Positions 1 through 64,000 of a stretch of DNA of 64,000 nucleotides are shown here, one piece after another. This DNA is from Pseudomonas sp. WN033. Its GTDB lineage: Bacteria > Pseudomonadota > Gammaproteobacteria > Pseudomonadales > Pseudomonadaceae. The stretch lies in assembly GCA_002287035.1 (NCBI GenBank), contig NSKG01000002.1:124001-188000 (forward strand), written 5' to 3'. Each line of letters starts with the position of its first letter. The stretch's first letter is position 1. The position numbers were made by a program, and so were the translations under genes. Under the pieces are notes generated by a model that was not told the origin of the DNA, did no database searches, and saw only the letters and a program-made list of their open reading frames with translations.

Positions 1-773
1 CGACCCACGCCCCGCTGTACCAGGCGCGATTCTCCGGCTGGATGAACGATCTGCGTGAACTGCTGAGCAGCCGCGGGCTGCCAGCCGAGTTGATGCCGCA
101 AAGTCTGCCTCTGCCTGCCACTGCCACCATCACCGGCGCTGCACGCGGTATCGCCGGCGGGCTGGGCCAATTCACCGCCAGCACCCTGTTGGTGCTGTTG
201 GCGTTCATGTTCTTGCTGCTGGAAGAGCGGACCCTCTCGGACAAGCTCAATGCCGCCTTCCCCGATCGCCCCCGTGCCCGGGTCCGGGCACGGCGCTTCC
301 TGCGCTCGGTTTACCGCTATCTGCTGATCAAGACCGCCGCCAGCACCACCACCGGCCTATTGGTTGGCATCGGCCTGGCGCTGATCGGTGTGGAATTCGC
401 GGTGCTCTGGGGGATTGTTGCCGGACTGCTGAATTTCATCCCGACCATAGGCTCAATCATCGCCGCCGTGCCGGCGGTTCTGGTTGCGCTGCTGGGGCTG
501 GGCATTACTGAGGCCATCATAGTGCTGGGCATGTATGTGGCAATCAACACCATCATCGGCAATATCCTTGAGCCACGCCTGATGGGCCGCTCGCTGGGGC
601 TGTCACCACTGGTGGTGCTGGTATCACTGCTGGTCTGGGGCTTTGTGTTCGGCCCAGTCGGCATGCTGCTGTCGATCCCGTTGACCATGATCGCCAAGCT
701 TGCCCTGGACGCTTCACCACAAACCCGCTGGGCGGGCATTCTGATGAGTGATCAGGTGCGCAAACCGCGCTGA
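1..773 (+). CDS. AI-2E family transporter (permease), 5' end outside window
   Basis: The reading frame is open from the window edge (codons from base 3) to the TGA at 771-773, so this is the C-terminal part of a longer gene and the first internal Met (base 42) need not be the start. The product is an inner-membrane protein of the AI-2E exporter/PerM family. Several hydrophobic segments are visible, including TLLVLLAFMFLLLEER near the start and long Leu/Val/Ile segments from about residue 110 on. The family's re-entrant region with GLLNFIPTIGSII is present, followed by NIIGN-like and LSPLVVLVSLLVWG segments and a C-terminal SIPLTMIAK. Family members are usually about 350 residues, so about 100 residues lie upstream. 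The substrate is unknown. It converges on the DUF4105 gene, 16 bp away. Confidence 0.85.
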   Translation, partial: THAPLYQARFSGWMNDLRELLSSRGLPAELMPQSLPLPATATITGAARGIAGGLGQFTASTLLVLLAFMFLLLEERTLSDKLNAAFPDRPRARVRARRFLRSVYRYLLIKTAASTTTGLLVGIGLALIGVEFAVLWGIVAGLLNFIPTIGSIIAAVPAVLVALLGLGITEAIIVLGMYVAINTIIGNILEPRLMGRSLGLSPLVVLVSLLVWGFVFGPVGMLLSIPLTMIAKLALDASPQTRWAGILMSDQVRKPR

Positions 774-789
774 GCGCGGTGTAACTGCC

Positions 790-1797
790 CTACTCGTCAG
801 GTGCCTGATCCCAGCCCGGCACCCCACGGCGAATCAAACGGGAGAAATCCGGGTCGGAACCGGCCTGGATTGCCCGCTCGGTAATGCGTCCGCGCTGGCG
901 CAGCTCTTCCAGGTCATAGCCTTTCTCAAGCCCATCAAGCTGCTTGATGTACTCGGGCAGGTAGCCTGTCAGCAACAAGCGATAATCGCGCGGTAGGTGC
1001 GGCAAAATCTTGCGCGCCATGCCAAACACCAAGGTTGTGCAGTTGGGGCTGATGGTGTGGTAGAAGCGCGGTTCGGCTGCCAGCCGGTTGGCTTCGTCCA
1101 CGAACGATAATAGCAAGGCTCGACCATCACGCGGGTTGAGCCCGATCCGGTAGAGATAGGCGTCCTCATCCCGCACATTGGTCCTGACCCGCACTGCATC
1201 ACGCTCGTCGGTAGCAATGATGCTCAGCTCGAACTGCTTGAAGAACCCGCCAATTTCAGAGAATTCCTCGCCCCGCTCGCGGCGAATCTCCACGCTGAAT
1301 ACCACGAACTGCCCATCATCAAAACCGAAGGAAACCAGCACATGTGCAATCGCCCGGCGCCCCCAGTACGAGGTAATCATGTCTACGCTGTGCAATCGGT
1401 TCAGATCGTATTCGCGACTCTCCCAGCGAATGTCGTAGTCCTGGGGTGTGCGCCAGTCGAAATTGCGGACATTATGCAGAGTCAGCCGGTCACCCTGTAC
1501 TTCGCCGGTGGTGATGTGCGCCAGATCATCGGCCCAATCGCGCTCACTGGAGGGTTTGAGCGTATGCCACCAAGCCAACAGCGCTGTGAACATCAGCCCA
1601 TATACCAGCAGCACCAGCCAGGGACGCCCGTTCCACAGCAGCACCATCAGGACCATCAGGGCCAGACACCAGCCAGCCATCAAGAGTAGTCGCGGCAATG
1701 TTCCCCAGGCCTGTTGAAAGTACAAAGCCAGCACCGCCCAGACGCTACTGGTCAGCAGCACAGTGCTAAGTAGCAGCAACAGCAGAGTTCTCAACAT
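790..1797 (-). CDS. DUF4105 domain membrane protein (Lnb N-terminal periplasmic domain-like)
   Basis: Start chosen at the ATG at 1797; an in-frame GTG three codons upstream is the alternative. The N-terminus holds three hydrophobic segments (about residues 1-75), so the protein is anchored in the inner membrane. A soluble domain of about 250 residues follows. It carries the DUF4105 features: an NVRNFDWRT motif, a tryptophan-rich start (YDIRWESREYDL), a conserved histidine after Trp-Gly (YWGRRAIAHVLVSF), and a late cysteine in SPNCTTLVFG. This family is a papain-like-fold domain presumed periplasmic and is often found near lipid or signalling genes. The enzymatic activity is not established. 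The domain call is firm; the function is open. Confidence 0.8.
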   Translation of the reverse strand: MLRTLLLLLLSTVLLTSSVWAVLALYFQQAWGTLPRLLLMAGWCLALMVLMVLLWNGRPWLVLLVYGLMFTALLAWWHTLKPSSERDWADDLAHITTGEVQGDRLTLHNVRNFDWRTPQDYDIRWESREYDLNRLHSVDMITSYWGRRAIAHVLVSFGFDDGQFVVFSVEIRRERGEEFSEIGGFFKQFELSIIATDERDAVRVRTNVRDEDAYLYRIGLNPRDGRALLLSFVDEANRLAAEPRFYHTISPNCTTLVFGMARKILPHLPRDYRLLLTGYLPEYIKQLDGLEKGYDLEELRQRGRITERAIQAGSDPDFSRLIRRGVPGWDQAPDE

Positions 1798-2066
1798 TCG
1801 CCCCACGATCCCAAAAACGAAGCCGCAAACATATCAGGCTTTGGCAGCAAATTCCCTTGTGGCTCCGGTAAATAGCCAACAGCATCAACAAAGCCACCCA
1901 GGCAGCAGCAAACCGGACCAGATGGTCAAACCTTGACTTAGTGGCAATATGTAAGATTTTCGCCTCAAACTGTCCCAAAAAATACAGAAGATCGTTGCAA
2001 GATATAATCTTGGTTTTTGTTTCACCATGCTTTAGCCTCCCCGGTCCGCAAAACCGGAGTGATTCA

Positions 2067-3344
2067 ATGTTTCAACGCGTCATGAAAACCTGTCTGGCAC
2101 TGGCCGTCGCCAGCGCTTCCAGCCAAGCCCTGGCTAATGGCCTGGCCATCAACGAACAAAGCGCCAGTGGCGCCGGCACCGCCTTTGCCGGTCGCTCGTC
2201 CTCTGCGCTGGATTCAAGCACCATCTACGGCAACCCGGCCGGTCTGGCCCGGCTCAAACGCGCCGAAGTCAGCGGCGGTATCGCCATGGTCAAGGCTGAT
2301 GTCGACATCTCCAACGTCAACAGCACCGCCCAGGGCAGCAACAAAGGCGACATGGTGCCACTGGCACACGTACCTTTCGGCTACTACGCCAAACCGATCA
2401 ACGACGAATGGGCTTTCGGTCTCGGCGTCTATGCACCATTCGGCGTCATCAGCGACTACGAAAAGAGTTTCCAGGGCTCATCCCATGGTCTGTACAGCTC
2501 GGTCCGGGTCGTGACCATCCAGCCGACCGTCAGCTACGCCTTTAATGACCGCGTGTCTATCGGTTTTGGTCCGACCTTCAACCGTATTGACGGCAAACTG
2601 ACCAATACGCTGGCTACCAGCCAGATGGGTGCGCCGTCAGACACCCTGGTCAATATCAAAGGTGACGACGCCGCCATGGGCTTCAATGTCGGCGTCATGG
2701 CCAGTCTTACCGACCGCACTACTGTCGGTGCAACCTACCACTCCAAGGTCAAATACCAGCTCGAAGGGCGTACCAAGATTTCCGGCTCGCCCATGGGAAT
2801 GTTCGATGGCGAAATGAATGCCAAGCTGGACATCACCATGCCTGAGTCGCTCGACCTCTCCGTGACCCATCAACTGGATGATCGCTGGACGCTGTACGCT
2901 GGCGGTGTATGGACTCGCTGGAGCCGCCTGGAAGGGATCGAGGTGCGCAACAGCAACCCGGTCAGCCCGCGCTTTGCCACCATCAGCGAAGAACTGAACT
3001 GGGAAAACACCTGGTCCTTCTCAGTGGGCACGGCCTATCAACTGAACCCGCAATGGGTACTGCGCAGCGGTCTGGCCCTGGACCCATCGCCAACCAGCAA
3101 CGCACACCGCAACGTGCGCATCCCGGTCGGCAACCGCAAGATCTTCACTCTTGGTGCTGGCTGGTCCCCGAACGATGACGTCACCCTGGACCTGGCGTAT
3201 GCCTACCTTTGGGAAAACACCGCCAGCGTGCACCAGAAAGCCGGCTCGGAAATCGCTCCAGGCGTTCTGCTCAAGCAGGAATACAACGCCAAGTACGACA
3301 ACAGCGCTCACGGCCTGACGGCTCAGTTAACTTATCGGTTCTGA
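2067..3344 (+). CDS. FadL/OmpP1/TodX-family outer-membrane hydrophobe channel
   Basis: Start placed at ATG 2067, preceded by GGAG with a 7-base gap. A longer frame reaches back to 1941 but has no signal peptide before this Met; ATG 2082 is also possible. The product begins with a signal peptide ending around SSQALA, then the mature N-terminus NGLAINEQSASGAGTAFAG, the FadL plug hallmark, with the NPAGLARL motif about 25 residues later. The rest is amphipathic beta-strand ending in an aromatic-terminal strand (LTAQLTYRF), as expected for a 14-strand barrel of about 425 residues. The family takes up long-chain fatty acids or other hydrophobic compounds across the outer membrane. It is a single transcription unit closed by a strong terminator. 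Confidence 0.92.
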   Translation: MFQRVMKTCLALAVASASSQALANGLAINEQSASGAGTAFAGRSSSALDSSTIYGNPAGLARLKRAEVSGGIAMVKADVDISNVNSTAQGSNKGDMVPLAHVPFGYYAKPINDEWAFGLGVYAPFGVISDYEKSFQGSSHGLYSSVRVVTIQPTVSYAFNDRVSIGFGPTFNRIDGKLTNTLATSQMGAPSDTLVNIKGDDAAMGFNVGVMASLTDRTTVGATYHSKVKYQLEGRTKISGSPMGMFDGEMNAKLDITMPESLDLSVTHQLDDRWTLYAGGVWTRWSRLEGIEVRNSNPVSPRFATISEELNWENTWSFSVGTAYQLNPQWVLRSGLALDPSPTSNAHRNVRIPVGNRKIFTLGAGWSPNDDVTLDLAYAYLWENTASVHQKAGSEIAPGVLLKQEYNAKYDNSAHGLTAQLTYRF

Positions 3345-3357
3345 GTTTCCGGCAGAC

Positions 3358-3386
3358 AAAAAGAACCCTGCCCCGGGGTTCTTTTT
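3358..3386 (+). terminator. Rho-independent terminator of fadL-like gene
   Basis: An 11-bp perfect stem (AAAAAGAACCC / GGGTTCTTTTT, 3358-3368 and 3376-3386) with a 7-base loop ends in a T run. The A run on the 5' side lets it work in both directions. It sits 14 bases past the stop of the fadL-like gene. Confidence 0.9.
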
Positions 3387-3436
3387 GCGGAACCGCACAC
3401 TATCAACTCAGCCCACACAACAGCCCGACTGGCTGT

Positions 3437-6400
3437 TCAATCTGTGGCGTCAGACAAGGTTGCAGCATCCGTTCTGCGCTTTGTATGCAGCATTCGCAAC
3501 TGCGTATCGAGCCGGTCGATTACGGCCTGGGGGTTGGCCCAGTAGGCGAGCGACCATAGTCGCAGTATGTTCCAACCCAGCCCCGCCAATACGCTACCGC
3601 GTACCAGTTCGCGGTCACGCGCAGTGGCGGCTCGGCGGTAGGTGGCACCATCGCATTCGATGCCGGCCAGGAAGTAGTCCGGCGCATCAGGATCGACAAC
3701 ACCCAGGTCGATACGGAACTGCGACACCCCGATCTGTGGCCGAATGACCCAGCCGCGCTGGCGCAAGTCCTCGGCCACCGCCGCCTCCAGCGCCGAAGCG
3801 AAACCTCCCGCATCCCCCGGCAATGCTTCGGCCAGCGCGCGCAGGCCACGCTCGGCAAATTCGAGGAAATGCTTTAGGTCACGTACCCCAACGGCTGCTG
3901 TGCGTGACAGGTCGATCTGCTCGGCCCGCAGGCTGGAGAACACTTTCAGTTCCATCCGCGCCCGAGTGATGGCCACGTTCAGCCGGCGCTCGCCACCGTT
4001 CTGATTCAGCGGTCCGAAATTCATACTGACCCGTCCGCTCTGATCCGGCCCGAAGGTGATGCTGAACAGAATCACATCGCGCTCGTCACCCTGCACCGAT
4101 TCGAGGTTCTTGACGAAGACCGGTTCGATCAGGTCTTCGGCAAAGAACCGGTCCAGTTGCGGATTACGCTGGCGGGCGGCATCCAGCAGGTCGAGAATCA
4201 GCATCTGCTGCTTCTGGTTGAAGGTCACCACCCCCAGACTCTGCTGATTGCGCGCGGGGTCCATCAGCCGCTGCTCGATTTCAGCCACAATGGCCTCGGC
4301 CTCGGCGCGATTGGTCTGACTGGCACCGCGCTCATAGCAGCCTTCCAGATAGTCCATGCTAACGGCAGTATCGGTAGTGACCGGCGAGGGAAAGGTCACC
4401 AGACTGCCGTCGTAATAGCGCTGGTTGGAGAAGGTAATCAGGCTCTCATGACGCGAGCGGTAATGCCACGACAAGTTGATCACCGGCAGGTTACAACCGA
4501 GCATTTCATCCAGAATGCTCTCCAGATCCTGCTCCTCTTCCAGCTCCTCATCGACCTCGGCCTGCGCGGTACTGAAAAAAGCTGTAGGCGGCAATTGTCT
4601 GGGGTCACCAACTACAACTGTCTGCCGCCCCCGGGCTATGGCGCCAATGGCATCCCAGACGGTAATTTGTGAGGCTTCGTCGAAAATCACCAGATCGAAC
4701 GGCGGCTGCTCCACCGGCAGATACTGGGCAATCGACAACGGCGACATCAGCAGGCACGGGGTCAGTTGGGCAATAGCGTTGGGCGCCTCGCTCATCAGTT
4801 GGCGTAGCGCCTTGTGCCTGGTCTTCTTTTCCAGCTCACGGCGAATGATGCCGAACTCGGAATTGCGGGTCACATCCTCTCGCTCCGCCAGCCCGCTGCG
4901 CACCAGGCTACGCACATACTCGGCAGTCAGCGCCCGGACCTGCTGATCAAGCTCGGCGAAGCGCTCAATGCGCCGCTCGTGTTCAATGCTGAGAAAGCGT
5001 CTGAGCAGCGGCGACCGGTCAATCATCCAGGCAGACCACCAGCGCGCATAGTTGACCTCAACCGCCTGCCTGAACTGATCGGCTGAGATCAGCCCCTCTT
5101 CCAGCGCCTGCATCACCGCGAGCAGCTCGACCTCTTCGACGTCGTACCAGAGATGCCGCCAGGCACACCAGGTCTGCAGCGGCGTTTTAGCTGTGCGAAT
5201 GCGTTGATCGATCGCCTCCAGCTCTGCCAGGCTGCCGAGCTGCGCCCTCGCCCTCTGCGGTTCATAGGGGTCGACCTGCTGCACAAAATGCCCCAGTGCA
5301 TCCTGCAGGTTGCTCATCAGCCCGACAAACTCACTCAGTTGCACGCCAGTGGCACGCTCTGGACGCAGCAGTTCATTGCCATGCACGACCAGCTTGTGCA
5401 CCGTACTGCGTAAAGCAACCAGGGTATCGGCATCGCTGGCCAGTGCGGCAATCTCTTCGCGCAGGTTGCCGGCCAGTTCACGCAGGGTCTGCAACTGCCC
5501 GGCATCGGAGTCCAGCCCAGCCCAGCCAGGCACATCACCCAGCTCTCGCCTGAAGCCATTCAACTCGGTGTGCATCTGTTGCAGCCGATCCAGAATAGCC
5601 AGATCAGCGGCAATGTCCGGATTGGCACCCTGCGCGCCCGCAAGTTGCTGCAACAACTTGCGGCACTGGCGCCGCCGCAGCAGCCGCAACGGCCACCAAT
5701 CCTGAGTAGCCGACTGCCAGAGCCGATGCACCTGTGCCAGATCAATGCTCAGCGCCCGCTGGCGGTCATAACCACAGGACAATGACGCCCAATCCTGTTC
5801 AAACGCGTGCAGCAGCGCCAGCGCCCGATCCAATGTCTGCAAGGTACTCGCCAGATCAGGGGCAAAAGCAAAGCGCAGGTCCTTGCCTGCGCTACTCAGC
5901 AGCGTTCCCGACAGTGACTTCAGACACTCGAGCGTAGCCAGATTCGGCGCGTCTTCACGCAGCCCCAACAGCCGCAGGATTCCCGGCAATTTCGCGCTCA
6001 GGCTACGCGTCGCTTCAGTCAAGGCGGCACCGGCCTCCAGCAGCGTCTGCTGCCAGGACATGCTCCACTCAGTTATGTCGATGATCTGCAACGGATGATC
6101 TTTCAGCTCACCAACCTCACCGGCCAGCACCTGCACCCGCTCCGCCAGATCGAGCTTGTAGAGATAACCACCCTCATCGTCTATGGCACTGTGCGGCCAA
6201 CCAAAATCAATGACCGGCACCCGCGGATGACCGGCTGCCAGACTTATCGACTCACGCAACGTCAACCCCGGCTCGTGCCGGTGATGCAGCGCATCGACCA
6301 ACGCATTCAGCTCCTCACGCACCGCTGCTAACTGGCCGGTACGTTCCAGCCAACGGTCTTCGCTCGGCTCAGCACGAGCATCCCAGGCCACGCCAAGCTG

Positions 6401-8692
6401 GCGAATCACATCCAGCTTGCGCGCCTTGTTGGAATGCAGTTCCAGGCAGAATTCACCCAAGCCCTGCTCGCGCAAACGCCGATAAACCACATCCAGCGCT
6501 GCGGCCTTCTCCGAGACGAACAGCACCGTGCGCCCCAGCCCCAGGTTATGCACGATCATGTTGGCGATGGTCTGCGACTTGCCGGTGCCCGGCGGGCCGA
6601 TCATGACGAAGTTCTTCCCGGCCGCAGCAGCCATCACCGCCGCCAGTTGTGACGAGTCGGCGCTTAGCGGGGTGAACTGGCGCTCTGGCGGCAACTGGGC
6701 GTCGAGCGTATGCGGCTCGACAAAATCGACCTGTGCATCGAACGGATCACGCGGCGAGTCGATCAGGTGCCGAACCACGGCGTTATCCTTGAGCGAATCG
6801 GTACGATCAACCAGATCCTTCCACATCAGGTACTTGGCAAAGGAGAAGGTGCCCAGATAAGCCTCTTCGCGCACCTCAAAGCCGCTGACATCACGTATCT
6901 CGCGGCGCACCCGGTTCAGAATCGCATCGATGTCAGTACCGCTGTCATCCTCCGGCAGCGCGCCCTCAAGCCCCTGAATATCCAGAGCGAAGTCCTGGCG
7001 CAGCATCTCCAGCAGCGTGGTGTTGAAGCGTGGTTCATCGTCAGCCAGGCTGATCTTGATGCCCGATCGCACCGACTGACGGGTGATGGTGACTGGCAGC
7101 AGAATCAACGGCGCTCGGAAACGTCGCGTGTCTGCCCCCGGGCGCTGCCAATACAGACAGCCGATGGCCAGGAACAGCGTATTCGAGCCGCCCTCCTGCA
7201 AGTCGTTCCGGGCCTTGCGGTAAAGATCTACCAGGGCCCCGTCGAGCCACTGCTGATCAGCCTGCACATACAGCGTCTTGCGTGTCAGCGCTGCCAGGGC
7301 CACAGCCTCATCCAGCCGCTGGCCCGTTTGCCGGGCAACCTGTCTGGCATCACGCAGATCCTGCCCCGGCGCTGCCTGAATGGTAAACGCCTGCCCCTGG
7401 GCCATCAGATCTTCCAGCTTGGCCAGCTGCGGCACCTCAAGCGCAATATTGGAGCGCGTGTTGCGCATATTCAGCAGCGGATTGCGCAGACTCAAGTCCA
7501 GCAGCCGGCGCTGCCATTGCCCAAGCCGGCCTGTCGGCAAGCCCTGATCCTGTTGCCATTCGACCACCTGGCCGAGCAGCGCCGGATCGTCCGGCACCTC
7601 TTCCAACGCTGGCGCACTCAGCGTCTCTGCTGCATCGGGCTGGGCCGGGCGCGGCGTATCGACAAAACTCAGCGGCAGAATGCGCTGCTCGCGGGCATGA
7701 GCGATATCCAATACCCCCTCAAACAGCGCATCCGATTCGGCCAAATGCTGTTCGGCAGTTTTCAGCGCCATACCAAAGCTGGCGCGCCGGCACAGCAGCG
7801 TACTCTCTATCACCAACAGTTCACGCAACTGAACCCGCTTACGCAGAGCCAGCAAATCCTGGGTATAGGCATGGGGAAAACCTTCAGGGCGCAACCACAC
7901 GCCAACATAGGCATGACCATGTTCCAGAATCAGCAACGGCTTGAGCACCATCTGCTCGAACAGCGCCGCCAGCAGCAAACTGGTATCCAGGCAGGTAGCG
8001 CGGCGGGCATCAACAATCGCCTCCGGCGTGCGCACCTTCTGCCCGGTGCGCTCAAAGCTCTTGGGCGGATAGGCATAATCCAGATTCAACGCCAGCAGCG
8101 CATTCCAGACCGCGGAAACCTGCAACCAGATGCGCCGCGGATCGGCCACCTCATAGGGGTGCAGCACACCATCATGACCACCCTCGCGCAGCAGATCCGA
8201 AGCGCTGCGCAGCAAACGCTCGATCGTCGGCGCATTGGGCATGCAGAAAGCCGCCAGCAGCTCGGGGCTGTTGCCGTAACCACCCCACTCGTTATACGCC
8301 AGTACCTCCAGTGTCAGCCGCTGCTCGGCCAACACCTCACCAGCGCCGTCCAGCAGCCGGAACAGCAACTGCGCCTGCGCACTCTCCTGCAACGTGCGCA
8401 GATACTGGCTATCCAGCTCCGTTGCACAATCGGTGATATGGAAAGTGCCGCCCGCCGCCAAACGCTCAACCTGCCAGACACGCGGCAATACAACGCCCGG
8501 CTCGGTCTGCAGCTCAACCCGCAGCCCGGCAAAGCTGCGCTCGCTGTCATTGATCAACTCGATATCACGAATAACCGGCACGCCATTTTGCTGAAACGCC
8601 AGATTGACCTGTGGCGCAGCACTGACAGCCAGGCGAATTGGCGCAGGCTGTTGCGGTGCGGGAGTGAGTGCGTCGGGAGAGAGCTGATCCAT
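3437..8692 (-). CDS. Giant DUF4011 superfamily-1 helicase with C-terminal nuclease-like domain
   Basis: About 1,751 residues from ATG 8692, which is preceded by AGGA; ATG 8767 gives 25 more residues but has no ribosome-binding site. Order of parts: a transglutaminase-like stretch near residue 230 (RATCLDTSLLLAALFEQ), a DUF4011 motif (LLDLSLRNPLLNMR), a superfamily-1 helicase with Walker A GPPGTGKSQTIANM near residue 700, Walker B/motif II FDEASQ near 1336 with GDPRQLPPT after it, motifs V/VI with VAITRARMELKVFSS, and a C-terminal Vsr/DUF559-like fold near 1676 (GIECDGATYRR, TARDRELVR, LGWNILRLWS). Proteins with this layout are known as stand-alone candidates for phage defence (the Hhe type, DUF4011-helicase-Vsr). 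Whether this one defends the cell is inference. It lies in the backbone, outside the integrated element, as a single gene. Confidence 0.88.
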   Translation of the reverse strand: MDQLSPDALTPAPQQPAPIRLAVSAAPQVNLAFQQNGVPVIRDIELINDSERSFAGLRVELQTEPGVVLPRVWQVERLAAGGTFHITDCATELDSQYLRTLQESAQAQLLFRLLDGAGEVLAEQRLTLEVLAYNEWGGYGNSPELLAAFCMPNAPTIERLLRSASDLLREGGHDGVLHPYEVADPRRIWLQVSAVWNALLALNLDYAYPPKSFERTGQKVRTPEAIVDARRATCLDTSLLLAALFEQMVLKPLLILEHGHAYVGVWLRPEGFPHAYTQDLLALRKRVQLRELLVIESTLLCRRASFGMALKTAEQHLAESDALFEGVLDIAHAREQRILPLSFVDTPRPAQPDAAETLSAPALEEVPDDPALLGQVVEWQQDQGLPTGRLGQWQRRLLDLSLRNPLLNMRNTRSNIALEVPQLAKLEDLMAQGQAFTIQAAPGQDLRDARQVARQTGQRLDEAVALAALTRKTLYVQADQQWLDGALVDLYRKARNDLQEGGSNTLFLAIGCLYWQRPGADTRRFRAPLILLPVTITRQSVRSGIKISLADDEPRFNTTLLEMLRQDFALDIQGLEGALPEDDSGTDIDAILNRVRREIRDVSGFEVREEAYLGTFSFAKYLMWKDLVDRTDSLKDNAVVRHLIDSPRDPFDAQVDFVEPHTLDAQLPPERQFTPLSADSSQLAAVMAAAAGKNFVMIGPPGTGKSQTIANMIVHNLGLGRTVLFVSEKAAALDVVYRRLREQGLGEFCLELHSNKARKLDVIRQLGVAWDARAEPSEDRWLERTGQLAAVREELNALVDALHHRHEPGLTLRESISLAAGHPRVPVIDFGWPHSAIDDEGGYLYKLDLAERVQVLAGEVGELKDHPLQIIDITEWSMSWQQTLLEAGAALTEATRSLSAKLPGILRLLGLREDAPNLATLECLKSLSGTLLSSAGKDLRFAFAPDLASTLQTLDRALALLHAFEQDWASLSCGYDRQRALSIDLAQVHRLWQSATQDWWPLRLLRRRQCRKLLQQLAGAQGANPDIAADLAILDRLQQMHTELNGFRRELGDVPGWAGLDSDAGQLQTLRELAGNLREEIAALASDADTLVALRSTVHKLVVHGNELLRPERATGVQLSEFVGLMSNLQDALGHFVQQVDPYEPQRARAQLGSLAELEAIDQRIRTAKTPLQTWCAWRHLWYDVEEVELLAVMQALEEGLISADQFRQAVEVNYARWWSAWMIDRSPLLRRFLSIEHERRIERFAELDQQVRALTAEYVRSLVRSGLAEREDVTRNSEFGIIRRELEKKTRHKALRQLMSEAPNAIAQLTPCLLMSPLSIAQYLPVEQPPFDLVIFDEASQITVWDAIGAIARGRQTVVVGDPRQLPPTAFFSTAQAEVDEELEEEQDLESILDEMLGCNLPVINLSWHYRSRHESLITFSNQRYYDGSLVTFPSPVTTDTAVSMDYLEGCYERGASQTNRAEAEAIVAEIEQRLMDPARNQQSLGVVTFNQKQQMLILDLLDAARQRNPQLDRFFAEDLIEPVFVKNLESVQGDERDVILFSITFGPDQSGRVSMNFGPLNQNGGERRLNVAITRARMELKVFSSLRAEQIDLSRTAAVGVRDLKHFLEFAERGLRALAEALPGDAGGFASALEAAVAEDLRQRGWVIRPQIGVSQFRIDLGVVDPDAPDYFLAGIECDGATYRRAATARDRELVRGSVLAGLGWNILRLWSLAYWANPQAVIDRLDTQLRMLHTKRRTDAATLSDATD

Positions 8693-8826
8693 CAGAGCGC
8701 GTCCTTGAGTGCGATTATCGAGCCGGCATATGAGGGGTATTGTGCCGGAGCCGGGATTGGGTGTCATTGTTGGGCTGCCCAGGAGGGGTACAGCCCTCTT
8801 CTCCTGACGAACGGCTGACTACCTTA

Positions 8827-8854
8827 TTGACATATCGAAAAATCTCGATATTAT
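8827..8854 (+). promoter_or_regulatory. arsR promoter with palindromic operator in the spacer
   Basis: TTGACA at 8827-8832 is followed by a 16-bp spacer and TATTAT at 8849-8854. The palindrome ATATCGA-6-TCGATAT (8832-8851) fills the spacer, so a bound repressor would block RNA polymerase. The motif recurs downstream at 9176-9199 and, degenerate, around 9268-9287. Confidence 0.7.
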
Positions 8855-8860
8855 CGAGCC

Positions 8861-9163
8861 ATGGAACTGATCAATGTTTTCAAAGCCCTCTCAAACCCTA
8901 CGCGCCTTGAAATTCTCAAGGGCTTGAAGGATCCGGTGAAGAACTTCCCTCCACAAGATGAAGGGGACGTTCATACGGTGGGAGTCTGCGTCAGCAGTAT
9001 TCAAGAGGGTGTTGGCCTGTCGCAGTCGACGGTGTCCGATTACCTTGCGACGCTGCAGCGTGTGGGATTGGTCGAAGTTCGTCGTATTGGACAGTGGACC
9101 TACTACAAACGCAATGAAGCAAACATCCGTGCCCTTGCCGAGATCATAGGCAAGGAGCTGTAA
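8861..9163 (+). CDS. ArsR-family winged-helix transcriptional regulator
   Basis: A 100-residue HTH protein. It starts MELINVFKALSNPTRLEIL, the typical ArsR helix 1-2 region, with the recognition helix around GLSQSTVSDYLATLQRVGLVEVRRIGQW. The insertion carrying GVCVSSIQ contains a single cysteine and there is no ELCVCDL metal box, so redox or organic-ligand sensing is more likely than metal sensing (inference). The start codon is seven bases after the predicted -10, so the transcript may be leaderless. It lies upstream of a medium-chain reductase and an ABM-fold protein in the same orientation; shared ATATCGA palindromes suggest that it represses both itself and those genes. Confidence 0.88.
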   Translation: MELINVFKALSNPTRLEILKGLKDPVKNFPPQDEGDVHTVGVCVSSIQEGVGLSQSTVSDYLATLQRVGLVEVRRIGQWTYYKRNEANIRALAEIIGKEL

Positions 9164-9318
9164 TTTTTTAGACCTAAATATCGAAAAATACCGATATTTC
9201 TTTTTATCGAAGCAAAGTTGAACAATGGAGAGCCCATAGGGAAAGCTCGTAAATTTTTTGCCCCAACATATCGAAAAATCCCTATATCCCTTTTTACCGA
9301 AACAAGGATCTACAATGA
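9160..9318 (+). repeat. Imperfect 90-bp-period duplication of an operator/leader region
   Basis: Two copies, about 9160-9228 and 9250-9318, share the order: T-rich run, TATCGAAAAAT palindrome, TTTTTA(T/C)CGAA, AAGN, (A/T)ACAATG. The second copy leads into the real start of the reductase gene. The first ends in an ATG followed after three codons by TAG. The palindrome is intact in copy 1 (9176-9199) and decayed on one arm in copy 2. Confidence 0.75.
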
Positions 9319-10289
9319 AAACGCAAATTCTTAAATCATTTGGCGGCCCGGAATCGTTCGAGCTGAGCGACGTACCCAAGCCAGTGCCGCAAGCGGGACA
9401 GGTGCTGGTACGGGTACACGCAACCTCCATCAACCCGCTGGATTACCAGGTACGTCGGGGCGACTACGTCGACTACGTGCCTCTACCCGCCATTACCGGG
9501 CATGACGTCTCCGGCGTCGTCGAAGCGGTCGGACCGGGTGTGACGAGCTTCGTGCCAGGTGACGAAGTCTGGTACACCACGCAGATTTTCGAAGGCGATG
9601 GAAGCTATGCCGAGTACCACGTGGCGTCCGAAAGCATCATCGGCAAGAAGCCGGCATCGCTGAGCCATCTCGAAGCAGCAACTCTGACCCTGGTGGGCGG
9701 GACGGTGTGGGAAGCACTGATCGGGCGTGTAGCGCTCAGGGTCGGGGAAAGCATTCTAATCCACGGCGGCGCGGGAGGCGTCGGCCATGTGGCTATCCAG
9801 CTGGCAAAGGCCATGGGAGCGCGGGTGTTCACCACCGTGCGCGAAGCAAACTTTGAATTCGCAAAAGCTATGGGTGCCGACGTGGTCATCGACTACGAAA
9901 AAGAGGATTACGTTGACGCCATAGTGCGGGAAACCGATGGTCATGGCGTCGATGTGGTGTTTGACACCATCGGCGGTGACACCTTGTCGCGCAGCCCCGA
10001 CGCACTTGCCCAGCTCGGCCGCGTGGTCTCGATTGTCGACATTGCCCAGCCGCAAAACCTCGTACAGGCCTGGGGTAAGAACGCCAGCTATCACTTCGTT
10101 TTCACCAGACAGAACCGCGGCAAACTTGATGAGTTGAGCGCATTGGTCGAACGCGGTCAACTGCGACCACACATTGGCGCCGTCTATTCGCTTGCAGACA
10201 TTCCAAAGGCCCACGCGCTGCTGGAGAGTCCCAACAACGGTCTCCGAGGAAAAATCGCGATTGCAATCGAGCCATCGCTCATTCCGTGA
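9315..10289 (+). CDS. NADP-dependent medium-chain oxidoreductase (quinone/enone reductase type)
   Basis: Start at ATG 9315 behind AAGGA with a 6-base gap; an upstream in-frame start at 9258 lies inside the operator repeat and is rejected. The product is about 324 residues with an N-terminal GroES-like domain ([26 protein letters not shown]) and a Rossmann domain ([19 protein letters not shown], then [12 protein letters not shown]). It lacks the structural-zinc cysteines of true alcohol dehydrogenases, which places it with the zeta-crystallin/quinone reductase branch. Such enzymes reduce quinones or alpha,beta-unsaturated carbonyls with NADPH. The substrate is not known. Operator copies upstream suggest ArsR control; it is followed by an ABM-fold gene in the same orientation. 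Confidence 0.9.
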
Positions 10290-10332
10290 GTGTGCACTTT
10301 TAACCGTTTAACTCAATTTGAGGAAATGCCCC

Positions 10333-10641
10333 ATGATTTATGAAATCGCTCTGCTGCCCATTCACAAAGAACACATTGAGCAGTTCAAACGCGCATTTGC
10401 CGATGTCGAACCGTTGCTCAAGCGCGCAAAGGGTTACGGCGGACACATGCTCGCACCCGGTATCGAAACGCCTCACATTTTCAACCTGATAGTGCGCTGG
10501 AGATCACTTGAAGATCACACGCCAGGCTTCGAAGCGAGTGAGGACCATCAGGTGTTCATGGCAGCTTTAGAGGAATACTTTTCAGAAGAACCGACGGTCT
10601 ACCACATTGAGGGGGCAGCTTTTGCCGGATCTAGCCTCTAA
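10333..10641 (+). CDS. ABM-fold (antibiotic biosynthesis monooxygenase-like) small protein
   Basis: Start at ATG 10333 (MIYEIALLPIHKEHIEQFKRAF) behind GAGG. About 102 residues with the dimeric ferredoxin-like ABM pattern: strand, long helix (HIEQFKRAFADVEPLLKRA), strand (HMLAPGIETPHIFNLIVRW), then the EDHQVFMAAL helix. Members are small cofactor-free oxygenases or stress proteins, and many have no proven activity. It is 43 bp downstream of the medium-chain reductase and probably cotranscribed, which supports a role in reactive-carbonyl or quinone handling (inference). Confidence 0.75.
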   Translation: MIYEIALLPIHKEHIEQFKRAFADVEPLLKRAKGYGGHMLAPGIETPHIFNLIVRWRSLEDHTPGFEASEDHQVFMAALEEYFSEEPTVYHIEGAAFAGSSL

Positions 10642-10872
10642 GGGCTGTTGACGTTTCAGCTTAACCAATTGATTTATGAGAGAAACATCATATTGTTGTG
10701 GTTCTCACACAACCCCAATACGAGCCTGCCATGCGCCGGTTAATGCTCAGCGACGAGCCGGCGCTTGACACCCCCAGGCAACAGCTCTGGAGTACTATTA
10801 CTGGCCTGGGGAGCGTCGCGCGCCTGCGCGATGCTGAAACATCCAGACAGCTTGGTGCCAGCGACTAATCCT

Positions 10873-10894
10873 GTGTCGAGCAGGCGCTCGACAC
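10873..10894 (-). terminator. Hairpin directly after the metallopeptidase stop codon
   Basis: Perfect 9-bp stem GTGTCGAGC/GCTCGACAC with a 4-base loop, abutting the stop codon of the minus-strand gene. No T run follows, so intrinsic termination is uncertain. Confidence 0.4.
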
Positions 10895-11395
10895 CTAGTC
10901 GCCCTGCTCACGCAAGGTCAGAAACAACCTCAAGTCCAGCTCCAACTGGTGATAGTCCGGTTCCATATGCTGGCATAGCTGATAGAAGGACTTGTTGTGC
11001 TCCTTCTCGCGCAGGTGCGCAAGCTCGTGCACTACGACCATCCGCAGTAGCGGCTCTGGCAGGGTCTTGAAGATAGCTGATACCTTGATCGCGTTTTTGC
11101 GCTTGAGCTTGCTGCCCTGCACACGGCTGACAAACTTATGCTGGCCCAGGGCGTTGTCGATGACGTGCATGCGGGTGTCATAGAACACCTTGCTGATCGG
11201 ATCAGCGCTACGCATGAATTGCTGCTTGATGCGCTGGACGTAGTCGTACAGGGCAGCGTCGGTTTGGATTAGATGCTGGACTTGCACTGGATAACGCTGT
11301 TCAAGCCAGATGCCAAGTCGCTTGCTGTCGATCAGTTGCTGAACCTGCTGTTGCAGGCTGGTGCTGTAGCCGCTGAGGTACTTGAGTGTGGTCAT
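10895..11395 (-). CDS. YgjP-type M48/WLM-like metallopeptidase (DUF45)
   Basis: Start at ATG 11395 behind a GGGGGAG run; an upstream frame to 11458 has no initiation signals. The product is about 166 residues. The zinc motif VVHELAHLREKEHNKSFYQL (HExxH with a downstream His) sits in the C-terminal third, and the domain ends with MEPDY, as in YgjP/DUF45 proteins. These are cytosolic predicted zinc peptidases of unknown substrate, shorter than typical 230-residue members. It is the last backbone gene before the tRNA-Pro integration site. Confidence 0.85.
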   Translation of the reverse strand: MTTLKYLSGYSTSLQQQVQQLIDSKRLGIWLEQRYPVQVQHLIQTDAALYDYVQRIKQQFMRSADPISKVFYDTRMHVIDNALGQHKFVSRVQGSKLKRKNAIKVSAIFKTLPEPLLRMVVVHELAHLREKEHNKSFYQLCQHMEPDYHQLELDLRLFLTLREQGD

Positions 11396-11483
11396 GGCTC
11401 CCCCGTTTTTAATGGGGCACAAAAGTAAAGGATCAGAGCAGTTGGTGTCACCGAGCAAGGCAGGATAAAAAGTCCCTGAAACG

Positions 11484-11513
11484 AAAAAGGCCAGTTCATC
11501 TATGAACTGGCCT
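11484..11513 (-). terminator. Original chromosomal terminator of the tRNA-Pro gene
   Basis: A 12-bp perfect hairpin AGGCCAGTTCAT-CT-ATGAACTGGCCT (11488-11513), followed on the minus strand by T residues. It lies 17 bp beyond the left tRNA 3'-end copy. A similar but different hairpin with the same AAGGCC...GGCCTAAGTC frame follows the intact tRNA at 52337-52364. Confidence 0.8.
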
Positions 11514-11527
11514 AAGTCGTGAAGTTA

Positions 11528-11576
11528 TTTGGTCGGGACGGAGTGATTCGAACACTCGACCCCTTGCACCCCATGC
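11528..11576 (-). repeat. attL: copy of the tRNA-Pro 3' end
   Basis: Forty-nine bases identical to 52379-52427, covering the CCA end, T arm, variable loop and the 3' side of the anticodon stem-loop of tRNA-Pro. Homology stops at ATGC/TATTAAA, in the anticodon loop region, a usual crossover position for tyrosine integrases. Confidence 0.92.
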
Positions 11577-11705
11577 TATTAAATAGCGGACTCCCTTAAA
11601 TACCAGAAGACTCCCGTGGACACCCGAAAGCTAGCAATATCAAGGCTTACAGGCTACCATCCTGTCCACAAGGGTCTATAGCAGTCCGGTTACTTCTTTG
11701 CTTTC

Positions 11706-11729
11706 TGTTTACCCCTTTGTTTACCCCTT
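11706..11729 (+). repeat. Left pair of 12-bp putative integrase arm sites
   Basis: Two head-to-tail copies of TGTTTACCCCTT, 130 bp inside the left core and just upstream of the integrase start. The same doublet, in the same orientation, lies at 52302-52325, 54 bp from the right core. The shared block runs to 27 bases. Arm-type sites on both sides of the core are the expected layout of an attP for this recombinase family. Confidence 0.6.
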
Positions 11730-11737
11730 TTTGAATA

Positions 11738-13186
11738 GTGAGCGATATGACCAGGTATCCTAAAGCTGGCAAAGGCAGCAAGTGGACGATTCGAGAGCTC
11801 AACGCGATCCCGCCGGAATGGCACGGTGACACCCTTGCCGATGGTAATGGCCTGTATGGCGAGGTTCGATTCAGTAAAAAAGGAAGCGCATCTGTCCGCT
11901 TTAAATATGCGTTTCGCTGGGAAGGCAAAACCCGCTGGTACCAGCTAGGGACATACCCAGGGGTTGGTGTCGCCGAGATTCGAGCCGAGCGTGACCGAGC
12001 TCGCCAACTGGTTGCAGAAGGGGTAAACCCAGTTGACTCTAAAAAAGCTGACAAAATAGAAGCCCAAGCCGCTGTAAGCGCTGTCATTGCAGAAGCAGAA
12101 CGTCAGGCCACAGAGAACCTGACTGTTGCTGACATGTTTAGCGATTGGCTGAGGAAAGGAGTAGCCCGGCAAGACGGCAATGCCGAATTGACGCGCAGCT
12201 TCAACAAGGACGTGCTGTCTGTTATTGGCCAGAAAGCAATCCGAGACCTGACTGATAATGATTTGCTGGATGTGCTGGGGCGGGTGCGTAAACGCGGAGT
12301 AAACCGGACTGTCGTCATTCTTAACAACGACATTGGCCAGATGCTTCGTTGGGCAGAAAAGCGGCAACCTTGGCGTGGTTTGATGATAGATGGCAATCCT
12401 GCCGACTTGATTGACGTAGAGACGCTCCTCGACCCTGACTACGAAGAAGAGCGCGATCGCATTTTGTCACCAGCAGAGATTCGTGAACTGCGGGATATTC
12501 TCGCTCGACTTGAAATGGATTATAAGGCCCTGCCCGCTGGACAGAAATACTCCGGAATCAGACCCGTCAACAAACGCGTTCAATGTGCTTTGTGGATATG
12601 CCTGAGCACCATTTGCCGTATTGGTGAGTTACTGCAAGCTGAATGGCGGCATATCGATCTGGATGTCGGAACCTGGTTTATCCCAGCCTCCAACACCAAA
12701 GGCAAGCGCGGCAAGCGCAAAGATCACCACGTGTTCTTATCCCCTTTTGCCATTTCCCACTTTAGAAAGCTGCAAATCGAGACCGGCCACACTCCCTTCT
12801 GCTTCCCGTCCCCAAAAGGAGATAACCATGTCGGCGAAAAAACAGTCAGCAAACTTATCGGTGACCGGCAATGTCGATTCAAAAAGCGCAGCAAGCCACC
12901 GAAAGGCAGGCACCACAACGATACCCTTGTCCTATCAGACGGTGCCAATGGTGAGTGGACACCCCACGACCTCCGTCGAACTGGTGCAACCATGATGCAA
13001 GCACTGGGGGTTACTCTGGATGTAATTGACCGATGCCAGAATCACGTCATGCCGGGAAAAGTCCGCCGACACTACCTACACCATGACTACGCAGAAGAAA
13101 AAACCAAAGCATGGCGTTTACTTGGTGAGCACATAGAAACAATCCTGAAGGCGGATAATGTTGTGATGATTGGAAAACGTGCGTAG
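11738..13186 (+). CDS. int: Tyrosine site-specific integrase (P4-type)
   Basis: About 482 residues from a GTG at 11738, or ATG 11747 three codons later. An N-terminal DUF4102-like arm-binding domain (LADGNGLYGEVRF, WYQLGTYPGVGVAEIRAERDRAR) is followed by a core-binding domain near residues 110-200 and a catalytic domain. Catalytic residues are visible: Arg in CRIGELLQAEW, His-x-x-Arg in HDLRRTGATMMQ, a second His/Trp box in CQNHV, and the nucleophile Tyr in RRHYLHHDY. It recombines attP with the tRNA-Pro 3' end and, with an excisionase, excises the element. The AlpA-like protein at 49.5 kb could act as that factor (inference). The 12-bp repeats that may bind its N-terminal domain lie directly upstream. 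Confidence 0.93.
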   Translation: MSDMTRYPKAGKGSKWTIRELNAIPPEWHGDTLADGNGLYGEVRFSKKGSASVRFKYAFRWEGKTRWYQLGTYPGVGVAEIRAERDRARQLVAEGVNPVDSKKADKIEAQAAVSAVIAEAERQATENLTVADMFSDWLRKGVARQDGNAELTRSFNKDVLSVIGQKAIRDLTDNDLLDVLGRVRKRGVNRTVVILNNDIGQMLRWAEKRQPWRGLMIDGNPADLIDVETLLDPDYEEERDRILSPAEIRELRDILARLEMDYKALPAGQKYSGIRPVNKRVQCALWICLSTICRIGELLQAEWRHIDLDVGTWFIPASNTKGKRGKRKDHHVFLSPFAISHFRKLQIETGHTPFCFPSPKGDNHVGEKTVSKLIGDRQCRFKKRSKPPKGRHHNDTLVLSDGANGEWTPHDLRRTGATMMQALGVTLDVIDRCQNHVMPGKVRRHYLHHDYAEEKTKAWRLLGEHIETILKADNVVMIGKRA

Positions 13187-13268
13187 TAGCAGGATAGAGC
13201 CCGCCCAAGCTGTATTACGGCCCCGCGTCGGCCCCGCCACACTGGACCGTCCTCCATCAAAATAGCGC

Positions 13269-13571
13269 CTAGCGCCCTTTCAGATGCCCTCCTGGCACCA
13301 TCCGCTGGTGCAGCACCGCAAACACCACCAGCTGCTTCTTCTCCAGCCGGTAGTAGAGCATGTGACTGCCATACGGAAAACTGACCACCCCATCACCCAC
13401 ATCCGGCCTGTCCAGCCCCTGACTGGGAAACTCGACCAACAGCTTGATAGTGTCCCGCATCCCCTCCAGATACTTCCTGGACTGTTCCTGCCCCCAAGTA
13501 TCCGCCGTTACACGGTGGATAGCCTTCAGGTCCTGCTGTGCATCACGGGTTAATCGAAATCCGAGAGCCAT
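13269..13571 (-). CDS. RelE/ParE-family toxin
   Basis: One hundred residues of the ParE/RelE fold: N-terminal FRLTRDAQQDLKAIHRVT, central WGQEQSRKYLEGMRDTIKLL, then VGDGVVSFPYGSHMLYYRLE and a C-terminal VFAVLHQRMVP. ParE members poison DNA gyrase and RelE members cleave mRNA; the FPYGSHMLYYR box fits the ParE group better. Its start codon overlaps the stop of the upstream antitoxin gene, so the two are translationally coupled. The pair probably stabilises the integrated element. Confidence 0.88.
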   Translation of the reverse strand: MALGFRLTRDAQQDLKAIHRVTADTWGQEQSRKYLEGMRDTIKLLVEFPSQGLDRPDVGDGVVSFPYGSHMLYYRLEKKQLVVFAVLHQRMVPGGHLKGR

Positions 13572-13837
13572 CAGTCATCGCTTTCCTGCAATAACTGGTC
13601 AAAGAACTCCCCACCATCAACCGTCTCACCAGCGGTAATCTGGTCCCTGGCGCGCTCTGCCCTCAGCTGTAGCAGCTCCAGCTTCAACTCTTCATTGCTG
13701 ACAAAATCCTCGGCAGCAACCAACACCGCCACCGGCTTGCCGTGCTTGCTGATGTGTACCGGCTCTCGCTGGGCTTTCAGCAGTATCTCGCCGAAACGGA
13801 CCTTTGCTTCGTTTGCTGTCATTACATTCACAGTCAT
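13571..13837 (-). CDS. Phd/YefM-family antitoxin
   Basis: Start at ATG 13837 behind GAGG. About 88 residues. The N-terminal Phd DNA-binding fold is clear (MTANEAKVRFGEILLKAQ, then EPVHISKHGKPVAVLVAAEDF). The acidic C-terminus (DGGEFFDQLLQESDD) is the usual toxin-binding tail. It is the first gene of the toxin-antitoxin pair and probably represses its own promoter with the toxin as corepressor. It ends in an overlap with the toxin start. Confidence 0.88.
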   Translation of the reverse strand: MTVNVMTANEAKVRFGEILLKAQREPVHISKHGKPVAVLVAAEDFVSNEELKLELLQLRAERARDQITAGETVDGGEFFDQLLQESDD

Positions 13838-14194
13838 CACCCACCTCATTGAGAGCACTATATGAGAATCTATTTTTCGAACAAATCGAACGAAACGATT
13901 AATCCATACAAAGCTTAGCACAGCCTATAGCTCTAAGTGCGCCGTCTATCGTGGCCACGACAAAGGCTTGCATTCCGCAAGCGAGAATAGGGCAACGCGC
14001 CATATCTGGTGGAAACGCTGCAGAGTCCGCTTATCCGCTTGAAGATATGTTTGAGAAATGACGAAAACCGATGCCGAGTGGAGGGGCATCTACGTCAGAG
14101 TAGGTAGCGGGCACCTAGTTGACAAAACCCAAAATCCGCACCAAAATCTCGGTTGACACTACCTTGATTTTGCACTCTTTGTGTGGAGAAATCT
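13838..14194 (+). promoter_or_regulatory. Divergent control region between antitoxin and XRE-ImmA operon
   Basis: No gene was seen in this 357-bp stretch. It holds the antitoxin promoter on one strand. On the plus strand a TTGACA (14119-14124), 17-bp spacer and CAAAAT (14142-14147) could drive the XRE-ImmA pair, with a second TTGACA at 14153-14158. Near-repeats ACCCAAAATC and ACCAAAATC flank the -10 and are possible operator half-sites. A small hairpin (GCTTGC/GCAAGC) lies near 13968. Confidence 0.4.
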
Positions 14195-14815
14195 ATGAGC
14201 GAAACCCATCATCCGAGTAAGCTGGAGCCAAGGCTAACGGCGGAATATATTGATGTAGTCTGCAATGAGGCCTTGGATGCTGCATATCGGGCAATTGAAG
14301 CCGCTTCCACGGATGACGATACCAATTGGACGCTGGGTACCCTGACCTACGGGCGTGTCCAGGGCCGCTTCAAATTCATGCACCGTAACCCTGAGCTTCC
14401 CTGGTTCCGCCTCGCCAACAATACGATGGACTACACTCCTAGCGTCAATGGCGTACTTCTTCAGGTCGTCATGGATGATCCTGCCGTCCGAAAGAAATCG
14501 CACCGCCTCTCGCCCAATGGGGTAGAACGTTTCCAAGCCAGTCTTTTAGGGCTGGCATGTGACCAGAACCTTACATGGCGCCTCTACATCGACAGTGATT
14601 TGAACCCGGACGGGCGAAAACTGACTGCGACAGTCATGAGCTTTGATTCGAATCTAAATGTTGTCAGCCAATGGGTTCACAACTATGTGCCACTCCCATC
14701 GGTTCGGACTACGGAGCTTGCTCAAGAAGTCGAAATCCCAGATTCAATGCCGCTACGCCGCAAGAAAGATGCCGAGCAAGGCACGCTAAACGAAACTGAC
14801 ATGAAAGATGAGTAA
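14195..14815 (+). CDS. Hypothetical protein, partner of XRE-ImmA regulator
   Basis: Start at ATG 14195 behind TGGAG. The product is about 206 residues and I do not recognise a family. It is soluble, with an N-terminal helical part (AEYIDVVCNEALDAAYRAIEAA), several aromatic strand-like segments (GRFKFMHRNPELPWFRLANN), a mixed alpha/beta centre and a charged tail. Its stop overlaps the start of the XRE-ImmA gene by 8 bp, so the two are coupled. In prophages and mobile elements XRE-ImmA proteins often come with a cleavage target or antitoxin-like partner. This protein could fill that role, but nothing in its sequence proves it. Confidence 0.7.
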   Translation: MSETHHPSKLEPRLTAEYIDVVCNEALDAAYRAIEAASTDDDTNWTLGTLTYGRVQGRFKFMHRNPELPWFRLANNTMDYTPSVNGVLLQVVMDDPAVRKKSHRLSPNGVERFQASLLGLACDQNLTWRLYIDSDLNPDGRKLTATVMSFDSNLNVVSQWVHNYVPLPSVRTTELAQEVEIPDSMPLRRKKDAEQGTLNETDMKDE

Positions 14816-15920
14816 TAGAACAGGCTTTTTACCCCTAGGTGATGAGTTTTCACCAGACAAACTCCGGCTCGCAAGATGCGCGGCCGGATTGTCGTTGGCC
14901 GAAATTGGTGAGAAGCTGGACGTCACCAGGCAGTACGCACACAAGCTCGAAGTGAACGCGATCCCATCCCCACAGCAGCTTAAAGTACTGAGCGAAATCT
15001 TGGGTGTGCATGAAAGCTTCTTTTTTATGCCCAGGCGCAGCTCTGTGGAGCTGGAGCAGTGTCATTTTCGAAGCCTCAGATCGTCAACTCAGACCCTTAA
15101 GAAGACCATTGCAGCTCAAGTTGAGATGCTCGAGTTGCTGATCGACGAGCTCGACAAAGAGATTGCTTTTCCTGCGGTGGACTTCCAGGCATTCGACAGC
15201 GCGATCGATGACCCTCGCAAGATCGAGCAGGTTGCCGAAAAGTTTCGACGCGAACAGGGCTTGGGGCTTGGGCCTATTTCTAGCGTAACCAAGCTAGCCG
15301 AGAAGATAGGCATTCTGGTCGTCGATTTGAATGCTGCTGATGAGAAGGTGGATGCGTTCTCCCTCTACAACAAGCGCCCGTTGATTGTTCGTAGCACTGC
15401 GAAGGTGAGCCCAGGCCGGCAACGTTTCGACCTCGCGCATGAACTGGGCCACCTCGTTATGCACCAAGGTATCGAGACGGGGTGCCGTCTTACTGAGGAG
15501 CAGGCAAACCAGTTCGCTAGTGCATTTTTAATGCCTCGTACCAGCTTTGCTGCTGAGTTCCCGGCAATGCGAGGCCGCTACCTCAATTGGTCTGCGCTTA
15601 AAGAGTTGAAGCTTCGCTGGAAGGTCAGCTTCAAGGCTCTGATATTTCGAGCCCGCAGCTTGGATCTTCTGACCGCCGGGCAAGCGAAGTCGGGGTTCAC
15701 CTACTTGAGCAGAAAGGGCTTTACCAAGGAAGAGGAGTTCGACGAGCTGATTCCGATGGAGTCACCGGCTCTTGTGCAACGGGCTATCGATCTGTTGGAT
15801 TATTCGGCCTGGCGGCGTATTTTGGATGATTCTGGGCTGACCCGCAGCTTGGTCACCGAGCGGTTTCTGCTTAACGCTCCGTCGTCGCCGCTTCGGTTGG
15901 TAGGCCGCGAAGCGAATTGA
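14808..15920 (+). CDS. XRE helix-turn-helix / ImmA-IrrE (M78) metallopeptidase regulator
   Basis: About 370 residues. Residues 15-75 form an XRE helix-turn-helix (LRLARCAAGLSLAEIGEKLD, VTRQYAHKLEVN). The C-terminal half is an ImmA/IrrE peptidase with HELGHLVMH (HExxH) around residue 210 and the downstream EEQANQFASAFLMP segment that supplies the third zinc ligand. Relatives in mobile elements sense DNA damage or helper signals and cleave a repressor, or act as the antitoxin half of a toxin system. It is cotranscribed with the upstream unknown gene (8-bp overlap). It probably governs the lysogeny-like decision of the element (inference). Confidence 0.88.
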   Translation: MSNRTGFLPLGDEFSPDKLRLARCAAGLSLAEIGEKLDVTRQYAHKLEVNAIPSPQQLKVLSEILGVHESFFFMPRRSSVELEQCHFRSLRSSTQTLKKTIAAQVEMLELLIDELDKEIAFPAVDFQAFDSAIDDPRKIEQVAEKFRREQGLGLGPISSVTKLAEKIGILVVDLNAADEKVDAFSLYNKRPLIVRSTAKVSPGRQRFDLAHELGHLVMHQGIETGCRLTEEQANQFASAFLMPRTSFAAEFPAMRGRYLNWSALKELKLRWKVSFKALIFRARSLDLLTAGQAKSGFTYLSRKGFTKEEEFDELIPMESPALVQRAIDLLDYSAWRRILDDSGLTRSLVTERFLLNAPSSPLRLVGREAN

Positions 15921-16077
15921 GGTGGGGGGGCTGCTCCTCCATCTCCGCCCTTAATCATGCAGGACATTCATACATCAGCACCACCATCCGATTCAAAATA
16001 TTTTCACTCATACATAACCCTCATGAACCTACCCCCGGTCAGTCGATTCAGCTGGCCCATTTCATGAGGAATCTTCC

Positions 16078-16386
16078 ATGACACAACCCTGTCCCCATTG
16101 CGGTTCCCGGCATGTGGTCTATGGCAATCACGGTCGACGTGTCGGCGGTGCTGTCGGCACCGTCGCTGGTGCTTTCAGTGGTGCCACAGCATCAAGCTCT
16201 AGCGGTGCACGCATGGGCATGAAAGCCGGTGCTGCTGGCGGCCCTGTGGGTGTCGGCGCGGGTGCTGTACTGGGCGCTATTGCCGGTGCCCTTGCTGGCT
16301 GCGTAGCCGGTCTACAGCTGGGTAAAGTCGTTGATCAGCAGGTGATTTGTAGCCACCTGTGCCTCGACTGCCAGTCACGCTTCTGA
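16078..16386 (+). CDS. Small zinc-ribbon / glycine-zipper protein
   Basis: A 102-residue protein with a CPHCGSRH knuckle at residue 5 and a matching CLDCQSRF at the extreme C-terminus, a likely split zinc ribbon. Between them is a Gly/Ala-rich stretch (residues 20-85) with small-xxx-small spacing typical of glycine zippers that insert in membranes. Similar proteins occur beside DUF932 and YqaJ genes in plasmids and integrative elements, without known function. A strong hairpin follows 25 bases after the stop. Confidence 0.7.
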   Translation: MTQPCPHCGSRHVVYGNHGRRVGGAVGTVAGAFSGATASSSSGARMGMKAGAAGGPVGVGAGAVLGAIAGALAGCVAGLQLGKVVDQQVICSHLCLDCQSRF

Positions 16387-16410
16387 CATTTCACTACTTC
16401 CTACTTTATT

Positions 16411-16450
16411 CATACACCACTCAGACTGCATACGCTCTGAGTGGTGTATG
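16411..16450 (+). terminator. 15-bp perfect hairpin in the leader of the DUF932 gene
   Basis: Arms CATACACCACTCAGA (16411-16425) and TCTGAGTGGTGTATG (16436-16450) with a 10-base loop, no T run. It lies between the glycine-zipper gene and the TTGGAG of the DUF932 gene. Its place suggests a transcript end or mRNA-stability element. Confidence 0.65.
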
Positions 16451-16469
16451 CCGTCTTGGAGAAACAACC

Positions 16470-17438
16470 ATGGCGCACGAAATTGAAAACATGGCCTATG
16501 TAGGCGCTACCCCCTGGCACGGCTTGGGCCAACAACTCTCTCCCAAACAGCCTCTTGAAGTCTGGCGGCGCGAAGCCGGTATGGATTGGGAGATACTGGA
16601 CAGCCCAGTCCATTTCAAAGCGGACACACGCGGCCCGCTGGGCAGTATCCACACCTATCCAGAGCAACGGGTGCTGTACCGCTCGGATACCAAGGAAGCT
16701 CTCTCGGTGGTTTCCAAGCGGTACCAGATCGTCCAGCCTCGGGACGTCATCGAGTTTTACCGCGATCTGACCGAGGTATCTGGCTATGAGCTGGAAACCG
16801 CCGGCGTCCTCAAGGGTGGGCGTAAGTTCTGGGCCCTTGCCCGTACTGGCATGGACTTCTCACTGAAAGGCAGAGACCTGGTGAATGGCTACTTGCTGCT
16901 GGCTACGTCGTGTGACGGCACCATGGCCACGACAGCGACCCCCACCACCGTCCGTGTGGTCTGCAACAACACCCTGACCGTTGCAGTAAATGGCGCTCCC
17001 CGCGCTATCAAGGTGCCGCATAACACGGTCTTTCAGCCTGATGTAGTAAAACAGGACCTGGGTATTGCCGTTTCCCAGTGGGACGACTTCAAGTACCAGA
17101 TGCGCCTGCTGTCACAGCGCAAGGTTAGCTGGAAAGAGGCAATGGCGTATTTCATGGGCGTGGTATCTGAGATTGATGAACATGAACCGCTGCCAGAAAA
17201 ACTCCCCAACGAGCGTGGTCTCAAGCGTGTCCAGGAACTGTTTGATGGTGCTGGCCGGGGCAGCGACCTGGAGTCCGCACAGGGAACAGCCTGGGGCATG
17301 CTCAGCGCGGTTACCGAGTATGTCGATCACCACCGCCAGGCTCGCAGCACTGATTACCGGCTGGATTCCGCCTGGTTTGGCAATGGTGCACAAATGAAGC
17401 AGCGTGCCCTGGACAATGCCTTGCAGCTGGTCGCCTGA
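16470..17438 (+). CDS. DUF932 (TIGR03299-type) phage/plasmid-like protein
   Basis: Start at ATG 16470 behind TTGGAG; the longer frame from 16359 overlaps the hairpin and the previous gene. The product is about 322 residues. It begins MAHEIENMAYVGATPWHGLG, the hallmark of the TIGR03299/DUF932 family, and continues with YRSDTKEALSVVSKRYQIVQP and VRVVCNNTLTVA. The family is common on plasmids, phages and integrative elements beside recombination genes. Its biochemical role is unknown, although a replication or recombination link is assumed from context. Here it precedes a YqaJ exonuclease. Confidence 0.9.
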   Translation: MAHEIENMAYVGATPWHGLGQQLSPKQPLEVWRREAGMDWEILDSPVHFKADTRGPLGSIHTYPEQRVLYRSDTKEALSVVSKRYQIVQPRDVIEFYRDLTEVSGYELETAGVLKGGRKFWALARTGMDFSLKGRDLVNGYLLLATSCDGTMATTATPTTVRVVCNNTLTVAVNGAPRAIKVPHNTVFQPDVVKQDLGIAVSQWDDFKYQMRLLSQRKVSWKEAMAYFMGVVSEIDEHEPLPEKLPNERGLKRVQELFDGAGRGSDLESAQGTAWGMLSAVTEYVDHHRQARSTDYRLDSAWFGNGAQMKQRALDNALQLVA

Positions 17439-17491
17439 CCCCCTACCCCGTTTTACCCCTTTCAAATTCAAATACTGAACTGGAGTACATT

Positions 17492-18493
17492 ATGGAAGCC
17501 CGTAATCTGCAGCCTATGGCTGTGCCTTACCGTGCCCTGCGTTTGGTCAACACCAAGAACATGGAGTGCGCGGAATGGCTGAACATTCGCAAGCGAGGCA
17601 TTGGCGGCTCTGATGCTGCGGCCGCCATTGGCCTGAACCCCTACAAATCACAACTGGAACTCTGGATGGAGAAAACCGGGCGAGACAAGGAAATCCCCAA
17701 GCCCGATCCAAACGATGACAGCACCCCGATATTCTGGGGCACGGTCCTGGAGCCTATCGTAGCAGTGCAATACGCCAAGAAGACCGGCAACAAGGTGCGC
17801 CGGATCAATGCCGTACTACAGCACCCCGACCCCAACCTGCACTGGATGATGGCCAACCTTGACCGTGAGGTGATGGGTAATCCAGAGGTACAGATCCTGG
17901 AGTGCAAGACAGCGGGGATCAACGGTGCCCGACTCTGGAAGGAGGGTGTTCCCGAATACGTGCAGGTCCAGGTGCTTCACCAGCTGGCAGTCACCGGCAA
18001 GCAGGCCGCCGATGTAGCCGTTCTGATCGCAGGTCAGCAGCTGGAAGTATTCAGGATCGAGCGAGACGAAGCCATGATTGCTCGGCTGATCGAGCTGGAA
18101 CGGCAATTCTGGCATTACGTTGAAACCGATACACCCCCACCAGCAGATGGCTCCGCTTCAGCGGACCTGGCCCTTCGTTGCTTATTCCCCCGCGACGATG
18201 GCGAAGTTTTAGATCTGACGGAGAACCCGGAGCTTAATCAGGCCTATGAGGAACTGAAGCAGATCCGCCACGAAATTGCTGAGCAGGAAAAGCGGGAATC
18301 CAGCCTGAAGCAACAACTGCAGCAGGCCATGGGGGAGGCCTCCAAGGCCGTCTTTGCCGACGGCTCGATTACCTGGCGCAAAGCCAAGGACAGCCTGAGC
18401 TTTAACACCGCAGCCTTGCTCAAGGATCTGCCCCACCTGCAGGAAAAGTATCAGACGCTGCGCAAAGGTAGTAGACGCTTCCTGATCAATTAA
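17492..18493 (+). CDS. YqaJ-family viral recombinase / lambda-type exonuclease
   Basis: About 333 residues with a PD-(D/E)xK nuclease core: EWLNIRKRGIGGSDAAAAIG and LNPY near residues 28-50, a Trp-rich WGTVLEPIVA segment with Glu, and the catalytic ILECKTAG near residue 133. The C-terminus is a coiled coil (NQAYEELKQIRHEIAEQEKR) then a short terminal domain. YqaJ enzymes are 5'-3' exonucleases that work with an annealing protein in recombination of phages and plasmids. No RecT/Bet gene is next to it; the cysteine-cluster protein downstream or the DUF932 protein may serve as partner (inference). Confidence 0.9.
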   Translation: MEARNLQPMAVPYRALRLVNTKNMECAEWLNIRKRGIGGSDAAAAIGLNPYKSQLELWMEKTGRDKEIPKPDPNDDSTPIFWGTVLEPIVAVQYAKKTGNKVRRINAVLQHPDPNLHWMMANLDREVMGNPEVQILECKTAGINGARLWKEGVPEYVQVQVLHQLAVTGKQAADVAVLIAGQQLEVFRIERDEAMIARLIELERQFWHYVETDTPPPADGSASADLALRCLFPRDDGEVLDLTENPELNQAYEELKQIRHEIAEQEKRESSLKQQLQQAMGEASKAVFADGSITWRKAKDSLSFNTAALLKDLPHLQEKYQTLRKGSRRFLIN

Positions 18494-18513
18494 CCATCAC
18501 ACCACAACACAAC

Positions 18514-18552
18514 CATAAGCCCCCGACTGCACCAGGCAGCTGGGGGCTTATG
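18514..18552 (+). terminator. Hairpin in the leader of the cysteine-cluster gene
   Basis: Arms CATAAGCCCCC (18514-18524) and GGGGGCTTATG (18542-18552), with further inner pairing (CTGC/GCAG). As with the 16411 hairpin, it has CATA/TATG at its base, no T run, and lies just before a ribosome-binding site. Confidence 0.6.
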
Positions 18553-18570
18553 CGTTTATGGGAGAAAAAA

Positions 18571-19524
18571 ATGCTCAAAGGTCTAGCAATCACGCCGCCG
18601 GTTGCCGGGCGGATCTCTATCGGTCGAGTCACTGAAAGGAACGGCAAGCGGTTACCGGAAAAGGACGACCAGTTCACCATCACCAGCCAGATTCAGCACC
18701 GCCAAGAATGGTTGCTGCATCCGCTGAACCAGACACTAAGAGAAGCAAATCCTGAGGAAAAGCTCCGGCGCATCCCCATCCGCCTGATGTTCAATGACCC
18801 TGTACTCAACTTCCGCGCTGACTACAGCTTGTTTGACCGCAGTACCGGCCGGCCGATGTGCATAGGCGACGGCGAAAGCTGTAAGCGCATCACCAATGAG
18901 GGAATCCAGACTCTACCCTGCCCCGGAGCAGACACCTGCCCACTGGCACAGCATTCCGGCTGCAAGCCCTACGGACGCCTCACAGTACAGATTGATGATG
19001 GTGAGAATACCGACAGTTTCATCTTCCGTACCACCGGCTTCAACAGCATCCGCACCCTGTATGCACGCCTGCATTACTTCAGCGCCCTATCCAACAACAA
19101 ACTAGCCTGCCTGGCGCTGGAGCTGCGCTTGAGAGGCAAGTCCACTCGGATGAGCCACGGTACCGCCATTTTCTACGCGGATATCACTCTGCGCAGCAAT
19201 ATGGCCATGGAAGAAGCCCTCGCTGCGGCCAGCACTCTACACCAGCAACGAGTCGCCGCAGGCTACAACCAGGAGGCCCTGGACGCGGCTGCACGTCACG
19301 GGCTGAACAACGGAGTCTTCGAGGAGGATGAAGATGATGTGGCCACGTTGGTAGAGGAGTTCTACCCCGAGCCACCGCCCGGTACAGAAGCATCCCCCGC
19401 AACTCAAGAAGAACACCAGGCCCAACCTACCAACAATTTGGCAGACAAGTTGGAGCAAAAGGCACGATCCCAGACGACAAGGAAGTACTCTGCAGCCGAC
19501 AACAACCGCCCCACCAGGCATTAG
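18571..19524 (+). CDS. Cysteine-cluster protein of plasmid/ICE recombination module
   Basis: Start at ATG 18571, with GGAG and a 6-base gap; an ATG at 18550 lies in the foot of the hairpin. The product is about 317 residues beginning MLKGLAITPPVAGRISIGRV. The middle holds a cysteine cluster (GDGESCKR, then CPGADTCPLAQHSGCKPYGR, residues about 105-137) suited to zinc or an iron-sulphur cluster. Genes of this type are often labelled hydrolase or metal-binding protein and travel with YqaJ, DUF932 and RadC. The N-terminus resembles Gp3-like recombination directionality factors, so a single-strand-annealing or directionality role is possible but unproven. The C-terminal 90 residues are acidic and low in complexity. 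Confidence 0.75.
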   Translation: MLKGLAITPPVAGRISIGRVTERNGKRLPEKDDQFTITSQIQHRQEWLLHPLNQTLREANPEEKLRRIPIRLMFNDPVLNFRADYSLFDRSTGRPMCIGDGESCKRITNEGIQTLPCPGADTCPLAQHSGCKPYGRLTVQIDDGENTDSFIFRTTGFNSIRTLYARLHYFSALSNNKLACLALELRLRGKSTRMSHGTAIFYADITLRSNMAMEEALAAASTLHQQRVAAGYNQEALDAAARHGLNNGVFEEDEDDVATLVEEFYPEPPPGTEASPATQEEHQAQPTNNLADKLEQKARSQTTRKYSAADNNRPTRH

Positions 19525-19541
19525 CCACACCCCATCAATAC

Positions 19542-19565
19542 AGCCGCCGCCCAGGCGGCTTTTTT
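19542..19565 (+). terminator. Rho-independent terminator
   Basis: AGCCGCC-GCCCA-GGCGGCT hairpin (19542-19560) followed by TTTTT. It is 17 bp past the stop of the cysteine-cluster gene and just ahead of the radC-like ribosome-binding site. Confidence 0.85.
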
Positions 19566-19583
19566 ACATCTGGAGAAAAGACC

Positions 19584-20084
19584 ATGAAATTCCACAAGCT
19601 GAAAGCCGGTAGCGAGCCCGGCACTTACATCGTGGCCAGCCCGGAGGTCACGGAAGAAGACATCATGACCATGGCCAAGCAACTGTCACGCAAGCGCCTG
19701 AGCCGTGGCCGGACCATATCCAGTGCCATTGAAGTAAAAGACCATCTGCGCAACCTGATGCACGAATACGAAAGCGAGGTATTCGGACTTTTGCTGCTGG
19801 ATACCAAGCACCGTATCCTGGCCTTCCGTGAGCTCTTCTACGGCACGATAGACTCGGCCTCTGTCTACCCCCGCGAAGTGGTCAAAGAAGCCCTGAAACA
19901 CAACGCAGCGGCCGTTATCCTGGTACACAATCACCCTTCCGGCGACTCAACCCCGAGCGAGGCCGATAAACTGCTGACAAAGCGCCTCAAGGAGTCCTTG
20001 GCATTGGTTGATGTACGGGTGCTGGATCACATCATTGTCGGCACGGAGAGCTGTACGTCTTTGGTGGAATGTGGATGGCTGTGA
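19584..20084 (+). CDS. radC: RadC-family JAB-domain protein
   Basis: About 166 residues, a short form without the N-terminal helix-hairpin-helix region of chromosomal RadC. It keeps the JAMM motif: VILVHNHPSGDSTPSEAD with HxH, Ser and Asp, and an upstream Glu in the VFGLLLLDTKHRIL strand region. RadC copies of this size are typical of mobile elements. The JAB fold suggests a metal-dependent hydrolase, but its role in DNA metabolism is unsettled. It is the last gene of the recombination module and is closed by a strong terminator. Confidence 0.88.
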   Translation: MKFHKLKAGSEPGTYIVASPEVTEEDIMTMAKQLSRKRLSRGRTISSAIEVKDHLRNLMHEYESEVFGLLLLDTKHRILAFRELFYGTIDSASVYPREVVKEALKHNAAAVILVHNHPSGDSTPSEADKLLTKRLKESLALVDVRVLDHIIVGTESCTSLVECGWL

Positions 20085-20090
20085 ACGAAG

Positions 20091-20131
20091 GGCACCTGGC
20101 AGCATTAGCTGCTAGGTGTCTTTTATTTTTT
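20091..20131 (+). terminator. Rho-independent terminator of radC-like gene
   Basis: A 13-bp near-perfect stem GGCACCTGGCAGC / GCTGCTAGGTGTC with ATTA loop, then TTTTATTTTTTT. It marks the end of the element's left module, directly before the ISPpu12-like remnant. Confidence 0.9.
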
Positions 20132-20219
20132 TGGGTAAGCGGATTAAATGGTTGATCTTACCTTTGCATGAGAGTGAGACAGACCGGCATCTCATCGGAT
20201 TATCTGGTTGATGCTTCAC

Positions 20220-20627
20220 CTACTGCTGGTGCATGTTTCCTTCGCTAATTCCAGCAAGAACCCCACACGCCTCAACTTCCCGGTCATCGTTGCAACTCGC
20301 TCTCAGTGAAACGAGTTGTTTCTCAAGCGCTTGCAGAGCGGTTATCTGCGACCGCACATGAGAGATGTGATCATCGAGCAAGGCGTTGACGGCGGTACAA
20401 GGCTGATGAGGGTCGTCCTGATAGCTCTGTAGTTCGTGAATCTCAGCCAGTGACAGGCCCAGGATTCTGCAGCGACGGATGAAGGCCAGCCCCTCACCAT
20501 GCTTCTCGGTATAGACACGGTAACCGTTGTCCTGCCGATCAGGCGGCGGCAACAAGCCCTGCTGTTCATAGAAGCGGATCGTCTGTGTTTCGACCCCTGC
20601 CAACTGCGCCAACTGACCAATGCGCAT
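20220..20627 (-). CDS. MerR-family metal regulator (CadR/PbrR type)
   Basis: Start at ATG 20627 (MRIGQLAQLAGVETQTIRFY); an upstream start adds five residues. About 136 residues. N-terminal MerR DNA-binding domain with YEQQGLLPPPDR, a dimerisation helix, and metal-type cysteines: one in QPCTAVN after helix 5, one in RASCNDD and one in EACGVL. This is the CadR/PbrR pattern for Cd(II)/Pb(II), but the His-rich CadR tail is reduced to MHQQ. It is divergent from the CDF-like transporter, and the 95-bp gap should hold a shared MerR promoter. It is part of the ISPpu12-like element. Confidence 0.88.
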   Translation of the reverse strand: MRIGQLAQLAGVETQTIRFYEQQGLLPPPDRQDNGYRVYTEKHGEGLAFIRRCRILGLSLAEIHELQSYQDDPHQPCTAVNALLDDHISHVRSQITALQALEKQLVSLRASCNDDREVEACGVLAGISEGNMHQQ

Positions 20628-20722
20628 CAGCCTCCTCCCCAACGGATTCTTTACTCTATTGACCTTATAGTAGCTTTATAGTTTTAAATGGTACCACAAC
20701 ATTGTTCAAGTGGAGTCGTATC

Positions 20723-21619
20723 ATGAGCAAATCCTGTGGTGGCGCCTGTGGCGGTGATGCAACGTCCGCAGCGGATACCGATATACAGGCCTCCTCCGAG
20801 GCGCCAGGGAGATGGGTCAGTGTTTATGCCGTGCCGAAGATGGACTGTCCATCAGAAGAACGAATGATTCGCCTAGCCCTGAACGGCTTTGAGGAGATTC
20901 GGGCGCTGTCCTTCGACTTGTCGAACCGCCGGCTGAAGGTCGTGCATGACGGCGAGGTCGAGCCCGTCACCTCGAAACTGAAGACCTTGGGGCTAGGCGC
21001 CTCGCTTCAGGAAACCGTCGCTGCAAATCCGGAGACCATCAAGGCCGCCGAGTTTTCGGCAGCTTCTGCTAAGCAAGAATCCGGGACCCTGCGCTGGTTG
21101 CTCGGCATCAATGCACTTCTGTTCGTGGTGGAAATGACTGCCGGTCTGATCGCCCAGTCCACCGGCCTGATTGGAGAATCCCTGGACAATTTTGCCGATG
21201 CGGCGGTGTACGGGCTTGCCCTTTATGCGGTTGGACATAGCGTGAAAATGCAGGTACGTGCCGCGCATCTTGCTGGTGTACTGCAACTGATCTTGGCTGT
21301 GGGCGTGCTCGTAGAGGTGGTGAGACGCTTTGTATTCGGTAGTGAGCCTGAATCGCTGGTGATGATGGCTATCGCATTCGTCGCATTGATTGCCAATACC
21401 AGTTGTCTGCTGCTCATATCCAAACATCGGGAAGGCGGGGCGCACATGAAGGCAAGCTGGATATTCTCGGCCAACGACGTGGTGATCAACCTGGGGGTCA
21501 TCACCGCCGGCGCCCTGGTCGCGTGGACCGGTTCCAATTATCCGGATCTGATTATCGGCACCATCGCGGGGGGCATTGTACTTAACGGTGCCAGACGCAT
21601 TTTGGCGTTGAAGGGTTAA
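20723..21619 (+). CDS. CDF-like heavy-metal cation transporter
   Basis: Start at ATG 20723 behind GGAG. About 298 residues. The N-terminus is Cys-rich (MSKSCGGACGGD) and is followed by a heavy-metal-associated-like domain with MDCPSEER. The membrane part then has six hydrophobic segments from about residue 125, with ESLDNFADAAVYGLALYAVG, the CDF signature carrying metal-site Asp residues, and FSANDVVINLGV as the second site. It should export divalent cations such as Cd, Zn or Pb in exchange for protons. The gene sits between cadR-like merR and lspA in the ISPpu12-like cassette. Confidence 0.88.
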   Translation: MSKSCGGACGGDATSAADTDIQASSEAPGRWVSVYAVPKMDCPSEERMIRLALNGFEEIRALSFDLSNRRLKVVHDGEVEPVTSKLKTLGLGASLQETVAANPETIKAAEFSAASAKQESGTLRWLLGINALLFVVEMTAGLIAQSTGLIGESLDNFADAAVYGLALYAVGHSVKMQVRAAHLAGVLQLILAVGVLVEVVRRFVFGSEPESLVMMAIAFVALIANTSCLLLISKHREGGAHMKASWIFSANDVVINLGVITAGALVAWTGSNYPDLIIGTIAGGIVLNGARRILALKG

Positions 21620-21622
21620 ATA

Positions 21623-22135
21623 ATGCTCATTATTGGCAAAAAGCTCTCGCCGTATGCCCTATTGTCCATATCGGGCCTGCTGGCAGCGTCTGATCAGGCT
21701 GTAAAGTGGCTGGTGCAGCAATCAATGGCCTATGGCGAGTATGTTTCGGTGACCCCGTTCTTTAACTGGGTGCACCTATGGAACACCGGTGCCGCATTCA
21801 GTCTTTTTGCGAATGGTGGATGCTGGCAGCGCTACTTTTTTATCGGAATCGCGGTAGTGGTCTCGATTTTTCTGATCAAGCTGATCCTTGAAAATCGTCA
21901 TAAAGGAGAAGCCATCGCTTACAGTCTTATCCTCGGTGGCGCCATGGGCAACCTGATTGACCGGGTCTTTCGCGGCTATGTTGTGGATTCCTTTGATTTC
22001 TATTGGCGAGACTGGCATTGGCCGGCCTTCAACCTGGCTGATATTGCAATTGTCCTCGGTGCCTTACTTTTCGTTTCCAGCAGCTTGTTGGGTAAAAAAG
22101 CAAACACCAATGCCGAGCCGGATGGATCTGACTGA
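21623..22135 (+). CDS. lspA: Lipoprotein signal peptidase (signal peptidase II), element-borne
   Basis: A 170-residue inner-membrane aspartyl protease with four transmembrane segments. Diagnostic motifs are present: SDQAVKW, NTGAAFS, the first catalytic Asp in GNLIDRVFRGYVVDSFDFYW and the second in FNLADIAI. It removes signal peptides from prolipoproteins. It begins 3 bp after the transporter stop, so the two are cotranscribed. This is an accessory copy; lspA genes accompany metal-resistance cassettes such as pbr operons and ISPpu12, and the reason for the association is not settled. Confidence 0.93.
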   Translation: MLIIGKKLSPYALLSISGLLAASDQAVKWLVQQSMAYGEYVSVTPFFNWVHLWNTGAAFSLFANGGCWQRYFFIGIAVVVSIFLIKLILENRHKGEAIAYSLILGGAMGNLIDRVFRGYVVDSFDFYWRDWHWPAFNLADIAIVLGALLFVSSSLLGKKANTNAEPDGSD

Positions 22136-22156
22136 CACCTACGCCTATACAACACC

Positions 22157-22627
22157 ATGACCGAACTTCCCGACAACATCCTTCACCTGCCGCAATACCA
22201 AGTACTGGGCTGCAAATCAACCGACGACGAAATGCACTTCCAGGTGGACGTGCCCGATCCCATCGCCTGCGAGGAATGCGGCGTGCAGGGTGAGTTCGTA
22301 CGGTTCGGCAAGCGTGACGTTCCCTATCGTGATCTGCCCATCCACGGCAAGCGGGTCACTCTCTGGGTGGTCCGCCGCCGATACACCTGCCGGGCCTGCA
22401 AGACAACATTCATGCCCCAGCTACCGGAGATGGTGGACGGATTCCGTATGACACTGCGGCTGCATGAGTACGTGGAGAAGGAATCCTTCAACCACCCCTA
22501 CACCTTTGTGGCGGCACAGACCGGCCTGGACGAGAAGACGGTGCGCGACATCTTCAACGCCCGCAGCTCGCGAATGAGCTCTGTTGCGGCGCGGGAAAGC
22601 TGTCGTTCCGGCAAGCTCATCACATAA
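22157..22627 (+). pseudogene. ISL3-family transposase, N-terminal fragment
   Basis: The first about 135 residues match an ISL3 transposase N-terminus, including a zinc-finger pair (CEECGVQGEF, CRACKTTF) and the helix FNHPYTFVAAQTGLDEKTVR. After FNAR (about 22562) the frame runs into antisense LysR sequence and stops. The DDE catalytic domain is absent, so this is non-functional. Confidence 0.88.
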
Positions 22628-23430
22628 AGCGTGCCGCCATGCCCCTCAGGAATCCAATCTTGCAGTAACTCGACCACATCACCGCTTTTTAACTCCGAAG
22701 CAACCATATACTCAGGCAATACCGCCACCCCAAGACCACATCGCATACCTTCGTGCAAAACAGAAGCGCTTGGGGACTGCAAACGCGGTTTAACACGAAC
22801 CGCTGCAAGCTCACTGCCGCGCTTCAGCTTGATCTCAGCGGCCGACTGCCCAGAAGCAAGGCACAGAATCGGAACTCTCTGCAAAGCCTCTGGCACGGAG
22901 ATATTGGGTAGCGAAGCGACCAATTCCGCAGTTGCGTAAAGCCCCCACCGGACGCCGCAAACTTCCCGCGCCACCACGTCGAGCGGCGGTACTGTTGCTA
23001 CCCGAACAGCCACATCCACTTGTGATGCCACCAAGTCGTAGACACGGTTAGATATCAAGAGGTTTAACGCTACGTCTGGGTTCCTCTGTTGGAAGTCAAA
23101 TAGTCGAGGCAACAGGAAGTACTGTCCGAGTGCAGGGGGTATGCTAAGCCTCACATGGCCGCGGACTTGTTTCCCGAGGCTGTCGACAACAGCCCTCGCA
23201 GATTCCATTTCCTCCAACATGCGTAGAGCGTGCTCGTAGATCACCCGCCCTTGCTCTGTTACTTCGAATTGTCGCGTCGTCCGCTGCACCAGTGTGGCTC
23301 CCAGTGCTTTCTCCAACGATTTGAGCTCTTTGCTGACATTTGAGCGCGTGCACCCCTTTCGCCGAGCCGCCTCACTCAAGCTACCGGCATTGAGTATGTC
23401 GACGAAAGAACGCATCAGGTTTAAATCCAT
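22498..23430 (-). CDS. LysR-family transcriptional regulator, 3' end rebuilt from IS sequence
   Basis: Start at ATG 23430 (MDLNLMRSFVDILNAGSLSE); the longer frame to 23637 is not supported. About 310 residues. The N-terminal winged helix-turn-helix (AARRKGCTRSNVSKELKSLE) and an effector domain with SIPPALGQYFLLPRL are intact. The natural C-terminus appears to end near TELIRELRAL. The last about 20 residues are encoded by the minus strand of the truncated ISL3 transposase, because the junction removed the original stop codon. It diverges from the acyl-CoA ligase gene across 359 bp and probably regulates it. Confidence 0.85.
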   Translation of the reverse strand: MDLNLMRSFVDILNAGSLSEAARRKGCTRSNVSKELKSLEKALGATLVQRTTRQFEVTEQGRVIYEHALRMLEEMESARAVVDSLGKQVRGHVRLSIPPALGQYFLLPRLFDFQQRNPDVALNLLISNRVYDLVASQVDVAVRVATVPPLDVVAREVCGVRWGLYATAELVASLPNISVPEALQRVPILCLASGQSAAEIKLKRGSELAAVRVKPRLQSPSASVLHEGMRCGLGVAVLPEYMVASELKSGDVVELLQDWIPEGHGGTLYVMSLPERQLSRAATELIRELRALKMSRTVFSSRPVCAATKV

Positions 23431-23789
23431 TGTCAACTCTCCGGAACCATACCGTCTATTAATCGCAATCTTGTTGAACTGAAGTGCCACAAATACAGTG
23501 CTACACGGTGCCGCGCTTAGGGTCAACAAATGCTTCCAACAAAAGAGTACTGCGCTGCTCATCACGCTGGCTTGTACGAACAGCGACATTGAAGGGGCAG
23601 ATTTGCGCTGATGACTGCGGTGTGTTCTGGCAAGCAAGCCAATAAAACCCTTGGTCCTCCAGCTACGAGAGTAGCGATACGCAGCAGGTCACAAAAACTC
23701 TTACGCGTAACACCCACCAGAACCTGCGAAGCGGCACACGAACAGCGCGCTCGCAGCAATCTCATAGCCACTACAAAGGACGCAAAACC

Positions 23790-25286
23790 ATGAAAGGTGC
23801 CACGTTACGCTTTGGAAACGATGTTTCTACGGTAGAGGAGCAAAATGAACGAGGGAGTCGATTGGCAAATGGTCTCCGCGCTCTGGGGCTAGCAGAAGGC
23901 GACGCGGTGGCAGTGCTAATGAAAAATGGCATGCAATACGTCGATGTCATCCGAGCTTGCCGCATTGCAGGAATCTACTACGTGCCAATCAACTGGCATT
24001 TCATGGCCCCTGAGATCAGCACCATCTTGCAAGAGAGCAAGGCAAAGGCGCTGATCGGACATGGCGAGCTGCTCGACGCAGTAGGCAGTGATCTCCCCAC
24101 CTCTATCGCTCTGCTCTCAGTTGGACCCTCAATAATTTCGGGCGCACGTGACTACGAAAGCTGGCTTGTTCGACAAGAACTCTACCTGGGGCCAAAAGTT
24201 TCCCCACGCGCTCACATGGCGTTCACCTCCGGCACATCCGGACGCCCCAAAGGAGTTCTTCGCCAACCAGTTCCGTTAGTGCAGGTGGAGGCTCAGCAAC
24301 AAAAAATGGCGGAAGTTGTACGATTGACATTAGGTATCGAGCCTGGTGCCCGTGTACTTATACCTGCCCCGCTTTACCACAGCGCCGTCAGCATTTTGAT
24401 GCAGCAAACGCTGTTAATCGCGGAGTCCGTAGTGCTCATGGAGCGCTTTGATGCAGAAGCCGTATTGCGGGCCATCGAGCAGTACCGCATCACTACGGTT
24501 TATCTTGTGCCGATCATGTACGTGCGCCTTCTGAAGCTGCCTGATCAGCTGCGAGACAAATACGACCTCTCGTCACTCAAGTTTGTCGCGTCGACAGGTG
24601 CGCCATGCGCACCCGCCGTAAAGCAGGCCATGATCCAATGGTTCGGGCCGGTGATTAACGAAACCTATGCGTCCAGTGAGGCAGGGATGGTCACCACCAT
24701 CGACTCGTTCCAGGCGACCCTCAAGCCCGGCAGCGCAGGACTACCAGTAGGAGACGCTATCGTGCGCATCTACAATGCTTACGGAACGCCTGCAGCACCG
24801 AGAGAAATTGGAAAAATTTACGTTCGCCAACCAACCTACCCTGATTTCACCTACTTGAATAACGCTACCGGTAGAGCAGAGATCGAACGTGATGGCCTTA
24901 TCACTCTAGGGGATGTGGGTTATATGGATGAAGAAGGCTATCTGTTTGTCTGCGATAGAGAGTCGGACATGGTGATATCCGGAGGAGTAAACATATACCC
25001 TGCGGAAATCGAGCACCGCATGATGGCATTCCCGGGCGTCGCAGACTGCGCCGTATTTGGCATCCCCGATGATGAATTCGGAGAGCGCTTACACTCTATC
25101 GTTGAAGAGTTGCCCGGGCAGCCGTTGGACGTCACGAAGCTGTCTGAATGGCTGCGTGACGGACTCGCTTCATACAAGGTGCCGAGAACCATTGAGGTAG
25201 GCGCGTTGCCACGCGATGACAACGGTAAAATCGCGAAGCGCAAGCTGCGAGATCAGCATTGGCAGGGCCAGTCACGCCGCATCTGA
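23790..25286 (+). CDS. AMP-forming acyl-CoA synthetase/ligase
   Basis: About 498 residues from ATG 23790 behind AAAGGA. It is a class I adenylate-forming enzyme: P-loop-like FTSGTSGRPKGVLR near residue 145, ETYASSEAGM near 290, GDVGYMDEEGYLFVCDR near 375, the hinge with SGGVNIYPAEIE and the C-terminal Lys in DNGKIAKRKL. It joins a carboxylic acid to CoA through an acyl-adenylate. The substrate may be a medium-chain, cyclic or aromatic acid. It is divergent from a LysR gene and is the first enzyme of the catabolic island; no copy of the TetR palindrome was found in front of it. Confidence 0.9.
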   Translation: MKGATLRFGNDVSTVEEQNERGSRLANGLRALGLAEGDAVAVLMKNGMQYVDVIRACRIAGIYYVPINWHFMAPEISTILQESKAKALIGHGELLDAVGSDLPTSIALLSVGPSIISGARDYESWLVRQELYLGPKVSPRAHMAFTSGTSGRPKGVLRQPVPLVQVEAQQQKMAEVVRLTLGIEPGARVLIPAPLYHSAVSILMQQTLLIAESVVLMERFDAEAVLRAIEQYRITTVYLVPIMYVRLLKLPDQLRDKYDLSSLKFVASTGAPCAPAVKQAMIQWFGPVINETYASSEAGMVTTIDSFQATLKPGSAGLPVGDAIVRIYNAYGTPAAPREIGKIYVRQPTYPDFTYLNNATGRAEIERDGLITLGDVGYMDEEGYLFVCDRESDMVISGGVNIYPAEIEHRMMAFPGVADCAVFGIPDDEFGERLHSIVEELPGQPLDVTKLSEWLRDGLASYKVPRTIEVGALPRDDNGKIAKRKLRDQHWQGQSRRI

Positions 25287-25450
25287 AGCCGCACTTCTAG
25301 TCCAGACACGAAAATTCAAAGATGCCGTCGTTGCTACCTATCCCACTACCGCGTTACGTGTGAATTAAGCAGGAAGGATAAAAGAAGCGCTCGTAAATTG
25401 CAGACTGGTAGCACTTGTGTGCCGTCAAAGCGCCAAGTTGAATTCACCTC

Positions 25451-25488
25451 TGTAGCTCAGGCTAATTGATTACCAAGCCTGAGCTACA
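25451..25488. terminator. Bidirectional terminator hairpin between convergent genes
   Basis: Perfect 13-bp arms TGTAGCTCAGGCT / AGCCTGAGCTACA with a 12-base loop. No T run. It lies between the ligase and the SRPBCC gene. Confidence 0.65.
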
Positions 25489-25496
25489 GCAGGACA

Positions 25497-26015
25497 CTAC
25501 TGCCCTGTCGATCTCCGCGCGGCCATCACCAGCCCATCCAGCCAATCTTGGTGGCCGTTGATCATCGGGTTCGGCTTGGTACTAGCCAGCTCCCGTGCAG
25601 GTACCCCTTTCTGGGTTTCTTGAGTCAACACTCGAACTCGCCCGCCCGGAAGATCTTCCACCAACCATGCATGGTGGACGTCCAAGCGATCCTCTGCGCC
25701 TTCAGTGCCAGCCCAACCATGCCAAGCAATGCGTCCAGGGAGACCGTCAACTGGAGGCTGGAACTCATTGCAACGAGCTTCGACCGGGAAACCGAATGTC
25801 TCGAAGTAGAACCTTACGGCATTTGTTAAGCCAGGCCCTGCGCCGTCGTAAAAGCGCACATTTGCCGAATTTGCGTAGTAGCTTGGCCATTGCTCTGGAT
25901 TAGCTAGCAGCGGCCAGACTTGAGCAGCAGTAAGCCCCGCAACAATGACCTCGTTAGAGGCGAAATTTTCTGTAAAACCAGGTTCGAAACCCTCTGGCCA
26001 ATGGATGTGGTTCAT
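25497..26015 (-). CDS. SRPBCC-domain (START/AHSA1-like) protein
   Basis: Start at ATG 26015 behind GAGGAC; the frame to 26105 overlaps the divergent LysR promoter. About 172 residues of the SRPBCC helix-grip fold: EVIVAGLTAAQVWPLLANPEQWPSYYAN at the front, VRFYFETFGFPVEARCNEF strands, AWHGW and a C-terminal helix. Members bind hydrophobic ligands or act as cyclases, hydratases or ligand carriers. It is divergent from a LysR gene whose start lies 110 bp away, which may control it. The ligand is unknown. Confidence 0.75.
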   Translation of the reverse strand: MNHIHWPEGFEPGFTENFASNEVIVAGLTAAQVWPLLANPEQWPSYYANSANVRFYDGAGPGLTNAVRFYFETFGFPVEARCNEFQPPVDGLPGRIAWHGWAGTEGAEDRLDVHHAWLVEDLPGGRVRVLTQETQKGVPARELASTKPNPMINGHQDWLDGLVMAARRSTGQ

Positions 26016-26125
26016 CTTGCTGTCCTCGTGGATAGTGACCGGCGCACAAGCACGCCTTTGACTGAGTGATGGTGACCTACCACAATCCATAAGACCAATC
26101 GCCATTTTAAAGGTTAGCCATCAGA

Positions 26126-27016
26126 ATGCGTGATATCAGAACCTTAGATCTGAATTTGCTAAAAACACTCGATGCGCTGCTTGATGAAGGCAGCGTGACT
26201 AGGGCTGCAGAACGACTTGCCCTGACACAGCCAGCTGTAAGCGGCATTCTTGTGCGCTTACGTGAGAGCTTCGGTGACCCTCTATTCGTTAGAGCGCAAC
26301 GTGGTCTAGTACCAACCCCCCGCGCTCAATCACTAGCGATTCCGATCAAGCGCGTGCTGGGCGAAATAGAACAGATGCTTCAGCCTGAGGTTTTTGAACC
26401 CGCTAGCGCTCAACTAACTTTATCCATTGGGGCGACTGACTACGCACAACGTACCGTGCTGTTACCGCTGATTGCTGCCCTACATGAAAAAGCACCAGGG
26501 GTAAGGGTTGCCGTACGCCCAGTGGAGGCCACAAGAGTGCAGGGTCAATTGGAATCGGGAGAGTTGGATATGGCGATCCTTACCCCAGACACGACATACG
26601 ATGGGCTTCATGCACGGGATCTCTACGATGAACAGTACGTTTGCGCAATGCATAAAGGACATTCCGCCGCCAAGGGGTTGAACTTGGACCAGTTCTGCGA
26701 CTTGGAGCACGCCATAGTATCCTTGGGAGGGGATGCTTTCAGCGGCGTAACTGATGCCGCACTAGCAAAAATCGGCCGTGAACGTCGGGTATTACTATCG
26801 GTTCCCAGCTTCTTGATGCTGCTTGAGGTGCTGCGTACTAGCGATCTGATCGCCGTACTACCCAGTCGCTTGGTGCACCCCGGAGACGGGCTAGCTGTGC
26901 TAGATCCACCCCTTGCCATTCCAGGCTTTCGCAAACTGGTAGTGTGGCACGAGCGCACCCACCAGCATCCTGCCCACCGCTGGATACGAGAACTTTTGGC
27001 TGATGTGAGTCGCTAA
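26126..27016 (+). CDS. LysR-family transcriptional regulator
   Basis: About 296 residues. The N-terminal HTH (DLNLLKTLDALLDEGSVTRAAERLALTQPAVSGILVRLR) has the NodD/SyrM/LeuO-type start DLNLL and a GDPLFVR linker. The effector domain carries SIGATDYAQRTVLLPLI. Divergent from the SRPBCC gene and convergent with the alpha/beta hydrolase, so it most likely controls the SRPBCC gene. Confidence 0.88.
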   Translation: MRDIRTLDLNLLKTLDALLDEGSVTRAAERLALTQPAVSGILVRLRESFGDPLFVRAQRGLVPTPRAQSLAIPIKRVLGEIEQMLQPEVFEPASAQLTLSIGATDYAQRTVLLPLIAALHEKAPGVRVAVRPVEATRVQGQLESGELDMAILTPDTTYDGLHARDLYDEQYVCAMHKGHSAAKGLNLDQFCDLEHAIVSLGGDAFSGVTDAALAKIGRERRVLLSVPSFLMLLEVLRTSDLIAVLPSRLVHPGDGLAVLDPPLAIPGFRKLVVWHERTHQHPAHRWIRELLADVSR

Positions 27017-27066
27017 CAACGCTCAAAGATCATGCTCGTGGCTCACGTTAAGTGATTATCGAGCAC

Positions 27067-27104
27067 AAGATTGCTGCAAAGCCATCGACCATTGCAGCAA
27101 TCTT
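27067..27104. terminator. Bidirectional terminator hairpin
   Basis: Perfect 13-bp arms AAGATTGCTGCAA / TTGCAGCAATCTT with a 12-base loop, between the convergent LysR and hydrolase genes. Confidence 0.7.
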
Positions 27105-27117
27105 CAATTAGCAGGGA

Positions 27118-28059
27118 TCAAGCGCCCCGCAGCAGTTCACCAAAACGCTGGCAGCTACTCGTAATCAGTTGCTGGGCTGCAGGTGACCATCGCCCCATAT
27201 CGAAGAACGCGTGGATCATCCCATCGGCCCGAACGAGCTCCGTAACTACACCGTTCTCCATCAGTTTTTCACCATATACCAGCGCCTCATCGCGCAGAGG
27301 ATCAAATTCAGCAGCGATGATCAATGCTGGAGCAACACCTGCTACAGATTTAGCGTGGATTGGCGCCAACATGGGGTCGGTGAGATCTTTATGCTCCGCG
27401 GCGTACTTCTCCACGAACCAGGCCATCGTCTCCATTTCGAGAAAGTACCCCTTCGCATTTTCCGATCGCGAGAGGTAATTGGCATCTAAGGTATCCAGAG
27501 CAGGGTAAATCAAGAATTGCCCCGCAAGCTTGACACCATGAGATGCTGAGCGCTGCGCAATGACTGCTGCCAAATTGCCGCCTGCGCTGTCGCCTGCAAC
27601 ACCAATCGAATCCGTACCACCAAGTTCCGGCAGATTTGCAAAAGCCCAGTCGGTAGCGATGATCGCATCAGCTACAGCTGCTGGAAATGGTGCCTCGGGT
27701 GCCAGACGATACTCAACCGAGAGTATGACTGCATCGCTCTCACGGCAGATCTCACGACACATGTTGTCGTGGGTGTCCAGGTCACCCAGTACAAAGCCGC
27801 CACCATGGAAGAAGACAATTGTCGGGACTGGTTTGGCGTGATCTGGGCGATAGATACGAGCCCTTACATCGCTTGTACCACCTGGAATCGTAATATCTTC
27901 TGTACTTCCTACGGGCACCACCTGCTCCGCCGTCAGAGTACCGCGGGTCAGAGCGAAGTATCCTGCCCTAGCCTCGTCTACGGTGCACTCATGGGTTGGT
28001 TTTCGACCAGCGGCAGCTAGTCCTTTAAGTACACCTGCGAGATGAAGGTCGAGCGGCAT
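27118..28059 (-). CDS. Alpha/beta hydrolase of the hormone-sensitive-lipase (esterase) family
   Basis: About 313 residues. Oxyanion motif HGGGFVLGDLDTHD near residue 84, nucleophile elbow GDSAGGNLAAV near 155, acid residue in AAEFDPLRDE and base in DGMIHAF give a complete Ser-Asp-His triad. The enzyme hydrolyses short or medium carboxylic esters in the cytoplasm. Its promoter contains a copy of the island's TetR palindrome (28187-28202), so it is coregulated with the reductase genes. It could release an alcohol or enone from an ester substrate (inference). Confidence 0.9.
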   Translation of the reverse strand: MPLDLHLAGVLKGLAAAGRKPTHECTVDEARAGYFALTRGTLTAEQVVPVGSTEDITIPGGTSDVRARIYRPDHAKPVPTIVFFHGGGFVLGDLDTHDNMCREICRESDAVILSVEYRLAPEAPFPAAVADAIIATDWAFANLPELGGTDSIGVAGDSAGGNLAAVIAQRSASHGVKLAGQFLIYPALDTLDANYLSRSENAKGYFLEMETMAWFVEKYAAEHKDLTDPMLAPIHAKSVAGVAPALIIAAEFDPLRDEALVYGEKLMENGVVTELVRADGMIHAFFDMGRWSPAAQQLITSSCQRFGELLRGA

Positions 28060-28180
28060 ATTTATCTCCAGTTAAAGTTTCTGGCAACGGGCTGCGGTGT
28101 CCGCAGCGAAGCTCTGCATTGGTCACAAATAACCTAGTCCGTAACGAAATCAGTCCGTCTGGCGACGCTACGCACACCTA

Positions 28181-28208
28181 ATAATATGACCAGTCATCTT
28201 AAAGTCAA
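28181..28208 (-). promoter_or_regulatory. Hydrolase promoter with TetR-type operator in its spacer
   Basis: On the minus strand: TTGACT (28203-28208), 16-bp spacer, TATTAT (28181-28186). The spacer is AAGATGACTGGTCA, one of seven copies of the island palindrome. The promoter faces the alpha/beta hydrolase gene. Confidence 0.72.
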
Positions 28209-28282
28209 GTGGCGCGCCCTGCCGCCCTATGTCGATTTCGATGACGCTCAAAGCCGCTAAGCAAGACCCCGCTGAGGCAAGG

Positions 28283-28311
28283 TTGACTTCTAAGACGACC
28301 GGTCATATTCT
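28283..28311 (+). promoter_or_regulatory. tetR1 promoter with TetR-type operator in its spacer
   Basis: TTGACT (28283-28288), 17-bp spacer containing AAGACGACCGGTCA, and TATTCT (28306-28311). The expected transcript start coincides with the ATG at 28319, which implies a leaderless, autoregulated mRNA. Confidence 0.72.
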
Positions 28312-28318
28312 CAAGCGC

Positions 28319-28894
28319 ATGCCAAGACCAAACGTACGAGAACAACTGCTGCACGCCGGATTAAAAACCTTCAACACGTTAGGGTTCTACGGCTGTACTG
28401 TGCAAGACATTACGCAAGCCGCTCAAGTTCCAAAGGGGTCGTTCTACAACCACTTTGAGAGCAAAGAGGCCCTTGCGATGGAGGCGCTTGAGCTTTTTTG
28501 GTCTGGCGGCGCCTCGCGACGCGCAATTTTGAGCGACAAATCGATTGACCCGGTCGAGCGCCTACGCCTGCACTTCCAGAAATTGACAAATGTGCTGGCC
28601 ACGAACAAATTTGAAGTGGGATGCCTGATCGGCAACTTCAGCTCAGAGATGTCCCGTCACCCTGACTTCCAGGATCGACTAGCACGCATATATCACGACT
28701 GGAGCCGGGCTATCGAGAACTGCATCGACGACATCACAGCAGCTGGAAGGCTGAAGATTCAAGCGACGCCAAAAGTACTTGCTGCGTTTCTAGTGAGCGC
28801 TTGGGAAGGGGCTGTTCTGCGGGCAAAGGTTGAACGCAGCGGCGCGGCTTTTGAGGAGTTTGAACAAGTAACGCTCACAGGATTTTTCGCATAA
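28319..28894 (+). CDS. TetR-family regulator 1 of the catabolic island
   Basis: Start chosen at ATG 28319 (MPRPNVREQLLHAGLKTF), because the promoter's predicted transcript begins there; ATG 28229 is in frame but lies upstream of that promoter and has no ribosome-binding site. About 191 residues. TetR helix-turn-helix with TVQDITQAAQVPKGSFYNHFESKEALA, the same recognition helix (VPKGSFYNHFESKE) as regulator 2 at 42.4 kb, followed by an all-helical ligand domain. The identical recognition helices explain why one palindrome serves the whole island. It probably responds to an electrophilic or enone substrate of the Old Yellow Enzymes (inference). Confidence 0.88.
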   Translation: MPRPNVREQLLHAGLKTFNTLGFYGCTVQDITQAAQVPKGSFYNHFESKEALAMEALELFWSGGASRRAILSDKSIDPVERLRLHFQKLTNVLATNKFEVGCLIGNFSSEMSRHPDFQDRLARIYHDWSRAIENCIDDITAAGRLKIQATPKVLAAFLVSAWEGAVLRAKVERSGAAFEEFEQVTLTGFFA

Positions 28895-28917
28895 GGGGGG
28901 TAACCCCCCTTATTTTT
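28891..28917 (+). terminator. Rho-independent terminator of tetR1
   Basis: ATAAGGGGGG / CCCCCCTTAT stem of 10 bp with a 3-base loop (28891-28913), then TTTT. It overlaps the tetR1 stop codon and separates it from the reductase gene. Confidence 0.88.
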
Positions 28918-28926
28918 CTCAACTTT

Positions 28927-28944
28927 AAGACGACTGGTCATCTT
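28927..28944 (+). promoter_or_regulatory. TetR-type operator abutting the start codon of Old Yellow Enzyme 1
   Basis: AAGACGACTGGTCATCTT lies directly before ATG 28945 and replaces the usual ribosome-binding site. It is the third of seven island palindromes. Confidence 0.72.
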
Positions 28945-30039
28945 ATGAAATTAAATACACCGTTCCAGCTAGGCCCGTGGTCGCTATCTCACCGCGTTGT
29001 AATGCCACCACTGACACGCATGCGCTCTGGAGTTGATGGCGTACCCTCCCCACTAGCCGTTGAGTACTACGGACAAAGAGCCTCAAGTGGGGGCTTGATC
29101 ATCGCGGAAGCGACTCAGATCTCGCGCCAAGGACAAGGCTACCCGCAAACACCGGGTATCTACACGGATGAGCATGTCCAAGGCTGGACAGAGATAGTTC
29201 GTGCGGTAAAGCAAAAGGGTGGAAAATTTGTTCTGCAACTCTGGCACGTCGGCCGTATTTCTCACTCATCGTTCCAGGAAGAAGGCAGCGCTCCGGTCGC
29301 ACCATCTGCGATCCCACCCGCAGGCAACGCTTTCACAAGCAACTTCAGCCGTGTTCCTTACGAGGTGCCCCACGAACTAACGGTCGACGAGATCCGCCAG
29401 ATCGTTGCTGACTACAAGGCGGCAGCTGAACGAGCTCTCCAAGCAGGGTTCGACGGCGTAGAAGTGCACGCAGCCAACGGATACTTGTTGCAGCAATTTC
29501 TTGAAGACAACTCGAACCTTCGCCAAGACCTCTATGGCGGCCCAATCGAGAACAGATCACGACTGCTGTTTGAAGTAATAGACGCGGTGGCGTCTGTGTG
29601 GCCTTTGAATCGAGTGGGCGTCAGGTTGTCACCGTTCAGCGATGTAGGCGATATGGCAGACAGCGATCCTCAAGCTCTTTATGAGCATGTCATTTCTCGC
29701 CTCTCAGAATTGAGCATCGGCTATCTCCATCTAATCGAACCGCAGGCGCGGGCTGGTCTGGTAGGTGAGCCCAACACCAGCGCGCCTAAATCTGTCTGCA
29801 CCATTTTTCGACCACTGTTCACTGGCCCCCTAATCGCATCTGGCGGCTTCACCGTCGAGAGCGCCGAAGCGGCTCTGGAAGCAGGAGTAGCTGATCTGGT
29901 TGCGTTTGGCAGGTTGTTCATCGCTAACCCAGACCTGCCAGCGCGCATCGCGTCTGGTCAACCGCTGAATGCCCCGGACCCTAAGACCTTCTATGGCGGC
30001 GGAGAAGCTGGATATACCGACTACCCGACAGTCCCATGA
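28945..30039 (+). CDS. Old Yellow Enzyme family alkene reductase 1
   Basis: About 364 residues, an FMN TIM barrel. Visible features: VVMPPLTRMRSGV (FMN binding), LWHVGRISH, the substrate-binding pair in HAANGYLLQQFLEDNSN, the YGGPIENRSR motif, and a C-terminal GRLFIANPDLP phosphate site. NemA/XenB-type enzymes reduce alpha,beta-unsaturated carbonyls and nitro compounds with NAD(P)H. The start codon follows the operator without a Shine-Dalgarno sequence. It heads a probable operon with an enoyl-CoA hydratase, a thioesterase and an MFS gene. A second copy of the family lies at 35.2-36.3 kb. Confidence 0.93.
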   Translation: MKLNTPFQLGPWSLSHRVVMPPLTRMRSGVDGVPSPLAVEYYGQRASSGGLIIAEATQISRQGQGYPQTPGIYTDEHVQGWTEIVRAVKQKGGKFVLQLWHVGRISHSSFQEEGSAPVAPSAIPPAGNAFTSNFSRVPYEVPHELTVDEIRQIVADYKAAAERALQAGFDGVEVHAANGYLLQQFLEDNSNLRQDLYGGPIENRSRLLFEVIDAVASVWPLNRVGVRLSPFSDVGDMADSDPQALYEHVISRLSELSIGYLHLIEPQARAGLVGEPNTSAPKSVCTIFRPLFTGPLIASGGFTVESAEAALEAGVADLVAFGRLFIANPDLPARIASGQPLNAPDPKTFYGGGEAGYTDYPTVP

Positions 30040-30107
30040 CCAAGCTTCTACCTAAAACACGAGAAGTACATTTCTAAATAGACCTACAAAAAACGAGGAA
30101 CAGCGAT

Positions 30108-30878
30108 ATGAGCGAGCATGTAAAAATCAGCAGTCAGAATGGCGTACTGGAAATTATTTTTGCCCGGCCAGAAAAGAAGAACGCGCTGACCAACGCCATG
30201 TACCGTGCCGCGAAGGACGCACTTGAAAGCGCCCAAACAGACAAATCTATCCGAGTCGTCCTGTTTGGTGCTGAAGGCGGAGCATTCACAGCTGGCAACG
30301 ATTTAGGCGACTTTTCAAACGCGTCCAAGCCCGACGGTGAGAAGCCGCAAGCAGGCGCATTTATCAATGCTATCGCACGAGCAGAAAAGCCGATCATCGT
30401 AGCGGTTCCGGGCATTTCTGTAGGTGTTGGTACCACCATGCTGCTGCACAGCGACCTGGTCTATGTATCAGACAACGCGAAATTGTCTGCGCCGTTTGTC
30501 AATTTGGCGCTGGTTCCTGAAGCAGGCTCTAGCCTGCTTATGCCAGCACGCATCGGCTACACGCGCGCGTTCTCGCTGTTTGCACTCGGTGAAAGCATCA
30601 CAGGCCAGGAAGCTGTCGCGCTAGGCATTGCAAACAAGGTGCTTCCACAAGATGAAGTACTGCCTGCTGCCAGAGCAGCCGCTCAAACCCTCGCCAAGAA
30701 GCCTTCTGGTTCGCTGGTCGCCACCAAGAAGCTGATGCGTGATGCCGAAACCATCCTGGCGCGCATGCAAGCCGAAAGCACCGTATTTGCCGAGAGACTC
30801 AAGAGCGATGAGGCCCGTGAAGCCTTCAGCGCATTCGCGGAACGCCGTCAGCCTGACTTCTCCAAGTTTAATTCGTAA
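30108..30878 (+). CDS. Enoyl-CoA hydratase/isomerase family protein 1
   Basis: About 256 residues from ATG 30108 behind GAGGAA. Crotonase fold with ARPEKKNALTNAMY at the N-terminus, oxyanion-hole motif AFTAGNDLGDF near residue 65 and a second loop around VPGISVGVGTTMLLHSDL. The usual Glu pair of true hydratases is not obvious (AGSSL in place of GGSxxL with one Glu, PEAGSSLLMP), so isomerase or hydratase activity cannot be told apart. It acts on acyl-CoA intermediates after the reductase step and is 68 bp downstream of Old Yellow Enzyme 1. Confidence 0.88.
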   Translation: MSEHVKISSQNGVLEIIFARPEKKNALTNAMYRAAKDALESAQTDKSIRVVLFGAEGGAFTAGNDLGDFSNASKPDGEKPQAGAFINAIARAEKPIIVAVPGISVGVGTTMLLHSDLVYVSDNAKLSAPFVNLALVPEAGSSLLMPARIGYTRAFSLFALGESITGQEAVALGIANKVLPQDEVLPAARAAAQTLAKKPSGSLVATKKLMRDAETILARMQAESTVFAERLKSDEAREAFSAFAERRQPDFSKFNS

Positions 30879-30891
30879 CGGGTACAACCAA

Positions 30892-31680
30892 ATGACTCCC
30901 TTTTCCGCTTTAACCGCTGCGATGTATGAGGACGGTGGATCCCACTTGATCAGTGTTCCCCAAGACTGGCTCCAAGGCCGTACAGCATACGGTGGTCTCT
31001 CAGCGGCACTAACATTGGAAGCTATCTACCGTAGTGAAGAGGCCCTTCCACCGCTACGCTCGGCCCAATTTTGTTTCATCGGTCCCGCAACCGGTGAACT
31101 ACGGGTATCCAACAGCGTATTGCGAAAAGGGAAGTCGACGGTTGTCGTGGGTGCAAGTCTTGACGGCGAAAGCGGGATCGCCGTCAGGTCTACCCTTTGT
31201 TTTGGGACTGGCCGCGCGTCAGCTCACAATTACAACGTATTTGAAATGCCCGTTGTTCCGGCACCAGAAAGCTGCCCGAGCTACTACACGTTCCCCAACC
31301 TGCCCAACTTCATGAGCCACTTTGACGGGCGGCTTGTACATGGAGAACGGCCGGGGACCGGCAGCGATGTTCCGGAAATGACTGTATGGGTAAAGCACCT
31401 GGATTCGGGTAAGGGACTCGACGTTGTTCGCCTTCTGGCACTTGCCGATGCCCTCCCCCCGTCATCGCTCATTATGTCAAGCGTGCCGACGGTTATCAGC
31501 ACCATGACGTGGTCCATCGACATGTTGTCCGCTGAGCCACGATCCCCGTCTGGTTGGTGGCTGGTTCGATGTGAAGCAGATACCTCCCAGAACGGTTATT
31601 CGGTACAGCGCACCACTATCTGGAACCCTGATGGCGAACCGATTCTGGTCGCCACTCAAAACGTCGCGATATTTGGATAA
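30892..31680 (+). CDS. TesB-like acyl-CoA thioesterase (double hot-dog)
   Basis: Start at ATG 30892, 13 bp past the hydratase stop; the longer frame from 30739 overlaps the hydratase. About 262 residues. Two hot-dog repeats: the first begins ISVPQDWLQGRTAYGGLSAA, the second ends with the YSVQRTTIWNPDGEPILVATQNVAIF strand, typical of the 4HBT_3/TesB-like group. It hydrolyses acyl-CoA to free acid and CoA. It is translationally close to the hydratase and the MFS gene, so it is an operon member. Confidence 0.85.
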   Translation: MTPFSALTAAMYEDGGSHLISVPQDWLQGRTAYGGLSAALTLEAIYRSEEALPPLRSAQFCFIGPATGELRVSNSVLRKGKSTVVVGASLDGESGIAVRSTLCFGTGRASAHNYNVFEMPVVPAPESCPSYYTFPNLPNFMSHFDGRLVHGERPGTGSDVPEMTVWVKHLDSGKGLDVVRLLALADALPPSSLIMSSVPTVISTMTWSIDMLSAEPRSPSGWWLVRCEADTSQNGYSVQRTTIWNPDGEPILVATQNVAIFG

Positions 31681-31685
31681 GCGCC

Positions 31686-32492
31686 ATGAACGGGAGTGAT
31701 CGAATCTCAACATCAAGGGTGTTTGCAATCGCCTGTGTCGGAACAGCGCTCCCAAACCTTGATCTTTTTAGTGTGAATATCGCACTACCTAGAATAGCGG
31801 CCGAATTCAAGGGAGTGCCACTTGATGACTTATCTTGGATCCTGAATGGTTACGCTATCGCCTACGCAGCGCTGCTGGTGTTTTTTGGCAGGTTGTCCGA
31901 AGGCTACCGCCGTGATCGCAGCTTTATCCTCGGCATCATAATCTTTTCGATGGCGTCTGCTGGCTGCGCTGCAGCTGGTAACGTGTGGAGTCTGGCTGTT
32001 TTTCACACCGCAGCTGCATTCGGTGCGGCGCTCATGACACCAACATCCATCGGGTTGCTGCTCGCAACCTTTACACCTGACCGACGGGGGGCAGCAGTAC
32101 GCAACTGGGCGGGCATTGGCGGTTTTGCTTCGGCCCTTGGCCCGCTAGTAGGAGGGTTACTCGTCACCATCGACTGGCGCTGGGTGTTTATCGTGAACGC
32201 CATGCTGGGTATGAGTGCCGCAATCATCGCATGGCGTGTCCTGCCCAACATCCCTGGGCACCCAGTAAAACGACCTAGTGTCATCGCGGCATCGTTGCTG
32301 ACCTTCGGCATCGCCGCTCTCATTTTCACGATCACCAAGGTTAATACGTGGGGTGTCCAGTCCACGGGAATTATTGCTAGCTCGGCGGCTGCCTTGGTGC
32401 TGCTGGTGATTTTTGTAGTGCATTGCTTCCGCTCGCCCAACCCTCTCTTCGCGCCCAGCTTATTCAAGATTACGCCCCAACAAAGGCCTTAG
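31686..32492 (+). pseudogene. DHA2-type MFS transporter, truncated after about 7 membrane segments
   Basis: The N-terminal about 260 residues are a good DHA2 (EmrB/QacA-like) start: NIALPRIAAEF, DLSWILNGYAIAYAALLVFFGRLSEGYRRDRSF and PLVGGLLVTIDWRWVFIVN. Full-length members have about 450-500 residues and 14 segments. The frame stops after FRSPNPLFAPSLFKI, so the C-terminal half is missing and no continuation is seen in the next 490 bp. It is last in the Old Yellow Enzyme 1 operon and probably inactive. Confidence 0.82.
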
Positions 32493-32983
32493 CGCTCGCC
32501 GCCACACCCGTGAGAGCACTATCGTTTCGGGGCAAGCTAATCAAATTGCGGCTACGGCCTCAGCTGTTTGATGATCAGCGGCATGTCAAGCCGTCCGAGC
32601 AACGGGCACTCACACAACGGAAATACCGCAAGTTTCTCTTCCGTGGTTTTCCTGTGCAGGATGCGAAGCCACCTTGACTTAAGAAACAACCAACTGACGA
32701 ACTGCAGTATTGGAGGCTCTTTGGTCGAGCCTGCGGAGAACTAGCCTGGGCGAATCATTCAAAATCAGCCATTTGCCATGAGAGAAGCGTCCAACTTCAA
32801 ATTGGTAGCAGCTACCTGCGATTCCTAGCAAATTGATCAAGCAGTGCTGGAAGACCGGTATCGCCTGGACTGAAACGCTGCGCAGGCTAGGGGCAGGCGT
32901 TGCACCCACCCTCCTCTCTGGCCCTTCCAACTGGAGACAAACGAGTCTCCTACATGAGGTCGAGCGTCTAGGGCTCCGAAAAA
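32493..32983. other. Gene-free stretch after the truncated MFS gene
   Basis: About 490 bp with no convincing gene, ribosome-binding site or hairpin. Short frames on both strands match no family that I recognise. It looks like decayed sequence left by the deletion that removed the end of the transporter gene. Confidence 0.5.
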
Positions 32984-34357
32984 TTAGCCCTTTGCAACGA
33001 CCACCAGCTTACGATTCACAAACTCCTTCAAACCCTCGTCGCCAAGCTCACGGCCGTAACCAGATCGCTTGATGCCACCAAAGGGCAGCTCTGGACGCGA
33101 AGTCGTCGGTGTATTGATGAACACCATCCCCGTCTCGATCCGAGAAGCGAGCAGGCGGGCGCGCTCAACGTTAGACGAGAAGATAGTGCCACCAAGACCG
33201 AATAGCGAATCGTTAGCCAACTCCACGACCGCATCATCGTTATCAACCACAAATACTTGCCCGACCGGTCCAAAGAACTCCTGATAGAAGGCGGGATTCT
33301 CTTTTGTAATCCCGGTCAGTAGGGTCGGCTCATAGAAGAATCCTTGACGATCAGCACGCTTTCCACCGATCAAGACTTGCGCGCCATTTCTGACAGCATC
33401 AGCAACCTGCAAAGAAAGATCGTCCAGCGCTTCCGGTGACGCCAAAGGCCCCAACGTTGTTTCCTCCAACATCGGGTCACCCATGACCACATTGCTCATG
33501 CCCGCTACGAATTGCTCGATGAACACATCAGCTACTTCACGCTGGATAACAAAGCGTTTGGCTCCAATGCAAACTTGACCTGCGTTATGAATACGAGCAG
33601 AGACGGCTGCCTGCACCGCCTTAGTAATATCTGCGTCGTCCAGAACAACAAAGACGTCACTACCACCCAGTTCGAGGGTGGATTTTTTGAGCATTTCAGA
33701 AGCTCGAGCCCCTACCTTGCTTCCAGCCCCCTCAGAGCCAGTCAACGCCACACCCTGAATCCGCGGATCAGCCAACAGGTCAGCGATTTTGGACGATGAC
33801 ACATAGAGGTTAGTGACTGCGCCATCCGGCGCTCCGGCCTGACGCACAATCTCCGCAAACAACGCAGCGCATTGAGGCACAATACCCGCATGCTTGAATA
33901 TTAGGGGGTTTCCGACAGCGATCGCTGGTACCACCACACGAATAAGCTGATAAATCGGGAAGTTCCAAGGCTCAACCGCTAGCAAAACACCAATCGGGTG
34001 GAACTCAACCCACGCCTCGCCGATGTCATTTTCGACAGGCTGCGGCTTCAAAAGAGCAGCAGCGTTGGCAGCATAATAACTAGCGATAGATGTGCAGAGG
34101 CCAACCTCTGCGCGCCCCTGAGAGACGGGCTTCCCCATTTCTAGCGCCATAGTACGCGCGAGCTCCTCACAGTTCTCGGCGAGCAATGCTGCCAGCTTCG
34201 AAAGCACTGCAAGTCGAGGGGCGATATCGCCTCGCGACCAGGTCGAATGATAAAGAGCGTCCGCCTTAGCGAGTGCGGCTTCAAGCTCAGCGGAAGTACA
34301 GTCGGGAAACTCTTGGATCAACCGCTCGGTGAAAGGATTAAGTGTTCGATACGCCAT
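32984..34357 (-). CDS. NAD(P)-dependent aldehyde (succinate-semialdehyde type) dehydrogenase
   Basis: About 457 residues. Aldehyde dehydrogenase motifs in order: PWNFPIYQLIRVVVPAIAVG near residue 130, GSEGAGSKVG (coenzyme loop) near 210, catalytic Glu in LELGGSDVFVV near 232, catalytic Cys in NAGQVCIGAKR near 266, and EEFFGPVGQV-like EFFGPVGQVF near 365. Length and the PELPFGGIKRSGYGRELG end fit the GabD/YneI branch. It oxidises an aldehyde to the acid and could act after the zinc alcohol dehydrogenase of the island. It has its own transcript, separated by a hairpin from the upstream reductase genes. Confidence 0.92.
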   Translation of the reverse strand: MAYRTLNPFTERLIQEFPDCTSAELEAALAKADALYHSTWSRGDIAPRLAVLSKLAALLAENCEELARTMALEMGKPVSQGRAEVGLCTSIASYYAANAAALLKPQPVENDIGEAWVEFHPIGVLLAVEPWNFPIYQLIRVVVPAIAVGNPLIFKHAGIVPQCAALFAEIVRQAGAPDGAVTNLYVSSSKIADLLADPRIQGVALTGSEGAGSKVGARASEMLKKSTLELGGSDVFVVLDDADITKAVQAAVSARIHNAGQVCIGAKRFVIQREVADVFIEQFVAGMSNVVMGDPMLEETTLGPLASPEALDDLSLQVADAVRNGAQVLIGGKRADRQGFFYEPTLLTGITKENPAFYQEFFGPVGQVFVVDNDDAVVELANDSLFGLGGTIFSSNVERARLLASRIETGMVFINTPTTSRPELPFGGIKRSGYGRELGDEGLKEFVNRKLVVVAKG

Positions 34358-34456
34358 ATGTCCACTCCGTTCTTCGCCCTACTCCGGGCTAGATGGCAAC
34401 GCCGATGTCACCCTCGATAGGCTCCGAGAAAACCCTACGAGAGATTTGAGATGGTT

Positions 34457-34483
34457 GGTGTCTCCGCGTTCTGCGGAGACACC
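34457..34483. terminator. Terminator hairpin
   Basis: Perfect 11-bp arms GGTGTCTCCGC / GCGGAGACACC with a 5-base loop. It lies downstream of the SDR gene and upstream of the aldehyde dehydrogenase on the minus strand, ending the Old Yellow Enzyme 2 operon. Confidence 0.7.
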
Positions 34484-34552
34484 GTCTATTGCCGGGTAGC
34501 GTAACGGCCCAGAGGTGGGCGCAAACGTTACCCTGCAAGCGTGCATCGCTTT

Positions 34553-35200
34553 CTATTGGCCAACAGAGAAGCGCGCCCGCTCGTGGGCCGGATTTTCCAG
34601 CTCATCCACCAACGCAATTGCATAGTCTTCAAACGACATCCAGCTCTTCCCGTTTTCATCCTTAACGAGGTTGTCGGTGTCAATGCGATAACGGCCAGTC
34701 CGTTCCCCCAGATCGATCATCATTGGAGGGCTCACATAGGTCCAGTTCAGCCCAGAGGTCTTGAGAGACTCCAGAAGTTTCATGTGGGAGCGCGCGATCG
34801 GCACCAAATGCTTCGGCCAATATTCAGAGTCGACAACCAGCAAGCCTGGTGAGAACCAAAGTGATCCACAGCCGCCGACCACAAGCAAACGGGGAACGCC
34901 GGCATCGCGCACGGCATCAATCACTTGGGCGGAAGTCCGAACCAGAATATCAGTGTCAACGTCCAGCTTGTCGCGCGGGGCACCCACTGCACTGATGACA
35001 GCATCCGCACCTTTAATGATATTTGCCAGCCGACTGACGTCGCTCAAATCGTCCTGGACCGGAGTGACAGCTGCCAGCAGCTCCTTGGGTAGCTTGGTGA
35101 GGTCACGTGCAATTGCGATCACTTCGTGACCACGGCTGACCAGTTCAGCCGCCGCGATGCTACCTCCGCGGCCGGTTGCCGCTACTACTGCAATTTTCAT
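34553..35200 (-). CDS. NAD(P)-binding atypical SDR (NmrA/YwnB-like)
   Basis: About 215 residues. N-terminal Rossmann motif AATGRGGSIAAAELVSRGHEVIAIARD, then VQDDLSDVSRL and GADAVISAVGAP, as in NAD(P)H-binding proteins of the NmrA/YwnB type. The short C-terminal domain and lack of a YxxxK pair suggest a regulator-like or reductase of unknown substrate. It lies 38 bp downstream of Old Yellow Enzyme 2, so the two are cotranscribed. Confidence 0.85.
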   Translation of the reverse strand: MKIAVVAATGRGGSIAAAELVSRGHEVIAIARDLTKLPKELLAAVTPVQDDLSDVSRLANIIKGADAVISAVGAPRDKLDVDTDILVRTSAQVIDAVRDAGVPRLLVVGGCGSLWFSPGLLVVDSEYWPKHLVPIARSHMKLLESLKTSGLNWTYVSPPMMIDLGERTGRYRIDTDNLVKDENGKSWMSFEDYAIALVDELENPAHERARFSVGQ

Positions 35201-35238
35201 GATTTTTCTCCTACAGGTTAAAGAGCCCAGCTCGGGTG

Positions 35239-36348
35239 CTACTTAGCAACGTGCTCATCTACAAAAACTGGGTAGTCGATGTAGCCTGCCGCACCGCCGC
35301 CATAGAAAGTCGCGCGGTTGTAATCGTTGAGCGGGGCGCCCAACTTAAACCGCTGTACAAGATCAGGATTCGCAATAAAGTTGCGGCCAAATCCCACTGC
35401 ATCAGCCCGACCTTCGCTGATCGCTTCTTCAGCCATCTCTTTAGTGAATCCACCAGAAAGGATCAGCGGCTTCGGCCAGAAAGGGCGCAGCTCAGCCGTT
35501 GCCTGCGGTGTCTGGACCTCCATACCAGCTCCAGAGCGCGCTTCGATAAGACTGAGATAAGCAATGTCCAGCTTATTCAGCTCACCCAGTACATAGCTGT
35601 AGAGCTTGATCGGATCGGAGTCGCCCACGTCGTTATAGGTACCGAATGGAGACAACCGAACGCCGACCCGATCAGCTCCCCAAACATCAATGACCGCTTG
35701 CGTCACCTCAAGCAGAAGACGGGCACGATTCTCAATAGAACCGCCATAGTTATCGGTCCGCTTGTTTGAACTGTCATGCAGAAACTGCTCCAGGAGATAA
35801 CCATTCGCGCCGTGTACCTCAACACCGTCGAACCCTGCTGCAAGCGCGTTACGGGCACCATCGCGGAAGGTCTTAATGATCCAAGGAATCTCATCAGGCT
35901 CTAGAGCACGCGGTGTTTCGTAGGGAACCGTTTCCCACTGAGGAGTGAAAGCAGTCAGGCTCGTAATCGGGATAGCTGAGGGAGCGACTGGCAGCAACCC
36001 GTCCGGTTGAAGACTGGAATGCGAGGAACGGCCAACATGCCAGATCTGCAGGAAGATGGTTCCACCCTTCGCATGAACCGCGTCGGTCACCTTCTTCCAA
36101 ACTGCCACTTGCTCAGCCGAATAGATACCAGGGGTTCCCGGATAGCCTTGGCCGAACGGAGTCGCCTGCGTCGCCTCAGCCACGATAAAGCCACCTTTCG
36201 TGGCGCGCTGACCATAGTACTCAGCAGCGAATTCGTTTGGAGCACTACCGACACCGGCTCGCATACGGGTAAGCGGAGGCATGACTACGCGATGGCTCAA
36301 CTCATAGCGACCGATACGTAGGGGAGTAAACAACGGAGATGCATGCAT
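35239..36348 (-). CDS. Old Yellow Enzyme family alkene reductase 2
   Basis: About 369 residues starting MHASPLFTPLRIGRYELSHR, with AAGGA ahead. The motifs parallel copy 1: VVMPPLTRMRAGVGS, IWHVGRSSH, EVHGANGYLLEQFLHDSSN, YGGSIENRARL and GRNFIANPDL. The two copies are related but clearly diverged, so they may differ in substrate rather than being a recent duplication. Expression should be under the operator at 36578-36594 through a leader of about 220 bases. Confidence 0.93.
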   Translation of the reverse strand: MHASPLFTPLRIGRYELSHRVVMPPLTRMRAGVGSAPNEFAAEYYGQRATKGGFIVAEATQATPFGQGYPGTPGIYSAEQVAVWKKVTDAVHAKGGTIFLQIWHVGRSSHSSLQPDGLLPVAPSAIPITSLTAFTPQWETVPYETPRALEPDEIPWIIKTFRDGARNALAAGFDGVEVHGANGYLLEQFLHDSSNKRTDNYGGSIENRARLLLEVTQAVIDVWGADRVGVRLSPFGTYNDVGDSDPIKLYSYVLGELNKLDIAYLSLIEARSGAGMEVQTPQATAELRPFWPKPLILSGGFTKEMAEEAISEGRADAVGFGRNFIANPDLVQRFKLGAPLNDYNRATFYGGGAAGYIDYPVFVDEHVAK

Positions 36349-36379
36349 TGGATTGGTCCTTTCGATTGATTGGTCGTCG

Positions 36380-36517
36380 TTACAGTGATGCTGTGCCAGG
36401 TAGTCGGACGCTCAGAATGTAGCCGTCGTAGCCATTGAAAATCAGGCACCGGCCATGAGCTGAGGTCATCGAGATCTGGGTTGCGCTAACCCCTAACAAC
36501 AGGCTGAGAAACGGCAT
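36380..36517 (-). CDS. Possible 45-residue ORF in the leader of Old Yellow Enzyme 2
   Basis: ATG at 36517 is preceded by GAAGGAGAAAGTG, a strong ribosome-binding site, and the frame closes with TAA at 36380. The peptide starts MPFLSLLLGVSATQIS and ends GYILSVRLPGTASL. It lies inside the mRNA leader predicted for Old Yellow Enzyme 2. It has no recognisable family. It could be a true small protein or a translated leader that affects downstream expression. Confidence 0.35.
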   Translation of the reverse strand: MPFLSLLLGVSATQISMTSAHGRCLIFNGYDGYILSVRLPGTASL

Positions 36518-36571
36518 CACTTTCTCCTTCGGTTAGGACCATTCATTACCCAGGTCCGGTGAAGTAAATAT

Positions 36572-36600
36572 ACTATGACCGGTCGTCTTGAATAAATCAA
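36572..36600 (-). promoter_or_regulatory. Old Yellow Enzyme 2 promoter with TetR-type operator in its spacer
   Basis: Minus strand: TTGATT (36595-36600), 17-bp spacer with AAGACGACCGGT, CATAGT (36572-36577). The 31-bp block is identical, except for one base, to the promoter of the CoA-transferase operon at 42261-42291. Confidence 0.72.
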
Positions 36601-36752
36601 GACTATCTCAAGAAATTTCAAAAGCCCGCATTTCTGTGAATAGTGGAGAGGTCTACACCTCTGAAACTGGAGAATCTATGGCGGCTATTTGCGAAGCCGC
36701 CTCCGGAGAGGTTGTAGCCGTGCTTGACATCCATCAGCGCATCAATCAACTT

Positions 36753-36768
36753 AAGACGACCGGTCTAA
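36753..36768 (+). promoter_or_regulatory. TetR-type operator upstream of the zinc alcohol dehydrogenase
   Basis: AAGACGACCGGTCTAA, 151 bp upstream of the start codon. TTGACA is at 36724-36729, but no convincing -10 at standard spacing was found. Confidence 0.6.
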
Positions 36769-36918
36769 GTAACTTAATAAGCAGCATGACCGCAGCAGCC
36801 GAGCTGTGATTTTGCAGCAGCAGGCTGGAGAAGAAAGGCCCTGACCTTCTCGGAAAACCCCGATCGAGTCCCACCCAGGCCGACGGGAGACTTTGAGCGC
36901 ATTACGGAGAGGACAATA

Positions 36919-38001
36919 ATGATAAGTTACGAGGTACAACAATTTGGCACCCAACTCGCCAAAACGGAACGCGAAACACCTCGCCCAGAGGGACGGCAAG
37001 TGTTGTTGCGCGTTCTGGCGACAGGTGTCTGCCACACCGACATCCATATCTGGCAGGGCGGATATGACCTCGGAGGTGGCGAACAACTGTCGATGGCGGC
37101 GCGGGGGATCTCACCACCGCTGACTCTGGGCCACGAAATTGTTGGTGAAGTGCTCGCCACCGGCCCTCATGCGGAAACGGTGTCACTAGGTCGACGGTAT
37201 CTGATCTATCCCTGGATTGGCTGTGGCACTTGCAAGGTCTGCCTGCGCGAGACCGAGCAGGTTTGCACGTCTCCGCGCTACCTTGGAATCATGCAGCCAG
37301 GCGGGTACAGCGACCACGTACTGGTGCCCGACTCTCGCTACCTCATCGACATCGGTGACATGCCAGCAGAACAGGCCGCGCCTTATGCTTGTTCGGGGCT
37401 AACGGTTTATAGCGCACTACGTAAGATCAACCCAGCCGTGCTTGCGGAGGAACCTGTGGTCATCTTCGGTGCTGGCGGGCTTGGCCTTATGGCTATCACA
37501 CTGCTGGACGTGCTTGGTGGCGCAGGCGCGGTGGTTGTTGAGACGGACGCAACACGCCGTGAAGCTGCCGTAGCGGCAGGTGCCATCGCAGCTATCGACC
37601 CCCTTGTTCCCGATTTCGCGGATCAGGTCAAGAACGCCGCGGGAGGGAATGTCTGGGCCGTGCTCGATTGCGTTGGTGCTGCGCAAACAGTACAGGCGTC
37701 GCTGGACTTGCTGGTTAAAGGCGGCCAATTCATTCAGGTTGGGCTTCTCGGAGGCCGTATCCAGATCCCAACCCCAGTAATGCCGCTCCGCTCGATAAGT
37801 TATCACGGCTCCTTCGCTGGCAGCCTCCCTGAACTACAGGATCTGATGACTTTGGTGGGTCAGCGCCCACCTCTTGCAATCCCTACCTGCTGCCGCCCCT
37901 TGGAAACAGCCTCCGCTGCGCTCAACGATCTTGAGCACGGTCGAGTGGTCGGGCGATTGATCCTACAACCTCATCAACACCAGAGCAGTCTGGAGTCCTA
38001 A
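36919..38001 (+). CDS. Zinc-dependent medium-chain alcohol dehydrogenase
   Basis: About 360 residues from ATG 36919 behind GGAGAGG. Catalytic zinc ligands Cys in TGVCHTDIHIW and His in GHEIVGEVL; structural zinc cysteines in CGTCKVCLRETEQVC (C-x2-C-x2-C-x7-C). The Rossmann motif GAGGLGLMAI is followed by VVVETDATRREAA; the acidic residue after beta-2 favours NAD over NADP. It oxidises an alcohol to aldehyde or ketone. It is divergent from Old Yellow Enzyme 2 across a control region with two operators, so the two are likely induced together. Confidence 0.9.
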   Translation: MISYEVQQFGTQLAKTERETPRPEGRQVLLRVLATGVCHTDIHIWQGGYDLGGGEQLSMAARGISPPLTLGHEIVGEVLATGPHAETVSLGRRYLIYPWIGCGTCKVCLRETEQVCTSPRYLGIMQPGGYSDHVLVPDSRYLIDIGDMPAEQAAPYACSGLTVYSALRKINPAVLAEEPVVIFGAGGLGLMAITLLDVLGGAGAVVVETDATRREAAVAAGAIAAIDPLVPDFADQVKNAAGGNVWAVLDCVGAAQTVQASLDLLVKGGQFIQVGLLGGRIQIPTPVMPLRSISYHGSFAGSLPELQDLMTLVGQRPPLAIPTCCRPLETASAALNDLEHGRVVGRLILQPHQHQSSLES

Positions 38002-38040
38002 GGAGCCCCTCCATACTGCTCTAAAACGCTAGACATGACA

Positions 38041-38074
38041 GCACCAGCAGGTAAAGAAGAGTACCCGCTGGTGC
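38041..38074. terminator. Bidirectional terminator hairpin
   Basis: GCACCAGCAGGTA / TACCCGCTGGTGC stem of 13 pairs with one mismatch, 8-base loop, between convergent alcohol dehydrogenase and MFS genes. Confidence 0.55.
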
Positions 38075-38158
38075 CCACCGTCTTGCCTAATCGAAACATC
38101 CAAGCACCCATAACCTGCGACAAAAGACGTATTGCCACGATTACGGCTACTCCCTCGC

Positions 38159-39526
38159 CTACCCGTTATCTGCCAACTCTGAAGCTCGCCCGGCATCAGG
38201 AGCCGATTGTACAGCCGCCGACGCGCGATGGTTGATCGTCGCGACAGCAACTGCGCCTACCACACTAGCAACTGCAATAGCCAAAAAGCTCTGTTGCGGC
38301 GTCAGTTGAAGTGCCACCAGCCCACCGATAAAAACCGGCGCGAGCATGCCGCCAATGCGTCCAGCAGAGTAGTTCAACCCAACCGCAGTGGTGCGTATAT
38401 CGTTTGGATAGAACATCCCACCATAGGCATTCGTGAGAATCTGAGTCCCCAGCGTAAAGGCCCCCAGGGCTATTACCAATAGAGTCAGCAGATTCGGAGC
38501 GAGACCAGATGCGATGGCGATTAGCGAAACTGCTGCTAGTCCATAAAACGCGAACAACACCCACTTGGGGTGCGCCTTATCAGACAGCCACCCTCCGCAG
38601 GTTGCTCCTAGTACAGCGCCCACATTGTAGTAGATGAGAAAGTTTAGAGCAGAGTCCAAGCTATAGCCGAGTGCTCCCATCAACTTGGTGAGCCAAGTAT
38701 TAAGCGCGTAGAGCATGAACAAACCACAGAAATTTGCGACCCAAAGCATCACCGTGCTAACCGCACGGCCATCCTGAAAAATCTTTCCGATACTAATAGC
38801 AGCACTACCCTCTCCATGCCTCTCGTGGCCAAAACCAAACCTCGTGCGCTCATCGATAGGATAGCTCGGGTCAATCTTGCTAACGATTTCGCGCAATTCA
38901 GCGTGACGCCCTTGCTTAATCAGTAGCGTTAACGACTCCGGGATGGCATTCAAAAGAAAAGGGATCAACAACACCGGTGTTCCAGCAGCAAAGAAGACAG
39001 CTTGCCATCCATGTGACTCGATTAGCCCTTTACCAAGAAGAGCAGCCGCCACACCACCCACCGCGTAACCACATGAGAAGAGAGCAAGGGAGCGCGTCCT
39101 AATTGAGCGCGGGGCATACTCCGCCACCACTGAAATCAGGATAGGTATCAACCCCCCTAGGCCAAGCCCTGCGAGAAATCGCAAGATACCGAAGGTGATT
39201 GGATCTCTCACTAATCCAGCCGCCGCGGTTAGCAGGCTAAAAGAAGCAACTGAGACCGCGACCGTAACCTTACGGCCGAAGCGATCGGCGAGGACTCCAA
39301 ATAGTGCTGACCCACATGCCATGCCTATTAGGCTCGCACTGGCCAACGCTCCTGCCGTTGTTGCACTGATCTGCAGATCATTCATGATCGCAGGCAGGGC
39401 CGCGCCTGTAACCGCAATGTCGTAGCCGTCTATCACCAGAATAATGCTTGCCCAGAAGATGACCAAACCGTGAAACCGGTTGAACTTGGCCTGATCTACG
39501 AGCTCTTGGATATTTATTATTTTCAT
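38159..39526 (-). CDS. MFS transporter, aromatic acid:H+ symporter (AAHS) type
   Basis: Start at ATG 39526 behind AGGAAAG; the longer frame to 39703 adds 59 unlikely residues. About 455 residues with 12 hydrophobic segments. The family-defining DGYDIAVTGAALPAIM in segment 1 and GVLADRFGRK between segments 2 and 3 match AAHS members such as PcaK and BenK, with FLAGLGLGGLIPI in segment 4. It would import an aromatic or cyclic carboxylic acid with protons. It lies downstream of the CoA-transferase gene on the same strand, 426 bp away. Confidence 0.9.
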   Translation of the reverse strand: MKIINIQELVDQAKFNRFHGLVIFWASIILVIDGYDIAVTGAALPAIMNDLQISATTAGALASASLIGMACGSALFGVLADRFGRKVTVAVSVASFSLLTAAAGLVRDPITFGILRFLAGLGLGGLIPILISVVAEYAPRSIRTRSLALFSCGYAVGGVAAALLGKGLIESHGWQAVFFAAGTPVLLIPFLLNAIPESLTLLIKQGRHAELREIVSKIDPSYPIDERTRFGFGHERHGEGSAAISIGKIFQDGRAVSTVMLWVANFCGLFMLYALNTWLTKLMGALGYSLDSALNFLIYYNVGAVLGATCGGWLSDKAHPKWVLFAFYGLAAVSLIAIASGLAPNLLTLLVIALGAFTLGTQILTNAYGGMFYPNDIRTTAVGLNYSAGRIGGMLAPVFIGGLVALQLTPQQSFLAIAVASVVGAVAVATINHRASAAVQSAPDAGRASELADNG

Positions 39527-39952
39527 TTCTTTCCTCGTATTACGTATTGATCGCAAATCACACGCTTTTTGGCTCAACGTTGCGGCATGCGGCCAAATTG
39601 CAGTTGCGTAACGCGTATCACCGGCCCGACCGCGGAGCCTCTCCACGTCGTACCGCGCTACTTGAATGCTTGGGTGACCTAAAATTCCGAGAGAAGACAT
39701 CATGGGCGCAAAGGATCTGGCCTTGATCCCCTCAGGGCATTACCGAAAGAAAACCTGAGCTAGTAGCCAGGGACTGGTCGCTGACCGCCACGCCTCAAAC
39801 GGGTGATAGCCCCATAATTACTGTCGTCGCACCCGAATGCCCCGACCCAGCCGAGACATTCGACGCGTTGACAATGGAAGGAAGGTCAATTGGAAGGTTC
39901 AGAAAACGTTGCTGGCATGCGATCCAAAAATCGCTACCTGCCGCAGACCGGG
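39527..39952. other. 426-bp gap between CoA-transferase and MFS genes
   Basis: No gene, operator copy or strong hairpin was recognised. Both flanking genes read on the minus strand. The gap probably holds a separate MFS promoter or the remains of a lost gene. Confidence 0.45.
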
Positions 39953-41215
39953 CTAGCCAACGCCAACACTTGACGCCGTTTCTGGCAGGCTGAGAGCACC
40001 CCGCTCCTTCAGCTGCTGCAGTTGCTCATCACTCATACTCAGCAACTCCTGCAGCACTGAACGGGTGTCTTCACCAAGCGTAGGCGGCCGGGACCGAATC
40101 GGCAGTCGATGACCGTCCAGACGGTATGGAGGCGCATATACAGGCGTTGTACCCTCAACAGGATGGGCCATCTCCTGCACCAAATTTCCTCGACGAGTGC
40201 GTTCGCTGGTTAATGCCTCGTGCAGGCCTGACACCTTACCGCACGGAATCCCGGCTGAGGTCATCCGTTCGAGCAAGTCGTCACGCTTGAAGCCAAGCAA
40301 CAATTCGTTGAGCAACTCAACCAAATCGACCCTGTTTTGTGAGCGGCCCACATTTGTTGAGAAACGCTGATCATCCGCTATATCTGGACGCTCAAGAACC
40401 TGTCGACAAAACTTATCGAATTGTGAGTTGTTACCCACAGCGATCATCAGAGGTCCATCTGCTGCTTCAAACATCGCATAAGGCACAATCGAAGGGTGCG
40501 CATTCCCATAGCGAGGAGAGTCGTGCCCCAACTTCAGCGCATCAAGGCCCTGATAGCTCGTAACCATGACTCCACAATCGTATAGAGCCATTTCGATAAG
40601 ACGACCTAGGCCAGTCTGTTCACGACGGAACAGCGCAGCAAGCACCGCCTGAGCCGCATACATACCCGTCATGAAGTCGACGACCGAGACACCGAACTTT
40701 AGTGGTGGCCGATTTGCTTCGCCATTGATAGCCATCAGTCCGGATTCGCCTTGGATGATCAGGTCATAACCCGGCCGAGTCGCTTCGGGACCGCTGGAGT
40801 CGTATCCAGCGATAGCACAATAGACGATGTCATTCTTGATGGCCTTGAGCTGCTCGTAACCTACGCCTAGCTTCTCTGCATCACCTGTCTTGAAGTTGTG
40901 AATGACAACATCGAACTGCGGCAGCATTTCATAAATGATCCTGACTGCATCAGGATTTTTGAGGTCCAGGGTGACGGATCGCTTATTGCGATTCATTCCA
41001 TTGAAGTAGGTAGTCTCTGTTTTGCCGATTCGGATACCCCAGTCCCGCGTATCATCTCCACGACTTGGATGCTCAATTTTCACTACATCTGCGCCGAAGT
41101 CAGCGAGCACCTGGCCACACAGAGGACCAGCGAAAACACGGGAGAGATCAAGGACACGGACATCCTGAAGCGGAAGATCTAAGCCCTTCGGAAGGTCGGA
41201 ATTATAGGCTGCCAT
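39953..41215 (-). CDS. CaiB/BaiF family (class III) CoA-transferase
   Basis: Start at ATG 41215 (MAAYNSDLPKGL), overlapping the end of the upstream hydratase by 14 bp; an earlier in-frame start at 41239 is possible. About 420 residues. Family motifs: RVLDLSRVFAGPLCGQVLADFGADVVKIE at the N-terminus, NRNKRSVTLDLK, and the catalytic Asp in GYDLIIQGESGLMA. It moves CoA between carboxylic acids, giving an activated substrate without ATP. Together with the hydratase it forms an operon whose promoter carries the TetR palindrome. The acid substrate is not known. Confidence 0.92.
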   Translation of the reverse strand: MAAYNSDLPKGLDLPLQDVRVLDLSRVFAGPLCGQVLADFGADVVKIEHPSRGDDTRDWGIRIGKTETTYFNGMNRNKRSVTLDLKNPDAVRIIYEMLPQFDVVIHNFKTGDAEKLGVGYEQLKAIKNDIVYCAIAGYDSSGPEATRPGYDLIIQGESGLMAINGEANRPPLKFGVSVVDFMTGMYAAQAVLAALFRREQTGLGRLIEMALYDCGVMVTSYQGLDALKLGHDSPRYGNAHPSIVPYAMFEAADGPLMIAVGNNSQFDKFCRQVLERPDIADDQRFSTNVGRSQNRVDLVELLNELLLGFKRDDLLERMTSAGIPCGKVSGLHEALTSERTRRGNLVQEMAHPVEGTTPVYAPPYRLDGHRLPIRSRPPTLGEDTRSVLQELLSMSDEQLQQLKERGALSLPETASSVGVG

Positions 41216-42053
41216 TATCTTCACCTTTCTGTTGGCCATTTTGGATTTTCAGCTCGCCAGCGGTGCGTAGCGCTGTGTAATCCGCCTGCCGCTTCTCAAG
41301 GAACGAGTTAATCCCCTCGCGTGACTCTTCCGATTCCTGCGAAAGGACCATGTATCGTGCTTCCAGCTCCAGCTGGGCATCCAACGTATTGCGCTGCCCC
41401 TGCCAACAGAGATCTTTGATACGAGACATTGCCCGCTCGGGGCCAGTGGCAATCTGAGCTGCGAGAGCGATTGCCTCGGCCAACGCTTGGCCGTGCTCGA
41501 CTAAACGATTGACCGGACCCAAAGCATGAAGCCGCTCGCCACTTAGCCGCTCTCCAGTCAGGCACAGTTCAGTCAGCACCTGCCGGGATACGAACTCAGC
41601 AAGAAAAGCTGTAGCACCGCCATCCGGTGTCAGTCCGACCTTGACATAAGCGGCGGAAAAGACAGAGGTCCTCGCCGCCACAAGCATGTCGCAGGCAAGC
41701 GCAAGTGACAGACCCGCCCCGGCGGCGGCGCCTTCCACTGCTGCGATAACCGGCTTCGGAAAGTCACGCACGCTACGAATTAGATTGTGCAGGCCTTCAA
41801 GCTTCTCTCTGCGCTCCCCAATCGGAAGCTCGCGGCGCGTAGCAAGTTGGCGCAGGTCTCCTCCCGAGCAAAAATGCCCACCCTCTCCCGTCAGAACGAC
41901 AGCACCCACAGTCGAGTCTGCAGCGGCGTCGCTTAGCGCGCCTGAAAGCGCTTCATAGAATTCCGGCGAGAGCGCGTTTCGTGCGGCGACGTTGTTGTTG
42001 GACAACACCAGCACAGCACCCTCGCGGCGCAACAATATTGCTTGGCTTGCCAT
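41202..42053 (-). CDS. Enoyl-CoA hydratase/isomerase family protein 2
   Basis: Start at ATG 42053 behind GGAGGA, spacing 8. About 283 residues. Crotonase fold with NNNVAARNALSPEFYEAL, oxyanion loop GGHFCSGGDLRQLA, and the second loop AAVEGAAAGAGLSLALACDM; TPDGGATAFLAEF has Asp where hydratases have Glu, which resembles isomerase or PaaG-like members. It is the first gene of the CoA-transferase operon, with a leader of about 200 bases. Confidence 0.9.
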   Translation of the reverse strand: MASQAILLRREGAVLVLSNNNVAARNALSPEFYEALSGALSDAAADSTVGAVVLTGEGGHFCSGGDLRQLATRRELPIGERREKLEGLHNLIRSVRDFPKPVIAAVEGAAAGAGLSLALACDMLVAARTSVFSAAYVKVGLTPDGGATAFLAEFVSRQVLTELCLTGERLSGERLHALGPVNRLVEHGQALAEAIALAAQIATGPERAMSRIKDLCWQGQRNTLDAQLELEARYMVLSQESEESREGINSFLEKRQADYTALRTAGELKIQNGQQKGEDNGSL

Positions 42054-42261
42054 CGAGTTTTCCTCCATTCATTCATTGCTTTCGGCTCGGCACAAGTTTT
42101 CGAGCGCGTTGAGCATGGTTTTTATTCGTAAAGCGCACACGGCCATCAAAACGACCGACATGTTTCATGTATGAAACGAGGCGTCTCTTTTCTAGGGTTG
42201 ATTGAGGCTGGAGAGATCCAGCCGCTCAGTAGGCTCTGTAGCATCTGCATCAACTTAACTT

Positions 42262-42290
42262 ACTATGACCGGTCGTCTTGATTAAATCAA
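42262..42290 (-). promoter_or_regulatory. CoA-transferase operon promoter with TetR-type operator in its spacer
   Basis: Minus strand: TTGATT (42285-42290), 17-bp spacer with AAGACGACCGGT, CATAGT (42262-42267). The architecture is the same as at 36572-36600. Confidence 0.72.
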
Positions 42291-42396
42291 GCACTCACCC
42301 ATTCCAATCCAGAATGAGCTAAAACATCCAAAACGGTCTTTTGTGGTAGCCTTTTCAAGAACACACTTGACAAACGCAGGCAGTGACGGAAAATTA

Positions 42397-42412
42397 AAGA
42401 CGACCGGTCAAA
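42397..42412 (+). promoter_or_regulatory. TetR-type operator in front of tetR2
   Basis: AAGACGACCGGTCAAA, 22 bp ahead of the tetR2 start codon. A perfect TTGACA lies at 42367-42372, so the operator would be near the transcription start and allow autoregulation. Confidence 0.65.
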
Positions 42413-42433
42413 GTTCAACAGGTGCTAAAGAAA

Positions 42434-43051
42434 ATGCAATCCCAAACGCCCCCTGCCCGCAGAGGTCCTAAGCCAAACCCGGACACACGGAAAAACCTAA
42501 TTCGTGTGGGAATGAGAATGTTCCATGAAGCAGGCTACGCAGCTACTGGCCTGAAGGACGTCGTTAGCGGCGCCAAGGTGCCAAAGGGTTCGTTTTATAA
42601 CCACTTTGAGAGCAAGGAAACATTCGGTAAGGAAGTAATCGATTTCTACTTCGACAGCGGCCTGGTCCTAATTCGCGAAATCCTCACAGACAGCAACTCC
42701 CCTCCACTGGCGAGGCTGAAACACTATTTCGATGATCGCATAGACGCCTTTAAAACAAATGGCTTCGTGCGCGGATGCCTGATGGGTAACTTGAGTTTGG
42801 AAATTGCCGACCATAGCGAGGCCATACGCGACACTATTGCCACCCACTTCGAGACATGGAGCGGCCTCATAGCGGACTGTATCGCCGAAGCACAAAAGTC
42901 AGGAGCTATCAGCAACAGCCTAGCCGCGCCGCTGCTAGCTCAGTTCATCTTGAATAGCTGGGAAGGAGCGTTGCTTCGCATGCGAACTGAAAAGACTGAT
43001 CGTCCGCTTACGGAATTTCGCGAGGTGGTCTTCGGCTCTCTGCTCACCTAG
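42434..43051 (+). CDS. TetR-family regulator 2 of the catabolic island
   Basis: Start at ATG 42434 (MQSQTPPARRGPKPNPDTRKNL) behind AGGTG; a GTG at 42422 is in frame. About 205 residues. The HTH ends in VPKGSFYNHFESKETF, with the same recognition helix as regulator 1, and the C-terminal domain shares the pattern GCLMGNLSLEIADHSEAIR with GCLIGNFSSEMSRHPDFQ of regulator 1. The proteins are paralogues with diverged ligand domains. They may compete for, or jointly occupy, the seven palindromes. Confidence 0.9.
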   Translation: MQSQTPPARRGPKPNPDTRKNLIRVGMRMFHEAGYAATGLKDVVSGAKVPKGSFYNHFESKETFGKEVIDFYFDSGLVLIREILTDSNSPPLARLKHYFDDRIDAFKTNGFVRGCLMGNLSLEIADHSEAIRDTIATHFETWSGLIADCIAEAQKSGAISNSLAAPLLAQFILNSWEGALLRMRTEKTDRPLTEFREVVFGSLLT

Positions 43052-43125
43052 CCAGCGAGTCGCTGGCCACTGCAAAGTACTGCACGTCAGCTCTCTAGCC
43101 AATCTGCCTTAGTCTGCATGTCCAT

Positions 43126-43651
43126 TGAATCGCCCCGGATTCCTTAGACACTTTCCAGGCTCAGTAAATGTCGCTTTTCAAACTCTACGGCGCTAGCTGG
43201 TTGTTGAAACCATGCCGGCGCTTTGGGTTGTAAAACATCTAGATGTAGTCGAACACCTCAGCACAAGCATCCTGGCTGGTGCTGTAGATTTTTCGCTTGA
43301 TTCGCTCACGTTTCAGCAGCTGGAAAAAGCTTTCCGCTACTGCGTATTTTAGGATGTCTCGCTCTTCGGTCACGCGCTTGAGTTCGGCACGAAGGCGACG
43401 CAGCTCAGCTTGCTGACCGTCCTCTTGCGCGCGCTGCTCCTGGGGCTTTCTGTAGCGTTTAACCCAGGTATACAGGCTGTGGGTCGACATGCCCAATTGA
43501 GCAGCCACCTCAGCCACTGGCAGACCCCGTTTGGTCACCTGTTCGACTGCTTCGATTTTGAATTCTTCGGGATAACGCGGGTTGCTCATGGCACCTCCTA
43601 GTGGGCGGTATTATGAGGCTTGGAGGTGTCTACGAAACTAGGGGCGATTCA
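43126..43651. mobile_element. Internally deleted IS3-family element (526 bp)
   Basis: The ends form an imperfect inverted repeat: TGAATCGCCCCGGATTCCT at 43126 and, on the other strand, TGAATCGCCCCTAGTTTCG from 43651, both running into TAGACAC. Inside is one frame that fuses the start of OrfA to the end of OrfB. The catalytic core is gone, so the copy can move only if transposase is supplied in trans. No clear target duplication was seen. Confidence 0.8.
43239..43589 (-). pseudogene. IS3 transposase OrfA-OrfB deletion fusion
   Basis: Residues 1-85 are an IS3 OrfA (MSNPRYPEEFKIEAVEQVTK, HTH, then a leucine-zipper helix ending EERDILKY). The frame then jumps to AESFFQLLKRERIKRKIY and CAEVFDYI, which belong to the C-terminal end of OrfB after the DDE domain. 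About 700 bp that should encode the catalytic core are missing. Confidence 0.85.
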
Positions 43652-43736
43652 CGTTTCATCGCCACGAGAAGAATACTGATTTGGGAAACATGCTGAATAA
43701 GCTCCACCGGCTCACCCAACTCGTTTTTCCCTTGAA

Positions 43737-44195
43737 ATGAAAATAGGGATGGATGACCGGCCTATAAGCTCTAGGGCAGACGTCCAAAGCTTCTGGACGC
43801 TGGCAAAGAGGCTTTCCCTGATGACCGAGCGCGAAAGGATCAGCAGAATTCGATCAGGATTTGCGACGACTTGGATTTTAGCCACCAAAACGGCTTTTGA
43901 TCTAGATGAGTCAGCCATTGCCAGCTTTGCAGACATGTCTGTTAGAACGCTTGGCCAACGCTTGAATAGGGCGACACTGCTCGCCCCGTCAGCCTCTGAG
44001 CGATTCGACCGACTGGCCCAGCTTGCTTTGCTCTCAGAAAATATTTTCGAGGCGCGCGCAGCCGCTGAGGACTGGATTGCCGCCCCGAATGATAGCCTGG
44101 GCGGCAAATCGCCTTTTTTGCTCTGTAGAACCGAGCTTGGAGGCCGCCAGGCTTATAGGGTGCTGCGCGCCATCGAATGGGGTGGTTCTGTCTGA
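43737..44195 (+). CDS. MbcA/ParS/Xre-type antitoxin, without its RES toxin
   Basis: About 152 residues. An N-terminal HTH-like half (RERISRIRSGFATTWILATKTAFDLDESAIASFADMSVRTLGQRL) is followed by a DUF2384 toxin-binding domain (FEARAAAEDWIAAPNDSLGGKSPFLLCRTELGGRQAYRVLRAIEWG). Such proteins pair with a RES-domain NAD-consuming toxin encoded immediately downstream. Here only about 100 bp without a RES gene follow, then a helicase fragment on the opposite strand. It is either an orphan remnant or an anti-toxin against related toxins. Confidence 0.8.
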   Translation: MKIGMDDRPISSRADVQSFWTLAKRLSLMTERERISRIRSGFATTWILATKTAFDLDESAIASFADMSVRTLGQRLNRATLLAPSASERFDRLAQLALLSENIFEARAAAEDWIAAPNDSLGGKSPFLLCRTELGGRQAYRVLRAIEWGGSV

Positions 44196-44293
44196 CGCGG
44201 CCTTGCGAGAGAAACCTCATAGGCCCAGTGGTGCAAAATTAGGAAAGAACTAAGAGCACCTGCATTGTAGATACTTGAAGTTGACTCTCCGCA

Positions 44294-45409
44294 TCAGAAA
44301 CAAGCCAACAACAACTCCCGATAGTGCGGAGAAAAACTGACTTTGTAGCTTGGGCTATTCCGAGCAGGGACCACCTCACCAGCAGCTCCCTCCTTCGGAG
44401 AATCAAATTCCTGATCACCTTGGCCGATCATTGCAAGAGCGCCGACATCGGCATCTGGCAGGTAGGACTCTGAAGAAACGGCTGTTAACTCAAACTTGCT
44501 GAGAACCGCTAGATCCTCCGGCAGATCCTCAGCTATTCGCTCGGCAAAGCCCTTCAGAGTCGGCTCCGCCAGAATGAACAGCCAAGCTTGCTCATCAATG
44601 TCAGACGTTCTACGCAGCACCCTTCCCAACACCTGACGAAAATAAAGCTCTGTGCGGACTCGGCTCAAATAGCAACACACCTGCAGACGCGGAATGTCTG
44701 TCCCTTCGCTAATCATCCCCACCGCTATGATCCAGCGACAATCGCTATGCCTGAAAGAACTGATCACATGCTGAGCGTCCGGCGTTTTATTGGTAACGAC
44801 CAGACAGCTCTCACCCTGAGCTGTCAAAGCATTTGCTGTTCGCTGGGCGTGTTCTATATCGGTGCACACTACCAGCCCAGCAGCATCTGGCTTAGATCGC
44901 CGGACCTCGCTCAGCTTTGCACACCCGAGCCTGAGTAGCTGATCGACTACCTCATCATGACGCAGAAGGCTCTCGTAAGTAACCGGGGACTCCGCAAGCA
45001 GCGTGGCAATACTGGGAAATAGCCTGACGGCAGGCCCAACCACTGGCTCCTCTACAAGTGTGACTTTTTGATTGTCCAAGAGAACAATACGAGGCGATCG
45101 ACACACGCCCTCAGCTATAGCTTCACTCAGGCCATAGCGGTAGTCGCAAATCAGCTTTCCTTCTGGAGAGGAGTAACGGGCCAAAGCTATTGCCCGGTCA
45201 TCAGAGCGCCATGGCGTACCTGAGAGCGCAAGGGTAAAAGCGGCTCGATCCTGAACCCGCTGAAGAATCTGCTGCCCCCAAGCATTGCTGAGCAGCGGGT
45301 CATGGCCTGCGCAGTGATGGATTTCATCGAATACTACGAAGACTCGATAATCATGCAGGAGCCTCCAGAACGACTCATCCAGATAATCCATAGCCTGGTA
45401 TGTGTGCGC
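44294..45409 (-). pseudogene. DEAD/DEAH-type helicase, 5' part lost at the IS21 border
   Basis: The remaining about 370 residues start within the first helicase domain: FVVFDEIHHCAG (motif II), LALSGTPWRS (motif III-like), then in domain 2 GLVVCTDIEHAQRTANAL, AVGMISEGTDIPRL (motif V) and RQVLGRVLRR (motif VI). Walker A and everything before it are missing; the frame meets the IS21 end at 45410, and an ATG within the IS gives an apparent start at 45463. The family includes the helicase subunits of restriction and defence systems. Confidence 0.85.
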
Positions 45410-45502
45410 TGCGTATTCCGGCGAGCGTGACCGGTCATTCCGGGCATCGTGACCGGTTTGCACACGGCCATCGCGCTGGAGTGGGTTTTGTACTTTAAGC
45501 GG

Positions 45503-46258
45503 TCACGATAGGTCAACTGCCGCCGGTGTTTCAGCCCTGGTTTTTCTCAGTGATTCCCCCTTCAGATTGAGTCGGTGGGCACCGTGGAGGAGCCGGTCCA
45601 GGATGGCGTCGGCCAGCGTGGCGGAGCCGATGTAGTCATGCCAGTGCTCGGTCGGCAGCTGACTGGCTATCAGAGTTGAGCCCCGGCCATGCCGGTCTTC
45701 GATGACCTCCATCAGGTCCTGTCGCTGCTGCGCGGTCACCTTCTGCATGCCCCAGTCATCCAGGATTAACAGGTCGGTTTTCAGTAGCTGGTTCATCAGC
45801 CGGGCGTAGCTGCCATCACCGTGGGCGATGCGCACCTGATCGAACAGCCGTGGCACCCGCAAGTAGCGTACGGACAAGCCTTGCCGGCAAGCCTGGTTAC
45901 CCAGAGCGCACGCCAGCCAGGTCTTGCCGCAGCCGGTCGGTCCGGTTATGCACAGGTTCAGCGACTGCCTGACCCAGTCGCAGCTGGCCATTTCCGCCAT
46001 ACGAGAGCGCTCCAGTCCGCGCGGGTGGCGATAGTCGATATCTTCAACACAGGACGGCACCCGCAGGTGGGCCGCCTTGAGTAGCCGGTCCAGCCGGCGG
46101 TTTTCCCGGTGCAGCACTTCCCGATCCACCAGTAGGGCCAGGCGTTCCTCGAACGCCAAGTCGTGGGTGTCGGGCTGGATGCGCTGTTGCTCCAGGGCAT
46201 CGCACATGCCGGTTAGTTTCAGTTGGCGCAGGGTATCGAGCGTGTTTTGAGTCAGCAT
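45503..46258 (-). CDS. istB: IS21-family helper ATPase IstB
   Basis: About 251 residues. AAA+ ATPase with Walker A ITGPTGCGKTWLACAL near residue 105, Walker B LLILDDWGM and a sensor region ASQLPTEHWH. The N-terminal IstB helical region (MLTQNTLDTLRQLKLTGM) is complete. It assists IstA in target selection and strand transfer. It follows istA on the same strand, 14 bp after its stop. Confidence 0.92.
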   Translation of the reverse strand: MLTQNTLDTLRQLKLTGMCDALEQQRIQPDTHDLAFEERLALLVDREVLHRENRRLDRLLKAAHLRVPSCVEDIDYRHPRGLERSRMAEMASCDWVRQSLNLCITGPTGCGKTWLACALGNQACRQGLSVRYLRVPRLFDQVRIAHGDGSYARLMNQLLKTDLLILDDWGMQKVTAQQRQDLMEVIEDRHGRGSTLIASQLPTEHWHDYIGSATLADAILDRLLHGAHRLNLKGESLRKTRAETPAAVDLS

Positions 46259-46272
46259 GAGTTTCTCCGGTA

Positions 46273-47818
46273 TCAGTGGTAGTAGTGAGAGCCGCGCACA
46301 TTGGTGTGGCTGGGCAATTCGGTCATCTCAGTCTCGTCCTCGGATAGGGGCAGAGGCAGCTGATCCAGGCCCTGTTTCAGGATCGACGTAATGCTCTGGT
46401 AGCTGGTCGAGTTGATGGCCAGAGCCCGCGCACAGGCCTGCTCCAGACGATCACGGCTGTAGCGACGGCTGAGGTTCAACAGGCCCAGACAGGCGCGGTA
46501 ACCATGCTCTGGATGGGGGCGGTCCCGGAGCTGCATCTGGACGACCGCCTGCGTGCTGGGGCCGATGTCCTTGCCCCAGTTGAGGAAGCGTCCGGGCGAC
46601 CAGTTCTTATGGGCCTGATGCGACTTGGGCATGTGCTCGGTCAGGGTGACGAAGCGGTCCTTGCCGTGGCGGGGGGTGCAGCGCCACCCGCTGCCCCTTG
46701 TGCATGACCTCCACCGCGTTATGGGTTACTCGCACGTCCAGCACCAGACCCACCAGGGCGTGGGGCACGCTGTACAGCCGCTTCTCCACGTCGATGTGGT
46801 AGTCGATGCCTGGCCGCGCTTTGCGCCATTCAGCGTAGACGTAAGGGGTTGCCGGCAGCGGTCGCAGGGCTGGCCGGTCAAGACCTTCGAACAGGCTCCG
46901 ACGGCTCTCGCTCCGCCCTTGGAACGGACGCTGGTTCAGCGGCGGTAACAGGTCGGCAATGGCCTTGTTCAGTTCGGCCAGGGTGAAGAAGGTCTGGTGC
47001 CGCAACCGGGCCAGGATCCAGCGCTCGACCAACAGCACGGCGGCTTCGGCTTTTGCCTTGTCCTTGGGCTTGTAGGGTCGTGCAGGCAGCACCGCAGTTC
47101 GGTAGTGCGCGGCCAGATCCGCGTAGGTCTCATTGATCGAGGGGGTGTATCGGTCTGCCTTGGTCACGGCAGCCTTGAGGTTGTCCGGCACCAGCAGCTC
47201 TGGCACCCCGCCGAAGAAGGCGAACATCCGCTGGTGCGAGGCAATCCAGTCCGGCAGGCGCTGACTCCAGGTGGCCTCGGAGAAAGTGTAGCTGGAGGCC
47301 CCCAGCACGGCGACAAAGACCTGTGCCTTGCGGATCTCGCCCGTAGCCCGATCCACCACCGGCACGGTAGGCCCGCAGTAGTCGATAAAGATCTTCTCAC
47401 CAGCCCGGTGAACCTGACGCATGCTGCGCCGCTGCCGTTCACGCCAGCCCCGGTAGTGATGACAGAACTGGCTGTAACGGTAGGCTTTATCGCCGTGACG
47501 CTCCACGTACTCGGCCCAGAGCAGTTGCAGGGTGACCCCCTTGGCCTTGAGCTCCTGATGGACCTGGAAATAGTCCGGCTCGGCAAAGCGTGTGGGTGGT
47601 GTTGTGGCCGGGAACAGCAACGCCTCCAGCCGGGACTCGTCAGTGCCCTCAGGCAACGGCCAAGTGACGCCCTGAACCTTAGCCAGGCTGACGTACTTGC
47701 CAACCACTCCCTTGGAGATGCCGCAGGCCCGAGCGATGCGCTCATGACTCAGACCTGATTCGTACTTGAGGCGCAAGACCTCGATTATCTGTCGCATGGA
47801 AATCCTCGCAACCGGCAT
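46273..47818 (-). pseudogene. istA: IS21-family transposase IstA, frameshifted
   Basis: From ATG 47818 (or 47797) the product has an N-terminal HTH (RIARACGISKGVVGKYVSLA), a DDE integrase core (KIFIDYCGPTVPVV, then VAVLGASSYTFSEATWSQ, and Glu in YKPKDKAKAEAAVLLVERW). At a run of six G (46671-46676) the frame shifts: removing one base restores HPRHGKDRFVTLTEHMPKS, which joins the C-terminal frame at 46273-46632. It is either a real inactivating insertion or a homopolymer sequencing error. Confidence 0.85.
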
Positions 47819-48047
47819 CCGCTCTTCCCCGAAGTGAAAAAGAACCGGTATGCCGAATAAAGTTGAAGAATTCCAGCAGGTTGGCGGTGATTCCGGGATC
47901 GTGACCGACGATTCCGGCATCGTGACCAGTGATTCCGGAGAACCACCCAAAATCGGTCACGATAAAACGGAATCAGCGGTCACGATCGCCCGGAACAGGC
48001 GGTCACGTTGAAACGGAATGGGTGGTCACGATGGCGCGGAATACGCA

Positions 48048-48205
48048 CCCGCTTTGAAACGCCGCCGGATGACCGGCTCGGGAATATTGTGTCCGCCCTG
48101 AACAACACGACGCGCCACACGTTCGATAGAAATACTGACATCATCAAGAGACAGAAACATCAGCGTGACCCGGTAGCCCGCTTCACGCCAGCGCTTGACT
48201 TGCTA
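48048..48205 (-). pseudogene. Zeta-toxin-like kinase fragment
   Basis: One minus-strand frame reads WREAGYRVTLMFLSLDD, then SIERVARRVVQGGHNIPE and VIRRRFKAG, a pattern of zeta-toxin/COG4185 kinases. It is cut by IS21 at 48047, and the Walker A half is missing on the other side. A short frame with its own AGGAG and ATG at 48276 (38 codons, MHTTVYSQQSLSQSDATIM...) runs into this fragment in another frame. It appears to be the start of a different small gene fused to the remnant. Confidence 0.6.
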
Positions 48206-48345
48206 ACAAAATCGTCGATCATGATGGTTGCGTCAGACTGGGAAAGGCTTTGCTGTGAGTAGACTGTGGTATGCATGGCATGCTCCTTTGGTTATTGGCA
48301 TACCACTCACTGTTTGTGTGTTTCTTCATTAATGAACCGTCCCAG

Positions 48346-49020
48346 CTATCGTCGAGGCTTCACCCTCCTCCTGCTGCTACCAAAGGAATGCCTGCTCCCC
48401 AACACCTTCGTAGCTGATTTCGCCATGTAACTGACCCGATAGAAGAAAGCATCCTGGCTCTCCTGGTCATCGGCGTCGATTTCGTAAGTAGCGTTCCGAG
48501 GCACATGCACCAACCCTACCGCATCCTCGACATCCATACCCAGAGCACTGGCCCAAGCCTCTAGAATCCTGCTGTACAGGTTATCTCGCCCTACCTCGTA
48601 CTTGCCCATCACCCTGTACGCATCACGGTTGAGCAGCACTACAAAGTGGTAGTGCGGCCGACCTCGCTGCCCGACCTCTCTAGCCCAGAGGTAACGCACA
48701 TCTGTTCGATGGACTCTGCCCTTCATTGCTGTCTTGGCTGCTCTGCGCCTGGCCCACGCTATCTTCGCTCTCAGCGAGTTCATAAACCGATTGATTAGCT
48801 TATGCTCATCCAGGCCCTCACACACTTGAGGTATTCGCAGATCAAAACGAACTGCAAACGTCCTTGGATGTGCTTCCAAGGCGTCGTCCGTGACATCTAT
48901 GGTTCGATCAAGGTACTGACTAAGAAAAGGCCCCTTGTCTTGCATCACCGGGTATCCTCTGTAGAAAGGGCCGATTACCAACCTGGATTTAGCCTTACGG
49001 GTTGGAAGGTCAATTTTCAT
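48346..49020 (-). CDS. Inovirus Gp2-type / YagK-like HUH replication protein
   Basis: About 224 residues from ATG 49020 behind GGAAGGAAAA. The HUH metal motif is seen in GRPHYHFVVLLN near residue 120, followed by the candidate catalytic Tyr in FYRVSYMAKSATK near 197. The family is annotated as inovirus Gp2 or YagK/YfjJ C-terminal and occurs in filamentous phages and integrated satellites. It likely nicks an origin for rolling-circle replication of the excised element. An inverted repeat in its leader (49036-49113) is a possible target. Confidence 0.85.
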   Translation of the reverse strand: MKIDLPTRKAKSRLVIGPFYRGYPVMQDKGPFLSQYLDRTIDVTDDALEAHPRTFAVRFDLRIPQVCEGLDEHKLINRFMNSLRAKIAWARRRAAKTAMKGRVHRTDVRYLWAREVGQRGRPHYHFVVLLNRDAYRVMGKYEVGRDNLYSRILEAWASALGMDVEDAVGLVHVPRNATYEIDADDQESQDAFFYRVSYMAKSATKVLGSRHSFGSSRRRVKPRR

Positions 49021-49035
49021 GATTGTATTTTCCTT

Positions 49036-49113
49036 CCAACAACCCTGACCGCTATCTGTCAGGCACAGGCAAGCACACCGCTGCTATGGCTGCAGTAGTG
49101 GTAGGGTTGTTGG
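49036..49113. repeat. Inverted repeat ahead of the Gp2 gene, candidate replication origin
   Basis: Perfect 11-bp arms CCAACAACCCT (49036-49046) and AGGGTTGTTGG (49103-49113) enclose 56 bp with inner pairing around CTGCAG. It lies 16 bp upstream of the replication gene start. Either a leader structure or the nick site. Confidence 0.5.
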
Positions 49114-49153
49114 TATATAAGTGGATGAGAATGACTAGCAGGTAAGAGGTGCT

Positions 49154-49372
49154 ATGCTATCTGCTAAGAGGGCTGCTGGTAGGTATGGTGTAGCCCCATG
49201 GGATGACTACGACACTGTAGCCTGTGCTGCTTGTGTATCAGCCTATGTGGATTGCTGTGCTAAAAGCATATTACTATTACCCGACAAAACAGCTCGACAG
49301 CCTTTCTCAGAGATACAGGCAATCCGGAAAACTGACCTGCAGCCATCCTGGGCATCAACATATCTTGGCTGA
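49154..49372 (+). CDS. Possible small Cys-rich protein
   Basis: A 72-codon frame from ATG 49154 behind AAGAGGTG. The product has a cluster VACAACVSAYVDCCAK and no known family. It lies in the gap between the Gp2 and alpA genes, reading away from both. Weak support from the ribosome-binding site only. Confidence 0.25.
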   Translation: MLSAKRAAGRYGVAPWDDYDTVACAACVSAYVDCCAKSILLLPDKTARQPFSEIQAIRKTDLQPSWASTYLG

Positions 49373-49423
49373 GCAAAATCACTCTGTAAAAAATCCAGTC
49401 GGAAGCGAAGGGAAGATGGCTGG

Positions 49424-49612
49424 TTACCGGGCTGTATCACGCTCGGCTATTCGAGCTTCAATCCATTCGACCACCTCACTCTCCACCCATGCGACGCAGT
49501 TACCCCCAAGGGATACCTGCTTCGGAAATCGGCCTTCCGCTGCAAACTTGTAAATTGTGGAGCGAGCCAAGCTGGTAATCACCATGACTTCACGCAGTTT
49601 GACGAATTTCAT
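49424..49612 (-). CDS. AlpA-family excisionase/regulator
   Basis: Start at ATG 49612 behind AGGA; the longer frame to 49639 is less likely. About 62 residues with the AlpA winged-helix pattern: FVKLREVMVITSLARSTIYKFAAEGRFPKQVSLG, then VAWVESEVVEWIEARI. AlpA-like proteins activate integrase genes or act as excision factors in P4-like satellites and genomic islands. It is upstream of the Gp2 gene on the same strand. Confidence 0.9.
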   Translation of the reverse strand: MKFVKLREVMVITSLARSTIYKFAAEGRFPKQVSLGGNCVAWVESEVVEWIEARIAERDTAR

Positions 49613-49639
49613 TTTTTTATCCTCGGTCTGATTGAACAT

Positions 49640-49999
49640 ACCAAGGTCAATTTCTGTATTTTTTTAAAACGCCCCCAGCGCCCCTGAGCAGAGAGGTGGC
49701 GAGGAGACCGGCTGGTCACCGCCGGAGTAATACTGACCCACCCTATCAAACATCCTCTTCGGCTCCCCTACAAGGGCAGCATGGTCAGCTCTACTTCAGA
49801 GGGGCTACGCAACACGACGCCCCACACCATCTACCCCACCAAGCTCTGCTACCCATCTACGTCTATCTACAGACCAATTGCTAGACACCCTCCTTGAAAC
49901 ACATGGCTTTCAGGCTTAATGCTTGCTATATTTTGTATGACTTTTTGTAATACCACAAAGATATAACATACCAATAAAATCGGCGATCAGAGGCCCTCT
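49640..49999 (+). promoter_or_regulatory. Gene-free stretch with promoter for the 763-residue protein
   Basis: No gene was recognised in this 360-bp stretch. The last 80 bp are A+T-rich and contain TTGCTA (49923-49928), a 17-bp spacer and TGTAAT (49946-49951), a plausible promoter for the gene at 50000. Confidence 0.45.
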
Positions 50000-52291
50000 T
50001 TGAAAAAAAATGAAAGAAAAGACGACAATCCCTTTCCGCGGCTTAGGAGTATCCTGACGCGAGAAAGAGAAGTCGACGAAAGGGGGGTTGACCTACTTCA
50101 GGTGCTCATCGAAGCTGGCCTTGAGATTGAAGCCGAGAGCCTACGCTTAAGTCTGCAAACGAAATACATCAAGAGCATCGCCCCGGTGCCACCGCAGGAA
50201 AAAAAGCTGGTTGACGCAAAAGTTGCAGCCATCAAAAAGGTCGAGAGCTGGATCGAAAAAATGCTCAGCGAGCAGCCAATCATTGCATCCAGCGCTGCTC
50301 TCATTTGGCTTGGTCATGACCACTGTCGCCGCAATCAAGACGAGCCAGGGTGGGAGCGCCCCGACTGGGTCGTGATTGATTGGAACAATGGCGTCCCATT
50401 ATTAGACCCAACACCGTTACACGAAGACAGCATAAGAAAAAGACTGCAGAGCTGTCTCGACTTCGCTCCGGCTAGCACCATACAGGCAATGACCTTTGCA
50501 TCAGTCATGTACGAGGTCATTTTTAGTCAGCCGAGTCTTTTCAACTCCATAGGTAGGTTGGAAAGCTTTTTCAAAAAAATGCTCCCATCCTGGAGACAGC
50601 ACACCATAAAAAGCAATGACCTACAACGCATTATCACGCGCTCAAACACCCTCTATCTAAAAAAAGTAATTGGGACTCATTCACAGGTTTACTCCTTTAT
50701 TCTTTCCAGCCTAGAGCTCTTTTTTAGGGCGCCAGTAAAAGATAGAAACGCGCTAGAAACCATCATCAGCAACTGGCCTAAAATAGTCTCGGCCGACGAA
50801 AAATTCTTCGCTAAGTATGAGAACGTACACATCCTCTACTCCGCAGCGAGAGAAGCCTTAAACGACGAAAGGCTGAGAAACAAGCTGAAAATAGCCGAAA
50901 AAATTGATTTTCTCACCAATCTCCAGCACACCAATCTGTCTTCAAGGTTGAAGGTTTACCAGAAGATTGACCGTCTCTACACGGCTCGACAAACTACACA
51001 GAAGCCAGCCACGGAACCCGTGGGCGTTAGCTTGTCTGTCGCAGAACTAGACACATTAGATCAGCTCTGTGATGACCAGCGCCTGTATCAGCAGGATGCT
51101 GTCAGCACGTGTATTAATCACGCCTATAACGAGAGCAAAAAAGGAAAAAAATACGTCAAGTCCAAGACAAATCCTTTTTTCCCCCCGATGCTGGTTCGCC
51201 ACCCTATCAAGAAAACAACACTCCGGCTTTCTCCTGCTTCCAGACAGAGACTTACCAGCCTGACTCGGAACCTGAATAAGCATAAGCTGGTTAACGGAAA
51301 AGTTTTTTCAGCCTCTACCGCTCTGGGGCTGGCGATTCATCTCTATGCACGCTCGTTGCGCCCGAACGAAGTCAGCTACAAAGGGGCCACGCTGCCTCAT
51401 GATGGGTTACCTGCAGGGCTGCTCATAGGGCGGGATAAAGCTCAAACCGCTGTGAAGCGCAAACTGCGCAAAAGAGACATAGGGCAGTCTCATGCAATCC
51501 GCCCGAAAGTCCCGGCTAAAACAAAGAATCCAAAGGGAGCCCTGGAAACCGGGTCAGCAAAAGCCGCAAACCAATCTACCCAGGCTAAAACTGCACAAGA
51601 GCCTCAACCAGCCACGATTGATCAGCCCACTACACAAAGCCACCAGCAATCAGAAGCAACGAAACACGCACAAGCAGCCCCGGGCGAGCAACTACAGCTC
51701 ACCAGCACTCACTCCGAGCATAGTGAGCCTAAAAGCTTGGGGAGCACAGCCGAAGTGTTGGAAGAACATGGCTCTGAGCTATTCAAGCCTACTGGTACAG
51801 ATCAACCAACACCTGCTAACCAGCCTAGCATCCCGTCCATACAGCGGCAGAACGCCGCTGAGCCACCACTAGAAGGCCTAGGCATCCAAACACAACAAAC
51901 CATACACAATCAGCCAGAAAGCAGCTTAGAAAGCTCAACAGAGGCCCCTGCAGTAGCAACAACAGCTGAAGCGCATGGGGAGCCTGATACACAGCTCAAT
52001 ACTACCGAGGAACATCCGCATCTGTCTCTCCCAGCGAGCCAGCCTGGCATACAGAACACAACAGAGCAGACACCAGTCGAGCCAAACCTGCCGCAGCAGC
52101 AAGCGAGCACTACCCCGTCAGACGGCGAGCAAGGGGTAGCAGCGGGAGCGTTAGAAGAAAGCCAAGGCACCGAACACCCTGAAGCCAGTGATACACCAGA
52201 AAAAACCAACTATAGCTATCATCGCACACCTGAGGGGAAGCGCATCCGAATCCTAGTCCGGAATCGAAAGCGCTGGCAGCCTACAGCCTAA
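50000..52291 (+). CDS. Unrecognised 763-residue protein with duplicated RHH-like segments and a long disordered tail
   Basis: TTG start at 50000 with AGAGG six bases ahead. I do not recognise a family. Residues 1-340 are mainly helical and charged. Two segments look like ribbon-helix-helix repeats: GVSLSVAELDTLDQLCDDQR with the following helix near residue 340, and TTLRLSPASRQRLTSLTRNL with FSASTALGLAIHLYARSL near 405-450. Residues about 480-740 are low in complexity, rich in Gln, Thr, Pro, Glu, Ala and Ser, without predicted structure. The last 25 residues return to order and are basic (GKRIRILVRNRKRWQ). A DNA-binding or partition-like role is inference. It is the last gene before the right attachment site, reading towards tRNA-Pro. 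Confidence 0.75.
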   Translation: MKKNERKDDNPFPRLRSILTREREVDERGVDLLQVLIEAGLEIEAESLRLSLQTKYIKSIAPVPPQEKKLVDAKVAAIKKVESWIEKMLSEQPIIASSAALIWLGHDHCRRNQDEPGWERPDWVVIDWNNGVPLLDPTPLHEDSIRKRLQSCLDFAPASTIQAMTFASVMYEVIFSQPSLFNSIGRLESFFKKMLPSWRQHTIKSNDLQRIITRSNTLYLKKVIGTHSQVYSFILSSLELFFRAPVKDRNALETIISNWPKIVSADEKFFAKYENVHILYSAAREALNDERLRNKLKIAEKIDFLTNLQHTNLSSRLKVYQKIDRLYTARQTTQKPATEPVGVSLSVAELDTLDQLCDDQRLYQQDAVSTCINHAYNESKKGKKYVKSKTNPFFPPMLVRHPIKKTTLRLSPASRQRLTSLTRNLNKHKLVNGKVFSASTALGLAIHLYARSLRPNEVSYKGATLPHDGLPAGLLIGRDKAQTAVKRKLRKRDIGQSHAIRPKVPAKTKNPKGALETGSAKAANQSTQAKTAQEPQPATIDQPTTQSHQQSEATKHAQAAPGEQLQLTSTHSEHSEPKSLGSTAEVLEEHGSELFKPTGTDQPTPANQPSIPSIQRQNAAEPPLEGLGIQTQQTIHNQPESSLESSTEAPAVATTAEAHGEPDTQLNTTEEHPHLSLPASQPGIQNTTEQTPVEPNLPQQQASTTPSDGEQGVAAGALEESQGTEHPEASDTPEKTNYSYHRTPEGKRIRILVRNRKRWQPTA

Positions 52292-52301
52292 GGGAGAAAC
52301 C

Positions 52302-52325
52302 TGTTTACCCCTTTGTTTACCCCTT
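52302..52325 (+). repeat. Right pair of 12-bp putative integrase arm sites
   Basis: Two tandem TGTTTACCCCTT copies within a 27-bp block (52301-52327) identical to 11705-11731. They lie 54 bp from the right core repeat. Confidence 0.6.
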
Positions 52326-52336
52326 TTCCAAAAATG

Positions 52337-52364
52337 AAAAAGGCCAGCGTTTGAAGGCTGGCCT
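52337..52364 (-). terminator. Element-supplied terminator for tRNA-Pro
   Basis: AGGCCAGC / GCTGGCCT hairpin (52341-52364), followed on the minus strand by T residues. The element brings this in place of the displaced chromosomal one at 11484-11513. Confidence 0.75.
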
Positions 52365-52378
52365 AAGTCATTGATTTG

Positions 52379-52458
<80 letters not shown>

Positions 52459-52537
52459 CGATGCCTGAGCTTGTTGGCTCAGGCGGGTCGCATCATACAA
52501 TAACTGCCTGAAATGAGAAAGTTTTTTTTCGATTCAG

Positions 52538-52906
52538 TCAGTGATGCGGACGCGTTTTGAGCACCTGCAGCACATCTTCCAGTTCAGCAATGGTCTGACG
52601 AATCAGTTGCTTGTACTGGGTGATATCTTCCTTGGCTTCCTCGCCGGACAGGCGCTGTCGCGCACCGCCGATGGTGAAGCCCTGGTCGTACAACAAGGCG
52701 CGGATCTGGCGAATCATCAGCACATCCTGGCGCTGATAATAGCGGCGATTACCGCGCCGCTTGACCGGCGACAACTGCGGAAACTCCTGTTCCCAGTAGC
52801 GCAGGACATGCGGCTTGACCGCGCAGAGTTCACTGACCTCACCAATGGTGAAGTAGCGTTTGCCGGGGATAGCCGGCAGTTCATCGTTATGGCTGGGTTC
52901 CAGCAT
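52538..52906 (-). CDS. MerR-family regulator downstream of ihfA
   Basis: About 122 residues. An HTH with [40 protein letters not shown] is followed by a coiled dimerisation helix ([16 protein letters not shown]). No metal-binding cysteines. It belongs to the MlrA-like branch found after ihfA in many gammaproteobacteria; its targets are not established. It overlaps ihfA by 20 bp, so it is translationally coupled. Confidence 0.88.
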
Positions 52907-53189
52907 AGGCTTCCACTCGTGCCTTGAGTTTTTGTCCGGGCCTGAAGGTTACGACACGTCGGGCGGTAATTGGTATTTCTTCACCGGTCTTGGGATTGCG
53001 ACCGGGGCGCTGGCGCTTGTCGCGCAGGTCGAAGTTGCCGAATCCGGACAACTTGACCTGCTCGTTGTGCTCCAGCGCGTTGCGGATCTCCTCGAAAAAC
53101 AGCTCGACCAGTTCTTTGGCTTCACGCTTGTTAAAGCCTAGTTCCTCGTACAGCCTTTCGGCCATTTCTGCTTTTGTCAGAGCCCCCAT
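52887..53189 (-). CDS. ihfA: Integration host factor subunit alpha
   Basis: One hundred residues. [19 protein letters not shown] at the start, then [29 protein letters not shown], with the DNA-intercalating Pro in the beta arm (GRNPKTG), and [16 protein letters not shown]. It forms the DNA-bending IHF heterodimer with IhfB. Located four bases after pheT, in the conserved pheT-ihfA order. Confidence 0.96.
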
Positions 53190-53193
53190 ACAC

Positions 53194-55575
53194 CTATTTC
53201 CTTAACGTGGCATTGAACCCTTGCTCCAGGGACGTCAGCACCTTGTCCATGACAGCGTTCACCTCTTCATCAGTAAGAGTGCGCGATGAATGCTGTAAGG
53301 TCAAGCCGATGGCCAGACTTTTTCTATTGGGATCAATACCTTTGCCTTCATATACGTCAAACAACCTGAGGTTCTTGAGGTTTTCGCCTGCATTGCGGCG
53401 GATATCCTCGAGCAAATCCTCGGCCATGACCTGCTTGTCGACGAGTACGGCAATGTCCCTTCTGACCTCGGGGAAACGCGACAGTTCAGAGAATGCCGGC
53501 AATACGCCCTCGCTGATACGCTCAAGCTCCAGCTCGAACGCAAATACCGGGCCCTGCAGATCCAGCTCGCTCAGCAATTGCGGATGCAGCGCACCCAGCC
53601 AGCCGACGACTTCGCCATTGCGGCTGATCCGTGCACTCTGGCCAGGATGCAGAGCTGGGTGTTCGGCCGGCTCGAACCGGTAGCTGGACAGCGCACCACC
53701 CTGCCCCAGTATGGCTTCGACATCACCCTTGAGGTCATAGAAGTCGAGCTTGTCGCCGGCATTGGCCCAGGCCTCAGGCAGCCGGGCGCCAGTGGCGATA
53801 CCCGCCAGCATCGGCTGCTGCAGCAATTCACCGCTGGCTTGCGGCAGGAAGCGCAGGCCGCTTTCGAACAACCGTACCCGCGGTTGCTGGCGGTTCTGGT
53901 TGTGCAGTACTGCCTTGCTCAAACCCGGCAGCAGACTGGTGCGCATGACCGCAAGGTCAGCAGAGATCGGATTGGCCAGGGCCAGCGGTTCATGCACCGG
54001 GTCAAACAGCTTGCTCAGACCCGGCTCGATGAAGCTGTAGGTAATCGCTTCCTGATAACCACGGGCCACCAGCAGCCGGCGCAGCACGGTCAGCTCACTG
54101 CGCGCTTCGGGTTTGGCGGTCAGGCTCAGGTCGGCAGTTGGCGCACTGACCGGCAGGCGGTTGTAGCCATACAGACGAGCCAGCTCTTCGATCAGGTCGA
54201 TCTCCAGGCTGATATCGAAGCGGTGACTGGGTACTTCGACCTGCCACTGCCCTTCTCCATCGGCCGCGATCCCCAGGCCAAGATTACTCAGATAAGCCTC
54301 GATATCGGCCTTGGGCAGCTCCATGCCCAGCATCTGGGTAATACGCTCGTTGCGCAGGGTGATATGGGCGATCTTCGGCAGGTGCTCGGACGCAACCTGT
54401 TCGATGACCGGGCCCGGCTCACCGCCGACAATCTCCAGCAGCAGGGCGGTGGCGCGCTCGACCGCTTCGCGCTGCAACTGCCAGTCCACACCACGCTCGA
54501 AACGATGCGAGGAGTCGGTGTGCAGGCCATAACCACGGGCCTTGCCGGCGATGGCGATGGTGTCAAAGAAAGCGCTTTCCAGGAACAGGTCGGTGGTACT
54601 GGCCGCCACGCCACTGTGCTCGCCCCCCATGATCCCGGCCATGGCCAGCGGACGTTCATGATCGGCAATAACCAGGGTATCCGGGCGCAGGCTGACTTCC
54701 TGACCATCAAGCAGAACCAGCTTCTCACCCTCTTCGGCCAGGCGCACGCGGATGCCGCCCTTGATTTCAGTCAGGTCGAAGGCATGCATGGGCTGGCCCA
54801 GCTCGAGCATCACATAGTTGGTGATGTCGACCGCCGGATCAATGCTGCGGATGTCGCTGCGGCGCAGACGCTCAATCATCCACAAGGGCGTTGGCCGCGA
54901 CAGGTCGACGTTACGAATAACTCGACCGATGTAACGCGGGCAGGCTTGCGGTGCCAACAACTCAACCGGACGGGTTTCGTCATGCACGGCCGGTACCGGG
55001 TCGATCTGCGGGCGCTGCAGCGGCGCTGCGTAATTGGCCGCCACTTCACGGGCCAGACCGGCAATCGACTGGCAGTCACCACGGTTGGGAGTCAGGTCGA
55101 CTTCGATAATGGCATCGTCCAGCCCCAGATAGGCGCGCAGATCCTGACCTACCGGTGCATCAGCCGGCAGCTCGAACAACCCGTCATGATCTTCTGACAG
55201 CTTCAGTTCGGACGCCGAGCACAGCATGCCGAATGACTCGACGCCACGCAGCTTGGCCTTCTTGATCTTGAAGTCTTCACCGAGTACCGCGCCAACCATG
55301 GCAAACGGCACCTTGATACCGGCCCGGGCGTTGGGTGCGCCGCAGACTACCTGGAATTCCTCGCTGCCGCTGCTGACGCGGCAGACTCGCAACTTGTCGG
55401 CATCCGGATGCTGCTCGGCAACCAGGATCTCGCCTACCACCACGCCGCTGAACTCGCCAGCAGCCGGGGTAACGCTGTCCACTTCCAGCCCGGTCATCGA
55501 CAACCGGGCGACCAGTTCGTCCCGGCTCACCTGCGGATTGACCCAGCTCCGCAGCCACTGTTCACTGAATTTCAT
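53194..55575 (-). CDS. pheT: Phenylalanine-tRNA ligase subunit beta
   Basis: Full-length, about 793 residues. EMAP-like tRNA-binding domain ([23 protein letters not shown]), B3/B4 editing region, B5 domain ([26 protein letters not shown]) and C-terminal anticodon-binding FDX-ACB domain ([16 protein letters not shown]). It pairs with PheS to form the alpha2-beta2 enzyme and edits mischarged Tyr. Cotranscribed with pheS and ihfA. Confidence 0.97.
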
Positions 55576-55609
55576 CTTGAATTCCTGCTGTCAAAGGGTT
55601 GCCGGGTGC

Positions 55610-56681
<1,072 letters not shown>

Positions 56682-56731
56682 CATTGACGTTGCCAACCGG
56701 CGCGAACGCCGGTGATTGTCGTAACGAGGAC

Positions 56732-57088
56732 TTAAGCCAGGCTAGCCTTTGCTTTTTCGACAATCGCGGTAAACGCCGCTTTTTCGTTCACAGCCAGATC
56801 GGCCAGAACCTTACGGTCGATTTCGATGGACGCCTTTTTCAGACCGGCGATCAGGCGGCTGTAGGACAGACCGTTCTGACGGGCACCAGCGTTGATACGG
56901 GCAATCCACAGAGCACGGAACTGACGCTTGCGCTGCTTGCGGTCACGGTAGGCGTACTGACCTGCCTTGATGACGGCCTGCTTGGCAACGCGGAATACAC
57001 GCGAACGTGCACCGTAGTAGCCTTTGGCGAGCTTCAGAATTTTCTTGTGACGCTTACGCGCCATTACACCACGCTTAACACGAGCCAT
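56732..57088 (-). CDS. rplT: 50S ribosomal protein L20
   Basis: 118 residues starting [20 protein letters not shown], full length. Binds 23S rRNA and is an early assembly protein. In enterobacteria L20 represses rpmI-rplT translation. It follows rpmI by 22 bp. Confidence 0.97.
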
Positions 57089-57110
57089 TCTTAATATCCT
57101 CTACCTAGAC

Positions 57111-57305
57111 TTAACGGAGACGCAGCATGCGTTCAACTTTTTGGACGTCAGAAGCATTGAGCTGCTGAGTGCCACGCAGTTGGCGCTTACGCTTGGTGCT
57201 CATCTTGGTCAGGATGTGGCTCTTGAAAGCGTGCTTGTGCTTGATGCCCTTGCCAGTCACTTTAAAGCGCTTGGCGGCACCGCTTTTGGTTTTCATCTTT
57301 GCCAT
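57111..57305 (-). CDS. rpmI: 50S ribosomal protein L35
   Basis: 64 residues starting [20 protein letters not shown] and ending VERMLRLR, standard length. Lies between infC and rplT in the usual order. Confidence 0.97.
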
Positions 57306-57366
57306 GTTCGTAACTCCATAAGAGAGTAAATAAAGGTAACCACAAGGCCTGGCGTTGCCCTGGAGA

Positions 57367-57912
57367 TTACTTTTTCTTCTTGGGTGCGATGACCATCATC
57401 AGCTGCCGACCTTCCATCTTCGGGTGCTGTTCAACGGTACCGTATTCGGCCAGGTCAGCTTCGACCCGCTTCAACAGTTCCATGCCCAGCTCCTGATGCG
57501 CCATTTCGCGGCCGCGGAATCTCAGAGAGATCTTGGCCTTGTCCCCATCGGAAAGGAACCGGATCAGGTTGCGAAGCTTAACCTGATAGTCCCCTTCCTC
57601 CGTCCCTGGACGAAACTTGATTTCCTTGATTTGAATCTGCTTCTGATTCTTGCGCGCAGCCGCCTGTTGCTTTTTCTTCTCGAACAGGTGCTTGCCGTAA
57701 TCCATGATCCGGCAAACTGGCGGCTGGGCATCGGGAGAGATTTCAACCAGATCGAGCTTGACCTCCTCTGCGGCTGCCATAGCTTCCTGAATGGACACGA
57801 TACCGATTTGTTCTCCATCGGCGCCAATCAGGCGCACTTCGCGCGCCGTGATGTTTTCATTGATCGGCGGACGCTGTGCGGCTCTTTTGTCTTGTCTCAT
57901 CTCGCGTTTAAT
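57367..57912 (-). CDS. infC: Translation initiation factor IF-3, with ATT start codon
   Basis: The conserved start is the ATT at 57912, reading I-K-R-E before [18 protein letters not shown], with GGAG about 8 bases ahead. An ATG at 57900 would drop four residues. About 181 residues; the N-domain [20 protein letters not shown], the linker [16 protein letters not shown] and the C-domain [21 protein letters not shown] are complete. IF-3 rejects non-canonical start codons and so limits its own synthesis from the ATT. The gene starts two bases after the thrS stop. Confidence 0.95.
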
Positions 57913-57914
57913 CT

Positions 57915-59840
57915 TTATTGCTCCGAATTCGGGCGGCCTCGTTGTGCAACAGAGCGGGCAAGGAATTCGGAGAACTCGGCGACTGACATCGAACCCAGAT
58001 CTTTACCCTCCCGCGTGCGCACGGCCACAGTGTGCGATTCGACTTCCCGGTCACCTACTACCAGCAGGTAGGGAGTCTTGTGCAAAGTATGCTCGCGGAT
58101 TTTAAAACCGATCTTCTCGTTTCTCAAGTCCGCAACAGCGCGATAGCCCATTTCATTGAGGCTTTTCTCGACTTCACGGCAAAATTCCGCCTGATTATCA
58201 GTGATATTCAGCACCGCGGCCTGAGTCGGCGCCAACCAGGCTGGGAAATCGCCAGCATAATGTTCGATCAAAATTCCGATGAAGCGCTCGAACGAACCTA
58301 GAATCGCCCGGTGCAGCATGACCGGAGTCTTGCGACTGCCATCTTCAGCAACATACTGGGCACCCAGGCGGCCCGGCAGCATGAAGTCGAGCTGCAGGGT
58401 ACCACACTGCCAGACCCGGCCAATGCAGTCACGCAGCGAAAACTCGATCTTCGGCCCGTAGAAGGCACCCTCGCCCGGCTGCAGATCCCACTTCAGGCCA
58501 GCCTCATTGAGCGCAGCTTCCAGCCCCTGCTCCGCCTGATCCCACAGAGCATCGTCACCCACGCGACTTTCCGGGCGGGTCGACAACTTAAGCTCGACGT
58601 CGTCGAAGCCGAAGTCCTTGTAGACCTGCAAAGTCAGGGCGATAAAGTCAGCCGCTTCGGACTTGACCTGCTCATCGGTACAGAAAATGTGCGCGTCATC
58701 CTGGGTAAAACCACGCACGCGCATCAGGCCGTGCAGCGAACCTGAGGGCTCGTTGCGGTGACAGGAGCCAAACTCGGCCAGTCGCAGCGGCAGCTCGCGG
58801 TAGCTCTTCAGGCCCTGATTGAACACCTGAATGTGACACGGGCAGTTCATCGGCTTGATCGCGTAGTCGCGGCTTTCCGATTCGGTGGTGAACATGTTCG
58901 CCGAGTAGTGCTCCCAATGACCGGAGCGCTCCCACAACACTCGATCGACCACCTGCGGGGTCTTGATCTCGCGGTAGCCGCTGTCACGCTGAACCTTGCG
59001 CATGTATTGCTCGAGCACCTGGTAGACTGTCCAGCCATTGGGGTGCCAGAACACCATGCCGGGCGCTTCTTCCTGGGTATGGAACAGATCCAGGCGCTTG
59101 CCGAGTTTGCGATGATCGCGCTTCTCGGCCTCTTCCATGCGCTGAATGTAAGCCGCCAACTGCTTCTTGTCGGCCCAGGCAGTGCCGTAAATGCGCTGCA
59201 ACTGCTCGTTCTTGGAGTCGCCGCGCCAGTAGGCGCCGGAAATCCGGGTCAGCTTGAACGCCTTGAGGAAGCGAGTATTGGGCACGTGCGGACCACGACA
59301 CATATCGACATATTCTTCGTGGTAGTACAGGCCCATGGCGGTTTCGTCGGGCATATCCTCGACCAGCCGCAGCTTGTAGTCTTCGCCACGCGACTTGAAC
59401 ACTTCGATGACCTGATCACGCGGAGTCATCTTCTTGATGACATCGTACTCGGTATCGATCAGTTCACGCATGCGCTGCTCGATCGCCGCCATGTCTTCGG
59501 GGGTAAACGGCCGCTCGAAGGAGATATCGTAATAGAAACCTTCCTCAATCACCGGCCCGATCACCATCTTGGCGCTCGGATACAGCTGCTTGACCGCATG
59601 ACCAACCAGGTGAGCACAGGAGTGGCGAATGATCTCCAACCCGTCTTCGTCTTTCGGTGTGATGATCTGCAGACTGGCGTCGCTGTCGATAAGGTCACAG
59701 GCATCGACCAAACGACCATCGACTCGGCCAGCCACGGTGGCCTTGGCCAGCCCGGCACCAATCGAGGCGGCGACTTCGGCTACGGTTACGGGATTGTCGA
59801 ACGAACGCTGACTGCCGTCGGGGAGAGTAATAACGGGCAT
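57915..59840 (-). CDS. thrS: Threonine-tRNA ligase
   Basis: About 641 residues, the usual length. N-terminal TGS domain ([25 protein letters not shown]), editing domain with [16 protein letters not shown] (HxxxH zinc-like site), class II core with [13 protein letters not shown] (zinc Cys) and motif 3 [21 protein letters not shown], and a C-terminal anticodon domain. AGGAG precedes the ATG at 59840. Head of the thrS-infC-rpmI-rplT transcription unit. Confidence 0.97.
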
Positions 59841-59988
59841 GCTGCCACTCCTTCTCAGTGGTGACCCCTACGCAAGGCCACATGATGGAAATGCCGCGCT
59901 GGCTGACCGCCACAGCTCATACCGGCGTCACAGTCGCCGGCAGCCCTCATCAGGCTGCTGTGGAGCCGCTCAGAGCGGCGCTGAAACA

Positions 59989-60017
59989 AAAAACCCGGCC
60001 ACAGGGACCGGGTTTTT
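59989..60017 (-). terminator. Terminator of tRNA-Val
   Basis: AAAAACCCGG / CCGGGTTTTT stem of 10 bp with a 9-base loop, immediately after the tRNA-Val 3' end on the minus strand. Confidence 0.9.
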
Positions 60018-60021
60018 AATT

Positions 60022-60098
60022 TGGTAGGCACGATTGGATTCGAACCAACGACCCCCACCATGTCAAGGTGGTGCTCTAACCAACTGAGCTACGTGCCT
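60022..60098 (-). tRNA. tRNA-Val(GAC)
   Basis: Seventy-seven bases with encoded CCA. The acceptor AGGCACG pairs with CGTGCCT; the anticodon loop in ACCTTGACATGGT gives GAC. Confidence 0.95.
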
Positions 60099-60189
60099 GC
60101 GATGGAGGCGAACTTTACGCAGCACCTCCGACCCTGTCAAGCACTAAGTTACTGAAAAGGTGAAAAAAGCTGCAAGCTCATGAGGCTGG

Positions 60190-62202
60190 TTAGACATTGA
60201 CCAACTGCCCTCTCAACTTCTGTATCTGATCACGCAATTGCGCCGCCGACTCAAACTCAAGATCACGGGCATGCTGATACATCTGCTCTTCCAGTTGACG
60301 AATGCGCTTGCTGATTTCCGAGGGCGAACGCAGTGCCGCATCGTAACCTGCCGCCTCTTCTGCCACTTTTTGCTGCCTGCGCTTGCCTGACCGGCTACCC
60401 GGCACCACCGCGCCCTCGAGAATATCGGCAACACTTTTGACCACGCCCTTGGGGGTAATGCCATGCTCAAGATTGAAGTTGATCTGTTTAGCCCGGCGGC
60501 GCTCGGTTTCACCAATGGCCCGCTCCATTGAGCCAGTAATCCGGTCGGCATAAAGGATCGCCTTGCCGTGGAGGTTACGCGCGGCACGACCAATGGTCTG
60601 GATCAGCGAACGCTCGGAGCGCAGGAAACCTTCCTTGTCGGCATCCAGAATCGCCACCAGCGACACCTCTGGCATATCCAGGCCCTCGCGCAGCAGGTTG
60701 ATGCCAACCAGCACATCAAAGCTACCCATGCGCAAATCACGAATGATCTCGACCCGCTCGACCGTGTCGATATCCGAGTGCAAGTAGCGCACCCGTACAT
60801 CATGGTCGCCAAGATAGTCGGTCAGATCCTCGGCCATGCGTTTGGTCAAAGTGGTGACCAGCACCCGCTCGCTGCGCTCCACCCGCAGCCGGATCTCCGA
60901 TAGCAGGTCATCGACCTGGGTGGTGGCCGGACGTACTTCGATTTCCGGGTCGACCAGACCGGTCGGTCGCACCACCTGCTCGACCACCCGGCCTGCATGT
61001 GCTTCTTCATAGGGGCCCGGTGTAGCGGAAACAAAGATGGTCTGTGGCGAAATGGCCTCCCACTCGTCAAAACGCATCGGCCGGTTGTCCAGCGCTGAGG
61101 GCAGGCGGAAGCCGTATTCGACCAGAGTCTCCTTACGTGAACGGTCGCCCTTGTACATGGCCCCGACCTGCGGCACCGAGACGTGCGACTCATCGATCAC
61201 CAGCAAGGCGTTGGCCGGCAGATAGTCGAACAGGGTTGGCGGTGGCAAGCCCGGCTCACGCCCGGACAGATAGCGCGAGTAGTTCTCGATGCCGTTGCAG
61301 TAACCCAGCTCAAGAATCATTTCCAGGTCGAAACGTGTGCGCTGCTCCAGACGCTGTGCCTCGACCAGTTTATTCTGGTTGCGCAGCACTTCCAGGCGCT
61401 CACCCAACTCGACCTTGATCTGTTCCACGGCCTCAAGCAAAGTCTCACGCGGTGTCACATAATGTGTTTTAGGATAAATAGTTACGCGTGGAACCTTGCG
61501 CAAAACCTTACCTGTAAGCGGATCGAAAAAGCTGATGTTCTCGACCGTATCATCGAACAGTTCGATACGTATGGCTTCAAGGTCGGATTCGGCCGGAAAG
61601 ATGTCAATCACATCACCCCTGACCCGATAATTGGCCCGCGCCAGCTCCATGTCGTTGCGGGTGTACTGCAGCTCGGCCAAACGCCGCAGCAGCGTCCTTT
61701 GGTCCAGCACATCACCCCGGTCGACATGCAGCACCATGCGCAGGTAAGACTCGGGATCACCCAGACCATAAATAGCCGAGACGGTGGCAACGATGATCGC
61801 ATCCGGCCGCTCCAACAGCGCCTTGGTCGCCGACAGACGCATCTGCTCGATATGATCATTGATCGAGGCATCTTTCTCGATATAAGTATCTGACGACGGC
61901 ACATAGGCCTCGGGCTGGTAATAGTCGTAGTACGACACGAAATACTCCACCGCGTTGTTCGGGAAGAATTCCTTGAACTCGCCATAAAGCTGGGCCGCCA
62001 GCGTCTTGTTCGGCGCCATGATGATCGCCGGGCGCTGCATGTGCTGAATCACGTTGGCCACGGTAAAAGTTTTGCCCGAGCCGGTCACTCCGAGCAACGT
62101 CTGGTGCGACAAGCCCGCCTCCAGGCCTTCGACCAATTGCGCGATGGCCACCGGCTGGTCACCGGCCGGCTTGAAACGGGTCTGCAACTTGAACTCATTC
62201 AT
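60190..62202 (-). CDS. uvrB: Excinuclease ABC subunit B
   Basis: Start at ATG 62202 ([20 protein letters not shown]); a GTG three codons upstream is the alternative. About 670 residues. Walker [16 protein letters not shown] near residue 38, beta-hairpin [30 protein letters not shown] (motif II), motif [12 protein letters not shown] and the C-terminal UVR domain ([20 protein letters not shown]). It loads onto damaged DNA with UvrA and recruits UvrC. Divergent from the aminotransferase gene. Confidence 0.97.
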
Positions 62203-62394
62203 GGCGCTCACTCATCAGGGCTGCGGCAACAACCGACTATCTTAGCACCCGACGATGTGACGATCAGGCTGGTTTGGGCATCGGATGTTTCAGCATGCTG
62301 GTCTCGCACTTAACAGGCTCTGCGTCTATAATGAGCGGCCGCGTACGGCATGACCCGACACCATTCACCCATCTGTCTCGAGTTAGCCCCTATC

Positions 62395-63600
62395 ATGAGT
62401 GTTTTCTCCCCTGTTGAAATGGCTCCCCGCGATCCCATCCTTGGCCTGAACGAGGCGTACAACGCCGACACCAGAGCCAACAAGGTCAACCTGGGGGTTG
62501 GTGTCTATTACGACGAAAACGGCAAGGTTCCACTGCTGCGCGCCGTCGAAGCCGCCGAGCAGGCCCGGGTCGCCGAACACGCCCCGCGCGCTTACCTGCC
62601 GATTGAAGGCCTGGCCGCCTATGATCAAGCTGTGCAGAAACTGCTGTTCGGTCAGGACTCGCCGCTGCTGACCGCCAACCGCCTGATCACTGCTCAGTCT
62701 CTGGGTGGTACCGGAGCCCTGAAACTTGGCGCCGACTTCCTTTATCGCCAGACCGGCAAGCGCCTGGTCGCGATCAGCAATCCGAGCTGGGAAAACCACC
62801 GCGCACTGTTCGAAGCTGCCGGCTACGAAGTAGTCGAGTACCCCTATTACGATCCAGCCACCAACGGTCTGGATCTGGACGGCATGCTCAAGAGCATCGA
62901 AGCCCTGCCCGAAGGCAGTGTGGTTCTGCTGCACGCCTGCTGCCACAACCCGACCGGCGTTGACCTTTCACTGGCTGACTGGGCCAAGGTCATCGACGTA
63001 GTTCAGCGCCGCAACCACGTCCCCTTCCTCGACATCGCCTATCAGGGCTTTGGCGAGAACCTGCAGGACGATGCGATGGCCGTGCGCCTGTTCGCCGAAT
63101 CAGGCCTGGCGTTCCTGGTAGCCAGCTCGTTCTCCAAATCGTTCTCGCTTTACGGCGAGCGGGTTGGGGCTTTGACTCTTGTTACCGCCAACAGTGAGGA
63201 AACAGCACCGGTACTGTCGCAGCTCAAGCGAGTGATTCGTACCAACTACTCCAACCCGCCAACCCACGGCGCCCAGGTAGTGGCCAAAGTGCTGACCAAT
63301 CCCGAGCTGTATAGTCTGTGGGAGCAGGAACTGGCTGAAATGCGTGTGCGCATCAAGGCCATGCGCCAGGCTCTGGTGGAAAAGCTCCAGGCCGCCGGAG
63401 TCACCCAGGACATGAGCTTCATCCAGCGCCAGCGCGGCATGTTCTCATATTCAGGCCTGACCAAGACCCAGGTTGAACGCCTGACCAGCGAGTTTGGCAT
63501 CTACGCGGTTGGTAGCGGCCGAATCTGCGTCGCTGCACTCAACCAGAGCAATATCGAACACGTGGCCAGCGCTGTGGCTGCCGTGCTGCGGGAAGCATGA
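62395..63600 (+). CDS. Class I amino acid aminotransferase (aspartate/aromatic)
   Basis: Start at ATG 62395 (MSVFSPVEMAPRDPILGLNE). About 401 residues, fold type I PLP enzyme. Features: GVGVYYDENGKVPLL, QSLGGTGALKLGADFL, HACCHNPTGVDLS, the PLP Lys in SSFSKSFSLYGERVGAL and the substrate Arg near the end (GSGRICVAALNQ). Length and the SFSLYGERVG motif fit the AspC/TyrB group; aspartate versus aromatic preference cannot be told from sequence by eye. Confidence 0.93.
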   Translation: MSVFSPVEMAPRDPILGLNEAYNADTRANKVNLGVGVYYDENGKVPLLRAVEAAEQARVAEHAPRAYLPIEGLAAYDQAVQKLLFGQDSPLLTANRLITAQSLGGTGALKLGADFLYRQTGKRLVAISNPSWENHRALFEAAGYEVVEYPYYDPATNGLDLDGMLKSIEALPEGSVVLLHACCHNPTGVDLSLADWAKVIDVVQRRNHVPFLDIAYQGFGENLQDDAMAVRLFAESGLAFLVASSFSKSFSLYGERVGALTLVTANSEETAPVLSQLKRVIRTNYSNPPTHGAQVVAKVLTNPELYSLWEQELAEMRVRIKAMRQALVEKLQAAGVTQDMSFIQRQRGMFSYSGLTKTQVERLTSEFGIYAVGSGRICVAALNQSNIEHVASAVAAVLREA

Positions 63601-63678
63601 GAAGCTGCGTACTGACTGACAAAAATCACTCAAGGCCTTGACCTTCCTGATTTTTTTGGTAAAGTGCGCAGCGTCCGA

Positions 63679-63754
63679 TCCGCGATAGCTCAGTCGGTAG
63701 AGCAAATGACTGTTAATCATTGGGTCCCTGGTTCGAGTCCAGGTCGCGGAGCCA
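63679..63754 (+). tRNA. tRNA-Asn(GTT)
   Basis: Seventy-six bases with encoded CCA. The acceptor TCCGCGA pairs with TCGCGGA; anticodon GTT in ATGACTGTTAATCAT. Confidence 0.95.
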
Positions 63755-63757
63755 AAC

Positions 63758-63789
63758 AAAAAAGGCCGGTGCATTGCACCGGCCTTTTT
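63758..63789. terminator. Bidirectional terminator
   Basis: Long near-perfect hairpin AAAAAAGGCCGGTGCA / TGCACCGGCCTTTTT between tRNA-Asn and the convergent receptor gene, with A and T runs on both sides. Confidence 0.92.
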
Positions 63790-63798
63790 CTTTGCCCC

Positions 63799-64000
63799 TC
63801 AGAACCGATAGCTCAGGCTGAATTTTGCATTTCGACCTTGCGAATAGGCGTTGTCGCCTGACAGCGCGGGACGATAGAAACGATTTAGCACATTATCGAC
63901 AGTCAAGTTGGCAGCAACATTCCTGAATGATCCGCGCGATGGAGTCCACTCTGCAAACAGGCGGTGCACGTCATAGCTGCTGTTACCATAGTGGTTCCAA
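63799..64000 (-). CDS. TonB-dependent outer-membrane receptor, C-terminal part
   Basis: Only the last about 67 residues are in the window, including LTVDNVLNRFYRPALSGD, then QGRNAKFSLSYRF and the TGA stop (63799-63801). The DNVLNRFYRPA element and final aromatic beta strand are typical of TonB-dependent receptors, closest in pattern to the haemoglobin/transferrin receptor group. The 5' part lies beyond the window edge. Confidence 0.82.
   Translation of the reverse strand, partial: WNHYGNSSYDVHRLFAEWTPSRGSFRNVAANLTVDNVLNRFYRPALSGDNAYSQGRNAKFSLSYRF

Follow-up and report, generated by a model that had tools for sequence, protein, structure and literature searches.

TetR repressors are usually treated as systems of one regulator, one operator and one gene cluster. 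The catabolic island of Pseudomonas sp. WN033 raises the question of whether two such regulators may work through a single operator set. It lies in a window of 64,000 nt (assembly GCA_002287035.1, contig NSKG01000002.1, positions 124,001-188,000), which comprises the whole stretch of DNA analysed here. The first-pass annotation of this DNA described seven copies of one palindrome in the control regions of the island operons, together with two TetR proteins that would read different signals on one operator set.

Seven predicted operator copies in a catabolic island

The number of copies was confirmed. The window contains seven matches to the 16-mer at up to three mismatches, compared with a mean of 0.23 in 100 dinucleotide shuffles, none of which reached seven. 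Three copies show no mismatch, one shows a single mismatch and three show two, and the unit is best described as an imperfect 18-bp palindrome centred on GACYGGTC. The positions originally given hold for the plus-strand copies, but those on the minus strand were off by 2-4 bases (Table 1). All sites fall within 14 kb, each upstream of one apparent transcription unit and one per unit, so that a single operator type fronts all seven apparent units, as the proposed control-region placement implied. In the operator of the zinc alcohol dehydrogenase (ADH), the right half resembles the GTCTA variant seen in operators of other TetR proteins.

Table 1. Candidate operators, genes and other features of the island (window coordinates).
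Feature	Position	Strand	Remarks
Alpha/beta hydrolase (LipP1-like esterase)	27118..28059	-	score below LipP1-like family cut-off
Operator at esterase promoter, AAGATGACTGGTCATATT	28183..28200 (16-mer 28185-28200)	-	inside TTGACT-16-TATTAT
Operator at tetR1 promoter, AAGACGACCGGTCATATT	28292..28309 (16-mer 28292-28307)	+	inside TTGACT-17-TATTCT
TetR1, 191 aa from ATG 28319	28319..28894	+	PF00440 + PF16925
Hairpin and T-run in tetR1/OYE1 gap, likely terminator	28891..28913	+	region-wide terminator-like sites at shuffle level
Operator immediately 5' of OYE1 start codon, past likely tetR1 terminator	28927..28944 (16-mer 28927-28942)	+	
OYE1, old yellow enzyme / N-ethylmaleimide reductase type	28945..30039	+	score below family cut-off
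ECH1, enoyl-CoA hydratase type	30108..30878	+	score below cut-offs of profiles matched
Acyl-CoA thioesterase family	30889..31680	+	start assumed at ~30889, ORF open from 30739
DHA2-type MFS gene, truncated	31686..32492	+	
Aldehyde dehydrogenase (ALDH)	32984..34357	-	
NAD(P)H-binding protein	34553..35200	-	
OYE2, old yellow enzyme	35239..36348	-	score below family cut-off
Operator of OYE2-NAD(P)H-binding-ALDH genes	36572..36589 (16-mer 36574-36589)	-	
Operator 5' of ADH, AAGACGACCGGTCTAAGT	36753..36770 (16-mer 36753-36768)	+	
Zinc alcohol dehydrogenase (ADH)	36919..38001	+	
MFS transporter, nearest aromatic acid/H+ symport type	38159..39703	-	start probably further in
Family III CoA-transferase	39953..41239	-	
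ECH2, enoyl-CoA hydratase/isomerase family	41202..42068	-	
Operator of ECH2-CoA-transferase genes, MFS gene downstream	42262..42279 (16-mer 42264-42279)	-	
Operator of tetR2	42397..42414 (16-mer 42397-42412)	+	just past predicted -10, TTGACA-16-GAAAAT
TetR2, start GTG 42422 or ATG 42437	42422..43051	+	PF00440 + PF16925

Within the whole genome (4,155,219 bases), the core AAGAYGACYGGTC is confined to these seven places, with a single match for the reversed control pattern. The motif thus does not recur at similar frequency elsewhere, an outcome that had been named as evidence against a regulon. A genome scan with the 16-mer at up to three mismatches gave 29 matches, including the seven, compared with 113 for the reversed control. 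The weak matches therefore represent no excess, and they were ruled out as further regulon members, with one exception: contig 17 has a third TetR gene, whose two sites account for three of the 29 rows. The third TetR-OYE pair of the WN033 genome has variant sites. Among relatives from the genus, each of 36 had at most one site.

Four copies had been placed exactly inside a -35/-10 spacer. Such a promoter can be drawn at the esterase, TetR1, OYE2 and ECH2 sites, but only two are fair matches to the consensus (10/12 and 9/12), the other two being weak (8/12). No good spacer-type promoter was found at the tetR2 and ADH sites, and a general promoter scan of the region gave no excess (six, compared with a shuffle mean of 9.0), with three of the six located at operators. 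TTGAC recurs at a similar distance from the tetR2-type operator in five relatives, and TTGA[CT] lies within 20 nt upstream of 51 of 130 operator-pattern matches, in which palindromic sites may be counted twice, compared with 99 of 3,560 random positions. Since ATG 28319 follows the -10 element by only 7 nt, the tetR1 transcript is probably leaderless; the first ATG of this reading frame, found ahead of the operator at 28229, is an unlikely start.

The best profile for both OYE1 (368.8) and OYE2 (395.3) is N-ethylmaleimide reductase, with a cut-off of 403, and both proteins carry the motif of the GxxDYP subgroup near their ends (GYTDYP and GYIDYP, respectively). IS genes adjoin the island, which the first-pass annotation presented as mobile. 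Plasmid DNA matched it in 30 records; in the 15 listed, all matches are limited to a segment of IS3 sequence, some 300 bases long, and the idea of a close island copy on plasmids was dropped on this basis. A duplication linking the OYE2/ADH and ECH2/tetR2 control regions is likewise unsupported, because 174 of 500 shuffles reach the alignment score once the operators are masked.

A predicted clade-wide operator associated with a recognition helix

TetR1 and TetR2 both score above the gathering threshold for the DNA-binding domain PF00440 and the C-terminal domain PF16925, identifying them as TetR-family proteins of the TetR_C_13 type. They are 35% identical overall and fall into separate clades, with L093 (59%) as the closest relative found for TetR1 and L018-L023 (61-66%) for TetR2. 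Both contain the recognition helix VPKGSFYNHFESKE, as first noted. In addition, a conserved cysteine is present in all 148 TetR rows of the alignment column, including both island proteins (one of 149 rows, whose extracted sequence was too short, was left out). The assertion that the two proteins differ in their ligand domains was not borne out as stated, given 35% identity, the same Pfam domain and the same conserved cysteine. As both keep this invariant residue, the two proteins may, but need not, read different signals. Ten TetR matches were listed in the WN033 genome itself; the helix is readable in seven, two of which have the Asn-helix, whereas the helix region of the other three could not be aligned.

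Using a PWM built from the seven window sites (score of at least 14), an operator was detected near the TetR start in 108 of 149 homologue rows, four of them from WN033 itself (one a repeat), but in only 5 of 462 control stretches; it was missing in 41 of the 149 rows. The sample that was not drawn by helix peptide (L099-L127, L137-L159) had it in 24 of 52 rows. The exact 18-mer AAGACGACCGGTCATATT lies upstream of both TetR1-like and TetR2-like proteins, and relatives of either type elsewhere have CG-centred, TG-centred and exactly identical sites. The motif is best read as the predicted operator shared by a TetR clade with members in several phyla; this recurrence rules out an island-specific motif, and with it the notion of an island signature. 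No description of the full AAGAYGACYGGTCAT operator was found in the accessible parts of the open-access literature searched.

The operator appears to follow the recognition helix. It was present at the same PWM threshold in 91 of the 100 rows with a readable Asn-helix, while the nine rows without it include L065, which has just 20 bases upstream, and L029, in which an exact copy lies about 1.5 kb upstream. In the protein-first sample, scored with a broad operator expression, the operator type accompanied the Asn-helix in 8 of 10 rows and other helices in 4 of 33 (43 of 52 rows readable, nine dropped because the helix expression was unmatched); the corresponding p = 0.0001 is generous, because the sequences are related. 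When the motif was taken as the starting point, a family TetR was found at 10 of 22 distinct places, and all ten have the FYN[HY]F helix. This set comprises 26 loci of 27 places outside WN033, four of which repeat another's neighbourhood, and omits the site of G787, a genome that had been picked for its TetR. At the remaining 12, no TetR of the family lies within 1.5 kb, though one of them has such a gene about 2.1 kb away. Starting from the old yellow enzyme, no operator was found within 3.5 kb in six OYE2 plasmid relatives chosen from 40 listed, so the link connects the operator with the TetR protein rather than with the OYE. TetR1 and TetR2 both fit the Asn-helix clade with AAGAYGACYGGTCAT, each combining the FYN[HY]F helix with a candidate operator at its own promoter.

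A probable shared regulon and its alternatives

The pair of OYE2 and NAD(P)H-binding genes occurs with the operator beside either regulator type. Relatives of OYE2 (70-74%) and the NAD(P)H-binding protein (55-58%) accompany a TetR2-type gene in L018, L019, L020, L021 and L023, and a TetR1-type gene in L093 (Pseudomonas sp. C1C7; 71% and 55%). The TetR1-type protein is the only TetR of this helix found in the L093 genome, as is the TetR2-type protein in the genomes of L018, L019, L020 and L021. In L020, an MFS relative (71%) likewise stands beside the TetR2-type gene, with an operator to itself, as does a thioesterase relative (53%) that follows an operator and CoA-transferase genes; in WN033, both counterparts lie on the side of TetR1. 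Shared use of the seven sites is likely because this gene pair stands with the operator beside either TetR type. Moreover, as the site belongs to a widespread repressor group and not to the island alone, the data suggest that either repressor may be able to read all seven. Two such TetRs in one genome are rare here: each of 20 other genomes contains only one. L090 was rejected as a second case, because the partner has a different helix (PQGSFTNHFASKE); both proteins also share one operator there. The concept of two TetRs on one operator set is backed by the sites, the helix and the exchange around the OYE2 pair, but its island-specificity and separate signals are not. The design is unusual with respect to these 20 genomes, but it has a precedent in the Thermus proteins TTHB023 and SbtR, as far as the accessible parts of the reports go.

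We consider it probable that the island combines two AcuR/NemR-like TetR-OYE modules, each with its own repressor, that have expanded into one cross-repressed regulon on predicted shared operators. One site per apparent unit, the co-occurrence of operator and helix in the clade and the natural exchange of regulators on one gene pair are computed observations; for binding, repression, cross-repression and the signals of TetR1 and TetR2, we infer the following. Dimers of both proteins would recognise the 18-bp operator AAGAYGACYGGTCATATT via the same recognition helix, and the bound repressor would block RNA polymerase, within the -35/-10 spacer at several units and just past the -10 element at tetR2. 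Since the operator is also present at both tetR promoters, each repressor would be expected to repress itself, the other TetR and every enzyme operon. The inducer may be a substrate or an intermediate with a reactive character; the best candidate is an electrophilic enone or enal on which the OYEs act. It would either react with the conserved cysteine or bind close by, in one protein or both, and thereby trigger their release. With both repressors abundant, full promoter opening would occur only upon release of both. Expression levels could let one repressor dominate. It is conceivable, but doubtful, that the repressors, which are distantly related, respond to different inducers while occupying one set of seven operators, those at the two tetR promoters among them. 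The island would then act as an AND gate that needs both chemical signals to open; mixed occupancy or heterodimers might play a part, and the third TetR-OYE pair might be loosely coupled via its near-identical sites.

Insulated modules are an unlikely alternative, in which flanking bases, expression level or affinity would restrict the control exerted by each TetR in vivo to the genes around it. Conservation of the clade operator across phyla means that similar operators are expected without joint use, such TetRs are single in the 20 other genomes, and the site centres are TG in two of the three sites around tetR1/OYE1 but CG in the four nearer tetR2. However, the relatives of TetR1 and TetR2 do not keep to this division of centres and even use identical sites, the OYE2 gene pair occurs beside either type, and the near-identical 18 bp leave small scope for discrimination. 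That just one TetR works on this set, the other being non-functional or unexpressed, seems improbable. The visibly truncated MFS gene indicates that some decay has happened in the island, but both tetR reading frames are intact, with both TetR domains, the helix and the conserved cysteine, and an operator has been kept at the promoter of each. It is very improbable that the sites are targets of another protein or an effect of chance or composition: the 12 motif-first places lacking a nearby family TetR are close to the reversed-control level in the same scans (10 matches), but the occurrence of seven sites in 14 kb and zero elsewhere in the genome, as well as the high frequency with which the motif accompanies these TetR genes in several phyla, argue against it.

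Across several phyla, this repressor clade appears to have conserved its operator with little change, and the operator is linked to a short signature in the helix. Regulator types may therefore be swappable between clusters, with possible cross-talk within one genome, and operator prediction from the helix could become feasible. If the two TetR-OYE modules indeed form one regulon, the island would provide a natural test case for two paralogous sensors sharing one operator set.

Relation to known TetR systems

In Escherichia coli, the electrophile-sensing TetR protein NemR is encoded beside the OYE NemA; its structure (4yze) was found by sequence. The island resembles this system in that TetR adjoins OYE and that a cysteine appears in the same aligned GC motif in TetR1, TetR2 and NemR, at a position we take to be that of the NemR sensing cysteine, Cys106. 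The helices differ, with FYHYF in NemR and FYNHF in the island.

The following comparisons draw on the accessible parts of the papers cited. AcuR, from the acuR-acuI-dddL operon of Rhodobacter sphaeroides, has an operator overlapping its own promoter, a leaderless tetR transcript and induction by acrylate, a reactive unsaturated compound (PMC3017554). It provides the nearest NCBIfam profile for the island TetRs and shares with them the operator at the own promoter and, probably, the leaderless transcript. However, its profile NF051457 scores only 130.7 (TetR1) and 167.8 (TetR2) at a cut-off of 247, its operator TAATAGAC-N6-GTCTATTA is unlike the seven sites in spacing and outer bases (PMC3017554), and the island has two regulators and no acuI. 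On the YhdH acrylyl-CoA reductase model, the zinc dehydrogenase reaches 44.7 versus 297.25, and no other acuI-type reductase was found among the island genes profiled. XdpR, widespread in proteobacteria with its xdo operon, controls an OYE of the GxxDYP subgroup together with a dehydrogenase (PMC5891007), a combination of GxxDYP OYEs, dehydrogenase and TetR also seen in the island. Its predicted operator TCATGA-N6-TCATGA, in contrast, is a single copy with one regulator (PMC5891007), and none was found in the seven island sites +/- 30 bases.

AltR of Pantoea ananatis is a NemR-like TetR with autorepression, several operators in its cluster and a conserved cysteine required for induction (PMC13178969). 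NemR-likeness, the repetition of the operator within a single cluster and the conserved cysteine recur in the island, where autorepression is predicted as well, but AltR acts as the single regulator on CAATCTAC-N6-GTAGATTG, with thiosulfinates as signal (PMC13178969). PaaR, a catabolic TetR-type repressor of Burkholderia cenocepacia, uses the inverted repeat ACCGACCGGTCGGT between the -35 and -10 elements of several promoters; its operator core, the only part compared, is GACCGGTC as in the island, whereas the outer bases, the phenylacetate pathway and the single regulator set it apart (PMC2770484). In vitro, TTHB023 and SbtR of Thermus thermophilus bind common sites, of which ATGACCGGTCAGTCAG is an example, and co-regulation is possible (PMC7022988, PMC4948773). 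They match the arrangement predicted for the island, two TetR-family proteins on common sites with the core TGACCGGTCA, but differ in controlling fatty-acid genes, in a consensus that is not the same for the two proteins and in not belonging to one gene island. As far as these sources go, precedents thus exist both for the core, in the PaaR operator, and for two TetRs on common sites, in Thermus.

Seven operator copies in the catabolic island

The seven motif copies proposed in the first-pass annotation for the island, a cluster of catabolic enzyme genes in the window (~27-43 kb) containing two TetR genes, were reproduced at ≤3 mismatches; the expectation from shuffled sequences is 0.23, and no shuffle out of 100 gave as many as seven. 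Similar frequencies elsewhere in the genome, named there as a reason to abandon the proposal, were not observed: the core AAGAYGACYGGTC is confined to these seven places in all 4,155,219 bases. Comparison of the copies defines the operator as an imperfect 18-bp palindrome with the centre GACYGGTC. One copy precedes each of the apparent transcription units, whose limits were read from gene order (see table), and a hairpin and a T-run are located between tetR1 and OYE1 (OYE, old yellow enzyme).

Four copies had also been placed within the -35/-10 spacer of a readable promoter, an arrangement with fair candidates for the esterase gene and tetR1 and weaker ones for OYE2 and the enoyl-CoA hydratase-type gene ECH2. 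At tetR2, a predicted -10 element is followed by the operator, and TTGAC is found at a similar distance in tetR2 relatives at five loci from other genomes (L018, L019, L021, L022, L023). TTGA[CT] lies ≤20 nt upstream of 51 of the 130 operator-pattern matches from related loci and the window, compared with 99 of 3,560 random positions; a promoter scan covering the entire region gave no excess over shuffles. Since its ATG at 28319 is situated only 7 nt past the -10 element, the tetR1 mRNA is probably leaderless, a property also reported for the acuR transcript of the AcuR system (PMC3017554). In five relatives, OYE2 is nearer to the operator than in the window.

Features of the island, its surroundings and a further TetR-OYE pair
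Feature	Location	Description
Esterase		operator-fronted unit; operator between TTGACT and TATTAT (10/12)
tetR1	28319-28894 (+)	operator-fronted unit; operator between TTGACT and TATTCT (9/12)
OYE1-ECH1-thioesterase-MFS		operator-fronted unit
OYE2-NAD(P)H-binding-ALDH		operator-fronted unit
Alcohol dehydrogenase		operator-fronted unit
ECH2-CoA-transferase		operator-fronted unit; downstream MFS gene may have its own promoter
tetR2	42422-43051 (+)	operator-fronted unit
OYE2 and ECH2 promoters		possible but weaker: TTGATT paired with CATAGT or TAGTAT (8/12)
Alcohol dehydrogenase site	36753-36770	hybrid between two operator types: AAGAC on the left, GTCTA on the right
MFS gene, truncated	31686-32492	corresponds to residues 18-282 of a relative with 480 residues (L020), then stops
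45-codon ORF	36380-36517 (-)	ribosome-binding-like sequence; between operator and OYE2
IS3-type transposase fragment	43239-43589	beside tetR2 end of island
Xre/MbcA/ParS-type antitoxin-like gene	43737-44195	adjoins island
IS21-type pair (IstB and integrase-like)	45503-47950	beside tetR2 end of island
Third TetR-OYE pair	contig 17, 446190-448028	own genome (G000); positions 5191-7029 of locus L272

Operator type and recognition helix

TetR1 and TetR2 both contain PF00440 and PF16925 and share 35% identity across 187 aligned residues (24/60 in the first 60). AcuR is the top NCBIfam profile for both, with scores well under its cut-off, and the closest solved sequences are 3bru and NemR (4yze), one of whose cysteines aligns with a GC-motif cysteine kept in all 148 aligned rows. 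A tree built from 95 rows places TetR1 in a supported set of 14, next to Pseudomonas sp. C1C7, and TetR2 in a separate one of 7, nearest to an unclassified Pseudomonadota MAG, Rhizobium, Paraburkholderia and Aquitalea. The two proteins are not recent duplicates.

The operator recurs across the TetR clade. Using a matrix built from the seven window sites, a site scoring ≥14 between -300 and +40 relative to the estimated start was detected in 108 of 149 TetR homologue rows (including four own-genome rows, one a repeat), leaving 41 without one, versus 5 of 462 control stretches. The main locus set (the best 80 of 529) is biased because its retrieval relied in part on the peptide FYNHFESK; in a protein-first set, 24 of 52 rows pass the threshold. 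The identical 18-mer is present in Pseudomonadota, Actinomycetota and Deinococcota; variants differing by one base occur in Cyanobacteriota and Myxococcota.

Operator type follows the recognition helix. Sites are found in 91 of 100 rows with an Asn helix, and the key-position Asn is carried by 88 of the 93 readable helices in AAGAYGACYGGTCAT-type rows (broad expression) and by 0 of 14 in rows with the operator TAGAC-N5-GTCTA. In the protein-first subset, the AAGAYGACYGGTCAT type accompanies 8/10 Asn rows versus 4/33 others, and the 26 rows with an HY helix comprise 12 with TAGAC-N5-GTCTA, 4 with the N6 form, 2 with the AAGAYGACYGGTCAT type and 8 with none of these. A motif-first search yielded 26 loci (22 distinct places) with 10 family TetRs, all showing FYN[HY]F; the remaining 12 lacked a family TetR inside 1.5 kb, a number close to that of the reversed-pattern control (10 matches) in the searches where they arose, those of phylum genomes and of the order of G787, a genome chosen for its TetR. 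The relatives search gave 8 reversed-control matches and no isolated site. The TetR relatives at L137, L141, L142, L143 and L148 have a different palindrome at their start, AATACGTACGTACGTATT (one base differs in L141), and the genus relatives L129, L131 and L132 carry a single AAGACGACTGGTCAT adjoining another Asn-helix TetR, 36-39% identical to TetR2.

Two regulators and their probably shared targets

The same targets with the same operator are found beside either regulator type, since the OYE2-NAD(P)H-binding pair is accompanied by a divergent TetR2-type gene at L018, L019 (there followed by ALDH), L020, L021 and L023, with two operators in between, and by a TetR1-type gene in the neighbourhood at L093 (Pseudomonas sp. 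C1C7), where the pair has an operator and esterase and thioesterase relatives are also present. A search of the C1C7 genome yielded one further paralogue, with the helix FYHFF and a variant operator. In Bradyrhizobium (L045, L048, L049, L050), a TetR1-type gene precedes OYE1, with two operators. The operator was absent within 3.5 kb of six of six OYE2 relatives on plasmids.

Exact AAGAYGACYGGTCAT matches number five in the own genome, ≤1 per genome among 57 further relatives and 397 further phylum genomes, ≤2 in 300 genomes from the order of G787 and 0-3 in 33 genomes behind TetR loci. Two such TetRs in one island are rare in the sample examined, because each of 20 genomes, chosen by us from those behind the best 80 of 529 loci, has exactly one KGSFYNHFESK TetR among its listed paralogues (50 matches at E ≤ 1e-12, all inspected; the partner TetR at L090 has a different helix), and the own genome has two (10 TetR matches, 3 unreadable over the helix).

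TetR1 and TetR2 likely bind the operators jointly, and their ligands may differ. Most simply, two TetR-OYE modules of a known kind, comparable to AcuR, NemR, XdpR/xdo and AltR, would have been fused into a single regulon whose repressors are interchangeable; its logic might be that of an AND gate, of redundancy or of one repressor dominating. Weighing against this reading or restricting it are the 41 of 149 rows that lack a site, the operator-free OYE relatives on plasmids and the lack of support for a duplication of control regions. Neither the core nor double TetR occupancy is unprecedented, as a GACCGGTC core in the -35/-10 spacer has been described for PaaR of Burkholderia cenocepacia (site ACCGACCGGTCGGT; PMC2770484) and in vitro binding of common sites such as ATGACCGGTCAGTCAG for two TetR proteins of Thermus thermophilus, TTHB023 and SbtR (PMC7022988, PMC4948773). 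The comparison covered the operator core and its placement in the former case and the shared sites in the latter.

The TetR on contig 17 of the own genome (PF16925, helix FYHYFESKE) is ~32% identical to TetR2 and precedes another OYE-family gene (PF00724). Its sites, GAGATGACCGGTCGTATA and TAGACGACCGGTCAACTG, are close variants of the island operator, so that this pair may be weakly coupled to the island.
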